DNA from: Isoptericola dokdonensis DS-3
Lineage (GTDB): Bacteria > Actinomycetota > Actinomycetes > Actinomycetales > Cellulomonadaceae
Direction of reading: 5' to 3'
DNA length: 64,000 nucleotides
Assembly: GCF_001636295.1 (NCBI RefSeq)
Contig: NZ_CP014209.1
Span: 1,178,001-1,242,000 of the forward strand
Shown: positions 1 through 64,000 of the stretch, piece by piece
Numbering within the stretch: the stretch's first letter is position 1
How the letters are laid out: each line of letters begins with the position of its first letter
The notes under the pieces: model-generated
Told to the model about the DNA's origin: nothing
The model's input: only the letters and a program-made list of their open reading frames with translations
Database searches by the model: none
Position numbers and translations under genes: made by a program

Positions 1-26
1 TAGCCGATGGTGAGATCAGGAGCCAT
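1..26 (-). CDS. 5' end of an unidentified gene leaving the window
   Basis: An ATG on the minus strand at 26-24 opens a frame reading MAPDLTIG before the window ends, too short to identify. The hexamer TAGGCT (39-34) lies 7 nt upstream of the ATG and matches the actinobacterial -10 consensus. It has the spacing expected of a leaderless transcript, and no ribosome binding site is visible. The call rests on this -10/start arrangement, so it is tentative. Confidence 0.35.
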
Positions 27-82
27 ACGACCGAGCCTATCCCCGGCGCGGTGGTCCCCACCGCCGGACGGCGAGGGGGACG

Positions 83-1051
83 TCACCGCAGGTTCTTGGC
101 GAAGAAGTGCGTCGCGTGGGGGTTGTCGCTGTAGCGCTCGATGCTCCGGTAGCCGGCCCGCTCGTACATCGCCACCGCCTCGGTCAGCGCCCCGTTGGTG
201 TCGAGCCGCACGACGTCGTGGCCCAGGTCGCGCGCCGCACCCTCCAGGTGCCGCAGCAGCCGGGAGCCCAGACCGGCACCGCGCCACGCGTCGTCGACCC
301 ACATCCGCTTGATCTCCGCCGCGCCGTCCTCGAGGGGCTGCACGCCCCCGCAGGCCACCGGGACGCCGTCCGACACCGCCACGACGAAAGCCCCCCGGGG
401 TGCCACGAGATGCTCGGCGTCCGCCGCGAGCGCGGCGTCGACGTCCAAGGTCTCGCCGCCGCCGATGCGCGCACCGACCTCGTCGAAGAAGGCCACGACC
501 GCGCGCCGCGCCAGGGCCGAGGTGGGCGGGACGGGCTCGATCGCGACCGTGGCGGCACGCACGAGCAGGTCCGCCTCCGCCAGCGCGGCCGAGAGCCGGT
601 CGCGCTGGCGCGCCGTCAACGGGGCGATCAGGTCGCGCGCGCGGTCCGCCGAGCGCTCCTCCAGCTCGCCCCACGTGCGCCGGCCGGCCGCCGTGAGCTC
701 CACCCTGCGTCGACGGCGGTCGCCCGGGTCGGGTTCGACGCGCACCAGGCCGTCGGCCTCCAGCCGGCGCAGCAACCTGCTGAGATAGCCCGAGTCCAGG
801 CCCAGCCGGGAGCGCAGGTCGCGGGCGGTGCCCGGTTCGACGCCGATCTCGTAGAGGAGCCGGGCCGTGCCGAGCGCCATGCCGAGGCCCAGGAAGGACT
901 CCTCGAGCGCGCCGACGCGCTGCGTGTAGCTGCGGTTGAACCGGCGTACGACGTCGGTGTGCTCCGGCTGCACGGTGCTGGGGTCGGGGGCGCGGGGGAC
1001 GTCCGGGGCGGCGCGGGCGACGAGGGTCGCCGGGCTCGGGTCGATGGCCAT
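83..1051 (-). CDS. MarR-family regulator fused to a GNAT acetyltransferase
   Basis: About 322 aa. The N-terminal half is a MarR winged helix: a helix-turn-helix reading DLRSRLGLDSGYLSRLLRRLE, then the wing with the basic run DPGDRRRRRVELT. The C-terminal half (about 170-322) is a GNAT fold with the acetyl-CoA loop RGAGLGSRLL and a typical end, AVAMYERAGYRSIERY. Proteins of this two-domain type are known in actinobacteria; the acetylated substrate is not predictable here. ATG at 1051 is chosen because a TATGAT -10 hexamer lies 7 nt upstream (leaderless arrangement); an in-frame ATG at 1063 would fall inside that hexamer. It is divergent from valS, and a dyad over the -10 suggests autoregulation. 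Confidence 0.85.
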   Translation of the reverse strand: MAIDPSPATLVARAAPDVPRAPDPSTVQPEHTDVVRRFNRSYTQRVGALEESFLGLGMALGTARLLYEIGVEPGTARDLRSRLGLDSGYLSRLLRRLEADGLVRVEPDPGDRRRRRVELTAAGRRTWGELEERSADRARDLIAPLTARQRDRLSAALAEADLLVRAATVAIEPVPPTSALARRAVVAFFDEVGARIGGGETLDVDAALAADAEHLVAPRGAFVVAVSDGVPVACGGVQPLEDGAAEIKRMWVDDAWRGAGLGSRLLRHLEGAARDLGHDVVRLDTNGALTEAVAMYERAGYRSIERYSDNPHATHFFAKNLR

Positions 1052-1052
1052 G

Positions 1053-1072
1053 TCTCGGATCATAGTCAGAGA
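1053..1072. promoter_or_regulatory. Imperfect dyad over the -10 of the MarR-GNAT gene
   Basis: TCTCGGA (1053-1059) and TCAGAGA (1066-1072) are inverted with one mismatch around a 6-nt centre that holds the -10 hexamer (TATGAT on the minus strand). MarR proteins bind short dyads of this size, so autorepression is a reasonable inference. Confidence 0.45.
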
Positions 1073-1117
1073 ATTTCGGGGGGCGGGACCAGGTGTCGAC
1101 GAGCCCCGGCCGTCTGG

Positions 1118-1123
1118 GACAAT
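1118..1123 (+). promoter_or_regulatory. -10 hexamer of valS, leaderless arrangement
   Basis: GACAAT lies 8 nt before the valS ATG. There is no Shine-Dalgarno sequence between them, so the transcript probably starts at or very near the start codon. Confidence 0.45.
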
Positions 1124-1131
1124 GGCTGACC

Positions 1132-3906
1132 ATGAGCGACTTCCCGACTCCCGGGGCGCCCGCGGCGCCCGAGCAGACCTCCGCAGCGAACCCGACCACC
1201 GGCGCGGTAGCCGGCGACGTCGTGCGCGCGGTGGTCCGGGAGGTACCGGACAAGGTCTCGCTGGACGGCCTCGAGGCGCGGTACGACGAGCGCTGGACGA
1301 GCGAGGGCACGTTCGCGTTCGACCGCACGCGCACCCGCGACGAGGTGTACTCCATCGACACCCCGCCGCCCACGGTGTCCGGCTCGCTGCACGTGGGCCA
1401 CGTGTTCAGCTACACGCACACCGACGTCGTGGCGCGCTACCAGCGCATGCAGGGCAAGGAGGTGTTCTACCCCATGGGGTGGGACGACAACGGCCTGCCC
1501 ACCGAGCGTCGCGTGCAGAACTACTTCGGCGTGCGCTGCGACCCGTCGCTGCCGTACGTCGAGGGTTTCGTCCCGCCGCACCAGGGCACCGACGGCAAGA
1601 ACGTCAAGCCGGGCGACCAGGTGCCGGTGAGCCGACGCAACTTCATCGAGCTGTGCGAGCGGCTCACCGCCGACGACGAGCGTCAGTTCGAGGAGCTGTG
1701 GCGCAAGCTCGGCCTGTCCGTCGACTGGTCGCAGACCTACCAGACCATCGACGCCACCTCCCGCGCCGCCTCCCAGCGCGCGTTCCTGCGCAACCTGGAG
1801 CGTGGGGAGGCCTACCAGGCCGAGGCCCCTGGACTGTGGGACGTCACGTTCCAGACGGCGGTCGCCCAGGCCGAGCTCGAGGCCCGCGAGTACCCCGGCC
1901 ACTACCACCGCGTGGCGTTCCACCGCCCCGACGGCACCCCGGTCCACATCGAGACCACCCGGCCGGAGCTGCTGCCCGCCGTCGTCGCGCTCATCGCGCA
2001 CCCCGACGACGAGCGCTACCAGGACCTGTTCGGCACCACCGTGACCTCGCCGCTGTTCGGCGTCGAGATCCCGGTGCTCGCGCACCCCGCCGCCGCCATG
2101 GACAAGGGCGCCGGCATCGCCATGTGCTGCACCTTCGGCGACCTCACCGACGTGCAGTGGTGGCGCGAGCTCCAGCTGCCCACCCGCTCGGTGGTCCAGC
2201 GTGACGGCCGCCTGTCGCGCGAGACGCCGGAGTGGATCGCCGCCGGGCCCGGCGCCGAGCTCTTCTCCGAGCAGCTCGCCGGCAAGACCGCCTTCTCCGC
2301 CCGCAGCGCCGTCGTCGACGCCCTGCGCGCCTCCGGCGACCTCGACGGCGAGCCGAAGGCCACGCAGCGCATGACGAACTTCTACGAGAAGGGCGACAAG
2401 CCCCTCGAGATCGTCACGTCGCGCCAGTGGTACATCCGCAACGGCGGTCGCGCGTGGGACCGGCGCGACCTCAAGGACGAGCTGCTCGGCCGCGGCAAGG
2501 AGCTCGACTTCCACCCCGACTTCATGCGGGTGCGGTACGACAACTGGGTCGGCGGCCTCAACGGCGACTGGCTCATCTCGCGCCAGCGGTTCTTCGGCGT
2601 GGCGGTGCCCGTCTGGTACGGCGTCGACGAGCACGGCGACGTCGACCACGACCGCGTCATCCTCCCGACCGAGGCCGAGCTGCCCGTCGACCCGACGTCG
2701 CAGGCCCCGGCCGGCTACGACGAGTCCCAGCGCGGCGTGCCCGGCGGCTTCGTCGGCGACGCGGACGTCATGGACACCTGGGCGACGTCGTCGCTGTCCC
2801 CGCTCATCGTGTCGGGCTGGGAGCGCGACGCCGACCTCTTCGAGCGCGTCTACCCGATGGACCTGCGCCCGCAGGGCCAGGACATCATCCGCACCTGGCT
2901 GTTCTCCTCCGTCGTGCGCTCGCACCTCGAGTGCGGCGTGCTGCCGTGGAAGAACGCCGCCATCAGCGGCTGGATCCTCGACCCGGACCGCAAGAAGATG
3001 TCCAAGTCGAAGGGCAACGTCGTCACGCCGATGGACCTGCTGGTCGAGCACGGTTCCGACGCGGTGCGCTACTGGGCCGCCGCGGCGCGCCTCGGCACGG
3101 ACGCGGCGTTCGAGGTCGGCCAGATGAAGATCGGCCGCCGCCTCGCGATCAAGGTCCTCAACGCCTCCAAGTTCGCCCTGACGTTCGGGGTGGACGCCGA
3201 GACCGGCGCCGGCGAGATCGTCCTCGACCCCGCCGCGGTGACCGTGGGCCTGGACCGGGCGATGCTCGCCGGGCTCGCGGACGTCGTCGAGCAGGCCACG
3301 GCCGCGTTCGACGCCTACGACCACACCCGCGCGCTCGAGGTCACCGAGTCGTTCTTCTGGACGTTCTGCGACGACTACCTCGAGCTCGTCAAGGACCGCG
3401 CCTACGGCGCCGGTGCCGCGGCGGGCGAGGTGAGCGCCGAGACGGTCTCCGCCCGCACCGCCCTGGCGCTGGCGCTCGACGTCATGCTGCGTCTGCTCGC
3501 GCCGTTCATCCCGTTCGCCACCGAGGAGGTCTGGTCCTGGTGGCGCACCGGCTCGGTGCACCGCGCGCCGTGGCCCGTCGCCGCCCCCCTGCGCACGGCC
3601 GCGGGCGACGCCAACCCCACCGACCTCGCGGCGGCCGGCCACGCCCTGGCCGCGCTGCGGAAGCTCAAGTCGGCGGCCAAGGTGTCCATGAAGACGCCCG
3701 TCCTGTCCGGCACCGTCGCGGCTCCCGCCACGCTCCTGCCGGGCGTCCGCTCCGCGCTGGAGGACATCCGTGGCGCCGGTCGGGTCGAGGGCCCGCTCGG
3801 GCTCGTCGAGGCGACCGACGGCCAGGGCGATCCGGACGTCCAGGGCGGCATCGTCGTCGTCGAGCACGAGCTCGGCGAGCCGCCGGTGAAGCAGCCGCGC
3901 GCCTGA
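1132..3906 (+). CDS. valS: Valine--tRNA ligase
   Basis: 924-aa class I aminoacyl-tRNA synthetase that charges tRNA-Val and hydrolyses mischarged threonine. The HIGH signature appears as LHVGH (about residue 86) and the KMSKS loop as KKMSKSKGN (about residue 622). The MGWDDNGLPTERRVQ segment is the version found in the archaeal-like branch of ValRS rather than the E. coli type. Many actinobacteria carry this branch, whose C-terminal coiled coil is short; here the protein ends soon after KLKSAAKVSMKTPV. ATG 1132 is preferred over an upstream in-frame GTG (1093) because a -10 hexamer sits just before it. Two 20-bp repeat units and a GNRA-loop terminator follow. Confidence 0.96.
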   Translation: MSDFPTPGAPAAPEQTSAANPTTGAVAGDVVRAVVREVPDKVSLDGLEARYDERWTSEGTFAFDRTRTRDEVYSIDTPPPTVSGSLHVGHVFSYTHTDVVARYQRMQGKEVFYPMGWDDNGLPTERRVQNYFGVRCDPSLPYVEGFVPPHQGTDGKNVKPGDQVPVSRRNFIELCERLTADDERQFEELWRKLGLSVDWSQTYQTIDATSRAASQRAFLRNLERGEAYQAEAPGLWDVTFQTAVAQAELEAREYPGHYHRVAFHRPDGTPVHIETTRPELLPAVVALIAHPDDERYQDLFGTTVTSPLFGVEIPVLAHPAAAMDKGAGIAMCCTFGDLTDVQWWRELQLPTRSVVQRDGRLSRETPEWIAAGPGAELFSEQLAGKTAFSARSAVVDALRASGDLDGEPKATQRMTNFYEKGDKPLEIVTSRQWYIRNGGRAWDRRDLKDELLGRGKELDFHPDFMRVRYDNWVGGLNGDWLISRQRFFGVAVPVWYGVDEHGDVDHDRVILPTEAELPVDPTSQAPAGYDESQRGVPGGFVGDADVMDTWATSSLSPLIVSGWERDADLFERVYPMDLRPQGQDIIRTWLFSSVVRSHLECGVLPWKNAAISGWILDPDRKKMSKSKGNVVTPMDLLVEHGSDAVRYWAAAARLGTDAAFEVGQMKIGRRLAIKVLNASKFALTFGVDAETGAGEIVLDPAAVTVGLDRAMLAGLADVVEQATAAFDAYDHTRALEVTESFFWTFCDDYLELVKDRAYGAGAAAGEVSAETVSARTALALALDVMLRLLAPFIPFATEEVWSWWRTGSVHRAPWPVAAPLRTAAGDANPTDLAAAGHALAALRKLKSAAKVSMKTPVLSGTVAAPATLLPGVRSALEDIRGAGRVEGPLGLVEATDGQGDPDVQGGIVVVEHELGEPPVKQPRA

Positions 3907-3910
3907 CGCG

Positions 3911-3940
3911 AGTCGGCGCACACCGGCGCGAGTCAGCGCA
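3911..3940 (+). repeat. Two units of the AGTCAGCG 20-bp repeat after valS
   Basis: AGTCGG at 3911 and AGTCAG at 3931 are exactly 20 bp apart, begin 5 nt after the valS stop codon, and run in the sense direction of valS. The sequence closely resembles the one directly after pepN (38446 onward). Confidence 0.75.
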
Positions 3941-3972
3941 GAGGGCCCCGCTCGGGAACGAGCGGGGCCCTC
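3941..3972. terminator. valS / baeRF bidirectional terminator hairpin
   Basis: Perfect 14-bp stem GAGGGCCCCGCTCG with a GGAA tetraloop, between two convergent genes. It lacks a long T-run, as is common in high-GC actinobacteria. Confidence 0.8.
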
Positions 3973-3992
3973 GTGCGTCCGACGACGTGCGG

Positions 3993-5240
3993 CTACAGGT
4001 TGTGCAGACGGCGTCCGTCACCACTCATCGACACCGCCGACTCGTGCGGCGTCCCGCCGTCCGACCAGCGCAGCGTGGCACCGACGCCGTCCATCAGCTC
4101 GACGGAGCCGGGCGGTGCGAACGTCAGGCCGGCGTCCTGCGCGACCGCGGCCCGCATCAGCGCGGACGCCGCCGGCAGCTCCTGGAGCCCGTCGCCCACC
4201 CCCTGCCCCGTCAGCTCCGCCCGGGCGACGGCGATGTGCATCGGCTCCGGGCCGATCCACAGGTTCCGACCGTCGAGGAGCCCCCCGAACCCGGGGCTGT
4301 CGGCGTCACCCGCGGCCCATCGCCGCAGCGCCGACGCCGCGGCGTCCGCCAGCTCCTCCGACAGCACCAGCTGCTTCACCTGTCCACGGGCGAGCACCTG
4401 GACGACGTCGTCGATGCTCGTCACCGCACCGTCACCGCGTCCGAGCCCCTGCCGCAGCTCGGCGATCACCTGCTCACGGCGACGCTCCCGGAACGAGTCC
4501 AGCGCGTCGGCGAGGGCCTCGGCGAACGCCGCCTGGCGGACGCCCGGGCCCCGACCGCCGCCGGCGACCTCCACGGTCAGGCGTGACGCACCCTGACCGA
4601 GCGCACCCTTGACCAGGTTGACCGCACGCACGTCGCCGCTGATCAGCACGATCTCGGGGCGCTCCTCGGCGACCCGGCGGTCGATCTCCGCCGCCACCGC
4701 CTCGGCGTTGCGGCGCCACGAGTCCTCCGCGCGCGACTCGATCGTCGCGCGCTTAACGGTGGTGCTGCTGGTCTTGGAGACCTCGTCGTGCGGCCCCTCG
4801 AACGCCTCCACGGGTCCGGTGGCGAACCCGTCGGAACCGACCCGGCAGAAGTCGGCCCCCAGGCGGTCCACGGTCACGCACACGGCGTCGACCGTCTCGT
4901 CGGCGGATCGCGCGGCCTGCAGCAGGGACGGCACCTCGTGCCAGAGGCCGGTCGTCACCGCCGGGGGCTCACGCAGGATGCGGTCGACCAGCACGCCCGT
5001 CGAGTCCGCGATGAGGACGCGCCCGTGGGTGCCGTGCACCCGCGTCGGGACGTCGACGGCGTCGTCCAGGTCGCTGAGCACCGTCGCCGGCGCTCCTTGC
5101 TTCTCCAGCGTGCGGCGCACCGCACGCCATCGGTTCGCGACGTCCTTGTCTCCTGCCTCGACCGAACGTGTCGCGTCGAGATACACCGTCGCGAAGGGTC
5201 CGGGATGTCCGACGAGCGGCTTGAGCCATCGGGTGGTCAT
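3993..5240 (-). CDS. baeRF/Rv2629-like protein (release-factor-1 fold)
   Basis: 415 aa, starting MTTRWLKPLVGHPGPFATVYLD. It resembles the actinobacterial Rv2629 group, assigned by comparative studies to bacterial relatives of archaeo-eukaryotic peptide release factor 1 (baeRF) with proposed roles on ribosomes. The middle (TVDRLGADFCRV; RNAEAVAAEIDRRVAEERPEIVLISGD) and the C-terminal third (LVLSEELADAAASALRRWAAG) fit that family. The molecular function is not established. The start is the ATG at 5240; the frame stays open upstream to 5534, but that part is a translated 20-bp repeat array and is excluded. Monocistronic and convergent with valS. Confidence 0.75.
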   Translation of the reverse strand: MTTRWLKPLVGHPGPFATVYLDATRSVEAGDKDVANRWRAVRRTLEKQGAPATVLSDLDDAVDVPTRVHGTHGRVLIADSTGVLVDRILREPPAVTTGLWHEVPSLLQAARSADETVDAVCVTVDRLGADFCRVGSDGFATGPVEAFEGPHDEVSKTSSTTVKRATIESRAEDSWRRNAEAVAAEIDRRVAEERPEIVLISGDVRAVNLVKGALGQGASRLTVEVAGGGRGPGVRQAAFAEALADALDSFRERRREQVIAELRQGLGRGDGAVTSIDDVVQVLARGQVKQLVLSEELADAAASALRRWAAGDADSPGFGGLLDGRNLWIGPEPMHIAVARAELTGQGVGDGLQELPAASALMRAAVAQDAGLTFAPPGSVELMDGVGATLRWSDGGTPHESAVSMSGDGRRLHNL

Positions 5241-5401
5241 GCAGAGGAGCCCCCTTCCGGGTCCGTCATCCGTGCCCCCAAGACTGCGACGGATCACGGC
5301 CGCGCGCCACCGCGCGCCGTGAGCATCCTGCAGGCCGGTGCACGACCTCGACGAAACGGTCACGACCGGCGGACGGGCGTCGTCGGACCGGTCCCGACGT
5401 G

Positions 5402-5513
5402 CGCTGACTCGGCGCCATCCACGCTGACTCGCGCCGATCCACGCTGACTCGGCGCCATCCACGCTGACTCGCGCCGATCCACGCTGACTCGGCGCCATCC
5501 GCGCTGACTCGCG
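5402..5513 (-). repeat. Six-unit 20-bp repeat array 3' of chorismate mutase
   Basis: CTGACT recurs at 5404, 5424, 5444, 5464, 5484 and 5504, exactly every 20 bp (AGTCAG when read on the minus strand). Two variants alternate, one ending GGCGCCATCC and one ending GCGCCGATCC, giving a 40-bp higher-order period. Read in the sense of chorismate mutase, the array lies about 30 nt past its stop codon and upstream of the baeRF gene. The rest of 5241-5538 holds only the baeRF 5' region. Confidence 0.85.
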
Positions 5514-5538
5514 GCAGCGGTGGGGCTCACTCACCCCT

Positions 5539-5916
5539 TCAAGAGTAGGTGTCCAGGGGCGGGGCGTCGCCGAGCCGGCGGCCGGCGGCGTGCTCGGCGG
5601 CGATGCGCTCGTGGTGGCGGATCACCTCGGAGACGATGAAGTTGCGGAACTGCTCGGCGAACTCCGGGTCGAGGCCGGCACCCGACGCGAGGGACTTGAG
5701 ACGGTCGATCTGCTGCCGGTCGCGCTGCGGGTCCGCCGGCGGCATGCCGTTGGTCGCCTTGAGCTCCCCCACCCGGTGGGTCGCGCGGAAGCGCTCGGCG
5801 AGGAGGTGGACGAGTGCGGCGTCGATGTTGTCGATCGTGCCGCGCAGCTCGAGGATCTCGGCCGGCATGGGCCGCCCGCCGGCGGGCACGGGCGACTCGT
5901 CGAAAGGATCTGCCAT
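5539..5916 (-). CDS. Chorismate mutase (AroQ type)
   Basis: 125 aa, a monofunctional all-helical chorismate mutase converting chorismate to prephenate for Phe/Tyr synthesis. The first helix carries [21 protein letters not shown], followed by [11 protein letters not shown] and the R/Q-rich segment [16 protein letters not shown]. The C-terminal helix is [17 protein letters not shown]. The length and order of active-site basic residues fit the AroQ class with a short N-terminal extension. No other aromatic-pathway gene is nearby. It lies 3' of clpX, 77 nt from its stop on the same strand, and may be co-transcribed with it. Confidence 0.88.
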
Positions 5917-5993
5917 GCCCTGATCCTAGGCCCGGGACCGACCTGTCGCGGCGCGGCGACGACCCGTGGACGGCCGGTCCCGGACGAGACCGG

Positions 5994-7262
5994 TCAGGCC
6001 GACTTGCGGTTCCGCACCGGGCCGGAGGTGCGCGGCACGATGGTCGGGTTGACGTTCTCCTCGACGGTCTCGCGGGTCACGACGACCCGTTCGACGTCGT
6101 CGCGGCTCGGCACGTCGAACATGACCTGTTGGAGGACCTCCTCCATGATCGCGCGCAGGCCGCGGGCTCCTGTCCCGCGCAGCAAGGCCTGCTCGGCGAT
6201 GGCGTCGATCGCGTCGTCGTCGAACCCGAGCTCCACACCGTCGATCTCGAACATGCGCTGGTACTGCTTGACGAGGGCGTTGCGCGGCTCGGTGAGGATG
6301 CGCACGAGCGCCTCCCGGTCGAGCGGGGAGACCGCCGCGATGACGGGCAGCCGCCCGATGAACTCGGGGATGAGGCCGTACTTGTGCAGGTCCTCGGGCC
6401 GGACCTCGGCGAAGAGGTCCTCGTCGACCGTGGACTCCATCGGCGCGGAGAACCCGATGCCCCGCTTGCGGGAGCGCGCGGCGATGATGTCGTCCAGGCC
6501 GGCGAACGCCCCCGCCACGATGAACAGCACGTTCGTCGTGTCGATCTGGATGAACTCCTGGTGCGGGTGCTTGCGACCGCCCTGCGGCGGCACGGACGCG
6601 CTGGTGCCCTCGATGATCTTCAGCAGGGCCTGCTGCACGCCCTCGCCCGACACGTCGCGCGTGATCGACGGGTTCTCCGCCTTGCGGGCGACCTTGTCGA
6701 CCTCGTCGATGTAGATGATGCCCGTCTCGGCCTTCTTGACGTCGTAGTCGGCGGCCTGGATGAGCTTGAGCAGGATGTTCTCGACGTCCTCGCCCACGTA
6801 GCCCGCCTCGGTGAGGGCCGTGGCGTCCGCGATGGCGAACGGGACGTTGAGCATCTTCGCGAGCGTCTGCGCCAGGTAGGTCTTGCCGGTGCCCGTGGGC
6901 CCGACGAGCAGGATGTTCGACTTCGCGATCTCGACGCCGTCGTCGTCCTTCGCGGCGGGCGGTGCCGCCTGGACCCGCTTGTAGTGGTTGTAGACGGCGA
7001 CGGCGAGCGCGCGCTTGGCGCCGTCCTGGCCGATGACGTACTGCTCGAGGAACGAGAAGATCTCCCGAGGCTTGGGCAGCTCGGTCAGCCCCAGCTCCGT
7101 GGCCTCGCCGAGCTCCTCCTCGATGATCTCGTTGCAGAGCTCGATGCACTCGTCGCAGATGTACACGGCGGGACCGGCGATGAGCTTCTTGACCTGCTTC
7201 TGGGACTTCCCGCAGAACGAGCACTTGAGCAGGTCTGCACCGTCACCGATTCGAGCCACCAT
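5994..7262 (-). CDS. clpX: ClpX, ATPase subunit of ClpXP protease
   Basis: 422-aa AAA+ unfoldase that recognises tagged substrates and threads them into ClpP. It has the N-terminal zinc-binding domain (CSFCGKSQ at about 14, CDECIELC at about 36), Walker A GPTGTGKT (about 120), Walker [10 protein letters not shown], a pore-loop region and the C-terminal small domain ending in an Arg/Lys-rich tail. The start is [14 protein letters not shown] at 7262; an in-frame start 13 codons upstream would add a sequence not seen in ClpX proteins. It has its own good promoter in the 140-bp gap after clpP2. Confidence 0.97.
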
Positions 7263-7294
7263 GGGCCTCCCTTGTCTCGAGCGCTTCCGCGTCC

Positions 7295-7323
7295 ATTCCA
7301 CACCACCGCGGGCCCGTTGTCAG
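7295..7323 (-). promoter_or_regulatory. clpX promoter
   Basis: On the minus strand, CTGACA (7323-7318) and TGGAAT (7300-7295) are separated by exactly 17 bp, close to the housekeeping-sigma consensus, 33 bp upstream of the clpX start codon. Confidence 0.6.
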
Positions 7324-7402
7324 CAGAGTTCCCCCGGTGTGGCGCGACCCGGGTGCCGCGACGTGCGCGGCGACCCGGGTCGCGTGGTGCTCCACCGCCT
7401 GG

Positions 7403-8128
7403 TCAGCGGGCCAGGTGGGCGGGCTTGCGGGACTCCAGCACCTGGTCGACCAGGCCGTAGTCCTTCGCCTGCGCGGCCGTGAGGATCTTGTCGCGCTCGA
7501 TGTCCTCGCGCACCTGCTCCTCGTCCCGGCCGGTGTGCTGGGCCAGCGTGTGCTCGAGCCACTCGCGCATGCGGATGAGCTCGTTGGCGTGGATCTCGAT
7601 GTCGGACGCCTGCGCGTAGCCGCCACCCTCCATCGCCGGCTGGTGGATGAGCACGCGGGCGTTCGGCAGCGCCAGACGCTTGCCGGGCTGCCCGGCGGCC
7701 AGCAGGACCGCCGCCGCGGACGCGGCCTGGCCCAGGCAGACCGTCTGCACCTGCGGCTTGATGAACTGCATCGTGTCGTACAGGGCGGTCATCGCGGTGA
7801 ACGAGCCGCCCGGGGAGTTGATGTAGATCATGATGTCGCGGTCCGGGTCCTGGGACTCCAGGACCAGCAGCTGCGCCATGATGTCGTCGGCCGACGCGTC
7901 GTCGACCTGGACGCCCATGAAGATGATGCGGTCCTCGAACAGCTTGGTGTACGGGTCCTGGCGCTTGAAGCCGTACGGCGTGCGCTCCTCGAACTGCGGC
8001 AGGACGTACCGCGACGTCGGCGCGGCGGCGCTCGAACCGAACGGCAGCGCGACACCGCCGGGACGACCAGCGGCACCGGCCAGCCGCTGCGCCGTCATGG
8101 CGAACTGGTACTCGGGTGAGTAGCTCAT
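7403..8128 (-). CDS. clpP2: ClpP2, proteolytic subunit of Clp protease
   Basis: 241-aa serine peptidase of family S14. The catalytic triad is visible: Ser137 in [13 protein letters not shown], His162 in [10 protein letters not shown] and Asp213 in [10 protein letters not shown]. In actinobacteria two different ClpP rings pair to make the active tetradecamer, and this is the second gene of the clpP1-clpP2 pair. ATG 8128 has GAGGAG 6 nt upstream. The gap to clpP1 is 40 nt, so the two are co-transcribed. Confidence 0.95.
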
Positions 8129-8168
8129 GGTTCTCCTCGGATGAAGTCTGAAGGGTGGCGTCGGGGCG

Positions 8169-8804
8169 TCAGTCGGCGTTCGTGCCGCCACCGCCCGCGA
8201 CCGCCGAGGCGTTGGTCACGACGTGGTCGACGAAGCCGTACTCCAGCGCCTCGGGAGCGGTGAACCAGGAGTCGCGGTCGTTGTCCTTGAGGATCTTCTC
8301 CAGCGGCTGGCCGGTCTGCTCGGCCGTCAGCTCGGACAGCACCTGCTTCATGTGCATGATGAGCTGCGCGTTGATGCGGACGTCGGTGGCCGTGCCGCCG
8401 ATGCCGCCCGACGGCTGGTGCATCATCACGCGGGCGTGCGGGGTGGCGTAGCGCTTGCCCTTCGCGCCCGAGGAGAGCAGGAACTGGCCCATCGAGGCGG
8501 CCATGCCCATCGCGACGGTGGCGACGTCCGGCTGGATGTACTGCATGGTGTCGTAGATCGCCATGCCGGCCGTGATCGAGCCGCCCGGGGAGTTGATGTA
8601 GAGGTAGATGTCCTTGTTCGGGTCCTCGGCCGCGAGGAGCATCATCTGCGCGCAGATCGCGTTCGCGTTGTCGTCGCGCACCTCCGACCCCAGCCAGATG
8701 ATGCGCTCCTTGAGGAGTCGGTTGTAGATCGAGTCGTTGAGGCCGAGGCCCTGGGCCTCGCCCCGAGCCACAGGTGCGGCCACGTCCGTCCGCAGCATGT
8801 TCAC
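8169..8804 (-). CDS. clpP1: ClpP1, proteolytic subunit of Clp protease
   Basis: 211-aa S14 serine peptidase. The triad is Ser104 in [11 protein letters not shown], His129 in [11 protein letters not shown] and Asp178 in NDRDSW. A GTG at 8804 is taken as the start because GAAGGAG lies 6 nt before it. The ATG two codons later (8798) would have a 12-nt gap to the same Shine-Dalgarno. First gene of the clpP1-clpP2 operon; a ClgR-like box lies about 80 nt upstream. Confidence 0.95.
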
Positions 8805-8881
8805 GTCCGTCTCCTTCGGTTCGCTGTCGCTCGACCCTAACGTGCGCCCCTGCCCCGAAGAGTCCCGGAACGCGCCGGTTT

Positions 8882-8892
8882 CGCTGCTGGCG
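8882..8892. promoter_or_regulatory. Possible ClgR box upstream of clpP1P2
   Basis: CGCTGCTGGCG matches the ClgR core CGC-Y-N-A-N-R-GCG except for the central A, and lies about 80 nt before clpP1. ClgR activates clpP1P2 in other actinobacteria (Streptomyces, Corynebacterium); its use here is inferred. Confidence 0.45.
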
Positions 8893-8928
8893 CACAGGGG
8901 GCGGCGGGCCGCTCCCGGGGACGACGAC

Positions 8929-8960
8929 GGCCCGCGCCCTCCGTGCGGAGGACGCGGGCC
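8929..8960 (-). terminator. tig terminator hairpin
   Basis: A 15-bp stem (one G-T wobble) with a 2-nt centre follows the tig stop codon and precedes the clpP1 promoter region. The two transcripts are therefore probably separate. Confidence 0.7.
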
Positions 8961-8979
8961 ATCGCGGCGACGCGGGGCG

Positions 8980-10377
8980 TCAGGCCTTGGTGGCCTCGTC
9001 GGCCGAGTCGGCGGACTCGGGCGAGGAGTCGGCGGACTCCGCGGAGTCGACCGAGTCGGCGGACTCCTCGTCGGCGACGGCGGCAGCCTCCGCGGCGTCG
9101 TCCTCCTCGGAACCGATGAACTCCGACAGGTCGACGACGTTGCCCTCGCCGTCCTTGACGACGACGTCGCGCAGCGCGACGGCGAGCGACTTCGAGCGGG
9201 CGACCTCGCCGACCATGGCGGGGATCTGACCGGACTGGTCGAGCGAGGAGATGAACTCCTGCGGCTCCATGCCGTACTGGCGCGACGCCTGGACCAGGTA
9301 CTCGATGAGCTCGCCCTGGCCGACCTTGACCTCGAGCTTCTCGGCGAGGGTGTCGAGCAGGATCTGGTTCGTGATCGCCTTGGTGGCGTCCACGGTGACC
9401 TCGGCACGGTGCTCGTCGTCCTCCAGGCGACCCTCGGACTCGAGGTGACGGTGCACCTCGGCCTCGACGACGCCGGCCGGGACGGGGATCTCGACGGCCT
9501 CGAGCAGCTTCTCCAGCAGGGCGTCGCGGGCGGCGACGGCCTGGTCGGAGGTCTTGGCGGACGCGACCTGCTCGCGCAGGTCGGCCTCGAGCTCGGCGAG
9601 CGTGTCGAACTCCGACGCCATCTGCGCGAAGTCGTCGTCCGCCTCGGGCAGCTCGCGCTCCTTGACGGAGGTCGCGGTGACGGTGACCGACGACTCCTCG
9701 CCCTGGTGCTCGCCACCGGCGAGCTCGGTCGCGAAGGTGGTGGTCTCGCCGGCCGAGAGGCCGGTGAGCGCCTCGTCCAGACCGTCGAGCATGTTGCCCG
9801 AGCCGATCTGGTAGGAGACGCCGGAGACCGAGTCGATCTCCTCCTCGCCGATGACGGCCTTGAGGTCGATGACGACGTAGTCGCCCTCGACGGCCGGGCG
9901 GTCGACGCCCACGAGGGTGCCGAAGCGCTCGCGCAGGGCGTCGAGACGCTCGGTCACGTCGGCGTCGGAGACCTCCGTGGACTCCACGGTGAGCTCCAGG
10001 CCGGACAGCTCGGGCAGCTCGATCTCCGGGCGGATCTCGACCTCGGCGGTGAAGGTCAGCTGGCCCTCGCCCGCCTTGGCGGGGATCTCGGTGACCTCGA
10101 CCTCGGGCTGGCCCAGCGGACGCAGCGACTCGGCGGTGACGGCGTCGCGGTAGAAGCCGGACAGGCCGTCGTTGACGGCGTGCTCGACGACGGCGCCCCA
10201 GCCGACGCGCTGGTCGATGATGCGCGGCGGGACCTTGCCCTTGCGGAAGCCGGGGATGTTCACCTGCTCCGCGATGTGCTGGTAGGCGTGGTCGATGCTC
10301 GGCTTGAGCTCGTCGTACTCCACCTCGACGGTCAGCTTGACCTTGGTGGGATCCAGGGTCTCGACGGCGCTCTTCAC
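8980..10377 (-). CDS. tig: Trigger factor (ribosome-bound chaperone, PPIase)
   Basis: 465 aa. Binds the ribosome exit tunnel through the loop GFRKGK (residues 43-48), assists folding of nascent chains and has an FKBP-type prolyl isomerase domain (about 150-245, [15 protein letters not shown] onward). The chaperone helices follow. The start is a GTG giving [10 protein letters not shown], with GGAG 9 nt upstream. The last 40 residues form an unusual acidic Ser/Ala/Asp/Glu tail (repeats of ESADS) encoded by palindromic DNA. A 113-nt leader separates the gene from a good -10 hexamer. Upstream of clpP1P2, the usual actinobacterial order. Confidence 0.95.
9005..9066. repeat. Three palindromic units inside the tig 3' end
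   Basis: GAGTCGGCGGACTC occurs at 9005, 9026 and 9053. Each copy is a 5-bp inverted repeat around GGCG. They encode the ESADS-type acidic tail of trigger factor. Confidence 0.8.
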
Positions 10378-10498
10378 TTCGATGTACTCCAACGTGTCGG
10401 GTGCGTGCGCGCGCGTCGTCCCGGCGGACCGGGGAGATGGTTGCGGCGCGTGATGCTGGGCAGGCCGCCGGTACGACAGGCGTACGGGCAACCCGTCG

Positions 10499-10504
10499 AT
10501 CATA
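10499..10504 (-). promoter_or_regulatory. Probable -10 hexamer of tig
   Basis: TATGAT on the minus strand, about 120 nt upstream of the tig start. The -35 region is poor. The remaining 10378-10585 gap shows nothing else I can interpret. Confidence 0.35.
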
Positions 10505-10585
10505 CGGCACCGGCCCGTGCGGCCGACAGGGCGCCGGCGGTGGGATGTGCCACTGCCCACGCCGTCCGGGCGGTCCGCCGCCGGG

Positions 10586-11224
10586 TCAGTCGCGGCGGCG
10601 GGGCCGGACCCGGGTGTGCGCCCGTTGCCCCTGCCTGCCGAACAGGCTGAGCAGCTCCACCGCGCCGTCGTCGGCGGGACCGAACCAGTGCGGCACGCGG
10701 GTGTCGAACTCGGCCGCCTCCCCCGGGCCCATCACGACGTCGTGATGACCGAGCACGAGACGCAGACGTCCGGACAGCACGTACAGCCACTCGTAGCCCT
10801 CGTGCGTGCGCGGGTCGGGCGCCGGGCGCGAGCCCGGCTCCAGCACGAGCTTGTACGCACCGATCTCGGTGGCTCCGGGCGTCAGCGCGATGCTGGTCAT
10901 GCCGTCCCCGGCGACCGGGCGCAGGTGGACGCGCGGGTCGCCGGTCGTGGGGGCGTCGACCAGGTCGTCGAGCGTGACGCCGTGCGCGCGGGCGAGCGGG
11001 AGCAGCAGCTCCAGGGTGGGGCGTCGCGACCCCGACTCCAGCCGCGACAGGGTGCTGACCGAGATGCCCGTGCGCTGCGAGACCTGCGCGAGCGTCAGAC
11101 CGGCGCCGGTGCGCAGGGTGCGCAGCCGTGCCCCGACCGTGCCGAGCGCGGCAGCGAGCTCGTCGCGCCCGTCGTCCGCCGCGGCGTCGGGCGCGTCGCC
11201 CGTGGGCCTGGTGTCGTCCGCCAT
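10586..11224 (-). CDS. XRE-family regulator with C-terminal cupin
   Basis: 212 aa. The N-terminal helix-turn-helix (about 22-75) reads LRTLRTGAGLTLAQVSQRTG then ISVSTLSRLESGSRRPTL. The C-terminal part (about 110-195) is a cupin barrel with EGYEWLYVLSGRLRLVLG and MGPGEAAEFDTRVPHWFG. This architecture belongs to small-molecule-sensing repressors. The start ATG 11224 is preferred over an in-frame start at 11248, which lies inside the shared operator. Divergent from the flavoprotein gene at 11290 with a 65-bp gap holding a perfect dyad, so it very likely controls both. Confidence 0.9.
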   Translation of the reverse strand: MADDTRPTGDAPDAAADDGRDELAAALGTVGARLRTLRTGAGLTLAQVSQRTGISVSTLSRLESGSRRPTLELLLPLARAHGVTLDDLVDAPTTGDPRVHLRPVAGDGMTSIALTPGATEIGAYKLVLEPGSRPAPDPRTHEGYEWLYVLSGRLRLVLGHHDVVMGPGEAAEFDTRVPHWFGPADDGAVELLSLFGRQGQRAHTRVRPRRRD

Positions 11225-11242
11225 GAGCCCATCTTGCCAGAA

Positions 11243-11260
11243 CGGCAACGGACGTTGCCG
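11243..11260. promoter_or_regulatory. Perfect operator between the XRE-cupin and flavoprotein genes
   Basis: CGGCAACG-GA-CGTTGCCG is an 8-bp perfect inverted repeat with a 2-bp centre, midway in the 65-bp divergent gap. Size, symmetry and position fit an XRE-dimer operator. Confidence 0.7.
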
Positions 11261-11289
11261 ATGACCGTTCGCGAAGGCAGGCTCGGACC

Positions 11290-12243
11290 ATGACCGAGAA
11301 CCTCGAACCCCGCCACGACGTCGTCGTGGTCGGCGGCGGTGCCGCCGGCCTGTCCGGAGCCCTCACCCTGGCCCGCGCACGCTGGCGCACCCTCGTCGTC
11401 GACGCCGGCGAGCCGCGCAACGCCCCCGCCGGCGCGGTGCACGGCCTCCTCGGCCGCGAGGGCACCGCCCCGGCCGACCTGCTCGCCACCGGCCGCGCGG
11501 AGGTGCGCGCCGTCGGTGGGCACCTCGTCGCCGGGCGCGTGGCCGACGCCGTCCGCGACGACGACCCGACCCACCCGTTCCGCGTGACGCTCGCCGACGG
11601 CCGCGAGACCCGGGCCCGGCGCGTGCTGATGGCCACCGGTCTCGTGGACGAGCTCCCGGCCGTCCCCGGACTCGCGGAGCGCTGGGGCCGCGACGTCCTG
11701 CACTGCCCGTTCTGCCACGGCTACGAGGTGCGCGACCAGCGCCTCGGCGTGCTCGCGACCGGCCCGCACGCGGTCCGCCAGGCGCTGCTGTTCCGGCAGT
11801 GGAGCCCGCACGTCACCCTGCTCACGCACACCGCCGGGGCCGTCGCCGCCGAGGACGCCGCCCGGCTCGCCCACCGGGGCGTCGAGGTCCGCGGCGGCGA
11901 GGTGGCGCGGCTCGACGTCGTCGACGACCGCCTGACCGGCGTCGTGCTGGCCGACGGGTCGCGGGTCGACCTCGACGCCGTCGTCGTCGGCACCACGGTG
12001 CGCGTGCGCACCGACGGGCTCGCCGGGCTGGGCCTCCAGGTCGCACCCCACCCGTCCGGCATGGGCGAGCACGTCGTCGCGGACCCCACGGGGCGAACGT
12101 CCGTGCCGGGCGTCTGGGTGGCGGGCAACGTGGCGAACCTCGCCGCACAGGTGGGCAACGCCGCGGCCGAGGGCGCCTGGGCCGCCGCCCAGCTCACCAT
12201 GGACCTCATCGAGGAGGACTCCGCCGTCCCGGCCGCGCGGTGA
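11290..12243 (+). CDS. Thioredoxin-reductase-like FAD/NAD(P)H oxidoreductase
   Basis: 317 aa with an N-terminal FAD-binding motif VVVVGGGAAGLSGALTLARA, a dithiol CPFC at about residues 139-142 (thioredoxin reductase has CAT/VC) followed by HGYE, and the C-terminal FAD motif VPGVWVAGNVANLAAQVGNA. The central NAD(P) Rossmann motif is degraded (RLGVLATGPHAVRQALLF), so use of NADPH is uncertain. The family includes low-molecular-weight disulfide reductases and natural-product dithiol oxidases. There is no thioredoxin gene beside it. Probably controlled by the divergent XRE-cupin regulator. Confidence 0.85.
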   Translation: MTENLEPRHDVVVVGGGAAGLSGALTLARARWRTLVVDAGEPRNAPAGAVHGLLGREGTAPADLLATGRAEVRAVGGHLVAGRVADAVRDDDPTHPFRVTLADGRETRARRVLMATGLVDELPAVPGLAERWGRDVLHCPFCHGYEVRDQRLGVLATGPHAVRQALLFRQWSPHVTLLTHTAGAVAAEDAARLAHRGVEVRGGEVARLDVVDDRLTGVVLADGSRVDLDAVVVGTTVRVRTDGLAGLGLQVAPHPSGMGEHVVADPTGRTSVPGVWVAGNVANLAAQVGNAAAEGAWAAAQLTMDLIEEDSAVPAAR

Positions 12244-12255
12244 CCGGCGCGAGCC

Positions 12256-12807
12256 TCAGTAGCCGCCTGTGGAGAGCGCCGCGAGGCCGAGGACGAAGAG
12301 CAGGAGGGTCCCGGCCCCCACCCAGCCGAGCACGATGCCGGCGATCGCGATCCCGCGACCGTCCTGCGGGGCCTCGGCGGGGGCACGGCGGATCTGGGCC
12401 AGGGCCACGTACCCGAAGATCAGCGCGAGGATGCTGCCCGCCCAGTACAGCCACAGGATGCCCAGGATCAGCGAGGTGATCGCCAGGCCGTTGGTCCGCC
12501 GGACCGGGTACGCCCCGTACGGGGACGGCTGGGCGTACGGCTGCTGGGCGTACGGCTCCTGCGGGTACTGCCCCGGTATCGGCACCGGGGCGCCAGGCAG
12601 AGCAGCGGCCTGCGGGTAGGGCGGGGCGTTCGGGGCCGTGGGCGGCGCGTACGGCGCCGGAGCGGGCGGGCTCACCGGGGTGTCCGTGGACGACCGCGGG
12701 CCCTCGGCCGGGGTGCCGGTCGAGTACGGCGCCGGGAGGGGCTGCGTCCCCTGGTCCTGCGGGTGGCCCGCCGACGGCGGGGCGTACGGGTCGTTCGGGT
12801 CGCTCAC
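12256..12807 (-). CDS. DUF4190-type small membrane protein with Pro/Tyr-rich N-terminus
   Basis: 183 aa. The first 100 residues are rich in Pro, Tyr, Ala and Gln (repeats of AQQPYAQPSPYG type) and probably disordered in the cytoplasm. Two hydrophobic segments follow, LAITSLILGILWLYWAGSIL and GIAIAGIVLGWVGAGTLLLF, flanking ALAQIRRAPAEAPQDGRG, the typical DUF4190 layout. GTG 12807 has GGAG 5 nt upstream. Function unknown. Convergent with the flavoprotein gene, 12 nt apart. Confidence 0.82.
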   Translation of the reverse strand: MSDPNDPYAPPSAGHPQDQGTQPLPAPYSTGTPAEGPRSSTDTPVSPPAPAPYAPPTAPNAPPYPQAAALPGAPVPIPGQYPQEPYAQQPYAQPSPYGAYPVRRTNGLAITSLILGILWLYWAGSILALIFGYVALAQIRRAPAEAPQDGRGIAIAGIVLGWVGAGTLLLFVLGLAALSTGGY

Positions 12808-12856
12808 GGGTGCTCCGGTCCGGGTCGAGGCGGTTCCCCGCGAGCCTATCGGCAGG

Positions 12857-13855
12857 TCACGACACCGAGGAGGGCTGCAGCCCAGGTTCATCCGGTGCCG
12901 CGACGGTGAGCACCACCCCGGCGACCGCGGGGTGCGCGACGACCTGCCGCTCGATCGCGTCGAGGCGCCGCCCCACGGACGACTCGACGTCGTCGCCCGT
13001 GAGGTCGACGGCGGCCACGAGGTACACCGACCGCGGCCCGACGAACTCCAGGCGCAGGTAGGTGACACGGTCGACGTCGGGCAGGGCGAGCAGGCTCGTC
13101 AGCGCGGCGTCCCGGACCTCGGGCCGCGTCACCTCACCGACGAGGAACCGGCGGTTGCGGTCGATGAGGACGACGGCGACGACGCCGAGCAGGAGGCCGA
13201 TGACGATCGACCCCACGGCGTCGGGCACGGCCGACCCGGTGAGCTGGTGGGCGAGCACGCCCGCGAAGGCCACGACGAGCCCGATCAGGGCCGCGGCGTC
13301 CTCGGCCACGACGGCGCGCAGCGTCGGGTCGGAGGTGCCGACGACGTGGTCGAGGACGTCCTGGCGGGACTCCCGCGCCCCGGCGCGCGCCTGCCGCACC
13401 GCCTGCAGGAACGAGACGCCCTCCAGCACGAACGCGACGCCCAGCACCGCGTACGCGATCCCGAGGTTCTCCGCCGGCTCCGGGTGCACCAGCTCCTGGA
13501 TGCCGTGCACCACGGACACGCCCGCGCCGACGGCGAACAGCCCGATCGCCGCGAACATCGACCAGACGTAGGCCTCGCGCCCGTGGCCGAGAGGGTGGTC
13601 CCGGTCCGCCGGGCGGCGGGCGCGCCTGCCGGCGATCAGCAGGAACACCTCGTTGCCGGCGTCGGCCCACGAGTGCACCGCCTCGGCGAGCATCGACGCC
13701 GACCCGGTGACGACAGCCGCTGCCGTCTTCGCCACGGCGATGAGCAGGTTGGCGACGAACGCGACCACGACGGTCAGCGTGCTCTCCCCGCCCTGCTCGC
13801 TCTCGACGACACGGGCGCTCTTCGGCCCCTCGACGGCCTGCGACGATTCCGGCAT
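12857..13855 (-). CDS. Cation diffusion facilitator (CDF) metal exporter
   Basis: 332 aa with about six transmembrane helices and a C-terminal cytoplasmic ferredoxin-like domain (DVDRVTYLRLEFVGPRSVYL). The TM2 metal-site motif is visible as HSWADAGNEVFLL, and the paired TM5 site as DPTLRAVVAEDAAALIGL. CDF proteins export Zn, Mn, Fe or Co by proton antiport; the substrate cannot be read from sequence alone. The short EGVSFLQAVRQARAG segment resembles the subgroup with a cytoplasmic loop of this type. It precedes the DUF4190 gene on the same strand with a 49-nt gap. Confidence 0.9.
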   Translation of the reverse strand: MPESSQAVEGPKSARVVESEQGGESTLTVVVAFVANLLIAVAKTAAAVVTGSASMLAEAVHSWADAGNEVFLLIAGRRARRPADRDHPLGHGREAYVWSMFAAIGLFAVGAGVSVVHGIQELVHPEPAENLGIAYAVLGVAFVLEGVSFLQAVRQARAGARESRQDVLDHVVGTSDPTLRAVVAEDAAALIGLVVAFAGVLAHQLTGSAVPDAVGSIVIGLLLGVVAVVLIDRNRRFLVGEVTRPEVRDAALTSLLALPDVDRVTYLRLEFVGPRSVYLVAAVDLTGDDVESSVGRRLDAIERQVVAHPAVAGVVLTVAAPDEPGLQPSSVS

Positions 13856-13897
13856 GGAGCCGGTCTACCAGCGACGACGGCGTCGCGCACGGGCGGG

Positions 13898-14458
13898 CTA
13901 CCGCACGGGCCGGTAGCGCTGGGCGACCACGCCCGACCGGAGCTCGTGGCGATCCACCAGCTCGAGCCGGACGCGCTCGTGCAGACCTGCGAGCAACGTG
14001 GGGCCGTGCCCGGCGAGGACCGGCTGCACGAGGAACACGTACTCGTCGATCAGCCCCAGGTCCGCGAGCGCCAGGGGAAGGGTGACGCCACCCACGGAGA
14101 GGTACTCCCCCGGCTCCTCCTTGAGCCGCCGGACGGCCTCCCCCAGGTCACCGCGCACCAGCTCGGCGTTCCAGTCGACGTCGTCCAGCGTGCTCGACAC
14201 GACGTACTTCTTCTTCGGGTCGAGGGCCTCGGCGAAGGGGGTCTCCCACTCGCCCATCCAGTCGGGCCACGTGCCCGTGGCCGGCCGCCGCCACGCCGCC
14301 TCCATCATCTCGTAGGTCACCCGGCCGAACAGGACGGCGCCGGCCTCCTCCATCTCCTGCGTCCAGTACCGCATCGACTCCTCGTCGGGCGGGAGCCCGG
14401 CCTCGTGGTGGCAGCAGCCGTCGAGCGTGACGTTGATCGAGTAGCGAAGCGGTCTCAT
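13898..14458 (-). CDS. RibD C-terminal / dihydrofolate-reductase-like protein
   Basis: 186 aa with the DHFR-like fold found in the RibD C-terminal domain family: N-terminal RPLRYSINVTLDGCCHHEAG, the NADPH-binding AGAVLFGRVTYEMMEAAW, KKKYVVSSTL and the late LIDEYVFLVQPVLAGHGPTL. These stand-alone proteins are common in actinobacteria, and their substrate is usually unknown. The ATG at 14458 has GGGAG about 10 nt upstream. It is divergent from the carotenoid operon. Confidence 0.85.
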   Translation of the reverse strand: MRPLRYSINVTLDGCCHHEAGLPPDEESMRYWTQEMEEAGAVLFGRVTYEMMEAAWRRPATGTWPDWMGEWETPFAEALDPKKKYVVSSTLDDVDWNAELVRGDLGEAVRRLKEEPGEYLSVGGVTLPLALADLGLIDEYVFLVQPVLAGHGPTLLAGLHERVRLELVDRHELRSGVVAQRYRPVR

Positions 14459-14580
14459 CTTCCAGGTCTCCCTCGACGTGCGGGCGTTCTCACCGGACCG
14501 TGGAGGAGACCGTCGTCGACGCCGGTTCTCATCGGCGTCCGGGCAGGTGGAGTCGCCGCACCGACCAGTAGGGTGAGCCC

Positions 14581-15366
14581 GTGCCCCGTGAACGCCCCGC
14601 TGCCGCCGGTCCCGTCGAGGTGCGCGGAGCGCGTCTCGCCGACGAGTTCGACCGCGCCGCCGACCGTTACGACCTGCTGACCCGGCTCAACCCCGGCTAC
14701 CTCCGCGCCCTGAGCACCGCGGCGGGCGAGCTGGTCTCGCGGCTGCGGCGGCGCGGTGGCGACGGGCCGCTCGTCCTGTGGGACCTCGGCTGCGGCTCGG
14801 GGCTGTCCACGCGGGCCCTCGTCGACGCAGCGGGCGAGGACGCCCGCATCGTCGGGGTGGACGCGTCCGCCGGGATGCTCGGCCGCGCCGAGGTCAAGTC
14901 CTGGCCCGACGGCGTGGCGTTCGTGCAGGCCTTCGCCCAGGACCTGCCCGAGGTGGCGCGCGAGCACGGGCATCGCGACGCGGACGGCGTGTTCGCCGCG
15001 TACCTGCTGCGCAACGTCCCCGAGGGGCAGCGCGACGAGGTCGTGGCCGCGATCCGCGACCAGGTGCGGCCCGGCGGGTGGATCGCCCTGCAGGACTACC
15101 ACGTCAAGGACCGCCGGGTGGCCACGGCCGTGTGGTCCGCCGTCTGCTGGGGTGTCGTCATGCCGTTGTCGGCCGTCGTGCGGGGCAACCCGGCGATCTA
15201 CCGCTACCTGTGGCGCAGCGTCGTCGACAACGACAGCACCACCCAGCTCCAGGCCCGCCTCGAGCGGGCGGGCTTCACCGACATCACCTGGCACACCGGC
15301 ACCGGCTGGCAGCGCGGGATCCTGCACACCGTCCTGGCGCGGCGACCCGACGCCGACGCGGCATGA
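14581..15366 (+). CDS. SAM-dependent methyltransferase, CrtT-like
   Basis: 261-aa class I methyltransferase with SAM-binding motif I VLWDLGCGSGLSTRALVDAA, motif II RIVGVDASAGMLGRAE and RNVPEGQRDEVVAAI. It opens a tight operon with a CrtU-like enzyme and a P450. In Streptomyces carotenoid clusters a methyltransferase called CrtT sits beside crtU and crtY, so the same role is inferred; its exact reaction is not settled. GTG 14581 is preceded by TAGGGT six nt upstream, suggesting a leaderless transcript. The stop overlaps the next start (ATGA). Confidence 0.78.
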   Translation: MPRERPAAAGPVEVRGARLADEFDRAADRYDLLTRLNPGYLRALSTAAGELVSRLRRRGGDGPLVLWDLGCGSGLSTRALVDAAGEDARIVGVDASAGMLGRAEVKSWPDGVAFVQAFAQDLPEVAREHGHRDADGVFAAYLLRNVPEGQRDEVVAAIRDQVRPGGWIALQDYHVKDRRVATAVWSAVCWGVVMPLSAVVRGNPAIYRYLWRSVVDNDSTTQLQARLERAGFTDITWHTGTGWQRGILHTVLARRPDADAA

Positions 15367-17042
15367 GCCGGCCCGTCCCGCCGGGCCGTGACCGCGGCGC
15401 CGTCCTCCACCCGGCCGCACCCGGTGCCGAGCGCGTCCGCGACGGCGAGCACGTCGTCGTCGTCGGGGGCGGCATCGCCGGCCTCGCCGCGGCGACGATC
15501 CTCGCGGAGCGCGGGGTGCGCGTGACGCTGCTGGAGGCGTGCGACCAGCTCGGCGGCCGGGTCCGCGCCTGGCCGGTCGAGGCCCCCGCCGAGGACGCGG
15601 ACGACGCGGCCGACGACGGCGCCCGCACCGGCAGGACGATGAGTCGCGGCTTCCACGCCTTCTTCCGGCAGTACTACACGCTGCGCGCGCTGCTGCGTCG
15701 CGCCGACCCGGAGCTCGCCCACCTGGTCCCGGTGCCCGACTACCCCTTGCGCCGCGGCGACGGGCTCACCGACAGCTTCGCGGCGCTGCCGCTGACCCCG
15801 CCGGTCAACCTCGTGGCGTTCGTCGTGCGCAGCCCGACCTTCCCGGTCTCCGCCCTGCCCCAGGTGCACCTGCCCAGCGCTCTCGAGCTGGTCTCGGTCT
15901 CCTACCCCGAGAGCCACGAGCGCTACGACGGCGAGTCCGCGCAGGACTTCCTCGACCGGCTGCGCTTTCCCGAGGGCGCTCGGCACCTCGCCCTGGAGGT
16001 CTTCGCCCGGTCGTTCTTCGCGCACCCGACCGACTTCGGTGCCGGCGAGCTGGTCGGCATGTTCCACACCTACTTCGCGGGGTCGTCGGAGGGTCTGCTC
16101 TTCGACGTCCCCGACGACGACTACGACACCGCCCTGTGGGCCCCCCTGGGCCGGTACCTCGGCGACCTCGGGGTGGACGTGCGCACCGGCACGCGGGCGG
16201 AGTCGCTCGCGCAGGACGAGGACGGGTCGTGGCGGGTGCGGACCGCGTCCGGGGAGCTCACCGCGGACGCCGTCGTGGTCGCCACCGACCCGCGCGTCGC
16301 GCGCGAGCTGCTGGCGCCTCTCGCGGACGAGCGCCCCGGCACGGCCGGACCCGAGCGCGAGGACTGGCACCGGCGGGTCGCCGCGGGGCGCAACGCGCCG
16401 CCGTTCGCCGTGCTGCGGCTGTGGCTGGACGGTCCGGTCGCACCGGAACGAGAGGCCTTCCTGGGTACCAGCGGCTACGACCTGCTCGACAACGTCACCG
16501 TCCTCGAGCGCTTCGAGCAGGGGGCGGCCGACTGGGCTCGCGAGCACGGCGGCTCGGTCGTGGAGCTGCACGGCTACGCCGTCGACCCGGAGCGGGACCC
16601 CGACCTCGCCGGGGACGGGCCGCGCGGGCTGGACGCGCAGCGGCTGCGCTCCCGGCTCCTCGACGCCCTCCACGAGGTCTACCCCGAGACCCGCGGACGC
16701 CGGGTGGTCCACGAGGAGCTGCTCGTCGAGGACGACTGCGGCCTGGTGGGCACGGGCCCGTGGCGCGACCGGCTGACCGTCGACACCCCGTACCCGGGCC
16801 TGGCGCTGGCCGGGGACGGCCTGCGGGTCGACTGGCCGATCGCCCTCATGGAGCGCGCCGCGGTGACGGGTGTGCTCGCGGCCAACCACCTGCTCCAGGG
16901 GTGGGGGGTGCGCGGCGAGGACGTCTGGACCGTCCCGCTGCAGGGCGTGCTCAAGCGCCGGCCGGACCTGTCGGTGGCGCGCGCCGCCGTCGCCCGGACC
17001 GCGCGGTCCGCGCGCGCTCGCGTCCCCCTCGGCCGGCGATGA
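15363..17042 (+). CDS. crtU: CrtU-like carotene desaturase/methyltransferase (isorenieratene synthase type)
   Basis: 559-aa FAD-dependent amine-oxidase-fold protein. The dinucleotide motif HVVVVGGGIAGLAAATILAE lies near residue 30, followed by CDQLGGRVRAW, and the FAD C-terminal motif LALAGDGLRVDWPIALMERA. The signature SRGFHAFFRQYYTLRALLRR and the tail WGVRGEDVWTVPLQG match what I know of CrtU, which converts the beta-ionone rings of beta-carotene into aromatic rings with a methyl shift. The alternative is another phytoene-desaturase relative. ATGA overlap with the methyltransferase, and the same overlap with the P450. Confidence 0.82.
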   Translation: MSRPVPPGRDRGAVLHPAAPGAERVRDGEHVVVVGGGIAGLAAATILAERGVRVTLLEACDQLGGRVRAWPVEAPAEDADDAADDGARTGRTMSRGFHAFFRQYYTLRALLRRADPELAHLVPVPDYPLRRGDGLTDSFAALPLTPPVNLVAFVVRSPTFPVSALPQVHLPSALELVSVSYPESHERYDGESAQDFLDRLRFPEGARHLALEVFARSFFAHPTDFGAGELVGMFHTYFAGSSEGLLFDVPDDDYDTALWAPLGRYLGDLGVDVRTGTRAESLAQDEDGSWRVRTASGELTADAVVVATDPRVARELLAPLADERPGTAGPEREDWHRRVAAGRNAPPFAVLRLWLDGPVAPEREAFLGTSGYDLLDNVTVLERFEQGAADWAREHGGSVVELHGYAVDPERDPDLAGDGPRGLDAQRLRSRLLDALHEVYPETRGRRVVHEELLVEDDCGLVGTGPWRDRLTVDTPYPGLALAGDGLRVDWPIALMERAAVTGVLAANHLLQGWGVRGEDVWTVPLQGVLKRRPDLSVARAAVARTARSARARVPLGRR

Positions 17043-18271
17043 CGGGCCGACGGCGCGCGGTACGCCCGGGCGAACCGAGCACCCCCCGCGTGGAGCGGCA
17101 GGGCGCCGACGGCAGCCGCGGGGTGAGCACCGTGTGGCGCATCCGGTCGCTCGAGACCGGGCGGCAGGTGCTGCGCGCGCGGCACGCCACGACCCAGGCC
17201 GGGTTCACCGCCGAGGCCATCCCCCAGGGCCAGCTGAAGCACCACCCGATCCTCGTCTCCGACGGACCGCTCCACGACGAGCAGCGCAGCAAGGTCGCCC
17301 GCTTCTTCGCCCCCGTGGTGGTGGCCGACCGCTACACCGCGCAGATGGAGGAGTGCGCCGACCGCCTGCTCGGGCAGACCGGGCCGGGTGGCCGCGTCGT
17401 GCTCGACGAGCTCGCGCTGCACTACACGGTCGAGGTGACGGCCGAGGTCGTCGGCCTGACGGAGTCGTCGGTGCCGCGCATGTCACGCCGGCTGGTCAGC
17501 TTCTTCCGCCAGCCGCCCTTCGACATCACGCGCCGCGACCTGGGCCGCACCCGACGCCAGTGGATGCGCGCGGCGTGGAACGGGCTCCTGCCGGTCGGGC
17601 GCTTCTACCTGGCGGACGTGCGCCCGGCGGTCCGGGAGCGCCGACGGGAGCGCCGCGACGACGTCATCAGCCACCTGATCGACGAGGGCTACACGGACGT
17701 CGACATCCTCGTCGAGTGCGTCACCTACGGCACGGCCGGCATGGTCACCACGCGCGAGTTCGTCACGATGGCCGCGTGGCACCTGCTGCGCGAGGACGCC
17801 CTGCGTGAGCGGTACATCGTCGCCGGGGAGCAGGAACGCTTCGCGATCCTGCACGAGATCATCCGGCTCGAACCGGTCGTCGGGCACCTCTACCGTCGCG
17901 CGCAGGAACCGATCGACGTCACCGACGGCGACGACTCGTGGACGATCGAGGCCGGTGACCTCGTCGACGTGTGCGTCCGGTCCGCCAACGCCGACCCGCA
18001 GGCCCTCGACGAGGACGGCCTGGACCTCTGCCCGGGCCGCACCCTGCCGCGGGGCGTCAACGCCGCCGGGCTGAGCTTCGGCGACGGCGCCCACCGGTGC
18101 CCGGGGCAGCCGCTGGCGATCCTGGAGTCCGACCGGCTGCTGACCCGGCTCCTGGCGCGTTCCCCGCGGGTCGTGCGCGAGCCCGAGATCGGCTGGGACG
18201 ACCTCATCGAGGGCTACACGCTGCGCGGGCTCGAGCTGGAGCTGCCGGCCGTCTCGGCCGGGAGCCGGTGA
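17039..18271 (+). CDS. Cytochrome P450 of the carotenoid operon
   Basis: 410 aa. The heme-binding loop is SFGDGAHRCPGQP with the axial Cys at about 354. The I-helix region is GTAGMVTTREFVTMAAWHLL, with an unusual Thr-Thr-Arg instead of A/GGxxT. The ExxR motif is EIIRLEP with a downstream arginine. Start and stop overlaps place it in one operon with CrtT and CrtU. The obvious inference is hydroxylation of the aromatic rings; hydroxylated isorenieratenes are known from Brevibacterium. No ferredoxin partner is encoded nearby. Its last 58 bp overlap the convergent 4-TM gene. Confidence 0.88.
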   Translation: MTGRRRAVRPGEPSTPRVERQGADGSRGVSTVWRIRSLETGRQVLRARHATTQAGFTAEAIPQGQLKHHPILVSDGPLHDEQRSKVARFFAPVVVADRYTAQMEECADRLLGQTGPGGRVVLDELALHYTVEVTAEVVGLTESSVPRMSRRLVSFFRQPPFDITRRDLGRTRRQWMRAAWNGLLPVGRFYLADVRPAVRERRRERRDDVISHLIDEGYTDVDILVECVTYGTAGMVTTREFVTMAAWHLLREDALRERYIVAGEQERFAILHEIIRLEPVVGHLYRRAQEPIDVTDGDDSWTIEAGDLVDVCVRSANADPQALDEDGLDLCPGRTLPRGVNAAGLSFGDGAHRCPGQPLAILESDRLLTRLLARSPRVVREPEIGWDDLIEGYTLRGLELELPAVSAGSR

Positions 18272-18657
18272 CGGAAGGTCCACGACGTCAGGGCCGTGAC
18301 GAGCATCGCCAGCAGCACCCCGGTGAAGATGTGCACGGACCGCAGGTCCCCGCCGAGCTCGCCCAGCGCGAGCTGCACCGCCACCAGTACTGCCACCGCC
18401 ACGGCGAGGGCCACGTTGACCGGACCCGCGGAACGGCGGAGCACGACGTAGAGGACGGCGCTCAGGACGGCGACGGCCAGCGTGACCCACGCGCCCGCCT
18501 GGTGGTTCGGGAGGTACTGCGGCTGCCCGCCGAGGAACGCCGCCGCCCAGCCCGCCTGCCCGACGACGCAGGCCAGGACGACGGTGGCCGCGCTGCGCAG
18601 CCAGATCAGGTGGGGGTGCGGCAGGGCGGGCAGGCGCGACCTGGGTGCTGCGCTCAT
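18214..18657 (-). CDS. Small 4-TM membrane protein between P450 and crtY
   Basis: 147 aa with four predicted membrane helices (LRSAATVVLACVVGQAGWAA; AWVTLAVAVLSAVLYVVL; VALAVAVAVLVAVQLALG; SVHIFTGVLLAMLVTALTSW). Histidines near helix ends (PHPHLIWLRS, LPNHQAG, RSVHIFTG) recall half of a heme-A-synthase or b-type cytochrome fold, but I cannot name the family. It runs against the P450 with a 58-bp overlap and diverges from the cyclase gene with 41 bp between starts. A role in the carotenoid locus is only suggested by position. Confidence 0.72.
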   Translation of the reverse strand: MSAAPRSRLPALPHPHLIWLRSAATVVLACVVGQAGWAAAFLGGQPQYLPNHQAGAWVTLAVAVLSAVLYVVLRRSAGPVNVALAVAVAVLVAVQLALGELGGDLRSVHIFTGVLLAMLVTALTSWTFRHRLPAETAGSSSSSPRSV

Positions 18658-18698
18658 GTCGCTCTCCTTCCGACATAGGGTGTGGCCCGGAGGTGGAC

Positions 18699-19826
18699 GT
18701 GACGGACGTGGCAGTGGTCGGGCTGGGCCCCGCGGGGCGTGCCCTCGCCTCGCGGTGCGCGGCCCACGGCCTGTCGGTGCTCGCGGTCGACCCGCGGCCC
18801 GGCGCGGTGTGGACGCCCACCTACGGTATCTGGGCCGACGAGCTCGGCGACCTGCCCGCCTCCGTCGTCCGTGCGCGCGCGGCGAACCCCGAGCTGCGGT
18901 CGCGCGGTGTGCACCCGCTGGAGCGCGCCTACCTGGTCCTCGACAACGCGGCCCTGCAGGCGGCCCTGCCCCTGGACGGCGTCGAGGTCCGCACCGGACG
19001 CCTCGACGACGCCCAGGTCGCCGCCCTGCGCGACGAGGCCCGCGTGGTGGTGGACGCCCGTGGCCCGCGCCCGGGCGGGCTGCGCGCCGACGACCCGGCG
19101 CCGATGCAGACCGCGTACGGCGTCGTCGTGCCGGCCGAGGCCGCCGCACCGGCCCTCCAGGGGGCCGAGTCGCTGCTCATGGACTGGCGCACCGACTGGT
19201 CGGAGCACGAGCACCCGACGGCCACCCCGTCCTTCCTCTACGCCGTCCCCGTGGGCGAGGGCCGGATGCTGCTCGAGGAGACCTGCCTGGCCGCCGCACC
19301 GGAGCTGCCGGTCGCGGAGCTGCGGACGCGGCTCCGACGCCGCCTGCTGGCCCGGGGGGTCGACCCGGCCGTCGTGGACGACCCGCTCGAGCGGGAGGTC
19401 GTGCGTATCCCCATGCGGGGGCGGGATGCTCCCCCGCCCCCGGGCGTCCTGGCTGTCGGGACCGCAGGACGCGGCGGGCACCGGATCACCGGCTACTCCG
19501 TCGCGCACTCGCTGCGCCGGGCCGACCCGCTCGCGCAGGCCCTCGCCCAGGGTGACGCGCCGGCCGACGCCGACCCGATGGACGCCGCCGAACGCCTCCG
19601 GGAGATCGGCCTGCGCGCGCTGCTGCGGCTGAGCACGCCGGGCACGCTGGAGCTGTTCGAGGGCTTCGGCCGCCTGCCCGCCTCCCGTCGGCGCGACCTC
19701 CTCTCCCGCAGGTCCGGTGCAGGCGAGGTGGCGCGTGCCATGTGGGGGATGTTCGCGGCGATGCCCGTGGCCGCCCAGGCCGAGCTCGTCCGCGCCTCGG
19801 CGGGCGTCCCCCGGCGACGCGCCTGA
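18699..19826 (+). CDS. crtY: Lycopene cyclase, CrtY/CrtL type
   Basis: 375-aa flavoprotein with the N-terminal FAD motif VAVVGLGPAGRALASRCAAH. Other lycopene-cyclase features are PTYGIWADEL, MQTAYGVVVP, SFLYAVPVGEGRMLLEETCL and VLAVGTAGRGGHRITGYSV. It forms beta-ionone rings from lycopene, the substrate step before CrtU. GTG 18699 has GGAGG with 5-nt spacing. The genes for earlier steps (crtE, crtB, crtI) are not in this window. It starts 41 bp from the divergent 4-TM gene rather than in the crtT-crtU-P450 operon. Confidence 0.85.
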   Translation: MTDVAVVGLGPAGRALASRCAAHGLSVLAVDPRPGAVWTPTYGIWADELGDLPASVVRARAANPELRSRGVHPLERAYLVLDNAALQAALPLDGVEVRTGRLDDAQVAALRDEARVVVDARGPRPGGLRADDPAPMQTAYGVVVPAEAAAPALQGAESLLMDWRTDWSEHEHPTATPSFLYAVPVGEGRMLLEETCLAAAPELPVAELRTRLRRRLLARGVDPAVVDDPLEREVVRIPMRGRDAPPPPGVLAVGTAGRGGHRITGYSVAHSLRRADPLAQALAQGDAPADADPMDAAERLREIGLRALLRLSTPGTLELFEGFGRLPASRRRDLLSRRSGAGEVARAMWGMFAAMPVAAQAELVRASAGVPRRRA

Positions 19827-19894
19827 CCCGACGCGCCGCACTACGCAGGGCCATGCCGTCGACCCGGACGGCGGACGGCCCTCGAGAAGATCTG

Positions 19895-19968
19895 TCGGGG
19901 TGACAGGATTTGAACCTGCGACCCTCTGCTCCCAAAGCAGATGCGCTACCAAGCTGCGCCACACCCCG
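19895..19968 (-). tRNA. tRNA-Pro(TGG)
   Basis: 74-nt cloverleaf: acceptor CGGGGTG/CACCCCG, anticodon stem-loop TCTGC-TTTGGGA-GCAGA with anticodon TGG (reads CCA), T-arm GGTTCAAATCC, discriminator A. CCA is not encoded. TACACT at 20012-20007 (minus) is a likely -10. Confidence 0.96.
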
Positions 19969-20140
19969 TGGTACCCGTCCGCCCTCGGGACGGCGGGTCC
20001 GGCGTCAGTGTAGTGGGCCGTCGCCCCGACACCGCGCGACTTCCCCGCGTCGACGTGCACGCGTCGTCCACGTGCACGGACGGGTGTCGCGTCTTTGCTA
20101 GGCTGACGCCGCATCCCGACGCACGTCGTCGGGCATCGTC

Positions 20141-20214
20141 GCGGGCGTAGCTCAATGGTAGAGCCCCAGTCTTCCAAACTGGCTACGCGGGTTCGATTCC
20201 CGTCGCCCGCTCCA
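20141..20214 (+). tRNA. tRNA-Gly(TCC)
   Basis: Acceptor GCGGGCG/CGCCCGC, anticodon loop CTTCCAA with anticodon TCC (reads GGA), T-loop GGTTCGATTCC. The 3' CCA is encoded (20212-20214). TAGGCT at about 20099 is the probable -10. Confidence 0.96.
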
Positions 20215-20220
20215 CGGCAC

Positions 20221-20255
20221 ACGCAGGGCGGCCCGGGCTCCGGGTCGCCCTGCGT
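20221..20255 (+). terminator. Terminator after tRNA-Gly
   Basis: A 16-bp stem, ACGCAGGGCGGCCCGG paired with CCGGGTCGCCCTGCGT (one G-T), and a 3-nt loop, 6 nt past the CCA end. Confidence 0.8.
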
Positions 20256-20355
20256 CGTCTCTCGCTCCCCGGCCGGTTGCTAGCATGCGCGCAGCGTCGC
20301 GTGTCGTCGGCAGGCTGTGCCGGGCATGGAGGCGTGGGACCCGAAGGAGACGACG

Positions 20356-20391
20356 ATGTCCGCGTCATTCCCTTCGCCCTCACGTGGCTGA
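20356..20391 (+). CDS. Eleven-codon ORF overlapping the hemerythrin start
   Basis: ATG at 20356 reads MSASFPSPSRG and stops at 20391. It has the strongest Shine-Dalgarno in the region (GAAGGAG). Its end overlaps the GTG start of the hemerythrin gene in another frame, an arrangement suited to translational coupling. A frameshift at this point is the alternative. Confidence 0.4.
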   Translation: MSASFPSPSRG

Positions 20392-20854
20392 GGGCGACCA
20401 GGCCAGGCTCGTCGCCTGGAGCCGTGAGATGCGCGCCGTGCACGGCCGCCTGCGCGACGCGTTGTCGGTGACGCAGTCAGCGCTGGAGTCCGGCGAACCC
20501 GGGCAGGCCGCGACCCGTGACCTGCTGCTGTTCTGTCACGGCTTCTGCACGGCGCTGACCGGCCACCACGAGGGCGAGGACCGCGCGCTGTTCCCGGCCG
20601 TCGAGGCCGCGCACCCGGAGCTGCGTGACACGCTGCGCTCGCTGGAGCAGGACCATTCGATGATCGCGCACCTCGTCGCCGCTCTGGAGTCGGCCGTCGC
20701 CCGTGCGGACTCTCCGGACGTGCTCGCCCGGCACCTGGAGGGCGTCGGCGCGCTCATGGAGAACCACTTCCGCTACGAAGAACGCCGGCTGCTCTCGGTG
20801 CTCGACACCCTCGCGCTCGACGCCGATCCTCACGACGTGCTGGGGCCGCTCTGA
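20384..20854 (+). CDS. Hemerythrin-like HHE-domain protein
   Basis: 156 aa with four-helix-bundle iron-ligand motifs: MRAVHGRLRDAL, TALTGHHEGEDRALFPAVEA, LEQDHSMIAHLVAALE and MENHFRYEERRLLSVLD. Proteins of this group bind a di-iron centre and respond to oxygen or nitrosative species; many act as sensors or scavengers. The GTG start at 20384 is chosen because homology begins there (AEGDQARLVAWSREMRAVH). It has no Shine-Dalgarno of its own and may depend on the overlapping 11-codon ORF. The cellulase-type motif CCTAAACGGTTCG follows 25 nt after its stop. Confidence 0.82.
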   Translation: MAEGDQARLVAWSREMRAVHGRLRDALSVTQSALESGEPGQAATRDLLLFCHGFCTALTGHHEGEDRALFPAVEAAHPELRDTLRSLEQDHSMIAHLVAALESAVARADSPDVLARHLEGVGALMENHFRYEERRLLSVLDTLALDADPHDVLGPL

Positions 20855-20879
20855 GACGGGCAGGCCCGGAGCTCCGCCC

Positions 20880-20892
20880 CCTAAACGGTTCG
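20880..20892 (+). promoter_or_regulatory. CCTAAACG(G/T)TTCG motif upstream of the LPMO gene
   Basis: CCTAAACGGTTCG, 81 nt before the LPMO start codon. The same 13-mer with G or T at position 9 precedes the GH48, GH6 and GH74 genes. AAACGNTT with a CG centre resembles LacI-family half-site geometry. Confidence 0.6.
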
Positions 20893-20973
20893 CCGGTCGC
20901 CCGGAGGGTTCCGGGCGTGGAGGGATGGAACTCGCCCGGGTCGCGTCCCGCGGCCCCGACGAGGAGGACAACG

Positions 20974-22041
20974 ATGTCTCACTTGACCCGACGGCAGCGC
21001 GCTGCGATGGCGGCCGCAGCCGTCCTTGTCGCCCCGCTCGCCCTCGCCGTCGCCGTGACGGGCGGCGCGACCACCGCCGCGGCGCACGGCTCCGTCACCG
21101 ACCCGCCCACCCGCAACTACGGCTGCTGGGACCGGTGGGCCGACGAGTTCCAGAACCCGGACATGGCCGAGCTCGACCCGCAGTGCTGGCAGGCCTGGCA
21201 GGCGGAGCCGGCGGCGATGTGGAACTGGAACGGCCTGTACCGCGAGCAGGTCGGCGGCGACCACCAGGGCGCGATCCCCGAGGGCCAGCTCTGTTCCGGC
21301 GGGCAGGCCGAGGGAGGCCGCTACGACGCCCTGGACGACCCCGGCGAGTGGTACGCCACGGGGGTGGACCACCAGTTCGAGCTGACGCTCACCGACCAGG
21401 CGAACCACGGCGCCGACTATCTGCTGGTCTACGTCTCGAAGGAGGGCTTCGACCCGACGACCGAGGCCCTCGGCTGGGACGACGTGGAGCTCGTCCAGGA
21501 GACCGGCTCGTACCCGACGCAGTCCCCGTACGTGACGGACGTGGACCTCACGGGGCGTGACGGCCGCGCGGTGCTGTTCACCGTCTGGAAGGCCTCGCAC
21601 GCCGACCAGAACTACTACCTGTGCTCCGACATCAACATCGGCGGGCCCGACCTCGTCCCGGGCGACGGCGGCGTGGACCCGACGGACCCGCCCGTCGAGC
21701 CCACCGACCCGCCGGTCGAGCCGACGGATCCGCCCGTCGAGCCCACCGACCCGCCGGTCGAGCCGGATGCCGGGTGCACGGCGGAGGTGACGGTCGCCGG
21801 GTCGTGGAACGGCGGCTACCAGGCGACGGTGACGATCACCGCCGGCGACGCCGCGATCTCCGGCTGGGAGGTCGACGTGGCGGGCGCGACCATCACCCAG
21901 GCGTGGAACGGCGTCCGCTCGGGGAGCACCATCGCCAACGCCGCCTGGAACGGGTCGCTCGCCCCGGGGTCGTCGACGACGGCGGGCTTCCTGGGCAGCG
22001 GCGAACCGTCGGACCTGACGGCGGAGTGCACGGTCGCGTGA
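20974..22041 (+). CDS. Secreted AA10 lytic polysaccharide monooxygenase with CBM2
   Basis: 355 aa. A signal peptide with twin basic start (MSHLTRRQRAAM) ends before His38, which becomes the N-terminal copper ligand (AAAHGSVTDPPTRNYGCW). The second brace histidine is His145 in QANHGADYLLVYV. The axial position near residue 215 is Tyr (QNYYLCSD) where Phe is commoner in AA10. The N-terminal sequence, CWDRWADEFQNPDM and GQLCSGG, fit the cellulose-active AA10 group. A linker of four PTDPPVE repeats and a C-terminal CBM2 (from about 265) follow. The start has GAGGAGG. Oxidatively cleaves crystalline cellulose. Confidence 0.93.
   Translation: MSHLTRRQRAAMAAAAVLVAPLALAVAVTGGATTAAAHGSVTDPPTRNYGCWDRWADEFQNPDMAELDPQCWQAWQAEPAAMWNWNGLYREQVGGDHQGAIPEGQLCSGGQAEGGRYDALDDPGEWYATGVDHQFELTLTDQANHGADYLLVYVSKEGFDPTTEALGWDDVELVQETGSYPTQSPYVTDVDLTGRDGRAVLFTVWKASHADQNYYLCSDINIGGPDLVPGDGGVDPTDPPVEPTDPPVEPTDPPVEPTDPPVEPDAGCTAEVTVAGSWNGGYQATVTITAGDAAISGWEVDVAGATITQAWNGVRSGSTIANAAWNGSLAPGSSTTAGFLGSGEPSDLTAECTVA
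21679..21762 (+). repeat. Four 21-bp repeats encoding the LPMO linker
   Basis: Four in-frame 21-bp units encode PTDPPVE. Units 1 and 3, and 2 and 4, are more alike, giving a 42-bp higher-order repeat. Confidence 0.85.
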
Positions 22042-22048
22042 CACGTCG

Positions 22049-22091
22049 GCGCGGGGTGCCTGTCGCCATCCCGGCGGCCGGCACCCCGCGC
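22049..22091 (+). terminator. Terminator after the LPMO gene
   Basis: 11-bp perfect stem GCGCGGGGTGC / GCACCCCGCGC around a 21-nt loop, 7 nt past the stop codon. Confidence 0.65.
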
Positions 22092-22115
22092 ACGCGCGCC
22101 ACCACACTCATCAGG

Positions 22116-22148
22116 CTTGTCGATCGATGAGCATGATCTTGTCGATCG
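22116..22148 (+). promoter_or_regulatory. Direct repeats overlapping the cysK-leader promoter
   Basis: CTTGTCGATCG occurs at 22116-22126 and 22138-22148, 22 bp apart (two helical turns). The second copy contains the -35 hexamer. This fits a regulator binding two same-face sites. Confidence 0.5.
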
Positions 22149-22167
22149 GTGGTTTGGTGGATAGGCT
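22139..22167 (+). promoter_or_regulatory. Promoter of the cysK-cysE transcript
   Basis: TTGTCG (22139-22144), 17-bp spacer, TAGGCT (22162-22167). It lies 56 bp before the leader-peptide ATG and about 290 bp before cysK. Confidence 0.55.
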
Positions 22168-22222
22168 CGACGCCGCAGGCCGATCCGGGCCTGCCGAGAC
22201 GAGCCGAGAGGGACGACGCACC

Positions 22223-22282
22223 ATGCTCACCGCGCATCCCCCCGTCGTCTTCCCGGCCATGTCGGCCTGCTGCTGTCGCTAG
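22223..22282 (+). CDS. Polycysteine leader peptide of the cysK operon
   Basis: A 19-codon ORF, MLTAHPPVVFPAMSACCCR, ending in three consecutive Cys codons (TGC TGC TGT) plus Arg directly before TAG. A purine-rich GAGAGGGA lies about 9 nt upstream of the ATG. It starts downstream of a good promoter and about 240 bp before cysK. Short ORFs with Cys runs are known in mycobacteria as cysteine-responsive attenuators of sulfur operons: a ribosome that stalls for lack of Cys-tRNA changes downstream RNA folding. The same role is inferred here from the product of the operon. Confidence 0.75.
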   Translation: MLTAHPPVVFPAMSACCCR

Positions 22283-22290
22283 AGCGTCCA

Positions 22291-22321
22291 CGCCACGCCT
22301 GACCCCGGCAGGGTCGTGGCG
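22291..22321 (+). promoter_or_regulatory. Candidate attenuator stem after the leader peptide
   Basis: CGCCACGCCTG pairs with CAGG and CGTGGCG (11 bp, one 2-nt bulge) around a 7-nt loop, 8 nt after the leader stop codon. No T-run follows, so a Rho-dependent or translational mechanism is as likely as intrinsic termination. Confidence 0.45.
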
Positions 22322-22459
22322 ACCGTGCGACGCTCGCACAGCATCGACCACCTGCCCGCAGGACGCCCCCGACGCCGGAGGGCACCCCGACGACCGCCGC
22401 CGTCGAGCCCGGGTCGAACCAGACCACCGCACCATCGCACCCACCGAAGGATCATCACC

Positions 22460-23395
22460 ATGGCCACCATCTACGACGACGCCACGAAGCTCATCGGCCG
22501 CACCCCGCTGGTCCGGATCAACCGGCTCACCGAGGGCGCGGGCGCCACGGTGCTCGCCAAGCTCGAGTTCTACAACCCCGCCAGCTCCGTCAAGGACCGC
22601 ATCGGCGTCTCGATCGTCGACGCCGCCGAGGCCTCCGGCGAGCTCAAGCCGGGCGGCACGATCGTCGAGGGCACGTCCGGCAACACCGGCATCGCGCTCG
22701 CCTTCGTCGGCGCGGCCCGCGGCTACGACGTCGTGCTGGCCATGCCCGAGACGATGTCGAAGGAGCGCCGCGCCCTGCTGCGCGCGTACGGCGCCGAGCT
22801 GATCCTCACCCCGGCCGCCGAGGGCATGAAGGGCGCCGTCGCGGCCGCCGAGCGCATCGCCGCCGAGCGTCCCGGCGCGATCCTGGCCCGCCAGTTCGCC
22901 AACGAGGCCAACCCGAAGATCCACCGCGAGACCACGGCCGAGGAGATCTGGGCCGACACCGACGGCGAGGTCGACATCCTCATCGCGGGCGTGGGCACGG
23001 GCGGCACCATCACCGGTGTCGGCCAGGTGCTCAAGGAGCGCAAGCCCGGCGTGCAGATCATCGCCGTCGAGCCGGAGGAGTCCCCGATCCTCAACGGCGG
23101 CGCCCCCGGCCCGCACAAGATCCAGGGCATCGGCGCGAACTTCGTCCCGGAGATCCTCGACACCTCGGTGTACGACGAGGTCATCGACGTCAACGCGGAG
23201 ACCGCCGTCGAGTGGGCCAAGCGGTCCGCGCAGGAGGAGGGCCTGCTCGTGGGCATCTCGTCCGGTGCCGCCCTGGCGGCCGCCGCCCAGGTCGCGCAGC
23301 GCCCGGAGAACGCCGGCAAGACGATCGTCGTGATCATCCCGAGCTTCGGCGAGCGCTACCTGTCCACCGTCCTCTTCTCGGACCTGCTCGACTGA
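22460..23395 (+). CDS. cysK: Cysteine synthase A (O-acetylserine sulfhydrylase)
   Basis: 311-aa PLP enzyme making cysteine from O-acetylserine and sulfide. The PLP lysine is Lys45 in [11 protein letters not shown]; the substrate loop is [13 protein letters not shown], and the PLP-phosphate loop is [13 protein letters not shown]. The length and C-terminus ([20 protein letters not shown]) fit CysK. ATG 22460 has GAAGGA 9 nt upstream; the open frame extending upstream is not used. It is followed after one nucleotide by cysE, so the two enzymes of the pathway and of the cysteine synthase complex are co-translated. The long 5' leader carries the polycysteine ORF. Confidence 0.96.
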
Positions 23396-23396
23396 C

Positions 23397-24053
23397 GTGA
23401 CCGACCACCACGACGCCGACCACGACGACACCGACCACCCGATGCCCGACGGGCACCGTCCGGGGCTGCGGCACCTCCTGGAGATCCTCGCGGAGGACCT
23501 CGGTGCGGCGCACGCCCACGACCCGGCGGCGCGCAGCCGGATCGAGGTCGCGCTCGGGTACCCCGGGGTGCACGCGCTGTGGACCCACCGGCTGGCCCAC
23601 CGCATGTGGCACCGTCCGGGCCTGCGGCTGCCCGCCCGGCTGGTGTCCCAGCTCGCGCGGTGGCTGACCGGCATCGAGATCCACCCGGGGGCACGGATCG
23701 GGCGGCGCCTGTTCATCGACCACGGCATGGGCGTGGTGATCGGCCAGACGACCGTCATCGGGGACGACTGCGTGCTCTTCCACGGCTCCACGCTGGGCGG
23801 GCGGTCGATGGCCCGGGGCAAGCGGCACCCCACCCTCGGGGACCGCGTCATGGTCGGCGCAGGGGCCAAGGTGCTCGGTCCGCTGTGGATCGGCCACGAC
23901 GCCCAGATCGGCGCGAACGCGGTCGTGACCAAGGACGTCCCCTCGGGGATGGTCGCGGTCGGGGTCCCGGCGGCGGTCCGCGCCCCGGGGCACCGGCCCG
24001 ACCACGGTCAGCGCGTCGAGGACGCCTCCGAGCTCCTCGAGTACGTCATCTGA
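23397..24053 (+). CDS. cysE: Serine O-acetyltransferase
   Basis: 218-aa left-handed beta-helix acetyltransferase that makes O-acetylserine for CysK. Hexapeptide repeats run through [51 protein letters not shown] and [11 protein letters not shown]; the catalytic His lies in [11 protein letters not shown]. The first 20 residues are rich in His and Asp ([11 protein letters not shown]), an unusual extension that could bind metal. GTG start 1 nt after cysK. The C-terminus ends in hydrophobic Ile (ELLEYVI), as needed to dock into the CysK active site. Confidence 0.95.
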
Positions 24054-24065
24054 CCGTTCCCGCCA

Positions 24066-24114
24066 CGACGGCCCGGGGCCGTGCGACCTGACGTCGCGCG
24101 ACCCCGGGCCGTCG
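24066..24114 (+). terminator. cysE terminator
   Basis: 13-bp perfect stem CGACGGCCCGGGG / CCCCGGGCCGTCG, with a smaller inner hairpin (GCGAC/GTCGC) in its loop, 12 nt after the stop. Confidence 0.75.
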
Positions 24115-24176
24115 AGCGTCCGGGCGGCGCACGAGCCCCGCCGACCGGACAACTGATTGCGATTCGGCAACGAGAC

Positions 24177-24205
24177 TTGTACGTGCTCTTGCCTGGCACT
24201 AGAAA
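24177..24205 (+). promoter_or_regulatory. Promoter of the DUF1648 gene
   Basis: TTGTAC (24177-24182), 17-bp spacer, TAGAAA (24200-24205). Confidence 0.5.
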
Positions 24206-24212
24206 GGAACGC

Positions 24213-24238
24213 GGTGCGGAGCAACGGCGCTCCGCACC
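24213..24238 (+). promoter_or_regulatory. Hairpin at the 5' end of the DUF1648 transcript
   Basis: 10-bp perfect stem GGTGCGGAGC / GCTCCGCACC with a 6-nt loop, starting 7 nt after the -10 hexamer and so at the very 5' end of the mRNA. A short T-rich stretch follows. It may stabilise the transcript or attenuate it. Confidence 0.5.
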
Positions 24239-24273
24239 ACTTCTTGTCGTTCCGCCTGGAGGTCACCGCCCCG

Positions 24274-25266
24274 ATGCCCGCCGCCGCCCCGCACCGCTGG
24301 CGACGATCGGCGGTCCGCGCGATGCTCGGGGCCGTCGCGACCGCGTGGCTGCTCGCCGGTGCTGCCGTGCTGGTCGCGCGAGGCTGGCAGGACGACCTCC
24401 CCGACCGTGTCGCCTCCCACTGGGACGGCCAGGGGGTCCCTGACGACACGATGTCCCTGGGGACGTTCGTGCTCGTCGACGTCGTGCTGGTGCTCGCCCT
24501 CACCCTGATGTTCGCCGGCATCGGCGTGGCGGCCGGACGGGAGGCCTCGACCCGACGGACGCTCGCCGGGGTCGTCGTCTGGTCCGGCGGGCTGGGCGCG
24601 ACGCTCCTGCTGGTCACGCTCGGAGTGCAGCGCGGCCTGACGGACCCCGCGCAGGCGGAGCTGCCGGGCTGGTTGCTCGCCGCCGTGCTGCTCGTCCCCC
24701 TGCTGCCCGCCGTCGTCGTCGCGGCGCTCGTCCCCGCGGACCCACCCCGGCCCACCACCACGCCCGTCCCCGCCGACGCGCCGCGCGCCGAGCTTCCGCA
24801 CGGCACCGGCACGGTCTGGGAGACGCGGATCGGTCCCGGCCGAGGGGCGCTCGTGGTCGCCGCCGGGGCGGCCGCCTCCGCCGTGGTCGTCGCCGTGGCC
24901 GTCGGGTCGTGGTGGCTGCTGGTGGTCCCGGCGGCGCTCGTCGCGCTCTGCGCCGCGACGCTCGCCTTCACCGTCCGGGTCGACGCCTCGGGCCTGCGGG
25001 TGCGGTCGTCGCTCGGCCGACCGCAGACCCTGGTCCCCGCCGACGAGATCGTCCGCGCCGACGTCGTCCACGTGAATCCGCTCGGCGACTTCGGCGGCTG
25101 GGGCTGGCGGGTCGGGATCGACGACGGCCGCGTCGGCGTCGTGCTGCGGACCGGCGACGCGCTGCTCGTGGAGCGGACGGGCGGCCGGAAGCTGGTGGTG
25201 ACCCTCGACGACGCCGCGCACGCCGCCGGGCTGCTCAACTCGGTCGCCGACCGCGCCCGTCCCTGA
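24274..25266 (+). CDS. DUF1648-domain membrane protein
   Basis: 330 aa with a first helix (AVATAWLLAGAAVLVARGW) then QDDLPDRVASHWDGQGVPDD, the loop typical of DUF1648 proteins such as SdpI relatives. Further helices follow at about 60-160 and 195-235, and a cytoplasmic C-terminal domain (VDASGLRVRSSLGRPQTLV to LLNSVADR) resembles a PH-like fold. ATG 24274 is chosen over an upstream ATG that lies inside the promoter; GGAGG is about 13 nt away, so the start is not certain. Function unknown. Confidence 0.8.
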   Translation: MPAAAPHRWRRSAVRAMLGAVATAWLLAGAAVLVARGWQDDLPDRVASHWDGQGVPDDTMSLGTFVLVDVVLVLALTLMFAGIGVAAGREASTRRTLAGVVVWSGGLGATLLLVTLGVQRGLTDPAQAELPGWLLAAVLLVPLLPAVVVAALVPADPPRPTTTPVPADAPRAELPHGTGTVWETRIGPGRGALVVAAGAAASAVVVAVAVGSWWLLVVPAALVALCAATLAFTVRVDASGLRVRSSLGRPQTLVPADEIVRADVVHVNPLGDFGGWGWRVGIDDGRVGVVLRTGDALLVERTGGRKLVVTLDDAAHAAGLLNSVADRARP

Positions 25267-25286
25267 CCCGGACCCTGCGACGGAGC

Positions 25287-25694
25287 TCAGGTCTCCTCGG
25301 GGTCCTCGGACAACAGACGCTGCGCCTCGGCGAGCCGCCGGGGCGCGCGGGCGAACCAGGCGTCCTCGACGGTCCGCGCCAGCGTCGCCGCATCGACGGC
25401 GTCCAGCCGGACGAGGACTGCCGCGTAGCCGTCCAGGTGCGGGATGGTGAAGTGCGAGGCGGGCTCGGCGGCGAGCACGACGTCCTTCTCGACGAGGTCG
25501 TCGACGGCGGCGGCGAGGATCGGGCCGGACGGCACGGGATCGTCGCCGAACCGGCGGAGGTCGGCCTTGGTGAACGGCCGCTCCCACACGAACATGCGCT
25601 CCCCCACCGACCAGACCCGCCACCCCCGCGAGACGCTCTCGTGGGTGCCGGGCAGGGCGAGCGCGAGGCGCGCGACGTCGTCGTAGGTGGCCAC
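25287..25694 (-). CDS. MmcQ/YjbR-family protein
   Basis: About 135 aa. It has the small DNA-binding-like fold of MmcQ/YjbR: ATYDDVARLALALPGTHE, the aromatic strand RVWSVGERMFVWERPF, and the C-terminal YAAVLVRLDAVDAATLARTVEDAW with the helix RLAEAQRLLSED. No biochemical function is known. A GTG at 25694 is taken as the start since family similarity begins with TYDDV; another GTG at 25730 would add 12 Arg-rich residues. Confidence 0.78.
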   Translation of the reverse strand: MATYDDVARLALALPGTHESVSRGWRVWSVGERMFVWERPFTKADLRRFGDDPVPSGPILAAAVDDLVEKDVVLAAEPASHFTIPHLDGYAAVLVRLDAVDAATLARTVEDAWFARAPRRLAEAQRLLSEDPEET

Positions 25695-25791
25695 GACGAC
25701 CAGCCTGCGAGATGTCGCACGGCGTCGCACGTCGGCTAGGGTGTCGGTGCCTGCGACGGCACGTCCTAGGTATCACTCGACGAGGAGAGAC

Positions 25792-26832
25792 ATGACCACG
25801 TTGCGCATCGGCATCCAGACCGGCTACTGGTCCCGCCGCCCGCCCGCAGGTGTCGTGGAGATGCTGCAGCAGGCCGAGGCCGCCGGCCTCGACTCCGTCT
25901 GGACCGCCGAGGCGTACGGGTCCGACGCCTTCACCCCGCTCGCCTGGTGGGGCTCGCACACCTCCCGCCTGCGCCTCGGCACCGGCATCGCGCAGATGGC
26001 AGCGCGCACCCCCACCGCGACGGCGATGCACGCCCTGACCCTCGACCACCTGTCCGGCGGGCGGTTCGTGCTCGGGCTCGGCGCGTCGGGGCCGCAGGTC
26101 GTCGAGGGCTGGTACGGCCAGCCGTACCGTCGCCCGCTGGCGCGCACCCGCGAGTTCGTCGAGATCGTCCGCGAGGTGATCGCCCGCGAGCGCCCCGTCA
26201 CCTACGACGGCGAGTTCTACACGCTCCCCGTGGGCGCCGGCACCCCGGGCGCGACCGGTCTGGGGCGCCCGCTCAAGGCGACCGTGCACCCGCTGCGCCC
26301 CGAGGTCCCCATCGTCCTGGCCGCGCAGGGCCCGAAGAACGTGGCGCTGGCCGCCGAGATCGCCGACGGCTGGATGGCGGGCTTCTACGCGCCGCGCGCC
26401 GACGCCGAGCAGCGGGCGCTGCTCGACGAGGGCTTCGCGGTGCGGGCCGACGAGCGCTCCCGGCCCGAGGACTTCGAGGTCCTGGCGACGATCCCCGTCG
26501 TCGTGCGCGACGACGTCGAGTCCGCGGCGGACGTCGTGAGGCCGCACATCGCCCTGTACGCGGGCGGGATGGGCGCCAAGGAGGCGAACTTCCACAAGGC
26601 GTCGCTCGACCGGCTGGGATACTCCGAGGTCACGGACGAGGTGCAGCGGCTGTATCTCGCCGGGCGCAAGGAGGACGCCGCCCGGGCGGTGCCGACGGAG
26701 ATGGTCGAGGAGATCGCGCTCGTCGGACCGGCCGCCAAGGTGCGGGCCGACCTCGCCCGCTGGGAGGGCACGGCCCTGACGACGCTGCTCGCGCAGGGCG
26801 ACCCGGCGTCGGTGGCGGCGCTGCTCGGCTGA
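25792..26832 (+). CDS. LLM-class F420-dependent oxidoreductase
   Basis: 346-aa TIM-barrel flavin/F420 oxidoreductase of the luciferase-like monooxygenase family. Features: LRIGIQTGYWSRRPPAGVVE, the early SVWTAEAYGSDAF, LRLGTGIAQMAARTPTATAM, the cofactor-binding RFVLGLGASGPQVVEGWYG, and the C-terminal FYAPRADAEQ. This resembles mycobacterial Rv3520c-type proteins that use coenzyme F420. The substrate is unknown. GAGGAG lies 5 nt before the ATG, and TAGGGT at about 25738 may be its -10. Convergent with the ATL gene, 4 nt apart. Confidence 0.88.
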   Translation: MTTLRIGIQTGYWSRRPPAGVVEMLQQAEAAGLDSVWTAEAYGSDAFTPLAWWGSHTSRLRLGTGIAQMAARTPTATAMHALTLDHLSGGRFVLGLGASGPQVVEGWYGQPYRRPLARTREFVEIVREVIARERPVTYDGEFYTLPVGAGTPGATGLGRPLKATVHPLRPEVPIVLAAQGPKNVALAAEIADGWMAGFYAPRADAEQRALLDEGFAVRADERSRPEDFEVLATIPVVVRDDVESAADVVRPHIALYAGGMGAKEANFHKASLDRLGYSEVTDEVQRLYLAGRKEDAARAVPTEMVEEIALVGPAAKVRADLARWEGTALTTLLAQGDPASVAALLG

Positions 26833-26836
26833 GCCC

Positions 26837-27205
26837 TCAGGGCAGCCAGACGGCCCGCCGCAGGTCCACGCGGCGCCCGTCGCGCGTGAGGGGGCAGCCC
26901 TCGGCGCGCAGCTCCGTCAGCGCCCGGTCGAGGTGCCGGGCCGGGGGCGAGCCCGCCGCGTTCACCACGCGCCACCAGGCCACGCCCGACCCCGCGCGCG
27001 CCACCACCTGACCGACCTGACGGGGGCCGCCGCGGCCCAGGACGTCCGCCACGGCGTCGGCGACGATCCCGTAGGTCGTCGCCCGGCCCGCTGGCACCCG
27101 CTCGACGACGGCCAGCACCTCGTCGAGGTACTCCTCGGCGAGGGTCGGGGCGTCGAGCGGCGCGTCGTGGTGCGGCGCGGCATCGGGGTGCGGGCGGGAC
27201 GGCAT
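26837..27205 (-). CDS. Alkyltransferase-like (ATL) / MGMT-family DNA-binding protein
   Basis: 122 aa equal to the DNA-binding domain of O6-methylguanine-DNA methyltransferase: EVLAVVERVPAGRATTYGIVADAV, the helix-turn-helix LGRGGPRQVGQVVARAG and VAWWRVVNAAGSP. The active-site PCHR is replaced by a WWRVV segment with no Cys, so it cannot transfer alkyl groups. ATL proteins bind O6-alkylguanine and flag it for nucleotide excision repair. ATG 27205 follows homology; 30 upstream codons are excluded. Confidence 0.85.
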   Translation of the reverse strand: MPSRPHPDAAPHHDAPLDAPTLAEEYLDEVLAVVERVPAGRATTYGIVADAVADVLGRGGPRQVGQVVARAGSGVAWWRVVNAAGSPPARHLDRALTELRAEGCPLTRDGRRVDLRRAVWLP

Positions 27206-27336
27206 GCCCCGACTATGGCACCCGCCGGCGACGTGCCCGGGCAGCGACGCCATGCGCCGCCACGGGGCCGGCACGAGCCACCGCGGCCCGGGCAATCAGG
27301 TGGCGCCGCCGGACCGGTGCACCGCAGGATCGGGGC

Positions 27337-28647
27337 ATGGCCCACACCCGCGACGCCGCGCTCCCCGACGGCTACCGCTTCCGCACCCTCACCGCCGACG
27401 ACCATCGCGCCGCGATCCGCCTCGACGCCTGGGCGTTCCCCACCGGCGTCTCCCTCGACGAGCTCACGCAGGTCCCCACGGCGCTGACGTGGGAGCGCAC
27501 GGTCGGCGTCGAGACGACCGGCGCCGACGGCACGACGTCGCTCGCGGCGATGCACTCGTCGTACCCGTTCACGCAGTTCGAGGTCCCGGGCGGCACGCTG
27601 CCGACGGCGGGGCTCACCTGGGTCGGGGTGCATCCCCAGCACCGGCGCCGCGGTCTCGCCACGGCGATGGTCGACCGGCACCTGGCCCGCTGCCGGGAGC
27701 GGGGCGAGCCGCTGTCGGCCCTGTTCGCCGCGGAGTACGCCATCTACGGCCGGTTCGGGTACGGCAAGGCCGCCGACGACGTCCGGCTGACGATCCCGCG
27801 GGGCGCCCGCCTGCGCGACGTCCCGGGCGCCACGGAGCACACCGTGCGGATCGAGGACGCCGACGGCGCCGTGCACGGCGCCCTCGTGGACACCGTGCAC
27901 CGGGCGGCCGGCCGCTCCCCCGGCGGCCTGGGCGTGAACCGGCCCGGCTGGGCGACGCGCGAGACCGCGGAGCTGCGGGCGCACTTCTGGGCCGACGTCC
28001 CCGCGTTCCGGGGCGGGCGGGAGACGCGGCGCGTCGTCGTCGTGGAGCGGGACGGCGAGCCCCGCGGCTACGCCCTGCTGCGCCGCACGCTGGAGTGGGT
28101 GCCGACGGGCACGAACGGCACCGTGGCGGTGTCCGAGGCGGTCGCGCTCGACGCCGCCGCGGCACGCGCGCTGTGGGGTGTGCTCGTCGACCTCGACCTC
28201 ATGACCGAGACGAAGACCTTCGTCCTCGCGCCCGACGACGCCGTCCTGACCCTCCTGGAGAACCCGCGGGCGACCGCCCAGCAGCGGCTGGACAACGTGT
28301 GGGTGCGGCTCGTCGACCTGCCGGTCGCGCTGGCCGGGCGCCGGTACGCCGCCGACGTCGACATGACCCTCGCCGTGACGGACGCCCGGCTGCCGGACAA
28401 CGCGGGGGTGTGGCGGCTGCACGCCGACGCGTTCTCCCCGGCGTCGTGCGAGCGCTCCGACGTCCCGTCGCAGGACGCGGACCTCGCCCTGGACGTGCGC
28501 GAGCTCGGTGCCGCCTACCTGGGCGGCACGTCGTTGGCCGTCCTGGCGTCCGCGGGCCTCGTGGCCGAGCGCACGCCCGGCGCGCTGGCCGCGGCGAGCA
28601 CCGCGTTCGGGTGGCCGGTCGCGCCGGTCTGCTCCTGGGTGTTCTAG
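27337..28647 (+). CDS. Eis-type GNAT acetyltransferase
   Basis: 436 aa, tandem GNAT domains plus a C-terminal SCP2-like domain, the Eis architecture. The acetyl-CoA site is WVGVHPQHRRRGLATAMVDRHL; FAAEYAIYGRFGYGKAAD follows, as in Eis. The second, degenerate GNAT half covers about 170-300. The chain ends WPVAPVCSWVF: in Eis the C-terminal carboxylate lies in the active site, and the final Phe fits. Family members acetylate amines including aminoglycosides or peptides; the native substrate here is unknown. Confidence 0.9.
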   Translation: MAHTRDAALPDGYRFRTLTADDHRAAIRLDAWAFPTGVSLDELTQVPTALTWERTVGVETTGADGTTSLAAMHSSYPFTQFEVPGGTLPTAGLTWVGVHPQHRRRGLATAMVDRHLARCRERGEPLSALFAAEYAIYGRFGYGKAADDVRLTIPRGARLRDVPGATEHTVRIEDADGAVHGALVDTVHRAAGRSPGGLGVNRPGWATRETAELRAHFWADVPAFRGGRETRRVVVVERDGEPRGYALLRRTLEWVPTGTNGTVAVSEAVALDAAAARALWGVLVDLDLMTETKTFVLAPDDAVLTLLENPRATAQQRLDNVWVRLVDLPVALAGRRYAADVDMTLAVTDARLPDNAGVWRLHADAFSPASCERSDVPSQDADLALDVRELGAAYLGGTSLAVLASAGLVAERTPGALAAASTAFGWPVAPVCSWVF

Positions 28648-28666
28648 GCGCCCTGAGCCGACCAGG

Positions 28667-29662
28667 TCAGGCCTGGCAGGCCGGGCACCAGAACAGGTTG
28701 CGGCCCGCCAGCTCCTTGAGCAGCACCGGGGTGCCGCACACGCGGCAGGGCAGCCCGTCGCGGTGGTAGACGTAGAACGCCTCGTCGGCGGGCACCGCGC
28801 CCGCGTCGTCGTCGGTGTTCTGCCGGGTGCGACGTCGCCCGCCGTCGGGGACGTCGTGCCCCGCGCCGCGGTCCGCCGGCCGGGTCGTGACGATCCGGCC
28901 CGTCGCGGCGCCGTCGCGCATCAGGTCGACCAGGTCGTCCCAGATCGCATCGAGCACCGCGGCGGGGACGTCACGGCCGGGGCGCAGCGGGTCCAGCCCG
29001 GCACGGAACAGCACCTCGGCCCGGTAGATGTTGCCGACGCCCGCCACGACCGCCTGGTCCATGAGCTGCTGGCCGACGGTGACGCGCGAGCGCCGCACCC
29101 GGGCGACGAACGCGTCGCGGGCGGCCGCGAGCGACGCGTGGCCGCCGTCGGGCCGGATCGGGTCCGGCCCGAGCCGGCCCTCGACCGCCGCCTTCTCGAC
29201 GTCGGTGAGGACCTCGCAGGCCGTCGGCCCGGTGAGGTCCGCGACGGCGTGGTCGGCGAGCAGGCGCACGCGCACGGCGCCACGGGGCTCCGGCGGCTCC
29301 CACGCCTCCGACGCCGCGGGCACGGCGCCGTCAGGCGCCTCCGGGACCGAGTCCCGTTCCCCGATGCGGCGGCGTGGTGCCCCGATGGCGTGCACGACGT
29401 CGTCGCCCTCGCCGGCGAACGTCCACGCCCCGTAGAGCCCCAGGTGGACGCGCAGCCAGTGCTGCACGCCGTCACCGGGCACAGGGGCGAAACCGCAGAA
29501 GAGCTGCTTGCCCCACGCCTCGGCGCGCACCAGGACGGACCCGTCGAGCAGCGCCGCGCCCGCGGCGAACCGGCCCTGCGGGCTGGAGACCGCGAGCCGC
29601 CGGCCGGCGAAGAGCACCTCCAGGGTGCGGGCCAGCCGGTGGACGGTGTGCCCCTCGGGCAC
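28667..29662 (-). CDS. Fpg/Nei-family DNA glycosylase (Nei2-like)
   Basis: 331-aa bifunctional base-excision-repair glycosylase. Pro2-Glu3 of MPEGHTVHRL are the catalytic nucleophile and acid. The helix-two-turn-helix is QQLMDQAVVAGVGNIYRAEVLFRAG. The C-terminal zinc finger is C-R-V-C-G near the end plus CPAC, ending FWCPACQA. An insert (residues about 95-120) and a long Arg/Asp-rich segment before the finger distinguish it from Fpg and fit actinobacterial Nei2. The GTG start follows the rpiB stop by 1 nt, so the genes form an operon. Confidence 0.92.
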   Translation of the reverse strand: MPEGHTVHRLARTLEVLFAGRRLAVSSPQGRFAAGAALLDGSVLVRAEAWGKQLFCGFAPVPGDGVQHWLRVHLGLYGAWTFAGEGDDVVHAIGAPRRRIGERDSVPEAPDGAVPAASEAWEPPEPRGAVRVRLLADHAVADLTGPTACEVLTDVEKAAVEGRLGPDPIRPDGGHASLAAARDAFVARVRRSRVTVGQQLMDQAVVAGVGNIYRAEVLFRAGLDPLRPGRDVPAAVLDAIWDDLVDLMRDGAATGRIVTTRPADRGAGHDVPDGGRRRTRQNTDDDAGAVPADEAFYVYHRDGLPCRVCGTPVLLKELAGRNLFWCPACQA

Positions 29663-29663
29663 G

Positions 29664-30125
29664 TCAGGAGGCGGCGGGCCGGGCGGCCTCGTAGTCGGCG
29701 AGCTGGTCGATGCGGCGCTGGTGGCGCGCGTCGCCCGAGAACGGCTCCGCGACGAACGCCTCGACGAACGACGTCGCCTCCTGCGTGGAGTGCATGCGCC
29801 CGCCGACGGCGATCACGTTCGCGTCGTTGTGCTGGCGGCCGAGCCGCGCGGTCTCCAGCGACCAGGCCAGCACTGCCCGCACGCCCGTCACCTTGTTCGC
29901 GGCGATCTGCTCGCCGTTGCCCGACCCGCCGATGACGATGCCGAGCGAACCCGGCTCCGCGACGACGGCCTCGCCCGCGGCGAGGCAGAACGACGGGTAG
30001 TCGTCCTGGGCGTCGTAGGTGTGGGCCCCGTGGTCGACGACGTCGTGACCGGCCTCGGTCAGGTGGGCGACGAGGTGGGTCTTGAGCTCGTATCCGGCGT
30101 GATCGGCGGCGATGTGCAGACGCAT
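29664..30125 (-). CDS. rpiB: Ribose-5-phosphate isomerase B
   Basis: 153-aa RpiB/LacA-fold isomerase interconverting ribose 5-phosphate and ribulose 5-phosphate. It starts RLHIAADHAGYELK and contains the phosphate/active-site loop GIVIGGSGNGEQIAANKV with Glu in the position used by actinobacterial enzymes, plus ARLGRQHNDANVIAVGGR. ATG 30125 has GGGAG 10 nt upstream; ATG 30134 would leave no space for ribosome binding. Upstream of and overlapping in spacing with nei2; divergent from the M13 peptidase gene. Confidence 0.93.
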   Translation of the reverse strand: MRLHIAADHAGYELKTHLVAHLTEAGHDVVDHGAHTYDAQDDYPSFCLAAGEAVVAEPGSLGIVIGGSGNGEQIAANKVTGVRAVLAWSLETARLGRQHNDANVIAVGGRMHSTQEATSFVEAFVAEPFSGDARHQRRIDQLADYEAARPAAS

Positions 30126-30165
30126 GGTCGCCATTCTCCCCCATCGCGCCGCGTAGGGTGACGCC

Positions 30166-32178
30166 ATGACGACCGACGCGACCGGGCTGAGGTCCGGCAT
30201 CGACCTGTCCGCCCTCGACGACGCCGTCCGCCCGCAGGACGACCTGTTCCGCCACGTCAACGGCCGCTGGCTCGACACCTACGAGATCCCCGCCGACCGC
30301 GCCATGGACGGCGCGTTCCGCGCCCTGCACGACGCCGCGGAGGAGCAGGTCCGCGAGATCATCACCGACGCGGGCGCCGCCGTGCTCGCCGGGACCGCGA
30401 CGGGTTCGCAGGCCCAGGTCGGTGCGCTGTACGCGAGCTTCATGGACACCGACCGCATCGAGGCGCTCGGCACCGCGCCGATCGCCCACGAGCTCGCGGC
30501 CGTGCGCGGCGCCGCCGACGCCGCCGCCCTGACGCGCGTCCTCGGTGAGCTCCAGCGCACCGGCGGTGGCGGCGTCGTCGGCCTCTACGTCGACAACGAC
30601 GCCAAGGACCCCGAGCGGTACGTCGTCTACCTCGTCCAGGGCGGACTCGGACTGCCCGACGAGGCGTACTACCGGGAGGAGCAGTACGCGCCCGTCCGCG
30701 ACGCGTACACCCCGCACGTGGCCCGCATGCTCGACCTCGCCGGCGTCGACGAGGCGTCGTGGGGCACGACGCCCGAGGCCGCGGCCGAGCGCGTCGTCGC
30801 CCTGGAGACGGCGCTCGCCGCGCACCACTGGGACGTCGTGCGCGACCGGGACGCGACGCTCACGTACAACCCGACGACGCTCGCCGCGCTGGCGGCGTCC
30901 GCGCCCGGGTTCGACTGGCTCGCGTGGGCCGACGCCCTCGGCGCGCCCGCCGGGTCGCTCGACGACCTCGTCGTGCGCGAGCCGTCATTCGCGACCGGCT
31001 TCGCGGAGCTGTGGGAGCAGGCCGACCTCGCCGACTGGCGGCTGTGGGCCGCCTACCACCTGATCACGGCGCGCGCCCCGTACCTCGCGGACGCCGTCGT
31101 GCAGGCCAACTTCGACTTCTACGGCCGCACCCTCTCCGGCGCCCAGGAGGTCCGCGAGCGCTGGAAGCGCGGCGTGTCCGTCGTCGAGGGGGCGCTCGGC
31201 GAGGTCGTCGGCCAGGAGTACGTGGCCCGGCACTTCCCGCCGTCCCACAAGGAGCGCATGGACGAGCTCGTCGCGAACCTCGTGGCCGCGTACCGCGAGT
31301 CCATCACCGGGCTCGACTGGATGACGCAGGAGACCCGCACGCGGGCGCTCGCCAAGCTCGAGCAGTTCACGCCGAAGGTCGGCTACCCGGTGCGCTGGAA
31401 GGACTACTCCGCCCTCGTCCTGGCCGAGGACGACCTGGTGGGCAACGTGCGGCGCGCCCACGCCGTCGAGCAGGACCGCGAGCTCGGCAAGATCGGCAGG
31501 CCGCTCGACCGCGACGAGTGGTTCATGACCCCGCAGACGGTCAACGCCTACTACAACCCGGGCATGAACGAGATCGTGTTCCCCGCGGCGATCCTTCAGC
31601 CGCCGTTCTTCGACCCGGACGCCGAGGACGCCGTCAACTACGGCGGGATCGGTGCCGTCATCGGCCACGAGATCGGCCACGGGTTCGACGACCAGGGCTC
31701 CAAGTACGACGGCGCCGGTCGGCTCGAGGACTGGTGGACCGAGGCGGACCGCACCGAGTTCGAGAAGCGCACCTCCGCCCTGGTCGCGCAGTACGACGCC
31801 TACCGGCCCGCCCAGCTCGGCGACGACGGCCCGACCGTCAACGGGTCGCTCACCATCGGCGAGAACATCGGCGACCTCGGCGGGCTGTCCATCGCGCTGA
31901 AGGCGTACCGGATCGCGCTCGGCGGCGGGCTCGACGAGGCCCCCGTGATCGACGGCCTCACCGGTACCCAGCGCGTGCTCCTCGGCTGGGCGCAGGTGTG
32001 GCAGGCCAAGGGGCGCGACGCCGAGATCGTGCGCCGCATCGCCACCGACCCGCACTCCCCCAACGAGTTCCGCTGCAACGGCGTCGTGCGCAACGTCGAC
32101 GAGTTCTACGAGGCGTTCGACGTCGCCGACGACGCCGCCCTGTTCCTGCCCGCGGCGGAGCGCGTGCGCATCTGGTGA
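30166..32178 (+). CDS. M13-family (neprilysin-like) zinc metallopeptidase
   Basis: 670 aa. The zinc site HEIGH is at 501-505 in GAVIGHEIGHGFDDQGS, the third ligand is in ENIGDLGGLSIALKAY, and the N-terminal region has QDDLFRHVNGRWLDTYEIP. NAYYNPGMNEIVFPAAILQPPFF is the substrate-binding segment. There is no signal peptide, so the bacterial enzyme is probably cytoplasmic. It ends RVRIW, as is typical. TAGGGT at 30154 is 6 nt before the ATG with no Shine-Dalgarno, pointing to a leaderless mRNA. Divergent from rpiB, 40 bp between starts. Confidence 0.95.
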   Translation: MTTDATGLRSGIDLSALDDAVRPQDDLFRHVNGRWLDTYEIPADRAMDGAFRALHDAAEEQVREIITDAGAAVLAGTATGSQAQVGALYASFMDTDRIEALGTAPIAHELAAVRGAADAAALTRVLGELQRTGGGGVVGLYVDNDAKDPERYVVYLVQGGLGLPDEAYYREEQYAPVRDAYTPHVARMLDLAGVDEASWGTTPEAAAERVVALETALAAHHWDVVRDRDATLTYNPTTLAALAASAPGFDWLAWADALGAPAGSLDDLVVREPSFATGFAELWEQADLADWRLWAAYHLITARAPYLADAVVQANFDFYGRTLSGAQEVRERWKRGVSVVEGALGEVVGQEYVARHFPPSHKERMDELVANLVAAYRESITGLDWMTQETRTRALAKLEQFTPKVGYPVRWKDYSALVLAEDDLVGNVRRAHAVEQDRELGKIGRPLDRDEWFMTPQTVNAYYNPGMNEIVFPAAILQPPFFDPDAEDAVNYGGIGAVIGHEIGHGFDDQGSKYDGAGRLEDWWTEADRTEFEKRTSALVAQYDAYRPAQLGDDGPTVNGSLTIGENIGDLGGLSIALKAYRIALGGGLDEAPVIDGLTGTQRVLLGWAQVWQAKGRDAEIVRRIATDPHSPNEFRCNGVVRNVDEFYEAFDVADDAALFLPAAERVRIW

Positions 32179-32244
32179 GACGGGTGCGGTCGTGACACGG
32201 CCGTCCTGACCGGGTCATGACCAACGGCACTGTCCGGGCCGTGC

Positions 32245-32283
32245 GGGCGGTGCGAGGTTGAGCGGGTGAACCTCGCACCGCCC
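32245..32283 (+). promoter_or_regulatory. 15-bp hairpin with the PH-protein start codon in its loop
   Basis: GGGCGGTGCGAGGTT (32245-32259) pairs perfectly with 32269-32283. The 9-nt loop GAGCGGGTG contains the GTG start codon at its 3' edge. The hairpin could be the M13 gene terminator, extended into the next CDS, or a translational gate. Confidence 0.6.
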
Positions 32284-32814
32284 CGCACCGATCCCGCCCA
32301 CGGCCCCGCCCACGACCCCGGTGGTCCCGCTCCGCGGCTGCGGCCGCCGCACCACCGCGTCGACCCGCGCGCGCTGCGCTGGTGGACGCTGCGGAACCTG
32401 GTCGTGTCCCTCGGCGCGCTCGCCGTCCTCGGCGCGCTCGCCTGGTGGTGGCAGGCGGCGCGCCCCTGGCTGCTCGCACCCGCCGTCGTCGTCGGCCTGT
32501 GGGCGCTCGTGCGCGTCGCCGTCGAGCCCCGGTGGCGGTACGCCGTGCACCGCTGGGAGGCCACCGACGACGCCGTCTACGGGCTCACCGGCTGGGTCGT
32601 GCGCGAGTGGCGGGTCGCCCCGCTGTCGCGCGTGCAGACCGTGGACGCCGTGCGCGGCCCCCTCGAGCAGGTGCTCGGCCTGGCGACCCTGCGCGTCACC
32701 ACCGCGTCGTCCGCCGGGACGATCAGCATCGTCGGCCTCGACCGGCAGGTGGCCGCCGACCTCGCCGAACGTCTGACTCTCGTCGTCGAGCGCACCCCCG
32801 GGGACGCGACGTGA
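32266..32814 (+). CDS. PH-domain (bPH2) membrane protein
   Basis: 182 aa. Two membrane helices (LVVSLGALAVLGALAWWW; WLLAPAVVVGLWALVRVAV) precede a bacterial pleckstrin-homology domain: YAVHRWEATDDAVYGLTGWV, REWRVAPLSRVQTVDAVRGP, LEQVLGLATLRVTTASSAG. This is the YdbS-like half of a common pair. Its GTGA stop/start overlap with the next, larger PH protein shows an operon. GTG 32266 is the only credible start, although it sits in a hairpin loop. Role in the membrane unknown. Confidence 0.85.
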   Translation: MNLAPPRTDPAHGPAHDPGGPAPRLRPPHHRVDPRALRWWTLRNLVVSLGALAVLGALAWWWQAARPWLLAPAVVVGLWALVRVAVEPRWRYAVHRWEATDDAVYGLTGWVVREWRVAPLSRVQTVDAVRGPLEQVLGLATLRVTTASSAGTISIVGLDRQVAADLAERLTLVVERTPGDAT

Positions 32815-34427
32815 GCCCGACCGTCGCCACCGACGCGGTGCGGGAGGGTGACGTCCCCGCCGACACGCGCGACACGACCCCCTGGCTGCGGCTCGACCCC
32901 CGCGTCGTGTGGGTCGACCTCGCCCGGTCCCTGCTGTCCGCCGTCCCCGCGGTGCTCGCCGTCGTCCTCGGCGTCGAGCCCACGGGGGCCTCGTTGTGGC
33001 CGTTCCTCCTGGCGGGCGCCTGGGCGCTGGTGAGCGCGGTCGGGGACGCCGTGCGGTGGACGTTCACCCGCTACCGCGTCACCGCCGAGCACGTGGAGCG
33101 GCGCACCGGCGTCCTCGTGCGCCGCTACCGCTCGGTGCGGCGCGACCGGATCCGCAGCATCGACGTCACCGCCCGAGCGCGCCACCGCGTCGCCGGGCTG
33201 CGCGTCGTGCTCGTCGGCGCGGGTCAGCAGGTCTCCGGCGGCGAGTCCGCCCTGTCGCTGGACGCCCTGCACCGCCGCGACGCCGACGCCCTGCGACGGC
33301 TCCTCCTCGCCCCGCACCCCGGGCAGGACGCCGCGGCCCCCGAGGCCTCCGCGACCGGCGAGGCCGGGCCGGACGACACCCCCGCCGCCCTGGACCCCGT
33401 CGATCCCGCGGGCACCGAGGTGCTCGCACGGCTGCGGCCGTGGTGGGTGGTCCACAACATGCCGGGCGTCTGGGGCGTGGTCACCGCCGCCGGGCTGCTG
33501 TGGGGTGCCTACTGGCTCGCGTCCGCGTTCGGTATCGACCTGGCCGACCACGCCCTGGACCTGGCCGGACCGGACCGGCTCGGCACGACCGGGAGCGTCG
33601 TCGTGGCGGTGACCGGCACCGTCGCGCTCGGCGCCGTCGGCATGGGCGTCGCGTTCCTCGTGACCTCCTGGCGGTTCGAGCTCGCCCGCGTCCCCGGCCC
33701 GCAGGGCACCCGGCTGCGCACCCGCGCGGGGCTGCTCACGACCCGCGAGGTCGACCGGGACGAGGGCCGGCTGCGCGGGATCACGATCTCCGAGCCGGTG
33801 CTCTGGCGCTGGATGGGGATGGCCGACACCCAGGTGGTGACGACGGGCCTGTCGCTCTGGGCGATGTCGCAGCCCGCGGCCATCCTGCCCCGGGGTCCGG
33901 TGACCGAGGCCCGCAGGGTCGCGGGACGGGTGCTGGGCGGCGCGCCCGGCCCCCTGGAGACGCCGCTCGTCGCCCACCCCGCAGGAGCGTTGCGGCGGCG
34001 GCTGTGGTGGGCGACCGTCGCGGCCGCGGTGCTCACCGCCGTGCTGGGACGGCTCGTCGCCCTCGGCGTCCTGCCGTCATGGACGCCGTGGGGCGGCGCC
34101 GCGGCCTGGCTGCTCGGCCTGCTCGGCGCTCTCGTGGCCTACCGCGCGCTCGGGCACGCGATCAGCGGTCCCTACCTCGTCGTGCGTTCCGGGCTGGTGG
34201 CCCGGTCCACGACGGCGTTGCGCCGCGACGCGGTGAGCACGATCGTCGTGCGCGAGTCGCTGCTCCAGCGGCGGCTCGGGCTGCGCACCGTCGTGGCCGC
34301 CACCTCGGCGGGCTGGGGCGCCTACGACGCGCGGGACCTCGCCGCCGACGACGCCCTGCGGTTCGCCGACGCCGCCGCACCCGGCCTGCTCGGACCCTTC
34401 CTGGAGCCGGACGGGTCGCGGCGCTGA
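32811..34427 (+). CDS. Large multi-PH-domain membrane protein (YdbT-like)
   Basis: 538 aa with three bacterial PH domains, each following a membrane hairpin: YRVTAEHVERRTGVLVRRYRS then SVRRDRIRSIDV; FELARVPGPQGTRLRTRAGL then LLTTREVDRDEGRLRGITI; and GPYLVVRSGLVARSTTALRR then RDAVSTIVVRESLLQRRL. It is the YdbT partner of the preceding gene; Bacillus homologues affect antimicrobial-peptide resistance, but the general role is unclear. GTG start overlaps the previous stop. A 12-bp hairpin follows. Confidence 0.86.
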   Translation: MSPTVATDAVREGDVPADTRDTTPWLRLDPRVVWVDLARSLLSAVPAVLAVVLGVEPTGASLWPFLLAGAWALVSAVGDAVRWTFTRYRVTAEHVERRTGVLVRRYRSVRRDRIRSIDVTARARHRVAGLRVVLVGAGQQVSGGESALSLDALHRRDADALRRLLLAPHPGQDAAAPEASATGEAGPDDTPAALDPVDPAGTEVLARLRPWWVVHNMPGVWGVVTAAGLLWGAYWLASAFGIDLADHALDLAGPDRLGTTGSVVVAVTGTVALGAVGMGVAFLVTSWRFELARVPGPQGTRLRTRAGLLTTREVDRDEGRLRGITISEPVLWRWMGMADTQVVTTGLSLWAMSQPAAILPRGPVTEARRVAGRVLGGAPGPLETPLVAHPAGALRRRLWWATVAAAVLTAVLGRLVALGVLPSWTPWGGAAAWLLGLLGALVAYRALGHAISGPYLVVRSGLVARSTTALRRDAVSTIVVRESLLQRRLGLRTVVAATSAGWGAYDARDLAADDALRFADAAAPGLLGPFLEPDGSRR

Positions 34428-34436
34428 CCGGCCGGC

Positions 34437-34464
34437 GCGGCGGGCGTCCGTCGACGCCCGCCGC
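34437..34464. terminator. Bidirectional terminator between convergent genes
   Basis: 12-bp perfect stem GCGGCGGGCGTC / GACGCCCGCCGC with loop CGTC. Confidence 0.75.
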
Positions 34465-34469
34465 CCCTG

Positions 34470-35645
34470 CTACGAGCTGGCGCCGATCCCGGCACGGGCC
34501 AGGGAGAACCCGTTGCCCGTCGGGTCGTGGCGGCAGTACATGCCGTCCTGCTCGGACGTGCAGGTGAAGTCGCCCTCGGTGACCGACTCCCCGTAGGCGA
34601 GCTCGTCGAGCTTCTTCGGCGCCTTCTTCGGCTTCTCGGCGACGCACGGCAGCGCCACGTCGCCCGCAGCGTCGAGCGCGACCACGTACCCGGACGACCC
34701 GTCGCAGCCCTCCACCGGGGCGGGCCGCTGGTTGAGCTCGGCGATCCCGCAGGACACGCCCGCCTCGAAGATCTGGCAGCTGATGTTCCGCGACGGCGAC
34801 CGCAGCTCGGCGACCTGTGCGCCGAACCCACCCGCGGCCTCCTCCTCCGCCGCCGCGTCGTCCTGCTGGACGGCGGCCGGGGTGTCGGACGGCGTGGACA
34901 CCGTCGGGACGTCCGACCCGCCGAGCGCCTGCACGACGAACACCAGCGCCACGACGGCGAGGACGACGTCGACGGCGATGAACGCGATCCACCCGGGGCT
35001 GAGGCGGCGTCGGGACGAGCGTCCCACGGCGGGGTTCTGCGTCGTCGCCGGGCCCGGGGCCGCCCGGGGCGCCTGCGGTGCGGGCGCCGGGGACGCGGCG
35101 TACGCGTGCTGCTGCGGTGCGTACCCGTACCCGTACCCGGGCGCCGGCGCGGGCTGGGAGTACGCCGGCTGCCGGGCGGGCGCCGTGGCCCGCTGCGCGG
35201 CGGGCGGGGCCGGCGGGTACGCCGCGGTCGGCTGCGCGACCGGCGGCTGCGCGGCCGTCGGCTGCGCGGCCGTCGGCTGCGGAGCGTAGGCACCCTGCGG
35301 CGGGTACGCGGCCGTGGGCTGCGCCGGGTACGAGCCCGGGGCGGGCCGGGGGGAGAACGCCGCGGTGGCCTGTCCGGCGCCGGGCGCGGCCGGGGACGAC
35401 GGGGACGACGACGGCGCAGGCGGCACCGGGGCGTGGACGCCGTGGTGCACCTGCGTCGCCTGCGGGTCGGCCGCCGGGGCGGGCGTCGCCGCCGTCGGAG
35501 CGGCGGCCGGGGACGCGGCCGACCAGGGCCGCGCACCGGCGGGCGCGAACGACGGCGGGGCCTGGCGCGGTTCCTGCGACCGCTCGGCACCCGGCTCCTG
35601 CGGGGCAGGACCGGGGGGCGGAGGGGGCGGCACGGTGCCGGACAT
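34470..35645 (-). CDS. Pro/Ala-rich single-pass membrane protein with extracellular Cys domain
   Basis: 391 aa. Residues 1-210 are low-complexity Pro/Ala/Gln (TAAQPTAAQPPVAQPTAAYP type) and predicted cytoplasmic. One membrane helix follows, GWIAFIAVDVVLAVVALVFV, then an outer domain with paired cysteines: NISCQIFEAGVSCGIAEL, EGCDGSS, ALPCVAEK and DFTCTSEQDGMYCRHDPTGN. The repeated ISCQI/CTSE pattern with Cys pairs recurs in actinobacterial secreted proteins of unknown function. AAGGAG lies 5 nt before the ATG. Confidence 0.8.
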   Translation of the reverse strand: MSGTVPPPPPPGPAPQEPGAERSQEPRQAPPSFAPAGARPWSAASPAAAPTAATPAPAADPQATQVHHGVHAPVPPAPSSSPSSPAAPGAGQATAAFSPRPAPGSYPAQPTAAYPPQGAYAPQPTAAQPTAAQPPVAQPTAAYPPAPPAAQRATAPARQPAYSQPAPAPGYGYGYAPQQHAYAASPAPAPQAPRAAPGPATTQNPAVGRSSRRRLSPGWIAFIAVDVVLAVVALVFVVQALGGSDVPTVSTPSDTPAAVQQDDAAAEEEAAGGFGAQVAELRSPSRNISCQIFEAGVSCGIAELNQRPAPVEGCDGSSGYVVALDAAGDVALPCVAEKPKKAPKKLDELAYGESVTEGDFTCTSEQDGMYCRHDPTGNGFSLARAGIGASS

Positions 35646-35872
35646 CTGAGCTCCTTCCCGCGTCCGACGAGGTGTGCGAACCCGGCCGACGCGATGACAC
35701 GCAACGCGCAGGATGTCACGACCTCCGGCCGCAGGTCGAACCCCCCTGACCCGGATTTCCCCCGCGGGAGCCCGGAAACACGTTCGGGGGCGCACCGCGG
35801 AAGTGGCATGATCGACCGCGTGTCGCGACGACCTCGCGGCCCGCCGACCTGCCACCGTCCAAGGGAGCACCC

Positions 35873-38443
35873 GTGCCCGGAGAGAACCTCACCCGCGCCG
35901 AGGCGATCGAGCGCGCCGCCGTCGTGCACGGCGTCGAGTCGTACGCCATCGACCTCGACCTGACCACCGGCGCGGAGACGTTCTCGTCGACCACCGTCAT
36001 CCGGTTCACCGCCGCCGAGGGCGGCGCCACGTTCCTGGACCTCGTCGCGCCGCACGTGCGCGAGATCGTCCTCAACGGCCGCGCCCTCGACGTCGCGGCG
36101 GTCTTCACGGACTCGCGCATCGCGCTGGCCGACCTCGCCGCCGACAACGAGGTGCGCGTCGTCGCCGACTGCGCCTACATGAACACCGGCGAGGGCCTGC
36201 ACCGGTTCGTCGACCCCGTCGACGGCGAGGTCTACCTCTACACGCAGTTCGAGGTCCCGGACGCCCGCCGCGTCTTCGCGACGTTCGAGCAGCCGGACCT
36301 CAAGGCGCCGTTCCAGCTCTCGGTGACCGCGCCCGCGCGCTGGCACGTCGTGTCCAACCAGCCCACGCCGGAGCCGGTGGCCGCCGTCCACGCGACCGAG
36401 CCCGCCGTCGAGGCAGCCCGCTGGGAGTTCGGTGCCACGCCGCGCATCTCCAGCTACCTCGTGGCGCTCGTCGCCGGGCCCTACGCCGTCGAGCGCGGCG
36501 AGGTCACCTCCGCCGACGGCCGCGTGATCCCGCTGGGCGTGTTCTGCCGGTCGTCGCTGTCGCAGCACCTCGACGCCGAGGCGATCATGGCGACCACCCG
36601 CCAGGGCTTCGCGTTCTACGAGGGGACCTTCGGGGTCCCCTACCCGTTCGACAAGTACGACCAGCTCTTCGTGCCCGAGTACAACATGGGCGCGATGGAG
36701 AACCCGGGCTGCGTCACCTTCACCGAGTCGTACGTGTTCCGCTCCAAGGTGACCGACGCCGTCCGCGAGCGGCGCGTCGTGACGATCCTGCACGAGCTCG
36801 CCCACATGTGGTTCGGCGACCTCGTCACCATGAAGTGGTGGAACGACCTCTGGCTCAACGAGTCGTTCGCGGAGTACGCCTCCACGCTCGCCACGGCCGA
36901 GGCCACCGAGTGGGAGGCCGCCTGGACCACGTTCAACGCCATGGAGAAGACCTGGGCCTACCGCCAGGACCAGCTCCCCTCCACGCACCCGATCGTCGCC
37001 ACCATCGACGACCTGGAGGACGTGCAGGTCAACTTCGACGGCATCACGTACGCCAAGGGCGCCTCCGTGCTCAAGCAGCTCGTCGCCTGGGTCGGTCGTG
37101 AGGAGTTCATCAGCGGCGTCTCCGCGTACTTCCGCAAGCACGCGTGGGGCAACACCGAGCTGAGCGACCTGCTCGTCGAGCTCGAGGCCACCAGCGGCCG
37201 CGACCTGACCGCCTGGTCGAAGATCTGGCTCGAGACCGCCGGCGTGAACACGCTGCGCCCCGAGATCGGCACCGACGCCGACGGCGTCGTGACGTCGTTC
37301 GCGATCACGCAGACCGCGCCCGCGGACCACCCGACCCTGCGCCCGCACCGCCTCGGCATCGGCTTCTACGACGTCGACGCGACCGGCGCCGTCGTCCGCA
37401 CCCGCACGGTGCAGGTCGACGTCGACGGCGAGCGCACCGAGATCGCCGAGCTCGTCGGCACCGAGCGCCCCGGTCTCGTCCTGGTCAACGACGACGACCT
37501 CGCGTACGCGAAGGTCCGCCTCGACGACGCCTCCCTGGCGTTCGCCGTCGAGCACCTCTCCCGCATCGCGGACCCGCTGGCCCGCTCCCTCGTGTGGGGC
37601 TCCGCCTGGGACGCCGTCCGCGACGGCGAGACGCCCGCGTCGTCGTACGTCGATCTCGTGCTCGGCAACATCGCCGCCGAGACGGAGTCGACGACGGTCC
37701 GGACCACCCTCGCGCAGCTCGGGCTCGCCGTGCGCTCCTACGTGGACCCCGCCCGCCGTGCGGCCACCTCCGAGCGCGTCGGCGACACGCTGTGGCAGCT
37801 CGCCCGCGCGGCCGACGCCGGATCGGACCTGCAGCTGCAGCTCGTGAAGTACTTCGCGGCGCTGTCCTCGACGTCCGCCCACGTGGCACCGCTGCGCGGC
37901 CTGCTCGACGGGACCGTCGTGCTCGACGGCCTCGCCGTCGACACCGACCTGCGCTGGGAGCTCCTCGAGGGTCTCGTGCTCCTCGGCGACGCCGACGAGG
38001 CCGAGATCGACGCCGCACAGGCCGCCGACGACACCGCGACCGGCCGCCAGGCCGCCGCCCGGGCGCGCGCCGCGCTCCCGACCGTCGCCGCGAAGGAGCG
38101 CGCGTTCTCGTCCGTCGTCGACGACGCGGACGCGCCCAACGCGATCATCCGCGCCACCGCGTCCGGCTTCGTGCACGTCGTCGACCCGGCCGTGCTGGAG
38201 CCGTTCGCCCAGCGGTACGTCGACGCGCTGCTGCCGATCTGGGAGACGCGCAGCTACCACATCGCCGAGGAGCTCATCGAGGGGCTCTACCCGGCGCCGC
38301 TCGCCTCGGCCGAGCTGCGCGACACCGTCCGCGGCTGGCTCGACGCCCACCCCGACGCGCCGGCCGCCCTGCGCCGCATGGTCGTCGAGGGTCTCGCCGG
38401 CACGGAGCGCGCCCTGGCCGCCCAGGCGGCCGACGCGGCCTGA
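35873..38443 (+). CDS. pepN: Aminopeptidase N (M1 family)
   Basis: 856-aa cytoplasmic zinc aminopeptidase. It has the exopeptidase motif MGAMENPGCVTFTE (about 272), the zinc site HELAHMWFGDLVTMKWW beginning at His307 with the Glu ligand in LWLNESFAEY, and the C-terminal ERAP1-like helical domain. Typical of the actinobacterial enzyme. The GTG start has AAGGGAG 6 nt upstream. The stop codon is followed at once by AGTCAGCG repeats that pair with the repeats of the convergent malQ gene. Confidence 0.95.
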   Translation: MPGENLTRAEAIERAAVVHGVESYAIDLDLTTGAETFSSTTVIRFTAAEGGATFLDLVAPHVREIVLNGRALDVAAVFTDSRIALADLAADNEVRVVADCAYMNTGEGLHRFVDPVDGEVYLYTQFEVPDARRVFATFEQPDLKAPFQLSVTAPARWHVVSNQPTPEPVAAVHATEPAVEAARWEFGATPRISSYLVALVAGPYAVERGEVTSADGRVIPLGVFCRSSLSQHLDAEAIMATTRQGFAFYEGTFGVPYPFDKYDQLFVPEYNMGAMENPGCVTFTESYVFRSKVTDAVRERRVVTILHELAHMWFGDLVTMKWWNDLWLNESFAEYASTLATAEATEWEAAWTTFNAMEKTWAYRQDQLPSTHPIVATIDDLEDVQVNFDGITYAKGASVLKQLVAWVGREEFISGVSAYFRKHAWGNTELSDLLVELEATSGRDLTAWSKIWLETAGVNTLRPEIGTDADGVVTSFAITQTAPADHPTLRPHRLGIGFYDVDATGAVVRTRTVQVDVDGERTEIAELVGTERPGLVLVNDDDLAYAKVRLDDASLAFAVEHLSRIADPLARSLVWGSAWDAVRDGETPASSYVDLVLGNIAAETESTTVRTTLAQLGLAVRSYVDPARRAATSERVGDTLWQLARAADAGSDLQLQLVKYFAALSSTSAHVAPLRGLLDGTVVLDGLAVDTDLRWELLEGLVLLGDADEAEIDAAQAADDTATGRQAAARARAALPTVAAKERAFSSVVDDADAPNAIIRATASGFVHVVDPAVLEPFAQRYVDALLPIWETRSYHIAEELIEGLYPAPLASAELRDTVRGWLDAHPDAPAALRRMVVEGLAGTERALAAQAADAA

Positions 38444-38445
38444 CG

Positions 38446-38580
38446 AGTCAGCGCTCATCGGCGCGAGTCAGCGCAGGTTCTCAAGGAATCTGCGCTGACT
38501 CGCGCCGTTCTGCGCTGACTGGCGGGAATCTGCGCTGACTCGCGCCGTTCTGCGCTGACTGGCGGGAATCTGCGCCGGCT
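38446..38580. repeat. Face-to-face 20-bp repeat arrays between pepN and malQ
   Basis: AGTCAG at 38446 and 38466 (sense of pepN) face CTGACT at 38495, 38515, 38535, 38555 and a degenerate unit at 38575 (sense of malQ), each at 20-bp steps. The right side alternates two spacer types (CGCGCCGTTC and GGCGGGAATC). Confidence 0.85.
38460..38506. terminator. 17-bp inverted repeat made by opposing repeat units
   Basis: GGCGCGAGTCAGCGCAG (38460-38476) and its exact complement (38490-38506) flank a 13-nt loop between two convergent stop codons, making a strong bidirectional terminator-like hairpin. Confidence 0.75.
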
Positions 38581-38588
38581 CGCGCCGG

Positions 38589-40763
38589 TCAGCGACCCTG
38601 CGCGACGGCGGCGAACAGGGAACGCAGGCGGGCGTTCTCGAAGAGGTCCTCGACCAGCACGGGGTTGCCGGCGGAGTCGCCGAGCGGGACCTTCCAGTTC
38701 GGGTACTCCCGGTCGGTGCCGGGCTGGTTCTGGGAGCGCCGCTCCCCGACGGCGTCGACGAGCTGGACGCCCACGAGCGCGGCCCGCGACCGACGCAGGT
38801 AGCGGTGCAGCGCCTCGACGACCTCCCGCTCGGACGGGTTGTCGCCGACGAGCCCCTGCTCGGCGAGCGCACGCACGGCGGCGGCCCGCTCGGAGCGGGC
38901 GCGGGAGCGCAGCACCTGGGGGTCCTCGGTGAGCAGGCCGAGGCGGTCGCGCAGGTCCACGTGCTCCCCGGCCAGGTACCCGGCGGTGGGGGGCATGTCG
39001 TGGGTGCCGACGGACGCGAGGGTGAGCCGGCGGTAGTCCTGCGGCGCGGTCGGCTGGTCGCCGTCCTGCTCGAACCAGAACACGGACGTGCCGAGCACGC
39101 CGCGGTCGGCGAGGTAGTCCCGCACCCAGGGCTCGAACACCCCGAGGTCCTCGCCGATCACGATCGCGCCGGCCCGGTGCGCCTCCAGGCAGAGGATGCC
39201 GACGAGGGCGTCGTGGTCGTAGCGGACGTACGCACCCTGCGTCGGCGCCATGCCGCGGGGCACCCACCACAGGCGGAACAGGCCGAGGACGTGGTCGACG
39301 CGCAGCGCACCGGCGTGCCGCAGCACGGTGCGGAGCATGTCCCGGTAGGGCGCGTACCCGGCCTGGGCGAGCGCGCGCGGGTTCCACGGCGGCTGCGACC
39401 AGTCCTGGCCCTGCTGGTTGTACATGTCGGGCGGGGCGCCGACGCCGACGCCGGAGGCGAGCACGTCGGCGTTCGCCCACGCGTCCGCACCGTCGGGGTG
39501 CACGCCGACGGCCAGGTCGTGCACGACGCCGATCCGCATCCCGGTGTCGACGGCGGTGCGCTGCGCGTCCCGCTTCTGCTCGTCGAACACCCACTGGAGC
39601 CAGGAGTAGAAGTCGACGCGGTCGGCGAGGCGTTCACGGGCCTGCGCGACGGCGGGCGACGCGGGGTCGGCGAGCTCGGCGGGCCAGCGGCCGCCCCCGA
39701 GCTCCTCGGTGAGGGCGCACCAGGTCGCGAAGTCGCGCAGCCCGGTGCCCTGCTCGGCGACGAACTCCTCGAACGCGGCCTGCCGGGAGGCCCGGCGCGG
39801 CGCCGTGTGCACGACCTCCAGCGCGGCCTTCTTCGCGTCCCAGACGGCGTCCCGGTCGATGGGGCCGTCGTCGGCGGCGAGGTCGCGCACCGGGTCGGAC
39901 GCCCACTCGACGAGCGAGCGGTCGGCGGCGGTCAGGTAGGCGGTCTCGGGGATGTCCTCGACCCGCACGTACAGGGGGCTGCCGAACCGGCGCGACGTCG
40001 GCAGGTAGGGCGAGGGGGTCAGGGGGGTCACGGGCTCCGCCGCGGACAGCGGGTTGACGGCGATGAAGTCCGCCCCGGCCCGGTGCGCGGTGAGCCACGC
40101 GAGGTCGGCGAGGTCGGCGAGGTCGCCCATCCCCCACGACGTGCGGGACCGGACCGAGTAGAGCTGGACGAGCACGCCCCACGCCTGGCGCCGGTCGAGG
40201 TCGGTGCCGAGCTCGAGGCGGCGCGGGGTGACGACGAGCGTCGCGGTCGTCTCGTGCCCCTCGGTGAGGGCGTGCAGGGTGTGCCAGCCGAGCGGCAGGT
40301 CCGCCGGCACGGAGAAGGTGGCGCGGCCCACCTGCCGTCCGTCGACCTCGCGCGGCTCGACGAACGCGTCGACCTGCTCCAGGTCACGGCGGGGCCGGAC
40401 CTGGTGGGGGCGGGCGGTGGGCTCGGCGCCCTCGACCTCCAGCCACACGTGCACGGACGACCCGTGGGTGACGTGCACGGGGACGTCGTGCCGGTCGCCC
40501 TGGCGGACGACGACGGCGGGCGGCAGCACGGTGCGCCACTCTTCGTCGCGGGCACGGCGCAGGCTGTGCGCGACCTCGCCCGGGGTGGACGCCGCGACAC
40601 CGAGCGCCGTGAGGACGGCCACGAGGGTGGCGTCGGCCACGGCGTCGACCCCGCCGCCGTACCGGTGGTGCTCGGTGAGCACGCCGTACGTGGCGGCGAG
40701 CTCGCGCAGGTCGTCGGGCGCGGCGGCGTCGGGCACGGCCTGGGACGTCTCGGGTGTGCTCAC
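38589..40763 (-). CDS. malQ: 4-alpha-glucanotransferase (amylomaltase)
   Basis: 724-aa GH77 enzyme that transfers maltosyl/glucan units in maltodextrin and glycogen metabolism. An actinobacterial N-terminal extension (about 1-160) precedes the barrel: GVLVQLYSVRSRTSWGMGDL, ADFIAVNPLSAAEPV, the nucleophile region ALRVDHVLGLFRLWWVPRG, the acid in IVIGEDLGVFEPWVRDYL and the late TLASVGTHDMPPTAGYLAG. The GTG start giving STPETSQA is chosen because AGGA precedes it; the open frame upstream is unlike the family. Convergent with pepN, divergent from the MscS gene. Confidence 0.95.
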   Translation of the reverse strand: MSTPETSQAVPDAAAPDDLRELAATYGVLTEHHRYGGGVDAVADATLVAVLTALGVAASTPGEVAHSLRRARDEEWRTVLPPAVVVRQGDRHDVPVHVTHGSSVHVWLEVEGAEPTARPHQVRPRRDLEQVDAFVEPREVDGRQVGRATFSVPADLPLGWHTLHALTEGHETTATLVVTPRRLELGTDLDRRQAWGVLVQLYSVRSRTSWGMGDLADLADLAWLTAHRAGADFIAVNPLSAAEPVTPLTPSPYLPTSRRFGSPLYVRVEDIPETAYLTAADRSLVEWASDPVRDLAADDGPIDRDAVWDAKKAALEVVHTAPRRASRQAAFEEFVAEQGTGLRDFATWCALTEELGGGRWPAELADPASPAVAQARERLADRVDFYSWLQWVFDEQKRDAQRTAVDTGMRIGVVHDLAVGVHPDGADAWANADVLASGVGVGAPPDMYNQQGQDWSQPPWNPRALAQAGYAPYRDMLRTVLRHAGALRVDHVLGLFRLWWVPRGMAPTQGAYVRYDHDALVGILCLEAHRAGAIVIGEDLGVFEPWVRDYLADRGVLGTSVFWFEQDGDQPTAPQDYRRLTLASVGTHDMPPTAGYLAGEHVDLRDRLGLLTEDPQVLRSRARSERAAAVRALAEQGLVGDNPSEREVVEALHRYLRRSRAALVGVQLVDAVGERRSQNQPGTDREYPNWKVPLGDSAGNPVLVEDLFENARLRSLFAAVAQGR

Positions 40764-40890
40764 GGGACGATCCTGCCACTTCCGCGGGCGCGGAGCACCG
40801 CCTCCACGCTGCGGCGACGGTCGCGGGAGGGCGCCGCCGGAGGGTCCACGGGTTTCACGCGGGCGCACCCGTGGGCGTTAGCGTGGCCCC

Positions 40891-41922
40891 GTGCTGACCT
40901 CTTCGCCCGCCACCGCCCTGCGCACGTCGACGGCACCCACGCCGTCCCCGGACCCGAGCGACAACCTGCTCCAGCAGACCGAGGACACCCTCGGGGAGGC
41001 GGGCCGGTCGTTCTGGGACTGGTTCACCGACTGGCCGCTGCACGTCATCGTGATCCTGGTGGTCGGCATCGTCCTGCTGGTGGTCCTGCGCCGGGTGATC
41101 AGCCACGTGTCCGAGCGGATCGCGACGGGCGCGCCGAGCGGGTCGGAGAGCCGCTGGCAGGACTGGTTCCGCAAGGCGCCGCTGATGGAGGACGCGATCG
41201 CGGTGGCGAACCCGCTGGCGAACGAGCGGCGCGCCCAGCGGTCCCGCACGGTGGGCTCGGTGCTCAACTCGACGGCCAACATCGTCATCTCGGTGATGAT
41301 CCTGCTGAGCATCCTGGCCGAGGTGGGCTTCAACGTCGGACCGCTGCTGGCGTCCGCCGGCCTCGTGGGCATCGCGGTCGGCTTCGGCGCGCAGTCCCTC
41401 GTCACGGACTTCATCTCCGGCATCTTCATCCTCATCGAGGACCAGTACGGCGTCGGTGACGTGGTGGACCTCGGCTCGGGCGCGGAGGGCGTCATCGAGC
41501 AGGTGCAGCTGCGCACCACCCAGGTACGCGCGCTCGACGGCACCCTGTGGTGGGTCCGCAACGGCGAGATCCTGCGCGCCGGGAACCGGACGCAGCGCTG
41601 GTCGCGCGCCCTGGCGGAGGTGCGGGTCCCGGTCGACGCCGACGTCGACGTCGTGCGGGCGGCGCTCGGACGCGCGGCCGACGCCGTCGCGGCCGACGAG
41701 GCCTACGCGACCGAGTTCCTCGAGCCGCCGGCGGTGCGCAGCGGCGTCGACACCGTCTCCGACATCTCGATGTCGTTCACGATCCTCGCGCAGGTGCGCC
41801 CGGGCGTGCAGTGGGACGTCTCGCGGGCGCTGCTGCTCGCGGCGCAGGCGGAGCTCCGCACGGCGGGCGTGCTGCGCGGCGAGCCCACGGTGCGCGCCGA
41901 GGCGGCGACCGACGGGTCGTGA
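40891..41922 (+). CDS. Small-conductance mechanosensitive channel (MscS family)
   Basis: 343 aa. TM segments are HVIVILVVGIVLLVVLRRVI and NIVISVMILLSILAEVGF, plus the pore helix LLASAGLVGIAVGFGAQSLV with the conserved Gly/Ala packing and TDFISGIFILIEDQYGVGDVV. The beta domain (EGVIEQVQLRTTQVRALDGT) and C-terminal region follow. The GTG start is preceded by TAGCGT six nt upstream and no Shine-Dalgarno, so it is probably leaderless. It acts as an osmotic safety valve in the membrane. Confidence 0.92.
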   Translation: MLTSSPATALRTSTAPTPSPDPSDNLLQQTEDTLGEAGRSFWDWFTDWPLHVIVILVVGIVLLVVLRRVISHVSERIATGAPSGSESRWQDWFRKAPLMEDAIAVANPLANERRAQRSRTVGSVLNSTANIVISVMILLSILAEVGFNVGPLLASAGLVGIAVGFGAQSLVTDFISGIFILIEDQYGVGDVVDLGSGAEGVIEQVQLRTTQVRALDGTLWWVRNGEILRAGNRTQRWSRALAEVRVPVDADVDVVRAALGRAADAVAADEAYATEFLEPPAVRSGVDTVSDISMSFTILAQVRPGVQWDVSRALLLAAQAELRTAGVLRGEPTVRAEAATDGS

Positions 41923-41930
41923 GCGGCGCT

Positions 41931-41963
41931 CGCCGGGCCGACGGGAGCCCCGTCGGCCCGGCG
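41931..41963. terminator. Bidirectional terminator after mscS
   Basis: 15-bp perfect stem CGCCGGGCCGACGGG / CCCGTCGGCCCGGCG with loop AGC, between convergent genes. Confidence 0.8.
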
Positions 41964-41973
41964 GGAGCTGCGG

Positions 41974-42213
41974 TCAGGCCGAGGCGAGCCGGCCGTCGAG
42001 CTCGGCGGCGAGGTTGTCGGCCTCGGGGCCGACGATGACCTGGATGATGCGCCCGGACCGGACGACGCCGAAGGCCCCGGACGACTTCAGCCCGTTCTCG
42101 TCGACGAGCGCCGGGTCGGACACCTGCACGCGCAACCGGGTGATGCAGGGCTCCAGCTCGACCACGTTGGCCGTGCCGCCGAGCGCCTCGAGGATGTTCT
42201 CCGCCTTGCTCAT
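41974..42213 (-). CDS. Stand-alone PTS EIIB domain (glucose family)
   Basis: 79 aa matching only the EIIB domain of glucose/N-acetylglucosamine-type PTS permeases: [26 protein letters not shown] with phosphorylated Cys23, then [20 protein letters not shown]. It would pass phosphate from EIIA to the sugar bound by an EIIC encoded elsewhere. ATG 42213 has GGGGAG 7 nt upstream. No EIIA or EIIC gene lies next to it. Confidence 0.92.
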
Positions 42214-42375
42214 TCGGTGTCTCCCCAGTTCTTCATGGTCGTGCGGATCGCGTCGTTGCAGGTCCGTCCCCAGCCTAACCCCTGCGCGGGACGCCCACGG
42301 GGCGACGGCCGGGTGAGACGACCGGGTGACCGGCACCACGTCCGTGGCGGCGCCGTCGTCTGGGAGGATGACCCG

Positions 42376-42759
42376 GTGACGACCCCCAGCTTCTTCGAGG
42401 AGATCGGCGGACACGAGGTGTTCGTCCGGCTCGTCGACGTGTTCTACGAGGGCGTGGCGACCGACGAGGTGCTGCGCCCCATGTACCCCGAGGAGGACCT
42501 CGGTCCCGCCAAGGTGCGGCTGACCATGTTCCTCGAGCAGTACTGGGGTGGCCCGACGACGTACAGCGAGCAGCGCGGTCATCCTCGCCTGCGCATGCGG
42601 CACGCACCCTTCACGGTGAACCCGGACGCGCGCGACCGCTGGCTGAAGCACATGCGCGTCGCCGTCGACTCCCTCGACCTGGCGCCGGCCCACGAGTCCC
42701 AGCTGTGGGACTACCTGGAGCGGGCGGCGTTCAGCCTGATCAACACCTTCGAGCAGTAG
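42376..42759 (+). CDS. Truncated hemoglobin, group II (GlbO-like)
   Basis: 127-aa 2/2 globin. It begins [23 protein letters not shown], has [25 protein letters not shown], the proximal-His region [20 protein letters not shown] and [12 protein letters not shown]. The Trp-Gly-Gly (QYWGG) and RMRHAPF sequences fit the group II GlbO of actinobacteria, which binds O2 and is linked to oxidative/nitrosative stress. The GTG start follows GGGAGG. The upstream open frame is not used. Followed by a thioesterase gene 62 nt away, probably co-transcribed. Confidence 0.92.
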
Positions 42760-42821
42760 CGGCACGGGCACCGCCCGGCACCCTCCGCCCCGCCCTCCCC
42801 CACGACCTGAGGACGACGAGC

Positions 42822-43718
42822 ATGACGCACACCTCCCCCGACCCGCTGGACCGACTGCTGGCGGCGCTCGAGCTGCGCGAGATCGAGGGCTGGGGCCCGC
42901 GCGGCGAGGACGACGTGTGGCGGGGACGGTCGCTGCCGGGCCCGGCGCGGCGCGTGTACGGCGGGCAGGTGCTGGCGCAGGCGCTGATGGCGTGCGGACG
43001 CACCGTGGAGCAGGACCGGCTGCCGCACTCGTTGCACGCGTACTTCCTGCGCGAGGGCGTCCTGGACGTGCCGATCGACTTCGCGGTGGAGCGGTTGCGG
43101 GACGGCCGGTCGTTCAGCGCGCGGCGCACGCACGCGATCCAGTCGGGCAAGCCGATCCTGACGCTGACGGCGTCGTTCCAGACGGACCAGCCGGGCTACG
43201 AGACGTACCGGCCGGCCCCCGCGGACGTGCCGGAGCCGGAGGACGTGCCGTCGGCGGTGGACCAGCTCGGCCGGATCGACCACCCGGCGGCGCGGTTCTG
43301 GTCGCACGAGGCGGCGTTCGACCTGCGGCACGTGGGCGGGTCGATCTTCCTGGCCCCCGACGCCGCGCCGCGCCCGACCCAGCAGGTGTGGGTGCGGGCA
43401 CGGCACGAGATCGCGTCGGACGACCTGCTGCTGCACCGCGCGCTGCTGGCGTTCGCGTGCGACCAGATGATGCTGGAGCCGGTGCTGCGGCAGGCGGGAC
43501 GGTCGTGGGTCGACATCGGCACGACGGTGCCGATGGCGAGCCTGGACCACGCGATGTGGTTCCACCGGGACGCGCGCGCGGACGAGTGGCTGCTGTACGT
43601 GCAGGAGTCGCCGGGAGCGCAGGGCGGTCGCGGGATGGGCATGGCCCGGGTGTACGACCGCCGGGGTGCGCTGGTGGCGAGCATCGCGCAGGAGGGCATG
43701 GTCCGCCTCGGCGAGTGA
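42822..43718 (+). CDS. Acyl-CoA thioesterase II (TesB-like)
   Basis: 298-aa double-hotdog thioesterase hydrolysing acyl-CoA. Features: VYGGQVLAQALMACGRTV, LPHSLHAYFLREG, GRSFSARRTHAIQSGKPILT, and in the second hotdog LLHRALLAFACDQMMLEPVL, LDHAMWFHRDARADEWLLY and GRGMGMARVYDRRGALVAS. The Asp, Thr and Gln residues of the TesB active site appear as ACDQ, TLTASFQTDQ and AQEG. ATG at 42822 with GAGGACGACGAG upstream; the second gene of a globin-thioesterase pair. Confidence 0.93.
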   Translation: MTHTSPDPLDRLLAALELREIEGWGPRGEDDVWRGRSLPGPARRVYGGQVLAQALMACGRTVEQDRLPHSLHAYFLREGVLDVPIDFAVERLRDGRSFSARRTHAIQSGKPILTLTASFQTDQPGYETYRPAPADVPEPEDVPSAVDQLGRIDHPAARFWSHEAAFDLRHVGGSIFLAPDAAPRPTQQVWVRARHEIASDDLLLHRALLAFACDQMMLEPVLRQAGRSWVDIGTTVPMASLDHAMWFHRDARADEWLLYVQESPGAQGGRGMGMARVYDRRGALVASIAQEGMVRLGE

Positions 43719-43768
43719 CGCCGTCGGCCCGACCTGCGCCGGGCGCCGGCGCGCAGCACACTGGCGGC

Positions 43769-44749
43769 ATGCGTCTGCGCCGTGTGTCCGTCTCCGCCCC
43801 GGGTTACGCCCGCCGCCCCAAGGGTGACGGGTGGGTGTTCCTCGACCCCTCCCAGGTGCCGTTGACGGACGAGGTGGAGATCGCCCGATGCACCCGGCTC
43901 GCCGTGCCGCCCGCCTGGACGGACGTGTGGATCTGCCGGTACGCGAACGGGCACGTCCAGGCGTACGGGCGCGACGACGCCGGCCGAGGGCAGTACCTGT
44001 ACCACCCGCAGTGGGTGGAGCGGCGGGCACGCCGCAAGCACGACCACGTGCTGGAGGTCGGGCGGCGTCTGCCGGGTGCGCGGCGCACGGTGACGCGCGA
44101 CCTGTCGCTGCCGGGCGTGCCCCGGCCCAAGGCGCTGGCGCTGGGGTTCCGGCTGCTGGACGAGGCGTACTTCCGGGCGGGCGGCGAGGTCTACGCGCGC
44201 CGGCACCGCAGCTTCGGGCTGGCGACGATCCGCAAGGAGCACGCGACGGTGCGGCGGGACGGGTCGGTCCACTTCCGCTACCCGGCGAAGTCCGGCCAGG
44301 TGCGCGACACGGTGGTCGAGGACCCGGTGGTGGCCGAGGTCGTGTCGACGCTGAAGCGTCGGCGCGGCGGCGTGGAGCTGCTGGCTTGGCGGGAGAGGTC
44401 ACCGGCCGGCGTGGTGTGGCACGACGTCACGAGCGCGGACGTCCAGGAGGACGTGAAGGACCGGCTGGGCGACGACGCGACGCCGAAGGACTTCCGGACG
44501 TGGCACGCCACCGTGATGACGGCCCGGGCGCTGGCCGCGGTGGAGGTGCCGTCGTCGCAGCGCGCCCGCCGGCGCGTCACGACGGGCATCGTCCGGGACG
44601 TGGCCGAGGAGCTGGGCAACACCCCGGCGGTGGCCCGCGGCTCCTACATCGACCCGCGGTTGTGGGACCTGTGGGAACGGGGCCGCACGATCGGTCCGAC
44701 GACGTCGCGGTCGGCGGCCGAGCGGGCCGTCCTGGAGCTGCTGTCATGA
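43769..44749 (+). CDS. DNA topoisomerase IB (poxvirus-like)
   Basis: 326-aa type IB topoisomerase that relaxes supercoils through a 3'-phosphotyrosine. The nucleophile is Tyr293 in GNTPAVARGSYIDPRLWDLW. The other active-site residues lie in FGLATIRKEHATV, FRYPAKSGQVRDTVV and KDFRTWHATVMTARAL. The small N-terminal domain includes VPPAWTDVWICRYANGHVQA. Size and motifs match the short bacterial branch. ATGA overlap with the downstream NAD-binding protein gene shows coupling. Confidence 0.93.
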   Translation: MRLRRVSVSAPGYARRPKGDGWVFLDPSQVPLTDEVEIARCTRLAVPPAWTDVWICRYANGHVQAYGRDDAGRGQYLYHPQWVERRARRKHDHVLEVGRRLPGARRTVTRDLSLPGVPRPKALALGFRLLDEAYFRAGGEVYARRHRSFGLATIRKEHATVRRDGSVHFRYPAKSGQVRDTVVEDPVVAEVVSTLKRRRGGVELLAWRERSPAGVVWHDVTSADVQEDVKDRLGDDATPKDFRTWHATVMTARALAAVEVPSSQRARRRVTTGIVRDVAEELGNTPAVARGSYIDPRLWDLWERGRTIGPTTSRSAAERAVLELLS

Positions 44750-46278
44750 GGGCGGCGGTCACGGGGGTCACGGGGTACGTGGGCGGCCGCCTGGTGCCGG
44801 AGCTGCTCGCGGCCGGGGTCGAGGTCCGGGCGCTGACCCGCGACCCGGCTCGGCTGGCGGGCCGGGAGTGGGCGGGCGACGTCGAGGCCGTCGAGACGGA
44901 CGTGTCGGACCTGGACGCGGTGCGCCGTGCCCTGAACGGCGCGGACGTCGCCTACTACCTGGTGCACTCCCTGGGCACGGGGGCGACGTTCGAGGCCCGG
45001 GACCGCCGCAACGCGCTGACGTTCGCGCGCGCCGCGCGCGAGGTCGGGGTGGGCCGGATCGTCTACCTCGGCGGGCTGTACCCGGACGTGCCGGAGGGCG
45101 AGCTGTCCCGGCACCTCGCCTCGCGCAAGGAGGTGGAGGAGATCCTCCTGGCGTCGGGGGTGCCGACGACGGTGCTGCGGGCCGCGGTGATCCTGGGGTC
45201 GGGCTCGGCGTCGTTCGAGATGATGCGGTACCTCACCGAGCGGCTGCCGGCGATGACGACGCCGCGCTGGGTGGACAACCGGATCCAGCCGATCGCGATC
45301 CGGGACGTGCTGCGCTACCTCGTGGGGTCGGCGTCGATGCCGCCGGACGTGTCGCGGGGGTTCGACATCGGCGGGCCGGACGTCCTGACGTACCGCGAGA
45401 TGATGCAGCGGTACGCGCGGGCCGCCGGGTTGCCGCGCCGCGTCATCGTCGGCGTGCCGGTGCTGACGCCGCGGCTGTCGAGCCTGTGGGTGGGTCTGGT
45501 GACGCCCGTGCCCTCGGGGATCGCCCGCCCGCTGGTCGAGTCCCTCGTGCACGAGGTGGTGTGCCGCGAGGACGACGTGCGGCAGTACGTCCCGGACCCG
45601 CCGGAGGGCCTGGTGGGGGTGGACGGGGCGATCGAGCTGGCCCTGACGCGCATCCACGACGGCGAGGTGACGACCCGCTGGTCGTCGGCGTCGGTGCCGG
45701 GCGCGCCGTCGGACCCGCTGCCCACCGACCCGGACTGGGCCGGCGGCTCGCTGTACGTCGACGAGCGGCGCATCGTGGTGGACGCCCCGGCGGACGTGCT
45801 GTGGCAGGTCATCGAGGAGATCGGCGGGCACGGCGGCTGGTACTCGTGGTCGCTGGCGTGGCGCGTGCGCGGTCTGCTCGACCGGCTGGTGGGTGGCCCG
45901 GGGCTGCGTCGTGGCCGCCGGGACGAGCACCGGTTGCGCGTCGACGACGCGGTCGACTTCTGGCGCGTGGAGGCGATCGAGCCGGGCCGCCGCCTGCTGC
46001 TGCGCGCCGAGATGCGCCTGCCGGGGCTGGCGTGGCTGGAGCTGCGGGTCGACTCCGCGGCCGCCGAGATCACCGACCCGGACGACGCCGGCCCCTCCCC
46101 CGAGGACGCCTCCGGCCCGGGGCGCACCTACTTCGCGCAGCGGGCGCTGTTCCACCCGCAGGGCCTGCTCGGCCAGGCGTACTGGTGGTCGGTGGCACCG
46201 TTCCACGGGGTCGTGTTCGGCGGCATGCAGCGCAACGTCGCCGCGGACGCCGAACGGCGCGCCCGCGGCGACGACTGA
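44746..46278 (+). CDS. NAD(P)-binding SDR-like protein with DUF2867 domain
   Basis: 510 aa. The N-terminal atypical short-chain dehydrogenase domain starts AAVTGVTGYVGGRLVPELLA with GxxGxxG, followed by YYLVHSLGTGATFEARDRRN and GRIVYLGGLYPDVPEGELS. The C-terminal DUF2867/SRPBCC-like domain (about 335-505) has DVLWQVIEEIGGHGGWYSWS, GRRLLLRAEMRLPGLAWLEL and YFAQRALFHPQGLLGQAYWW. This two-domain protein is common in actinobacteria, and its substrate is unknown. It overlaps the topoisomerase IB stop. Confidence 0.87.
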   Translation: MRAAVTGVTGYVGGRLVPELLAAGVEVRALTRDPARLAGREWAGDVEAVETDVSDLDAVRRALNGADVAYYLVHSLGTGATFEARDRRNALTFARAAREVGVGRIVYLGGLYPDVPEGELSRHLASRKEVEEILLASGVPTTVLRAAVILGSGSASFEMMRYLTERLPAMTTPRWVDNRIQPIAIRDVLRYLVGSASMPPDVSRGFDIGGPDVLTYREMMQRYARAAGLPRRVIVGVPVLTPRLSSLWVGLVTPVPSGIARPLVESLVHEVVCREDDVRQYVPDPPEGLVGVDGAIELALTRIHDGEVTTRWSSASVPGAPSDPLPTDPDWAGGSLYVDERRIVVDAPADVLWQVIEEIGGHGGWYSWSLAWRVRGLLDRLVGGPGLRRGRRDEHRLRVDDAVDFWRVEAIEPGRRLLLRAEMRLPGLAWLELRVDSAAAEITDPDDAGPSPEDASGPGRTYFAQRALFHPQGLLGQAYWWSVAPFHGVVFGGMQRNVAADAERRARGDD

Positions 46279-46303
46279 CGCGCCGGTGTCGCCCCGGGCG
46301 CGC

Positions 46304-46339
46304 CACGGCGGGCGGAGCCTCGCAGCCCCGCCCGCCGTG
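46304..46339. terminator. Bidirectional terminator between the SDR and GH48 genes
   Basis: 11-bp perfect stem CACGGCGGGCG / CGCCCGCCGTG with a 14-nt loop, between two convergent stop codons. Confidence 0.7.
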
Positions 46340-46352
46340 CGTGCACCGGGAG

Positions 46353-49007
46353 TCAGTCGGTGCAGGTGAGGGTCTGGGCCGCCGGCGGCGTCCCGGTCCC
46401 GATGAACCCGACGGTCGCGGTCTGCCCCGCGCCGAGGTTCGCGTTCCACGCCTCGGGCGTGATCTTCCCGGCGGCGAGCTTCCCGCCCCACAGGTTGGAG
46501 GTCGTGAGCCCCGCGGGCGCCGTGACGACCCAGCCCTGGACGCCGCCGGAGCCACCCGTGACGGTGATGGTGCCCTGGTACCCGCCCTGCCACGACCCGG
46601 CCGTGGCATAGGTGGCCGTGCACGCGCCGGTCGGCTCGGGCTCGGTCTCCTCGTCGGTCGTGGCGGTGGCGGCGGCCGACGCCGCGGACGAGTTGCCCGC
46701 CGCGTCCTTCGCCGTCACCGTGTACGAGTACGTGGTCGCGGGCTCGAGGCCGTCGTCGGTGAACGACGTCGCCGTCCCTCCGACGCTGCCGACGACCACG
46801 CCGTCCCGGCGGACGTCGTAGCCGGTCACCCGCACGTCGTCGGTGGACGCCGTCCAGGTGACCTGGACGGTGGTGCCGTCGGCGGTGGCCACGACGGCAC
46901 CGGGGACCGTCGGCGGCTCGGTGTCCTCGACCGGTCCCGGAGCCTCCCCGAAGAGCCGGTCGTAGTCCGCGAGCGCCGTGGCGACCGCGGTCTGCGCCCA
47001 GAACCGGTGGTAGGTGAACTCCGGTGCAGGGCCGCCGTCGAGGTGCGCCTGCACCTTGTCCCACTGCGGGTCGTCCTCGTAGAACGAGCGGATGTCGAGA
47101 AAGGACACGCCCGGCTCGACGACGTCGCCGTTCGGCATGGTGCCGCTCCAGCCCTCGGGCACGTACACCCCGTTGCCGTCCGGCGACGTCAGGACGTCGT
47201 CGAAGCGGGCGTAGTCGCCGCGCGTCTCGGTGGTGGCGACGCCGACGGCGTCGAGGTTCTGCTCCCAGATCGCGTCGAGGAGGTCGTGCGCGGTCTGCTG
47301 CGCCGCGGTGTCCCCGGACTCCGCCGCGTAGTACATGAGCGAACGGGCGAGCGCACCGGCGACGCCGACGTCCTGCCCGTAGCTCGTGACCTCGACGCTC
47401 AGGCCGGAGTTGTCACCGGGGTTCGCGGGGTCCCAGTCGTCCGGCTGCCCCTCCCAGGCGAGGTTGGACGGGATCTGCCAGGAGTCCTCGGTGATGGTGA
47501 TGTGGTCGATGACCCACGGCACCCACTTGTCGAGGATGTCCCCGGCGCGCTCGTCACCGGTCTCCTCGTAGAGCTGCGCGATGCGCTCGACGCCCCAGCC
47601 CTGCATGCCCATCCAGGAGTTCGACGGCGGGTCGTGGTAGACGGGCGCCTCGGTGTAGCCCATGCCGTAGAAGGTGGCGACGTCGTCGGGCCGGTCGGCG
47701 TAGTGACCGTCCCAGCTGTTGGTGGACCCGCCGGCGATGCCGCCCTCGGGCGACTGCAGCCACTGGAACAGCTCGACCTGCCGGTCGAGGCTGGCTGACC
47801 AGTCGTCCTCCGCGGTGGGCGAGTCCGGCTGGAGCGCCGGGTCGTTCGCCAGGGCCCAGGCCGCCATGGGATTCTGGTACCCGAAGTGGGCGTGGCTGGA
47901 GCCGATGCGCCAGGCCCACGGCGAGGCGGTGTCGAGGGCGCCGCCCCACGCGTAGTACCAGGACAGCAGGTAGTGCGCGCTGTCGCGGCCGGTGCCCGCG
48001 GCGCAGGAGGTGGACTGGCAGTCCGGCGTCTTGAAGTACTTGTCGAAGAGCGCGTAGCGCAGGTAGTCGCCCATCTTGGAGGCCTTGCCGACGGTCTCGG
48101 CGACGGCCTCGGGCTGGCCCTGCTCGGTCGCGAACTTGTTGGCCCAGTAGGCGGCCTCGACGGCGCGGGCGTCGGCGTCCGGGGCGTTGGTGAACTTCCA
48201 CTGCTTCGCGTAGGACGCGTCGCCGGTGAAGAGGTCGAGGTAGCCGTTCTCCCCGCCGTAGCTGAAGTCGTCGATGGACGGCTGCGGGACGGTCTCCCAG
48301 ACGGACTCCTGCGGGCCGCGCTGGAAGGTGTTGATGTAGCTGGTGCCCTCGTGGTCGGGCCCGAGGAGCGTGCTGGAGCCGGGCGCGGCGCCGAAGCCGT
48401 AGATGTTGTCGACGTCGGCGAGCCAGTGCATGCCGTAGATCTCGGAGGTGCCGTACGTCGACTCGAGCTCGTTGCCGATGGGGTCCGTGCCGACGGACAC
48501 CCCGGGGTCGAGCTGGGACGGGTACTGGCCCGGGTGGTTGAACTCGGGCGCGTACGTGGCGGGCTTCGACGGGTCGTAGGCGCCGTTGGTGGGCTGGTTC
48601 TCGGTGGTGGGGATCATGTACTGCTCGAGGGTGTCCCACGCGTGGTTGAACGGCTCCCAGTCCCCGGTGACCTGGCCGTACGACGTCTCGAGCCACAGCC
48701 AGAACGAGTACGCCTCGCTGGTGGTCTCGTGCCCGTGGTCGGGTGCCTCGACCATGAGGGTCTCCACCGCGTGGTAGGGGATGCCCTGGGGCGAGAAGTA
48801 GCCGTTGGCGGGGTCGTGGATCTTGGCGTAGAGGTCCAGGAAGCGCTGGGTGTACTCGCCGTCGGTGTCGAGGTCGACGGCGGCGGCGACGGGCGACGCG
48901 GCGGTCGGGGGCGCGGCACCGGCCGGGACGGCCGCCACGAGCGCGGCCAGGGTGGCCGTCGCCGCGGCGCCCGCCAGCAGGCGGGTGCGGACTGGTGTGC
49001 GTGGCAT
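46353..49007 (-). CDS. Secreted GH48 cellobiohydrolase with FN3 and CBM2
   Basis: 884 aa. The signal peptide is MPRTPVRTRLLAGAAATATL with cleavage near AGAAPP. The GH48 module (about 45-690) acts processively from reducing ends; its catalytic acid is Glu98 in HETTSEAYSFWLWLE. A fibronectin type III domain (about 698-782) and a C-terminal CBM2 (about 795-884, WQGGYQGTITVTGG) follow. The order is like that of the Cellulomonas fimi GH48 exoglucanase. ATG 49007 has GAGAGG about 9 nt upstream. Two operator-like sites, TGGGATCGCTTCCA and CCTAAACGTTTCG, lie 47-80 bp upstream. Confidence 0.96.
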   Translation of the reverse strand: MPRTPVRTRLLAGAAATATLAALVAAVPAGAAPPTAASPVAAAVDLDTDGEYTQRFLDLYAKIHDPANGYFSPQGIPYHAVETLMVEAPDHGHETTSEAYSFWLWLETSYGQVTGDWEPFNHAWDTLEQYMIPTTENQPTNGAYDPSKPATYAPEFNHPGQYPSQLDPGVSVGTDPIGNELESTYGTSEIYGMHWLADVDNIYGFGAAPGSSTLLGPDHEGTSYINTFQRGPQESVWETVPQPSIDDFSYGGENGYLDLFTGDASYAKQWKFTNAPDADARAVEAAYWANKFATEQGQPEAVAETVGKASKMGDYLRYALFDKYFKTPDCQSTSCAAGTGRDSAHYLLSWYYAWGGALDTASPWAWRIGSSHAHFGYQNPMAAWALANDPALQPDSPTAEDDWSASLDRQVELFQWLQSPEGGIAGGSTNSWDGHYADRPDDVATFYGMGYTEAPVYHDPPSNSWMGMQGWGVERIAQLYEETGDERAGDILDKWVPWVIDHITITEDSWQIPSNLAWEGQPDDWDPANPGDNSGLSVEVTSYGQDVGVAGALARSLMYYAAESGDTAAQQTAHDLLDAIWEQNLDAVGVATTETRGDYARFDDVLTSPDGNGVYVPEGWSGTMPNGDVVEPGVSFLDIRSFYEDDPQWDKVQAHLDGGPAPEFTYHRFWAQTAVATALADYDRLFGEAPGPVEDTEPPTVPGAVVATADGTTVQVTWTASTDDVRVTGYDVRRDGVVVGSVGGTATSFTDDGLEPATTYSYTVTAKDAAGNSSAASAAATATTDEETEPEPTGACTATYATAGSWQGGYQGTITVTGGSGGVQGWVVTAPAGLTTSNLWGGKLAAGKITPEAWNANLGAGQTATVGFIGTGTPPAAQTLTCTD

Positions 49008-49053
49008 GGGTGATACCTCTCTCCGTTGAGGGGACACCCTGACGGTCGCGCCG

Positions 49054-49067
49054 TGGAAGCGATCCCA
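49054..49067 (-). promoter_or_regulatory. CelR/CebR-like box upstream of GH48
   Basis: Read on the minus strand: TGGGATCGCTTCCA, two mismatches from the TGGGAGCGCTCCCA box bound by CelR/CebR regulators of cellulase genes in other actinobacteria. Confidence 0.6.
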
Positions 49068-49074
49068 CAACCAG

Positions 49075-49087
49075 CGAAACGTTTAGG
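49075..49087 (-). promoter_or_regulatory. CCTAAACG(G/T)TTCG motif upstream of GH48
   Basis: CCTAAACGTTTCG on the minus strand, 7 bp upstream of the CelR/CebR-like box. Identical to the copy before the GH6 gene. Confidence 0.65.
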
Positions 49088-49105
49088 CCGCGCCGACGCC
49101 GGCGC

Positions 49106-51769
49106 TCAGACGTCGACCGACAGCCGCGCGACGGGCACCGGCCGTCCCCGGCGCAGCACCTCGCCCGCCCGCCGCAGGACGGCCTGCGCGTCGAGGCCGC
49201 CCGCCGGCTCGCCCGTACCGACCGGCTCGACCACCACGTCGTCGCCGAGCACCGCCGCGAGCCGGGCCGCCAGCCGCCGTGCGGCCGCCAGGTCCTGACC
49301 GTCGAGCAGCACCACGACCCCGCGCGGGCCGAGCGAGGTGAGGCAGTCGTCCTCGCCGAGCTCACCCTGGAGCCGGTCCAGGGCCGCGGCGCCGGGCTCG
49401 GCGGGGAACGCGACCGCCAGCACCTGCCACGCGTACCCCGCCACGCGGCGACGACGCCGGATCGCCCGGTCGGTCCGGTCGACGAACAGCTCGCGGGGCA
49501 CCGTCCTGAGACCGGTGCCGGCGCGGGCGGTCGGACGCGGCTCGCGGTCCTCGCCGCGCGGGTCGTCCACCCGCGCCATCGCCCCCACCAGGCGCGCGGG
49601 GCGGTCGCCCGCGTCGTGCACCGTCACCGCGCGGCAGCTCACCCGCACGTAGGCGCCGTCGGCCCGCCGCACGCGGTGCTCCACGTCCAGCGGCTCGCGG
49701 GACCCCGACAGCTGGGCCGCCACCGCGGCGTGGACCCGCTGGAGGTCCTCGGGGTGCACGCGGGAGAACCACTCGTGGGGGTCGTCGCCGAGGGTCGCCC
49801 GGTCGGTGCCGAGCAGCCGCGCCCACGCCGCGGAGTACCGCACGGTGCCCGCGTCGACGTCCCAGTCCCACGTGCCGTCCTGGGAGGCGATCGACACCAG
49901 GGCCGCGCGCTCCTCACCGGCGGCGACGTCGACGGCCAGCGCCCGCTCGCGCTCCGCCGCCTCGGCCAGCTCCCGGCGCTGCGCGCGCAGCGCCGTCAGC
50001 GCCTCTTCCGCGTCGAGCGCGACGGCCAGCATGGCCGCCCAGTGGTTGTACCGCGCCCGGGTGCTCGTGGCGCGGGTGTCGACGAGGCCGCCGACGACGA
50101 GGAAACCCCGGTCCGAGCGGCCGAACGCCACGGGGACCACGACGGTGAGCGAGCGCGGGTCGGTGAGCGACGTCGGCGGGAACTGGTCGGCCGTCATCAC
50201 CCGTCCGACGAGCGCGTCGCCGCCGGGGTGCGGGCCGCGGGCGCCGACCACCCGCAGGAGCCGCTCCCCCGGCCGCCCCGGGTCGTCCTCCCAGAGGGCG
50301 AGGGCGGCCACCGAGGTGCGGGTGCGCGGCATCCAGTCGAGCCGGCGCAGCGCGTCGCCGTCGGAGCGCATCAGCTCCAGGTCGACGGCGTTCTGGTCGA
50401 CGAGGTCCTGCTCGAGCCGCCCGGCACGGGCCAGGTCGCCGTGCCCGCACCCGCGGGCCAGGGCGGCGACGACCAGGCTCAAGGCCTCCTCGACCTCGTC
50501 CGCCGCTCCGGGCTCGAGGCCGCGCAGCCGGGGGGGCGCACCGGTGCCCGCCGCCTGGGCGGCGGCCCGCTCGGCCACGTTGCGGCGTACGCGTCGGCAC
50601 TCGGCGTGCAGCGCGGGCACGAGCTGTTCGAGGGCGCCCGCACCGGGACGCAGGGCGGCCGTGCGGTCGCCCAGGGTGCGCAGCGCGGAGGACGGCGGGT
50701 GCTGGGCCGTGACGACGCAGGCCTCGACCACCTGCCGCACCGACGTCAGCCAGGCGTCGGTCGCACCGCGGCGCACGCCGTCCGTGCGGGCGAACACGAC
50801 CCGGGCGACGGCGGCCAGCGGGTCGGGCTCGCCGCCGCCGGCCGTCCCGTCCACCACCACCGTGCTGCGGGTCCCGTGGGCACAGCCGCACGACTCACGG
50901 GTGACGAGCGCGGCGACGTCGAGCCGGTGGTCGCCGGGGACCTCCTCGCCACGGACACGTGCCAGCACGAGCTCCGCAGCCCGCTCCCCCACGACGTCGT
51001 GCATGGGGTCGATCGAGGTCAGCCGCGGCCAGGTGCGCGCGCCGGAGTCCGAGTTGTCGAACCCGACGACGGCCTGCACCGCGGGCACCTCCAGCCCCGC
51101 CAGGTGCAGCCCGCGCAGGAACCCGACGGCGTTGCGGTCGGTCGCGGCGAGCGTCGCCGTCGTCGTCAGCCCCTGCTCCGCGAGGCGGCGGGCGACGAGC
51201 TCCGCGCTGGACTCCTGGTTGTCCCGGGTCCGGTAGAAGTGCTCCGGCCCGTGCTCCAGCCCGTGCTGGGCGAGCGCGTCGCGGAACGCGTCGTACCGCT
51301 CGGCGATGTCGCTCTGCCCCGTGCTGCCGAGGAAGCCGATGCGCCGGTGCCCGTGGTCGACGAGGTGGTCGACCGCCGCCCGGACCCCGCCGACGTTGTC
51401 CGGTGACACCACCGGCACGGCCAGGTCCTCGGCGGCCACCCCCAGCCCGACCATGGGCACGCCGGATGCCTCCAGCCGGCGCAGGTCGGCGTCGGCCAGC
51501 GCGCTCGTCACCACGACGAGACCGTCGAACGCCCCCACCCCGGGGGCCGCCCGGCGGAACGGCGCGACGGGGAACTCGTCGCGGTCGAGGTCGGCGGGGT
51601 AGGTCTGCACCGCCACCACCCGGTGCCCCTCCGTGCGCAGCACGCGCGTCATGCCGGCGAGGATCCGGCCGAAGTAGTAGCCACCCACCACGGGAAGGAG
51701 CACACCGATCGTCAGGGGCGCGCCGTGACCGCCCCCGGCGCCACGTGTCCACGTCGACACCTCAACCAC
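49106..51769 (-). CDS. LacI-type sugar-binding domain fused to PAS and degenerate GGDEF
   Basis: 887 aa, no signal peptide and no helix-turn-helix. Residues 18-290 form a periplasmic-binding-protein-like sensor as in LacI regulators (TIGVLLPVVGGYYFGRILAG, GHRRIGFLGSTGQSDIAERY, VVGFDNSDSGARTWPRLTSI). The middle part (300-600) is helical with GAF-like sequence. A PAS domain follows (about 620-745, DGTWDWDVDAGTVRYSAAWA). The last 130 residues resemble a GGDEF domain whose signature is lost (SLGPRGVVVLLDG), so no diguanylate cyclase activity is expected. Probably a cytosolic sugar sensor acting by protein contact. Divergent from the LacI gene; GTG 51769 or 51760 are both possible starts. Confidence 0.8.
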   Translation of the reverse strand: MVEVSTWTRGAGGGHGAPLTIGVLLPVVGGYYFGRILAGMTRVLRTEGHRVVAVQTYPADLDRDEFPVAPFRRAAPGVGAFDGLVVVTSALADADLRRLEASGVPMVGLGVAAEDLAVPVVSPDNVGGVRAAVDHLVDHGHRRIGFLGSTGQSDIAERYDAFRDALAQHGLEHGPEHFYRTRDNQESSAELVARRLAEQGLTTTATLAATDRNAVGFLRGLHLAGLEVPAVQAVVGFDNSDSGARTWPRLTSIDPMHDVVGERAAELVLARVRGEEVPGDHRLDVAALVTRESCGCAHGTRSTVVVDGTAGGGEPDPLAAVARVVFARTDGVRRGATDAWLTSVRQVVEACVVTAQHPPSSALRTLGDRTAALRPGAGALEQLVPALHAECRRVRRNVAERAAAQAAGTGAPPRLRGLEPGAADEVEEALSLVVAALARGCGHGDLARAGRLEQDLVDQNAVDLELMRSDGDALRRLDWMPRTRTSVAALALWEDDPGRPGERLLRVVGARGPHPGGDALVGRVMTADQFPPTSLTDPRSLTVVVPVAFGRSDRGFLVVGGLVDTRATSTRARYNHWAAMLAVALDAEEALTALRAQRRELAEAAERERALAVDVAAGEERAALVSIASQDGTWDWDVDAGTVRYSAAWARLLGTDRATLGDDPHEWFSRVHPEDLQRVHAAVAAQLSGSREPLDVEHRVRRADGAYVRVSCRAVTVHDAGDRPARLVGAMARVDDPRGEDREPRPTARAGTGLRTVPRELFVDRTDRAIRRRRRVAGYAWQVLAVAFPAEPGAAALDRLQGELGEDDCLTSLGPRGVVVLLDGQDLAAARRLAARLAAVLGDDVVVEPVGTGEPAGGLDAQAVLRRAGEVLRRGRPVPVARLSVDV

Positions 51770-51816
51770 CGTCCTCGCCGTCGAGTCCTGCAGTGCGTTC
51801 CCCCCGCAGGTGCATC

Positions 51817-52911
51817 ATGCCCCGAAACCCGGCAGCATGTGGGAGCGTGTCCAGAACGCAGCGCCGCGGGACCCCGAGAACCTCCGCCGGGCCACGAGTG
51901 ACGATCACCGACGTCGCCCGGGCCGCGGGTGTCTCGATCGCCGTGGTCTCCTACGCCCTCAACGGCCGCCCCGGCGTCTCCGACAGCACCCGCCGCCACG
52001 TCCTGCGGGTCGCCGACGACCTGGGCTGGCGACCGAACGCCGCCGCCCGGTCCATGCGCTCGGCCGTGGCGTCGAGCGTGGCGCTGCACACGCTCGACCC
52101 GCGCAGCGGCTCGCTCAGCCGCCCGGTCGCGCTGGAGCTGGCGGGTGGCCTGCGACCGCACCTCGGGACCACCGCGCTGGCCCTGGAGGTGCTCGCCGAC
52201 CGGGCCGCGGGCGCCGCCGCGCTGGAGGCCGGGTGGACCGAGCGGCGGCACGCCGCGTTCGTCCTGCACGACCTGCTCCTGGACGACGCCCGGATGCGGG
52301 CCGCGGGTCGCGTGGGGGCACCGGTCGTCGCGGTGACTCCACCAGGGATCGGCACCGCCGGGGTGACGGACCCCGTCTGGTTCGCCGGGCACGCCGAGGC
52401 GGCCGTCGGCCGTTACCTCACCGACCTGGGGCACCGGAACTTCGCGCTGCTCGTCGACGACGCCCGCGCCGACGTGGCGCGCGCCCTGCACGAGGGTCTG
52501 CTGGACGCGACGGCGGGCCTGCGCGCGGCTGTCGAGGTCGTCGAGGTGTCGGGCGCTGCCGAGGCGGGCGCGGCGGCGGCGCGGCTGCTCGCCCGCACCG
52601 ACCGGCCGACGGCGCTGGTGACGGACGGGGACGTCAGCGCGCTGGCGGTGCTGGAGTCGGCGCGGCACCGGGGGTTCCAGGTCCCGTGGGAGGTGTCGGT
52701 CGTGGCCGGGTCCGACGCGGAGACGTGCCGCCTGGTCGACCCGCAGCTCACCGCGGTGTCGCGGCCCTGGCGGGCGCTGGCGCCGGTCGTGGCGGCCGCC
52801 CTCGACCTGGGTACGACGCCGGAGGATCCGGCAGAGCAGCCGCCGGGCCCCACGGTGCCCACGGCCCGGCTGGTGATCCGGGGGACGACGGCGCCGCCGC
52901 CGTCGTCGTGA
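51817..52911 (+). CDS. LacI-family transcriptional regulator of the cellulase island
   Basis: 364 aa from ATG 51817. The helix-turn-helix is VTITDVARAAGVSIAVVSYA with the hinge helix ADDLGWRPNAAARSMRSAVA; the ligand-binding domain is divergent (PVVAVTPPGIGTAGV; GHRNFALLVDDARADVARAL) and shorter than usual. The real start may be GTG 51847 or GTG 51898, since a CelR/CebR-like box covers 51840-51853, which would then be an autoregulatory operator. It sits between the GH48 and GH6 genes and is the best candidate to bind the shared motifs. Confidence 0.85.
   Translation: MPRNPAACGSVSRTQRRGTPRTSAGPRVTITDVARAAGVSIAVVSYALNGRPGVSDSTRRHVLRVADDLGWRPNAAARSMRSAVASSVALHTLDPRSGSLSRPVALELAGGLRPHLGTTALALEVLADRAAGAAALEAGWTERRHAAFVLHDLLLDDARMRAAGRVGAPVVAVTPPGIGTAGVTDPVWFAGHAEAAVGRYLTDLGHRNFALLVDDARADVARALHEGLLDATAGLRAAVEVVEVSGAAEAGAAAARLLARTDRPTALVTDGDVSALAVLESARHRGFQVPWEVSVVAGSDAETCRLVDPQLTAVSRPWRALAPVVAAALDLGTTPEDPAEQPPGPTVPTARLVIRGTTAPPPSS
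51840..51853 (+). promoter_or_regulatory. CelR/CebR-like box at the 5' end of the lacI gene
   Basis: TGGGAGCGTGTCCA matches 11 of 14 positions of TGGGAGCGCTCCCA. Its place at the start of the regulator gene suggests autoregulation, if translation begins at 51898. Confidence 0.4.
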
Positions 52912-52914
52912 CCG

Positions 52915-52927
52915 CCTAAACGTTTCG
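52915..52927 (+). promoter_or_regulatory. CCTAAACG(G/T)TTCG motif upstream of GH6
   Basis: CCTAAACGTTTCG, 3 nt after the lacI stop codon and 105 nt before the GH6 start. Confidence 0.65.
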
Positions 52928-52937
52928 GGTGCTGCGG

Positions 52938-52951
52938 TGGGAGCGCAACCA
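52938..52951 (+). promoter_or_regulatory. CelR/CebR-like box upstream of GH6
   Basis: TGGGAGCGCAACCA, two mismatches from TGGGAGCGCTCCCA, 10 bp after the 13-bp motif, as in the GH48 promoter (7 bp there). Confidence 0.6.
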
Positions 52952-53032
52952 GGGAACCGTGGTGGAGGTCGGGCGACGAGGCCCGACGCACGGGCAGCGC
53001 CGCCCGTGCCCCCGAAGCACCTGGAGGATCTC

Positions 53033-55354
53033 GTGCGATCACGATCCCGTCGCCCCCGCGACCGAGCGGCGGTCCGCCCGCTGGCCGTCGCCGCGACGCT
53101 CGCCCTGACCGCAGCACCGGTCGTCGCCGTCGCGTCGTCGGCGTCCGCGGCCGAGCGGGTCGACAACCCGTTCGTCGGGGCCGACCAGTACGTCAACTCC
53201 TACTGGGCGTCCAACGTCACCCAGGCCGCGGCCGAGGCCGGCGGCGAGCTCGGCGAGAAGATGCTCACGCTCACCGACACCCCGACCTCGGTGTGGATGG
53301 ACCGCACCAGCGCGATCGAGGGCAACGTCGACGGTCCCGGCCTGCGGTACCACCTCGACGCGGCGCTCGAGCAGCAGCAGGGCAGCACCCCGATGGTGTT
53401 CAACCTGGTCATCTACAACCTGCCCGGCCGCGACTGCTACGCGCTCGCGTCGAACGGTCTGCTGCCCGCCACCGCCGCGGGCCTCGCCGAGTACGAGAAC
53501 GAGTACATCGACCCCATCGCCGACATGCTGGCCGAGCCGCAGTACGCGGACCTGCGGGTCGTGGCCACCATCGAGCCGGACTCGCTGCCCAACCTCGTGA
53601 CCAACATGAGCGAGCCGAAGTGCCAGCAGTCCGCGCCCTTCTACCGTGCGGGCGTCGCCTACGCGCTCGACCGGCTGTACGAGGCGGGCAACGTCTACTC
53701 CTACATCGACGCGGCCCACTCCGGCTGGCTGGGCTGGGACTCCAACGCGGGCCCCGCGGTCGACGTCTTCCACGAGGTCGTCACGAGCACGGACCACGGC
53801 TACGACACGGTCGCGGGCTTCGTCACCAACACGGCGAACTCCACCCCGCTGCACGAGCCGTTCCTCGAGGACACGACGTTCGGCTCGGGCGGCGGCACCC
53901 AGGTGCGCCAGGCCGAGTTCTACGAGTGGAACCGCGACTTCGACGAGCTCGACTGGACCGAGCACCTGTACTCGCTGGCCACGGCCGCGGGCTTCCCGTC
54001 GGACATCGGCATGCTCATCGACACCTCCCGCAACGGGTGGGGCGGCCCGGACCGCCCGACGGCCCCCTCGACCTCGACCGTGCTCAACACGTACGTCGAC
54101 GAGACCCGTGTCGACCGCCGCACGCACCGCGGCGCCTGGTGCAACCCGGACGGCGCCGGCCTCGGCGAGCGCCCGACCGTCGCCCCGACGGACAACGCCG
54201 CCTCGCACCTGGACGCCTACGTGTGGGTCAAGCCGCCGGGCGAGTCCGACGGCGGGTCGACGGACATCCCGAACGACCAGGGCAAGGGTTTCGACCGCAT
54301 GTGCGACCCGACGTTCAACTCGCCCAAGCTCGCGGGCAAGCTGACGGGCGCCAAGGCGGGTGCCCCGCTGGCCGGTCAGTGGTTCCAGGAGCAGTTCGAG
54401 ATGCTCGTGGCCAACGCGTACCCGGCGATCGACGGCGACGGCGGTCCCGTCGACCCCGACACCCAGGCCCCGACCGCGCCGACCGGCCTCGAGGCCACGG
54501 CGAGCACGGCGACCTCGGTGGCGCTGAGCTGGGACGCCTCGACCGACGACACCGGCGTGACCGGCTACACCGTGCGCGTCGACGGCACCGTCGCCACGAC
54601 GGCGGCCGGCACCTCGGCCACGATCACGGGCCTGACGCCGGACACCACCTACGAGGTGACCGTGACGGCCCGCGACGCGGCCGGCAACGTCTCGGCGGCG
54701 TCCGCGCCGCTGACGGTGACGACGTCGTCGGACGGCGGCGGTGGCGACACCCAGGCGCCGTCCGTCCCGACGGGCCTGGCGGCCGGTGACGTGACCACCT
54801 CCTCGGTGGCGCTGAGCTGGAACGCCTCGACCGACGACGTGGGCGTGACGGGCTACCGCGTGCTGCGCGGCGGCCAGGTGGTCGCGAACGTCACCGGCAC
54901 GTCGGCGACGGTGACCGGCCTCGCGGCCGACACGGCGTACTCGTTCCAGGTCGTGGCCGTCGACGCGGCGGGCAACGCCTCGGCGGCGTCCGCGGCGCTG
55001 TCGGTCACCACCGACGAGGAGGCGAGCACCCCCGGCGGCGCGTGCACCGTGACGTACCAGGCGAACTCCTGGAACAACGGGTTCACCGGCAACATCACGC
55101 TGCGCAACGACTCGTCGGCGGCCGTGTCCGCCTGGGACCTCACGTTCTCGTTCCCGAGCGGTCAGCAGATCACCCAGGTGTGGTCGGCGCAGTTCACCCA
55201 GACCGGTTCGGCGGTGACCATCACCCCGGCGGCCTGGACGACGAGCATCCCGGCGGGCGGCTCGGTGTCGTTCGGCTTCAACGGGACGCACTCCGGCACG
55301 AACACGACCCCGTCGGACTTCGCGCTCGACGGCGTCGACTGCGACGTCGCCTGA
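53033..55354 (+). CDS. Secreted GH6 cellobiohydrolase with two FN3 domains and CBM2
   Basis: 773 aa. The signal peptide (RSRSRRPRDRAAVRPLAVAA then ALTAAPVVAVASSASAAE) precedes a GH6 module (about 42-465) that releases cellobiose from non-reducing ends. The catalytic acid is Asp183 in VATIEPDSLPNLV, and the DTSRNGWGGP loop follows. Long loops and extra Cys pairs (GRDCYAL, EPKCQQS, AWCNPDG, DRMCDP) fit an exo-acting Cel6B-type enzyme. FN3 domains start at about 475 and 571; CBM2 begins at Cys670. GTG start with GGAGG 7 nt upstream. Terminator follows. Confidence 0.96.
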   Translation: MRSRSRRPRDRAAVRPLAVAATLALTAAPVVAVASSASAAERVDNPFVGADQYVNSYWASNVTQAAAEAGGELGEKMLTLTDTPTSVWMDRTSAIEGNVDGPGLRYHLDAALEQQQGSTPMVFNLVIYNLPGRDCYALASNGLLPATAAGLAEYENEYIDPIADMLAEPQYADLRVVATIEPDSLPNLVTNMSEPKCQQSAPFYRAGVAYALDRLYEAGNVYSYIDAAHSGWLGWDSNAGPAVDVFHEVVTSTDHGYDTVAGFVTNTANSTPLHEPFLEDTTFGSGGGTQVRQAEFYEWNRDFDELDWTEHLYSLATAAGFPSDIGMLIDTSRNGWGGPDRPTAPSTSTVLNTYVDETRVDRRTHRGAWCNPDGAGLGERPTVAPTDNAASHLDAYVWVKPPGESDGGSTDIPNDQGKGFDRMCDPTFNSPKLAGKLTGAKAGAPLAGQWFQEQFEMLVANAYPAIDGDGGPVDPDTQAPTAPTGLEATASTATSVALSWDASTDDTGVTGYTVRVDGTVATTAAGTSATITGLTPDTTYEVTVTARDAAGNVSAASAPLTVTTSSDGGGGDTQAPSVPTGLAAGDVTTSSVALSWNASTDDVGVTGYRVLRGGQVVANVTGTSATVTGLAADTAYSFQVVAVDAAGNASAASAALSVTTDEEASTPGGACTVTYQANSWNNGFTGNITLRNDSSAAVSAWDLTFSFPSGQQITQVWSAQFTQTGSAVTITPAAWTTSIPAGGSVSFGFNGTHSGTNTTPSDFALDGVDCDVA

Positions 55355-55364
55355 CGTCCCCTCG

Positions 55365-55404
55365 CTGCGGGGACCCACCCGGCCCACCGGGTGGGCCCCC
55401 GCAG
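55365..55404 (+). terminator. Terminator after GH6
   Basis: Stem CTGCGGGG-A-CCCACCCGG against CCGGGTGGG-C-CCCCGCAG: 17 bp with a single A-C mismatch and loop CCCA. Confidence 0.8.
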
Positions 55405-55440
55405 CCCGTCGAGGGCGCCTGCGCCCTTCCCCCCTCTCCC

Positions 55441-55468
55441 GCGGCCGGGACGACCGAGTCCCGGCCGC
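55441..55468 (+). promoter_or_regulatory. Second hairpin, just upstream of the GH10 ribosome binding site
   Basis: 11-bp perfect stem GCGGCCGGGAC / GTCCCGGCCGC with a 6-nt loop, ending 17 nt before the GGAGG of GH10. It may be a second terminator or a 5' UTR element. I see no convincing GH10 promoter. Confidence 0.5.
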
Positions 55469-55494
55469 GGGCTCCACCTCGCACGGAGGACATG

Positions 55495-56964
55495 ATGCGC
55501 ACGGAGTTCGAAATCGATTACCACAGCCGACGGGGCCGCAGCGTCGCCGCCCTGGCCACGACCGCCCTCGTCGCCGTCGCCGGGGCCGCACTCGTCGGGG
55601 GCGCCCTGACGCCCGCACAGGCCGCCGAGCCGACGTTCGAGCCCTGGCGGGACGCCGCCGACGACCACGGGATCACCGTGGGTTTCGCGCTGAGCCCCGG
55701 TCACCTGTCCGACCCCGGGTACCGGGCGATCGCGGAGCGGGAGTTCAGCCTCGTCGTCGCCGAGAACGCCATGAAGTGGGACGCCACCGAACCCACCCGG
55801 GGCTCGTTCTCGTTCGGCCAGGCCGACCAGGTCGCCGCGTTCGCCACGGCGAACGACGCCGACCTCTACGGCCACACGCTCGTCTGGCACTCCCAGCTCC
55901 CCGGCTGGGTGGAGAGCCTCACCGCCCCCGCCGACCTGCGCGACGCGATGTACGACCACATCGACGCCGTCGCGGGCCGGTACGCCGGGGACGTCGTCGC
56001 CTGGGACGTCGTCAACGAGCTCTGGAACGACGACGGCACCCGCCGCCCGAGCGTGTTCCAGCGGGTGCTCGGCGACGGCTACGTCGCCGACGCGCTCCGG
56101 CGCGCGCGGCAGGCCGACCCCTCGGCGAAGCTGTGCCTCAACGACTACAACACCGACGGCGTCAACGCGAAGTCGACGGCGATGTACGACCTGGTCGTGA
56201 GCCTGAAGGCGCAGGGCGCCCCGATCGACTGCGTGGGCTTCCAGTCCCACCTCATCGTCGGGCAGGTGCCGAGCACCTACCGGCAGAACCTGCAGCGGTT
56301 CGCCGACCTCGGCGTCGACGTGCGGATCACCGAGCTCGACATCCGCACCACCGTCCCGGCGTCGGCGAGCGCGCTCGCCCAGCAGGCCCGCGACTACCGC
56401 ACCGTGGTCGAGGCCTGCCTGGCCGTGGCCCGCTGCGACGGTGTGACCGTCTGGGGGATCGACGACGGCCACTCCTGGGTGCCGGGCGTGTTCAGCGGCC
56501 AGGGTGCGGCGCTGCCGTGGGACGCGCAGTACCAGGCGAAGCCCGCGTACACGGCCGTCGCGGAGGCGCTCGGCGCGGCGGTCGAGGGCTCCCCGTCTCC
56601 CGACCCGACGCCGACCACCAGCCCCTCGCCCGATCCCACCGGAGAGCCCGGGACGACCTGTTCCGTGACCTGGGGGGTCAACGCCTGGAACTCCGGCTAC
56701 ACCGGGTCGGTGACGATCCGGAACACCGGCGGCACGCCGTGGACGTCCTGGACCCTGCGGGCGACGCTCCCGGGTGGGCAGTCGCTCCAGCAGGGCTGGT
56801 CGGCGCAGTGGGCGCAGTCCGGCTCCGTCCTGACGGCGACGAACGCCGCCTGGAACGGCAGCGTCCCGCCGGGCGGCACGGTGCAGGTGGGCTACAACGC
56901 CGGGCACTCGGGCGACACGTCCGCCCCGTCCGGGGTCACCGTGAACGGCACCACCTGCGGGTGA
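55495..56964 (+). CDS. Secreted GH10 xylanase with CBM2
   Basis: 489 aa. After a long N-region (RTEFEIDYHSRRGR) a hydrophobic signal segment ends at PAQAAEP. The GH10 barrel has YGHTLVWHSQLPGWV, acid/base Glu175 in WDVVNELWND and nucleophile Glu280 in DVRITELDIRT, then VTVWGIDDGHSWVPG. A Pro/Ser/Thr linker (SPSPDPTPTTSPSPDPTGEP) leads to a CBM2 (about 385-489). ATG 55495 gives 5-nt spacing to GGAGG; ATG 55492 would leave 2. Endo-beta-1,4-xylanase activity is expected. It lacks the 13-bp cellulase motif. Confidence 0.95.
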   Translation: MRTEFEIDYHSRRGRSVAALATTALVAVAGAALVGGALTPAQAAEPTFEPWRDAADDHGITVGFALSPGHLSDPGYRAIAEREFSLVVAENAMKWDATEPTRGSFSFGQADQVAAFATANDADLYGHTLVWHSQLPGWVESLTAPADLRDAMYDHIDAVAGRYAGDVVAWDVVNELWNDDGTRRPSVFQRVLGDGYVADALRRARQADPSAKLCLNDYNTDGVNAKSTAMYDLVVSLKAQGAPIDCVGFQSHLIVGQVPSTYRQNLQRFADLGVDVRITELDIRTTVPASASALAQQARDYRTVVEACLAVARCDGVTVWGIDDGHSWVPGVFSGQGAALPWDAQYQAKPAYTAVAEALGAAVEGSPSPDPTPTTSPSPDPTGEPGTTCSVTWGVNAWNSGYTGSVTIRNTGGTPWTSWTLRATLPGGQSLQQGWSAQWAQSGSVLTATNAAWNGSVPPGGTVQVGYNAGHSGDTSAPSGVTVNGTTCG

Positions 56965-56975
56965 CACGAGGGACT

Positions 56976-57005
56976 ACCGGTGGCCGCGGCGACGCGGCCA
57001 CCGGT
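56976..57005 (+). terminator. GH10 terminator
   Basis: 13-bp perfect stem ACCGGTGGCCGCG / CGCGGCCACCGGT with a GCGA (GNRA) tetraloop, 11 nt past the stop. Confidence 0.82.
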
Positions 57006-57066
57006 TCACCCTCCGAATCGCCTCAAGTGGCGCGTGCGCACCCTCCGCAGGGTGGAGGCTGTGCCC

Positions 57067-58929
57067 ATGACCACGCAGAACCTGGGCGACGGCCCCGTGC
57101 CGGCCCGAGGCGACGACGCCTCCGCACGACGTACCCCCTCCCGGCGGCCCGCCGCCCGCACCGCGGCCCGCCGCGCCACCACCACGGTGGCAGCCGGCAC
57201 GGCCGCCACCCTTCTCGCGGCGTCGCTCGTCGCCGCGACGCCCGCCACGGCGGCGCCGCTCGCGGCAGCACCGCTGGCGACGGCCCCCGCCGCGGACTGC
57301 GCGGCGCCCTTCCCCGTCGGCGAGGTGACCAGCGGCGCGCCCGTCACCGGTCTCACGGTGAGCAAGGGCACCACGCCGCAGGAGTTCACCGGTGAGGTCC
57401 TCGGCGTGGTCGCCGACGGCATCGCCCCCGGTCTCGACCTGATCGTCGCCGAGCTCGACTCCCCCGCCATCGAGAAGGCCGGCGGGATCTGGCAGGGCAT
57501 GTCCGGCTCGCCCGTGTACGCGCAGGACGGCCGCCTGATCGGTGCCATCGCCTACGGGCTCGCCGCCGGCAGCTCGCCCGTCGCCGGGATCACGCCTTTC
57601 GGGGACATGGCGCGCTACCTCGGCGGGGCCGGCGGCGGCTCCGCCCCGACCACGGTCAAGGTCGGCTCGACGATGGCGAACCGCATCGCCGCGCAGACCG
57701 ACGCGACGCGCGCGGAGGCCGGTCAGGGCCTGCGCCAGCTCCCGATGCCCGTCGGCGTCGGCGGGATCAGCCTGGCCCGGGCCCAGAAGTCCGCGAAGGA
57801 GCGCGGCACGTCGATGATCGACGCGGACTCCTACCGCATCGGCCGGTCGAGCAGCGCCGCGGCCGCGAGCGTCGACTCCGTCGTCGCGGGCGGGAACGTC
57901 GCGGCCGTCCTGTCCCACGGTGACATCACGATGGCGGGCGTCGGCACCGTGACGTCCGTGTGCGGCTCCCGCATGGTCGCGTTCGGCCACCCCATGAACT
58001 GGTCCGGCCCGGCCCGGATGGGTCTCGCCGCGGCGGACGCCGTGTACGTCCAGGAGGACCCGCTCGGCGTCCCGTTCAAGGTCGCGAACGTCGGCGCGCT
58101 CGGCGGCACGATCACCGACGACCGGCTCGCCGGCATCGCGGGCACGTTCGGCGCGGCACCCGCCGCGGCCACGGTCACCTCGAAGGTGAGCTACCACGGC
58201 ACGTCGCGCACCGGCACGACGAAGGTCCTCAACAAGGGCGTCCTCGGCGACGTCGCGTTCTTCGCGACGAACTCCAACCACGACCGGGTGGCGGACGGCT
58301 GGATCCGCGGGTCCCAGCGGCAGTCCTGGACCATCCGGGCCACCCACGCCGGCAAGCCCTACACGCTGCGCTACGCGGACCGGTACCGCTCGACGTACGA
58401 CATCGGGTGGGAGGGCGTCTTCGACGTCTCGGCCGTCGTCCAGGCGCTGTCCGCGGCGCCCGGCACCACCGTCACCTCCGTGGTCCACGACGTGCGCACC
58501 AGCGACGACATGCGCACCTACCGGGTGGCGAAGATCGAGCAGCGCGTGCAGGGCCGGTGGGTCGACGTCACCGGCAAGCGGGCCAAGGTCAAGGGCGGCA
58601 AGGAGCTGAAGCTGCGCGTCACCCTCGCCGGGTCGGACGGCGTGACCCGCACCTTCCGGCACACGACGAAGGTCCCGAAACGCTACCGCGGTGACACCGG
58701 GTTCGTCGAGGTCGTCGGCGGGAACCTGTTCCAGGGCGAGTTCTTCGAGGTGCGGCCCTCGTTCGAGGCCGTGCGGACGGCGCTGCGCACCAACCAGGGC
58801 AACGACGAGGTCCGCCTCGCCCTGCAGGTCGGAACCGGCCGGACCGCGCTCCAGCGCACCACGACCACGGACCCGCTGCCCCGGGTCGTCGGCGGGTACA
58901 AGTCGGTGCGGGTCAAGGTCACCCGCTAG
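57067..58929 (+). CDS. Secreted SpoIVB/S55-peptidase-like protein
   Basis: 620 aa. A long basic N-region and hydrophobic stretch (GTAATLLAASLVAATPATAA) form the signal peptide. The S55 domain follows: GVVADGIAPGLDLIVAELDS, the nucleophile loop GGIWQGMSGSPVYAQDGRL with Ser148, and GSRMVAFGHPMNWSG with the conserved His. In SpoIVB this serine peptidase cuts sporulation signals; actinobacterial relatives do not sporulate, and their substrates are unknown. Residues 360-620 are an extra domain of unknown fold. ATG 57067 has GGAGG 8 nt upstream. It lies between GH10 and GH74, isolated by a terminator. Confidence 0.83.
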   Translation: MTTQNLGDGPVPARGDDASARRTPSRRPAARTAARRATTTVAAGTAATLLAASLVAATPATAAPLAAAPLATAPAADCAAPFPVGEVTSGAPVTGLTVSKGTTPQEFTGEVLGVVADGIAPGLDLIVAELDSPAIEKAGGIWQGMSGSPVYAQDGRLIGAIAYGLAAGSSPVAGITPFGDMARYLGGAGGGSAPTTVKVGSTMANRIAAQTDATRAEAGQGLRQLPMPVGVGGISLARAQKSAKERGTSMIDADSYRIGRSSSAAAASVDSVVAGGNVAAVLSHGDITMAGVGTVTSVCGSRMVAFGHPMNWSGPARMGLAAADAVYVQEDPLGVPFKVANVGALGGTITDDRLAGIAGTFGAAPAAATVTSKVSYHGTSRTGTTKVLNKGVLGDVAFFATNSNHDRVADGWIRGSQRQSWTIRATHAGKPYTLRYADRYRSTYDIGWEGVFDVSAVVQALSAAPGTTVTSVVHDVRTSDDMRTYRVAKIEQRVQGRWVDVTGKRAKVKGGKELKLRVTLAGSDGVTRTFRHTTKVPKRYRGDTGFVEVVGGNLFQGEFFEVRPSFEAVRTALRTNQGNDEVRLALQVGTGRTALQRTTTTDPLPRVVGGYKSVRVKVTR

Positions 58930-58952
58930 TCCCCCGGGGCGCCGGACCGTCG

Positions 58953-59000
58953 CCTAAACGGTTCGGCGCCCCGCCCTCCCTGTCAGGGTCGAAGCGCTTC
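58953..59000 (+). promoter_or_regulatory. 13-bp motif and palindrome upstream of GH74
   Basis: CCTAAACGGTTCG (58953-58965) followed 25 bp later by GAAGCGCTTC (58991-59000), a perfect CG-centred palindrome related to the CelR/CebR core, 89 bp before the start codon. Confidence 0.6.
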
Positions 59001-59088
59001 ACCTACGGTGGCTCGCGGGCACGGTGCCGTGCCCGCGGGCCACCGTCTGCGTGTGCGCCCCGCCGTCCGCACGAGGGAGTGACCACGG

Positions 59089-61842
59089 ATGAGACGTCGA
59101 CCCACCGTCGCCGCGCTGGCGACGACCGGGCTGTTCGCCGCGGGGGTGGGCGTCGCCGTCGCCCAGACCCCCGCCGCACCGCTCGGCACCATCACCGGCT
59201 CCGCCCCGACGAGCGTCGTGGCGGACTACGCCTGGGGCAACGTGGAGATCGTCGGGGGCGGGTTCGTCCCCGGCATCGTCTACAACGAGGGCGAGCAGGG
59301 ACTCGTCTACGCCCGCACCGACATCGGCGGCGCCTACCGTCTCGACCAGGCCACCGGGCGCTGGGTACCGCTGCTGGACCACGTCGGCTGGGACGACTGG
59401 AGCTACTCCGGCGTGCTGTCGCTCGCCACGGACCCCGTCGACCCCGACAACGTCTACGTCCTGGCCGGCACCTACACGAACTCGTGGGACCCGAACGACG
59501 GCGCCGTGCTGCGCTCGCGGGACCGCGGCGAGACGTGGCAGAGGACCGTGCTGCCGTTCCAGGTCGGCGGGAACATGCCCGGGCGCGGCATGGGTGAGCG
59601 GCTCATGATCGACCCGAACGACCACCGGGTGCTCTACCTGGGCAGCGAGGGCGGCCACGGCCTGTGGCGATCCACGGACTCCGGCGTGACCTGGTCGGAG
59701 GTCACCAGCTTCCCGAACCCCGGCAACTACGTCGCCGACCCCGACGACACCGGCGAGTACGGCACCACCAACCAGGGCGTGCTCTGGACGGTGTTCGACG
59801 AGTCGTCCGGCACGGCGGGCTCCCCCACCCCGACGCTCTACGTCGGTGTCGCGGACAAGGAGAACAACGTCTACCGCTCCACCGACGCCGGGGCCACCTG
59901 GCAGCGGGTCGCCGGTCAGCCCACCGGGTTCCTCCCGCACAAGGCCGAGCTCGCCGACGGGCAGCTCTACGTGACGACGTCGTCCACCGGCGGCCCCTAC
60001 GACGGCGGGCTCGGCGAGGTCTGGCGGCTCGACACCGCGTCGGGCACCTGGACCGACATCTCCCCCGTGCCGTCCGACAGCCCCGACGCCCACTTCGGCT
60101 ACTCGGGCCTGTCCGTCGACCGGCAGGACCCGGACACGCTCGTCGTCACCTCCCAGATGTCGTGGTGGCCGGACAACCAGGTCTACCGGTCGACGGACCG
60201 CGGCGAGACGTGGAAGCCGATCTGGGAGTGGGCCGGGTACCCCGCCCGCACCAAGCACTACACGCTCGACGTCTCCGGCGCCCCCTGGCTGGACTTCGGC
60301 AGCGCGGGCACCGCGCCGGAGGACAGCCCGAAGCTCGGCTGGATGATGGAGTCGTTCGAGATCGACCCGTTCGACTCCGACGCCTTCCTCTACGGCACGG
60401 GCGCGACCGTCTACGGCGGCGAGAACCTCACCGCGTGGGACACCGGCGGGACCGTCGACATCTCCGTCAAGGCGCAGGGCATCGAGGAGACCGCGATCCA
60501 GGACCTCGTCGCCCCGCCCGGCGCCGTCGAGCTGGTCTCCGGGATGTACGACATCGGCGGCTTCGTGCACCACGACATCACGCAGGTGCCGGCGAAGTTC
60601 GCGTACACCCAGCCGTACCACTCGGGCGTCCTGAGCCTCGACGTCGCCTGGAAGAAGCCCGCCACGATGGTGCGCGTCGGCACCGGTGGCGACCAGTACC
60701 TGGGCGTGTCCACGTCGGACGGCGACTCCTGGTGGGCCGGGCAGCAGCCGAGCGGCGTGACCGGGCCGGGCAACGTCGCGATGTCCGCCGACGGCGCCAC
60801 GATCGTGTGGAGCCCGGCGGGCACGGGCGTGCACCGCTCGACCACGCTCGGGTCGTCGTGGACCGCGTCCACCGGCGTCCCCGCGGGTGCCACCGTGCGG
60901 TCGGACAAGGAGGACCCGCAGGCCTTCTACGCGTTCTCCGGCGGCACGTTCTACACGTCGCGCGACGGCGGCGCGTCGTTCACGGCGTCCGCCGCGACGG
61001 GGCTGCCCGCCGCGGGCAGGCACCACGTCGAGACCGTCCCGGGCAAGGCCGGGCACGTCTGGGTCGCCGGCGGCGAGACCGACGACGTGTACGGCCTGTG
61101 GCGCTCGACCGACTACGGCGCGACGTTCACCCCGGTGGCGGGCGTGGAGGAGGGCGACACGATCGGCTTCGGCAAGGCCGCCGACGGTCACGACCACCCG
61201 GCGGTGTACACGTCGTCGAAGATCGACGGGGTACGCGGCATCTTCCGGTCCGACGACGCCGGGGCGACCTGGGTGCGGATCAACGACGACGCCCACCAGT
61301 ACGCCTGGACGGGAGCCGCCATCACCGGCGACCCGGACGTCTACGGCCGGGTGTACGTCGGGACCAACGGTCGCGGGGTGATCGTCGGCGAGTTCGACGG
61401 CCTCCAGCCGACGCCCGGACCCACCCCGTCGGCGACCCCGACGGTCTCCCCCGACCCGTCACCGAGCCCGTCGACCACGCCCGACCCGTCACCGAGCCCG
61501 TCCACGTCGCCCACGACGCCGCCGGCGGGCAGCTGCGCGGCCACGTACACGGTCGTCGGCCGGTGGCCGGGCGGCTTCCAGGGCGAGGCGACGGTGCGGA
61601 ACACCGGCGCGGCGCCCCTGTCGTCGTGGACGCTGACCTGGGCGTTCACCGGCGGGGAGACGCTCGTGCAGGGCTGGGGCGGCACCGTGTCCCAGACCGG
61701 CACCACCGCGACCGCCGCCGCGCCCGGCTGGCAGACCGACCTCGCCCCCGGCGCGTCGGCCACCGTCGGGTTCATCGGGTCCGGCACGCCCGGCCCCGTG
61801 ACCGACCTGACCGCGAACGGTGAGGCCTGCACCACCACCTGA
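59089..61842 (+). CDS. Secreted GH74 xyloglucanase with CBM2
   Basis: 917 aa. The signal peptide runs to about 30 (LFAAGVGVAVAQTP). Tandem beta-propellers typical of GH74 contain repeated YRSTDAGATW, YRSTDRGETW, WRSTDYGATF segments. The catalytic acids are expected at Asp78 (ARTDIGGAYRLD) and Asp431 (DPFDSDAFLYGTG). A Pro/Ser/Thr linker (about 770-815) precedes a CBM2 from Cys816 (RWPGGFQGEATVRNTG). The enzyme cuts xyloglucan, exposing cellulose to the other island enzymes. GAGGGAG lies about 10 nt before the ATG. Confidence 0.95.
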   Translation: MRRRPTVAALATTGLFAAGVGVAVAQTPAAPLGTITGSAPTSVVADYAWGNVEIVGGGFVPGIVYNEGEQGLVYARTDIGGAYRLDQATGRWVPLLDHVGWDDWSYSGVLSLATDPVDPDNVYVLAGTYTNSWDPNDGAVLRSRDRGETWQRTVLPFQVGGNMPGRGMGERLMIDPNDHRVLYLGSEGGHGLWRSTDSGVTWSEVTSFPNPGNYVADPDDTGEYGTTNQGVLWTVFDESSGTAGSPTPTLYVGVADKENNVYRSTDAGATWQRVAGQPTGFLPHKAELADGQLYVTTSSTGGPYDGGLGEVWRLDTASGTWTDISPVPSDSPDAHFGYSGLSVDRQDPDTLVVTSQMSWWPDNQVYRSTDRGETWKPIWEWAGYPARTKHYTLDVSGAPWLDFGSAGTAPEDSPKLGWMMESFEIDPFDSDAFLYGTGATVYGGENLTAWDTGGTVDISVKAQGIEETAIQDLVAPPGAVELVSGMYDIGGFVHHDITQVPAKFAYTQPYHSGVLSLDVAWKKPATMVRVGTGGDQYLGVSTSDGDSWWAGQQPSGVTGPGNVAMSADGATIVWSPAGTGVHRSTTLGSSWTASTGVPAGATVRSDKEDPQAFYAFSGGTFYTSRDGGASFTASAATGLPAAGRHHVETVPGKAGHVWVAGGETDDVYGLWRSTDYGATFTPVAGVEEGDTIGFGKAADGHDHPAVYTSSKIDGVRGIFRSDDAGATWVRINDDAHQYAWTGAAITGDPDVYGRVYVGTNGRGVIVGEFDGLQPTPGPTPSATPTVSPDPSPSPSTTPDPSPSPSTSPTTPPAGSCAATYTVVGRWPGGFQGEATVRNTGAAPLSSWTLTWAFTGGETLVQGWGGTVSQTGTTATAAAPGWQTDLAPGASATVGFIGSGTPGPVTDLTANGEACTTT

Positions 61843-61863
61843 GCGCCACCCGGCGCACGACCA

Positions 61864-61901
61864 CCGACGGCGCAGGCGGCTCGTCCCGCCTGCGCCGTCG
61901 G
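61864..61901 (+). terminator. GH74 terminator
   Basis: 16-bp perfect stem CCGACGGCGCAGGCGG / CCGCCTGCGCCGTCGG with a 6-nt loop, 21 nt past the stop. Confidence 0.85.
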
Positions 61902-61914
61902 CGTGCACAGCGCC

Positions 61915-62134
61915 AGTCAGCGCAAGATCCGCCCAGTCAGCGCAGGATCCGCCCAGTCAGCGCAGGATCCGCCCTGTCAGCGCAGGATCCGCCCAGTCAG
62001 CGCAGGATCCGCCCAGTCAGCACAGCCCGGCGCGAGTCAGCGTGAACTTCGTTCAGTCAGCGCACGACGGCGCGAGTCAGCGCAGGATTCGCCCAGTCAG
62101 CATGAACTTCGCTCAGTCAGCGACCGTCGTCGGG
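61915..62134 (+). repeat. Eleven-unit 20-bp repeat array after GH74
   Basis: AGTCAG occurs at 61915, 61935, 61955, 61975 (TGTCAG), 61995, 62015, 62035, 62055, 62075, 62095 and 62115, an unbroken 20-bp period. The 12-nt spacers are of three types: CA(G/A)GATCCGCCC (units 1-6), TGAACTTCG(T/C)TC, and CACGACGGCGCG-like. No gene is visible in 61843-62389. Confidence 0.9.
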
Positions 62135-62286
62135 CCAGTTCTGCGGATGCGGTGAGCGAGTTGGCTCGAGCTCCGTACCGCAACTGCAGCAGCTCGCCGG
62201 TGTGCGCAGCAGGGCGGATCTCCCGAGGTCGGACCACGCCCCGCCGTCGTGCGCTGACTGAACGAAGTTCACGCTGACTCGCGCCG
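62028..62286. repeat. 45-bp perfect inverted repeat joining the opposed arrays
   Basis: 62028-62072 is the exact reverse complement of 62242-62286. The arms are repeat units of the left and right arrays. The intervening 169 bp holds the end of the left array and about 120 bp of unique sequence with no gene. Confidence 0.85.
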
Positions 62287-62380
62287 ATGAGCGCTGACTG
62301 AACGAAGTTCACGCTGACTCGCGCCCTCGTGCGCTGACTGAACGAGTTTCACGCTGACTCGCGTCAGTGAGTGCTGACTC
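62252..62380 (-). repeat. Seven-unit 20-bp repeat array after the thioesterase
   Basis: CTGACT at 62254, 62274, 62294, 62314, 62334, 62354 and 62374, exact 20-bp steps, reading AGTCAG in the sense of the thioesterase gene and reaching within about 10 nt of its stop codon. Spacers alternate GAACGAAGTTCA and CGCGCC-type. Confidence 0.88.
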
Positions 62381-62389
62381 GCGGACTCG

Positions 62390-62887
62390 TCAGCGACGAC
62401 GGCGGAACTCGATCGGCTCCCCGACGAACTCACCGAACACGGCCCGCTCGTCGTCCGACAGCCGTCGCGGGCGCCCCGTGGCGGCGTCGATGAGGACGAT
62501 GGTCGTCACGGCGCGCGTGTACGGCGCGGCCCCCGAGGCCGGACCCGTGCGCGCGAACCCGGCCGGGCCGCCGTCGTGCACCTCGTAGCAGACCTCCAGC
62601 GACGCCCCGCCGAGGGACCCGATCCACATCTCCACCCGCACCGGGTCGCGGGAGAAACCGAGGGGCCGCAGGTACTCGATCTGCTGCCCGGCGACCAGCG
62701 TGTGGCTCGTCGCGTGCGGGCCGGTGTCGAGGATCGCCGTCGGCCACGGGTCCTCCGCCTCCGGGTGCCGCCAGAACGCGGTGATGCGGGCGTCCTCCAG
62801 GAGCCGGAACATCGCGACGTTGTTGACGTGCTGGTAGGCGTCGAGGTCCGACCAGCGCAGGGAGACGGGCACGTGCAGGCGACTCAT
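62390..62887 (-). CDS. Acyl-CoA thioesterase (4HBT hotdog)
   Basis: 165 aa single-hotdog thioesterase of the 4-hydroxybenzoyl-CoA type: HVPVSLRWSDLDAYQHVNNV with the catalytic Asp in WSDLDAYQHVNN, MFRLLEDARITAFWRH, QQIEYLRPLGFSRDPVRVEM and GAAPYTRAVTTIVLIDAATG. The physiological acyl-CoA is unknown. The start is the ATG at 62887. It follows the GTPase gene on the same strand with a 58-nt gap and is followed by the opposed repeat array. Confidence 0.92.
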   Translation of the reverse strand: MSRLHVPVSLRWSDLDAYQHVNNVAMFRLLEDARITAFWRHPEAEDPWPTAILDTGPHATSHTLVAGQQIEYLRPLGFSRDPVRVEMWIGSLGGASLEVCYEVHDGGPAGFARTGPASGAAPYTRAVTTIVLIDAATGRPRRLSDDERAVFGEFVGEPIEFRRRR

Positions 62888-62945
62888 CCCCGCATCGTCG
62901 CACGTCCGGCCGTGCGGTCCGTGGGAGCGGCCGCCTCGGCGCGGG

Positions 62946-64000
62946 TCAGGACGCCGCGGTGCGGGCCGCCGTCCGGCAGGCCGACAGGGCGTCGAGCTCC
63001 TCGGCGACGGGGACGCGCACCTGCTCGACGGCGACCGCCACGACGGACTCCCGCAGGCGGCGCCGCACCCGCGCCGCGCGACGCCGCGCCCCGACGGCGC
63101 CGAGCAGGCGGCCCAGCAGGGCGAGCAGCAGCCCGGCGACGATCCCGCCGACGGCGAGCACGGTGGGCCACGGCACCTCGAACGTGCCGCCGCCCCACCG
63201 AGTGAGGTCGATCGTCAGGTCCGGGGTGAGCAGCGGCGGGAGCTGGAGGTAGGCGAGCAGCGCGTCGACGCCGAGCCAGGCCAGCCCGACCACGGCGGCG
63301 GCGAGCAGCAGCCACTGGAGGAACCCGACGGCCCGCCACCAGAACGGTCGGCGCGCCTCCTCCAGCCGGGTCGACGCGACCGCCAGGTCGAGGGCGTCGG
63401 GGAGCCGGTCGGTCGCGTCCGTGCCCTTCGCCCGGGCGGTCAGCACCCAGGCGTCGGGGGCTCCGGCCGTCACCTCGTCGACGTACGTGCGCACCGCCGT
63501 CGCCGTGGCCGCGCGCACGCTCGGCCGCGACTGCGGCAGCGACGTGTGCTGCAGGTCGGGGCGCTCGACGGGGACGCGCACCTCGTCGCGGCGCAGCCCG
63601 AGCCGACGCAGCGGGTCCTTGCGGAAGCGGGCGAACCAGCGGGTCACGGGCCAGCCGGTGGCGAGGTGGGCGTCGCGCCGCGCCGACCTGCGGACGGCCT
63701 CCACGACGGTGGTGACACCGGCGGCGTCCTCGAGGGCGTCGACCAGCGCGCCCTGGGCCCGGTCGGCGGCGCGGGCCGGGGGCGCGTCGCCGCACGCCGC
63801 CACGACCTCGCGGGCCACGGCCCGGGTGTCCGCGGCGAGGCGCGCCGTGGCGGCCTCGCGGCGGCGCGCGGCGTCCGCCAGCAGGCTCCGCAGCCGGTCC
63901 ACGCCCTCGCCCGTGCGGGCGGACACGGCGAGCACGGTGGCGCCGGCGAGACCGTCGGCGGCGACGAGGCGGCGCAGGTCCTCCAGCACGGCGTCCCGCT
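62946..64000 (-). CDS. Membrane-associated GTPase, 3' part (start outside window)
   Basis: Only the C-terminal 350 residues are present; the frame stays open to the window edge. The visible G5 motif VLAVSARTGEGVDRLRSLL shows a P-loop GTPase whose G1-G4 motifs lie beyond the edge. Two membrane helices follow (FLQWLLLAAAVVGLAWLG; WPTVLAVGGIVAGLLLALLG), then an Arg-rich segment and the cytoplasmic tail. Actinobacteria have paired dynamin-like/ribosome-binding GTPase genes with this C-terminal layout, and assignment to that group is inferred. Function unknown. Confidence 0.78.
   Translation of the reverse strand, partial: RDAVLEDLRRLVAADGLAGATVLAVSARTGEGVDRLRSLLADAARRREAATARLAADTRAVAREVVAACGDAPPARAADRAQGALVDALEDAAGVTTVVEAVRRSARRDAHLATGWPVTRWFARFRKDPLRRLGLRRDEVRVPVERPDLQHTSLPQSRPSVRAATATAVRTYVDEVTAGAPDAWVLTARAKGTDATDRLPDALDLAVASTRLEEARRPFWWRAVGFLQWLLLAAAVVGLAWLGVDALLAYLQLPPLLTPDLTIDLTRWGGGTFEVPWPTVLAVGGIVAGLLLALLGRLLGAVGARRRAARVRRRLRESVVAVAVEQVRVPVAEELDALSACRTAARTAAS

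Follow-up and report, generated by a model that had tools for sequence, protein, structure and literature searches.

DNA uptake sequences of Neisseria and Pasteurellaceae are short species dialects that often lie at gene ends. The arrays described here differ in that their units follow one another in tandem with a constant step of about 20 bp, and in that they are linked to a flanked nuclease gene. REP/REPIN-RAYT systems, as set out in three papers (PMC2817692, PMC3733652, PMC8266576), consist of many-copy extragenic repeats at 3′ ends or between convergent genes, together with an enzyme gene that is flanked by the repeats and matched to their dialect. Proteins of the AbiEi family recognise repeats some 23 bp long that stand in tandem or inverted order, and for AbiEi and Rv2827c binding to inverted pairs of 23-bp repeats is described (PMC7319586).

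The Isoptericola arrays resemble the REP/RAYT pair in that they are extragenic, lie near 3′ ends and between convergent genes, flank a cognate gene and have dialects that co-vary. They differ in enzyme (an AbiEi-like part plus a Vsr-type nuclease, where RAYT is an HUH Y1 transposase), in unit (a non-palindromic half-site in tandem at 19-22 bp, where REP is a stem-loop with a GTAG-type head) and in host group, here actinomycetes. A RAYT as the partner enzyme was ruled out, since Y1_Tnp (PF01797) was found in 0 of 18 Isoptericola genomes; the positive control was found in 5 of 14 known genomes. With no Y1 transposase, a unit that is not a stem-loop and a different enzyme, the arrays are not filed as REP/RAYT. 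Our reading is that they are probably the cognate DNA sites of a homing-endonuclease-like gene, selfish or domesticated, that lies outside the DNA stretch in which they were noticed. The first-pass annotation of that stretch knew of no described family with such a structure, and among the top-ranked results in open PMC papers we likewise found no published description of the arrays or of a gene-array pairing. A pairing of a nuclease with genome-scattered DNA sites, which the shared dialect described below suggests, would be previously undescribed.

The window, meaning the whole 64-kb stretch that was analysed (G000:C1:1178001-1242000), comes from the single-contig, 3,826,972-bp genome of Isoptericola dokdonensis DS-3 (G000). 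The labels valS, GH74, livF, livK and DnaA-box are ones that we assume from inspection or the first-pass annotation. The features of the window are as follows.

3911..3938, plus strand: two-unit array after valS, AGTCGGCG (3911-3918) followed by AGTCAGCG (3931-3938).
5402..5509, minus strand: array of six units behind the chorismate mutase gene (5539-5868, minus).
20475..20482, plus strand: lone AGTCAGCG within a predicted gene, outside any array.
35873..38443, plus strand: pepN (M1 aminopeptidase), with an array at its 3′ end.
38446..38473, plus strand: two units immediately behind the pepN stop codon (38443), forming the left half of an in-facing pair.
38493..38560, minus strand: four exact units behind malQ, which face the pepN array as the right half of that pair.
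38589..40763, minus strand: malQ (GH77), convergent partner of pepN, with an array at its 3′ end.
61915..62122, plus strand: eight exact units and three variants after a 917-aa CBM2/BNR protein (GH74 in the first-pass annotation), left half of an in-facing pair.
62252..62379, minus strand: six exact units and a single variant behind the 4HBT thioesterase gene (62390-62887, minus), which face the CBM2/BNR array as the right half of that pair.

The core AGTCAGCG occurs 28 times in the window, compared with 3.15 expected, and none of 100 shuffles got to 28. All but one of these copies (27 of 28) sit in gene-end arrays, and the offsets inside each array are multiples of 20 bp. Across the whole genome, exact AGTCAGCG-N12-AGTCAGCG pairs number 348 (170 forward and 178 reverse), with 0/0 for a reversed-pattern control. 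The 20-bp-periodic gene-end arrays that had been reported from this DNA are thus real and far above chance. The same report counted at least six arrays of the 8-bp core and placed none inside a gene. Six gene ends do carry arrays, and no array in the window lies inside a gene; the valS array, for its part, has one exact core and one variant, and the lone core at 20475-20482 falls within a predicted gene. Individual arrays have their own details. A hairpin terminator-like sequence comes next after the valS array (about 3941-3974), two spacer types alternate in the chorismate mutase array to give a 40-bp higher-order period, and degenerate repeats run on from the malQ array to about 38594.

Placement was read from an 864-kb sample of the genome, made up of the window and 40 evenly spaced stretches, with genes predicted by our own codon-usage gene finder. 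A few of these stretches were shifted to take in known arrays, so array density is taken from the whole-genome pair count and not from the sample. Nine of the 153 cores in the sample lie inside predicted genes and 144 are intergenic. The intergenic cores comprise 107 in convergent regions, which make up 15% of intergenic bases, 36 in tandem regions (19 sense and 17 antisense) and one in a divergent region. The distance from stop codon to first core is at most 30 bp in 15 of 35 ‘sense’ arrays and at most 100 bp in 25 of 35, single cores being counted. The proposed check for enrichment at gene ends came out as predicted.

Taken together, the genomes G000, G005 and G017 have 128 convergent, 494 tandem and 241 divergent intergenic regions that measure 40 bp or more. 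Arrays were found in 26, 15 and 0 of these, respectively, an extragenic setting between convergent or unidirectional genes. Arrays face inward in 21 of the 22 regions that hold both directions, and 19 further regions are one-directional. The actual layout of the arrays is in-facing, >>> <<<. The first-pass annotation had instead read every core in the sense of the gene it follows, and had named equal use of both orientations as a refutation. Arrays in tandem regions of the three genomes are 12 sense and 11 antisense, and the sense-strand hypothesis was dropped. The rule is mostly a by-product of the concentration of arrays between convergent genes, where either direction is sense. A sample of G009, which stands outside the three-genome count, holds three arrays only, all three sense.

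RNA folding also bears on what the arrays are. The facing pair after pepN folds strongly as RNA (z -9.7), its centre forming a long perfect stem, and a four-half-site palindrome of the kind described below folds too (z -10.2). Units that run in one direction behave otherwise. The four-unit array to the left of the nuclease gene (L101) has no significant fold (z -0.84), so the repeat unit is not a 20-40 nt stem-loop. A second one-direction stretch (L066, in G011) reaches z -3.9, and its most stable part is a separate hairpin after or outside the units. The GCGC-GAGTCA-GCGC hairpin, proposed to make a string of identical stem-loops, is not preserved in dialects such as GAGATAGAGA or GAGGTAGGCA. 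It is therefore extremely improbable that the arrays work as tandem 3′-UTR stem-loops, sense to their gene, that terminate or protect transcripts or bind a protein. The placement at gene ends and the sense arrays of G009 would suit such a role, but the even orientation in tandem contexts, the unfolded L101 array and the change of hairpin-forming bases between dialects do not, and an Rfam search of the window returned two tRNAs and nothing else. Among the roles that the first-pass annotation offered, a DNA-binding array fits best.

The word changes from species to species. Of the 18 Isoptericola genomes, G000 and G008 alone have the exact AGTCAGCG pair. Arrays after pepN in sister species are built on GAGTCAG with variable ends (G013), GAGGTAGGCA (G001, G005), GAGGTAGAAC (G004), GAGGTAGCGC (G015-G017) and GAGATAGAGA or GAGATAGAGC (G003, G009-G011). 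The unit step there is 20 bp, and mostly 22 bp for GAGATAG. The pepN 3′ end carries an array, in differing dialects, in 11 of 18 genomes by script and in 12 when G004 is added by eye; the malQ 3′ end does so in 12 of 18. Nineteen ortholog groups around pepN were compared across the 18 genomes, and beyond these two the thioesterase has an array in 2 of 9 and the other 16 groups have none. The general pattern CGAGNYAG-N12-14-CGAGNYAG, which detects only steps of 20-22 bp and CGAGNYAG cores, was searched in 221 family genomes. High numbers came from 15 of the 18 Isoptericola (53-291 pairs, against 0-9 in the controls), from all 17 genomes of genus g6 (12-251 pairs) and from G173, G196, G197 and G215 (for the last, the control is 80); the remaining genomes have 0-9.

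The candidate partner of the arrays lies outside the window.

G000:C1:2766379-2767437: array-flanked nuclease gene of 352 aa, flanked by AGTCAGCG arrays.

It is followed, on the opposite strand, by a gene for a livF-like ABC ATPase, and the Isoptericola ortholog that adjoins this livF-like gene is array-flanked in 11 species. The flanking words are AGTCAGCG (G000, G008), GAGTCAGG (G013), GAGGTAGGC (G005, G001), GAGGTAGTGC (G007), GAGGTAGTAC (G010) and GAGGTAGCGC (G004, G015-G017). Outside G007, wherever the flanking dialect was compared with a second locus or a sample it matches, in G013 for GAGTCAG only. At the livF locus 11 genomes have a full-length match. In G003, G011 and G012 the match is partial or broken in frame, and G002, G006 and G009 have none; in G014 the livF locus was not found. 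G009 holds a gene at the pepN locus in place of the livF-locus gene. This extra gene, which G009-G011 have between the pepN and malQ arrays, belongs to the family of the array-flanked nuclease. The same interval in G000, G001, G005, G013 and G015-G017 has facing arrays and no gene, these being different species and not alleles.

The presence of the gene and the presence of arrays coincide in these comparisons. All 15 array-rich Isoptericola have the gene or an apparent relic beside arrays at one of the two loci, and none of the three array-poor genomes does, one of the latter having one locus that was not found. The putative nuclease gene is thus linked to the arrays in that it sits amid its own, arrays of the same dialect are scattered through the genome, and the dialect is species-specific and tracks the gene. 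Dialects are not always single. In G010 there are two dialects and as many array-flanked genes; two dialects, GAGGTAGTTC/TCC and GAGATAGAGC, also occur in G003, where the gene matches at livF and pepN are in pieces; and G004 carries a second dialect, GAGGTAGAAC, with no array-flanked partner among the loci examined.

The N-terminal two thirds of the protein resemble AbiEi and Rv2827c, although the structure match is modest (6y8q, rmsd 6.4). The Pfam matches of L066 are below cut-off and L064 has none, and PADLOC AbiEi models match three proteins (7.9e-9 to 1.3e-11). The C-terminal domain is predicted to have the fold of the homing endonuclease I-Bth0305I and of Vsr. This claim rests on a second comparison with VIA-align, because all Foldseek E-values with the nuclease protein were above 0.001. 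When the protein alignment was searched against PDB sequences, the one chain obtained had an E-value of 0.23, which is not usable. The putative active-site residues D262, E273, D275 and K279 do not vary among the 24 proteins compared. By its predicted nuclease fold the protein is like the Vsr-type homing endonucleases. It is unlike the I-Bth0305I type in that it carries an AbiEi-like part, its gene is not tied to an intron or intein, and its candidate sites are scattered arrays that remain intact beside the gene.

Could the arrays serve the host? They might be bidirectional terminators or insulators, with the bound AbiEi-like protein acting as a roadblock to read-through and the nuclease domain vestigial or regulatory. 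The convergent placement, with no divergent region occupied, the strong pepN/malQ hairpin and the retention of the malQ-end array in 12 of 18 species despite the change of dialect all speak for such a role. However, the one-direction L101 array lacks a fold, the malQ end has no array in 6 of 18 species (an ordinary hairpin stands there in some, by eye), the proposed active-site residues are invariant, and a terminator dialect has no need to shift alongside a nuclease gene. We consider this role unlikely.

The resemblance to AbiEi raises the question of an antitoxin. By resemblance, the protein would supply the AbiEi-like DNA-binding component of a type IV AbiE system. The arrays could then be operators and decoys that hold a harmful nuclease, under antitoxin-like control or in an addiction system, and the protein may also act against foreign DNA. 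AbiEi relatives do regulate themselves through tandem or inverted 23-bp repeats, repeats stand upstream of the gene in many loci, and the PADLOC matches point the same way. Against AbiE, however, the protein has an extra nuclease domain, the sites are genome-scattered, and no AbiEii toxin gene comes next in the same operon at the G000 array gene or at 43 of 51 loci, where there is no co-directional AbiEii-like partner because the next gene is on the opposite strand. Titration also leaves unexplained the matching copy right after the stop codon and the convergent siting of the dispersed copies, and we judge it improbable.

Nuclease relatives are widespread, being found in 189 of 220 family genomes at E 1e-10 and in 213 of 297 order genomes at E 1e-15 or better. 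Their flanks were scanned de novo at 81 loci, 7 of them duplicates, with orthologs of related species not independent. Of the 81, 65 have a repeated 8-mer beyond shuffles (58 of the 74 distinct loci), and in 61 it stands on both sides of the enzyme gene (54 of the 74 distinct); 16 of 81 had no significant flanking repeat. Only one of 18 control genes was positive, with a GAGTCAG-type word, and none was positive on both sides. Elsewhere in the protein family the basic form is a palindrome some 70 bp long, in which two half-sites face two at steps of about 19-21 bp; one copy lies upstream of the gene and one starts at or just after the stop codon. An example is L182, the second G000 gene of the family; the third, by eye, is bounded by palindromes of its own. 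In the 864-kb sample of G000, AGTCAGCG is dispersed as 97 pairs in 24 places, and GAGATCGAC, the word of the second gene, gives 0 pairs. Family members such as this one have palindromes at their own gene and no detected dispersal.

The two flanks of a gene tend to share a dialect. Left and right agree at 4.35 of 5 variable positions within a locus and at 2.32 between loci (52 of 77 loci, p 0.0002), where the 77 include three duplicates (L225, L226, L231) and the generic motif misreads some non-GAG dialects. Protein and dialect distances correlate (Mantel r 0.74, n 11), but the relation is confounded with descent, and it is no weaker for the nuclease part (0.73) than for the AbiEi-like part (0.65). 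In most species checked, the dialect of the scattered arrays also flanks a gene for a predicted AbiEi-like protein with a Vsr/I-Bth0305I-type domain.

A neutral origin of the dispersed arrays has to be weighed here. If the gene only regulates itself through its flanking repeats, the other arrays would be neutral tandem expansions of operator-like sequence. Alternating spacer types and variable unit numbers do resemble local slippage, and there is little sharing of spacers between places. However, neutral slippage does not make one dialect at many unlinked gene ends, nor does it shift that dialect in concert between species, and we hold this origin to be very unlikely. Copying and pasting of arrays was sought through shared spacers. 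Distant arrays share 4 of 75 distinct spacers, where 1.1 were expected and the maximum was 4 in 300 column shuffles, a signal weakly above expectation. With spacers hardly common to distant arrays, there is no sign of recent array copying.

We therefore return to the arrays as cognate sites of the nuclease gene, a reading whose parts differ in strength. It is very probable that the protein binds the arrays. The chances are about even that the protein cuts the arrays and that they become spread and homogenised through repair. The full drive is a tentative proposal that somewhat less than evenly persuades us: the gene would own the species word at many gene ends and, when its specificity shifts, rewrite the sites in concert by cutting and gene conversion. 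The AbiEi-like part would bind half-sites (cGAGNYAGNNN in Isoptericola) and the nuclease domain would nick or cut array DNA. Repair off other arrays would hold the copies to one dialect and might occasionally copy the gene into another array. Arrays would persist between convergent genes as the place of least harm, and as protein specificity drifts the arrays of the genome would change along with it. The spread of the arrays and their likeness to one another would then be maintained much as in REP/RAYT or homing systems, although with unrelated parts, and the nuclease gene would be selfish or else domesticated.

A classic homing enzyme is blocked once its own gene splits the site. Here, whole arrays or palindromes stay intact beside the nuclease gene, which goes against a homing reading. 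Orthologs occupy fixed loci across species and so look vertically inherited, not currently mobile. Arrays also persist in G003 and G012, where the loci examined have only broken gene matches.

Words of this kind are dispersed outside the family as well. Pairs of CGAGTTCG number 79 in G283 (family f3), 18 in G357 and 11 in G466 (both f13) and 14 in G205 (f1), with controls at 0; six of the other seven genomes searched have none and G445 has two. The word stands on both sides of the gene in G357, on one side in G283 and G205, and on neither side at the examined gene of G466, whose 11 pairs are dispersed. Beyond the genus, scans for the exact pattern gave seven viral_contigs and five genome_contigs loci, which look by eye like single-place tandem repeats of one 10- or 20-bp unit, and no nuclease relative at E 1e-4 occurs in the sequence around any of the 12. 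L031 (Frankia) and L032 (Actinomadura) are 20-bp arrays that may be related to those of Isoptericola.

The pairing links a widespread, little-described actinomycete protein family to repeats that change their core in concert at many sites. It offers a natural series of matched nuclease-site pairs in which the evolution of specificity can be studied, and it adds an unrelated second case for judging whether REP persistence reflects selfish drive or host benefit. If the drive reading is true, actinomycetes would have arrived at a REP/RAYT-like system on their own, using parts that are entirely different.

The arrays at window positions 5402-5509, 38485-38594 and 62251-62379 carry two spacer types in alternation, giving a 40-bp higher-order period. 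The gene adjoining valS is convergent with it:

Window 3993-5081, minus strand: bacterial archaeo-eukaryotic release factor family 2 protein (PF18844, 4.5e-42)

In G215, a genome of genus g24, 240 pairs of the form CGAGNYAG-N12-14-CGAGNYAG were found, as opposed to 80 with the reversed control pattern, and this genome may carry another repeat family.

The I. dokdonensis genome (G000) holds two additional relatives of the gene for the AbiEi-like protein fused to a nuclease domain, at C1:1655318-1656169 and C1:1523479-1524237, each with its own palindromes at its borders. Dispersal of the palindrome word of the former was looked for in the G000 sample, and none was seen. At three nuclease loci (L196, L198 and L213), the gene's TAG stop codon falls within the downstream palindrome, in its first half-site.

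Most of the nuclease genes also share an upstream motif:

Upstream of nuclease genes, e.g. L101 and L171-L250, sense strand: TCCACAG motif

Sense TCCACAG, frequently in the form TTGTCCACAG, lies no more than 450 bp upstream of the first aligned codon at 53 of 77 loci, with 1.6% expected; the antisense motif occurs in this range at 4 of the 77. The set of 77 includes three duplicates. Frequently it stands 56-59 nt ahead of a start codon. The motif resembles the actinobacterial DnaA box, and this likeness in sequence suggests that expression of the nuclease genes is linked to replication.
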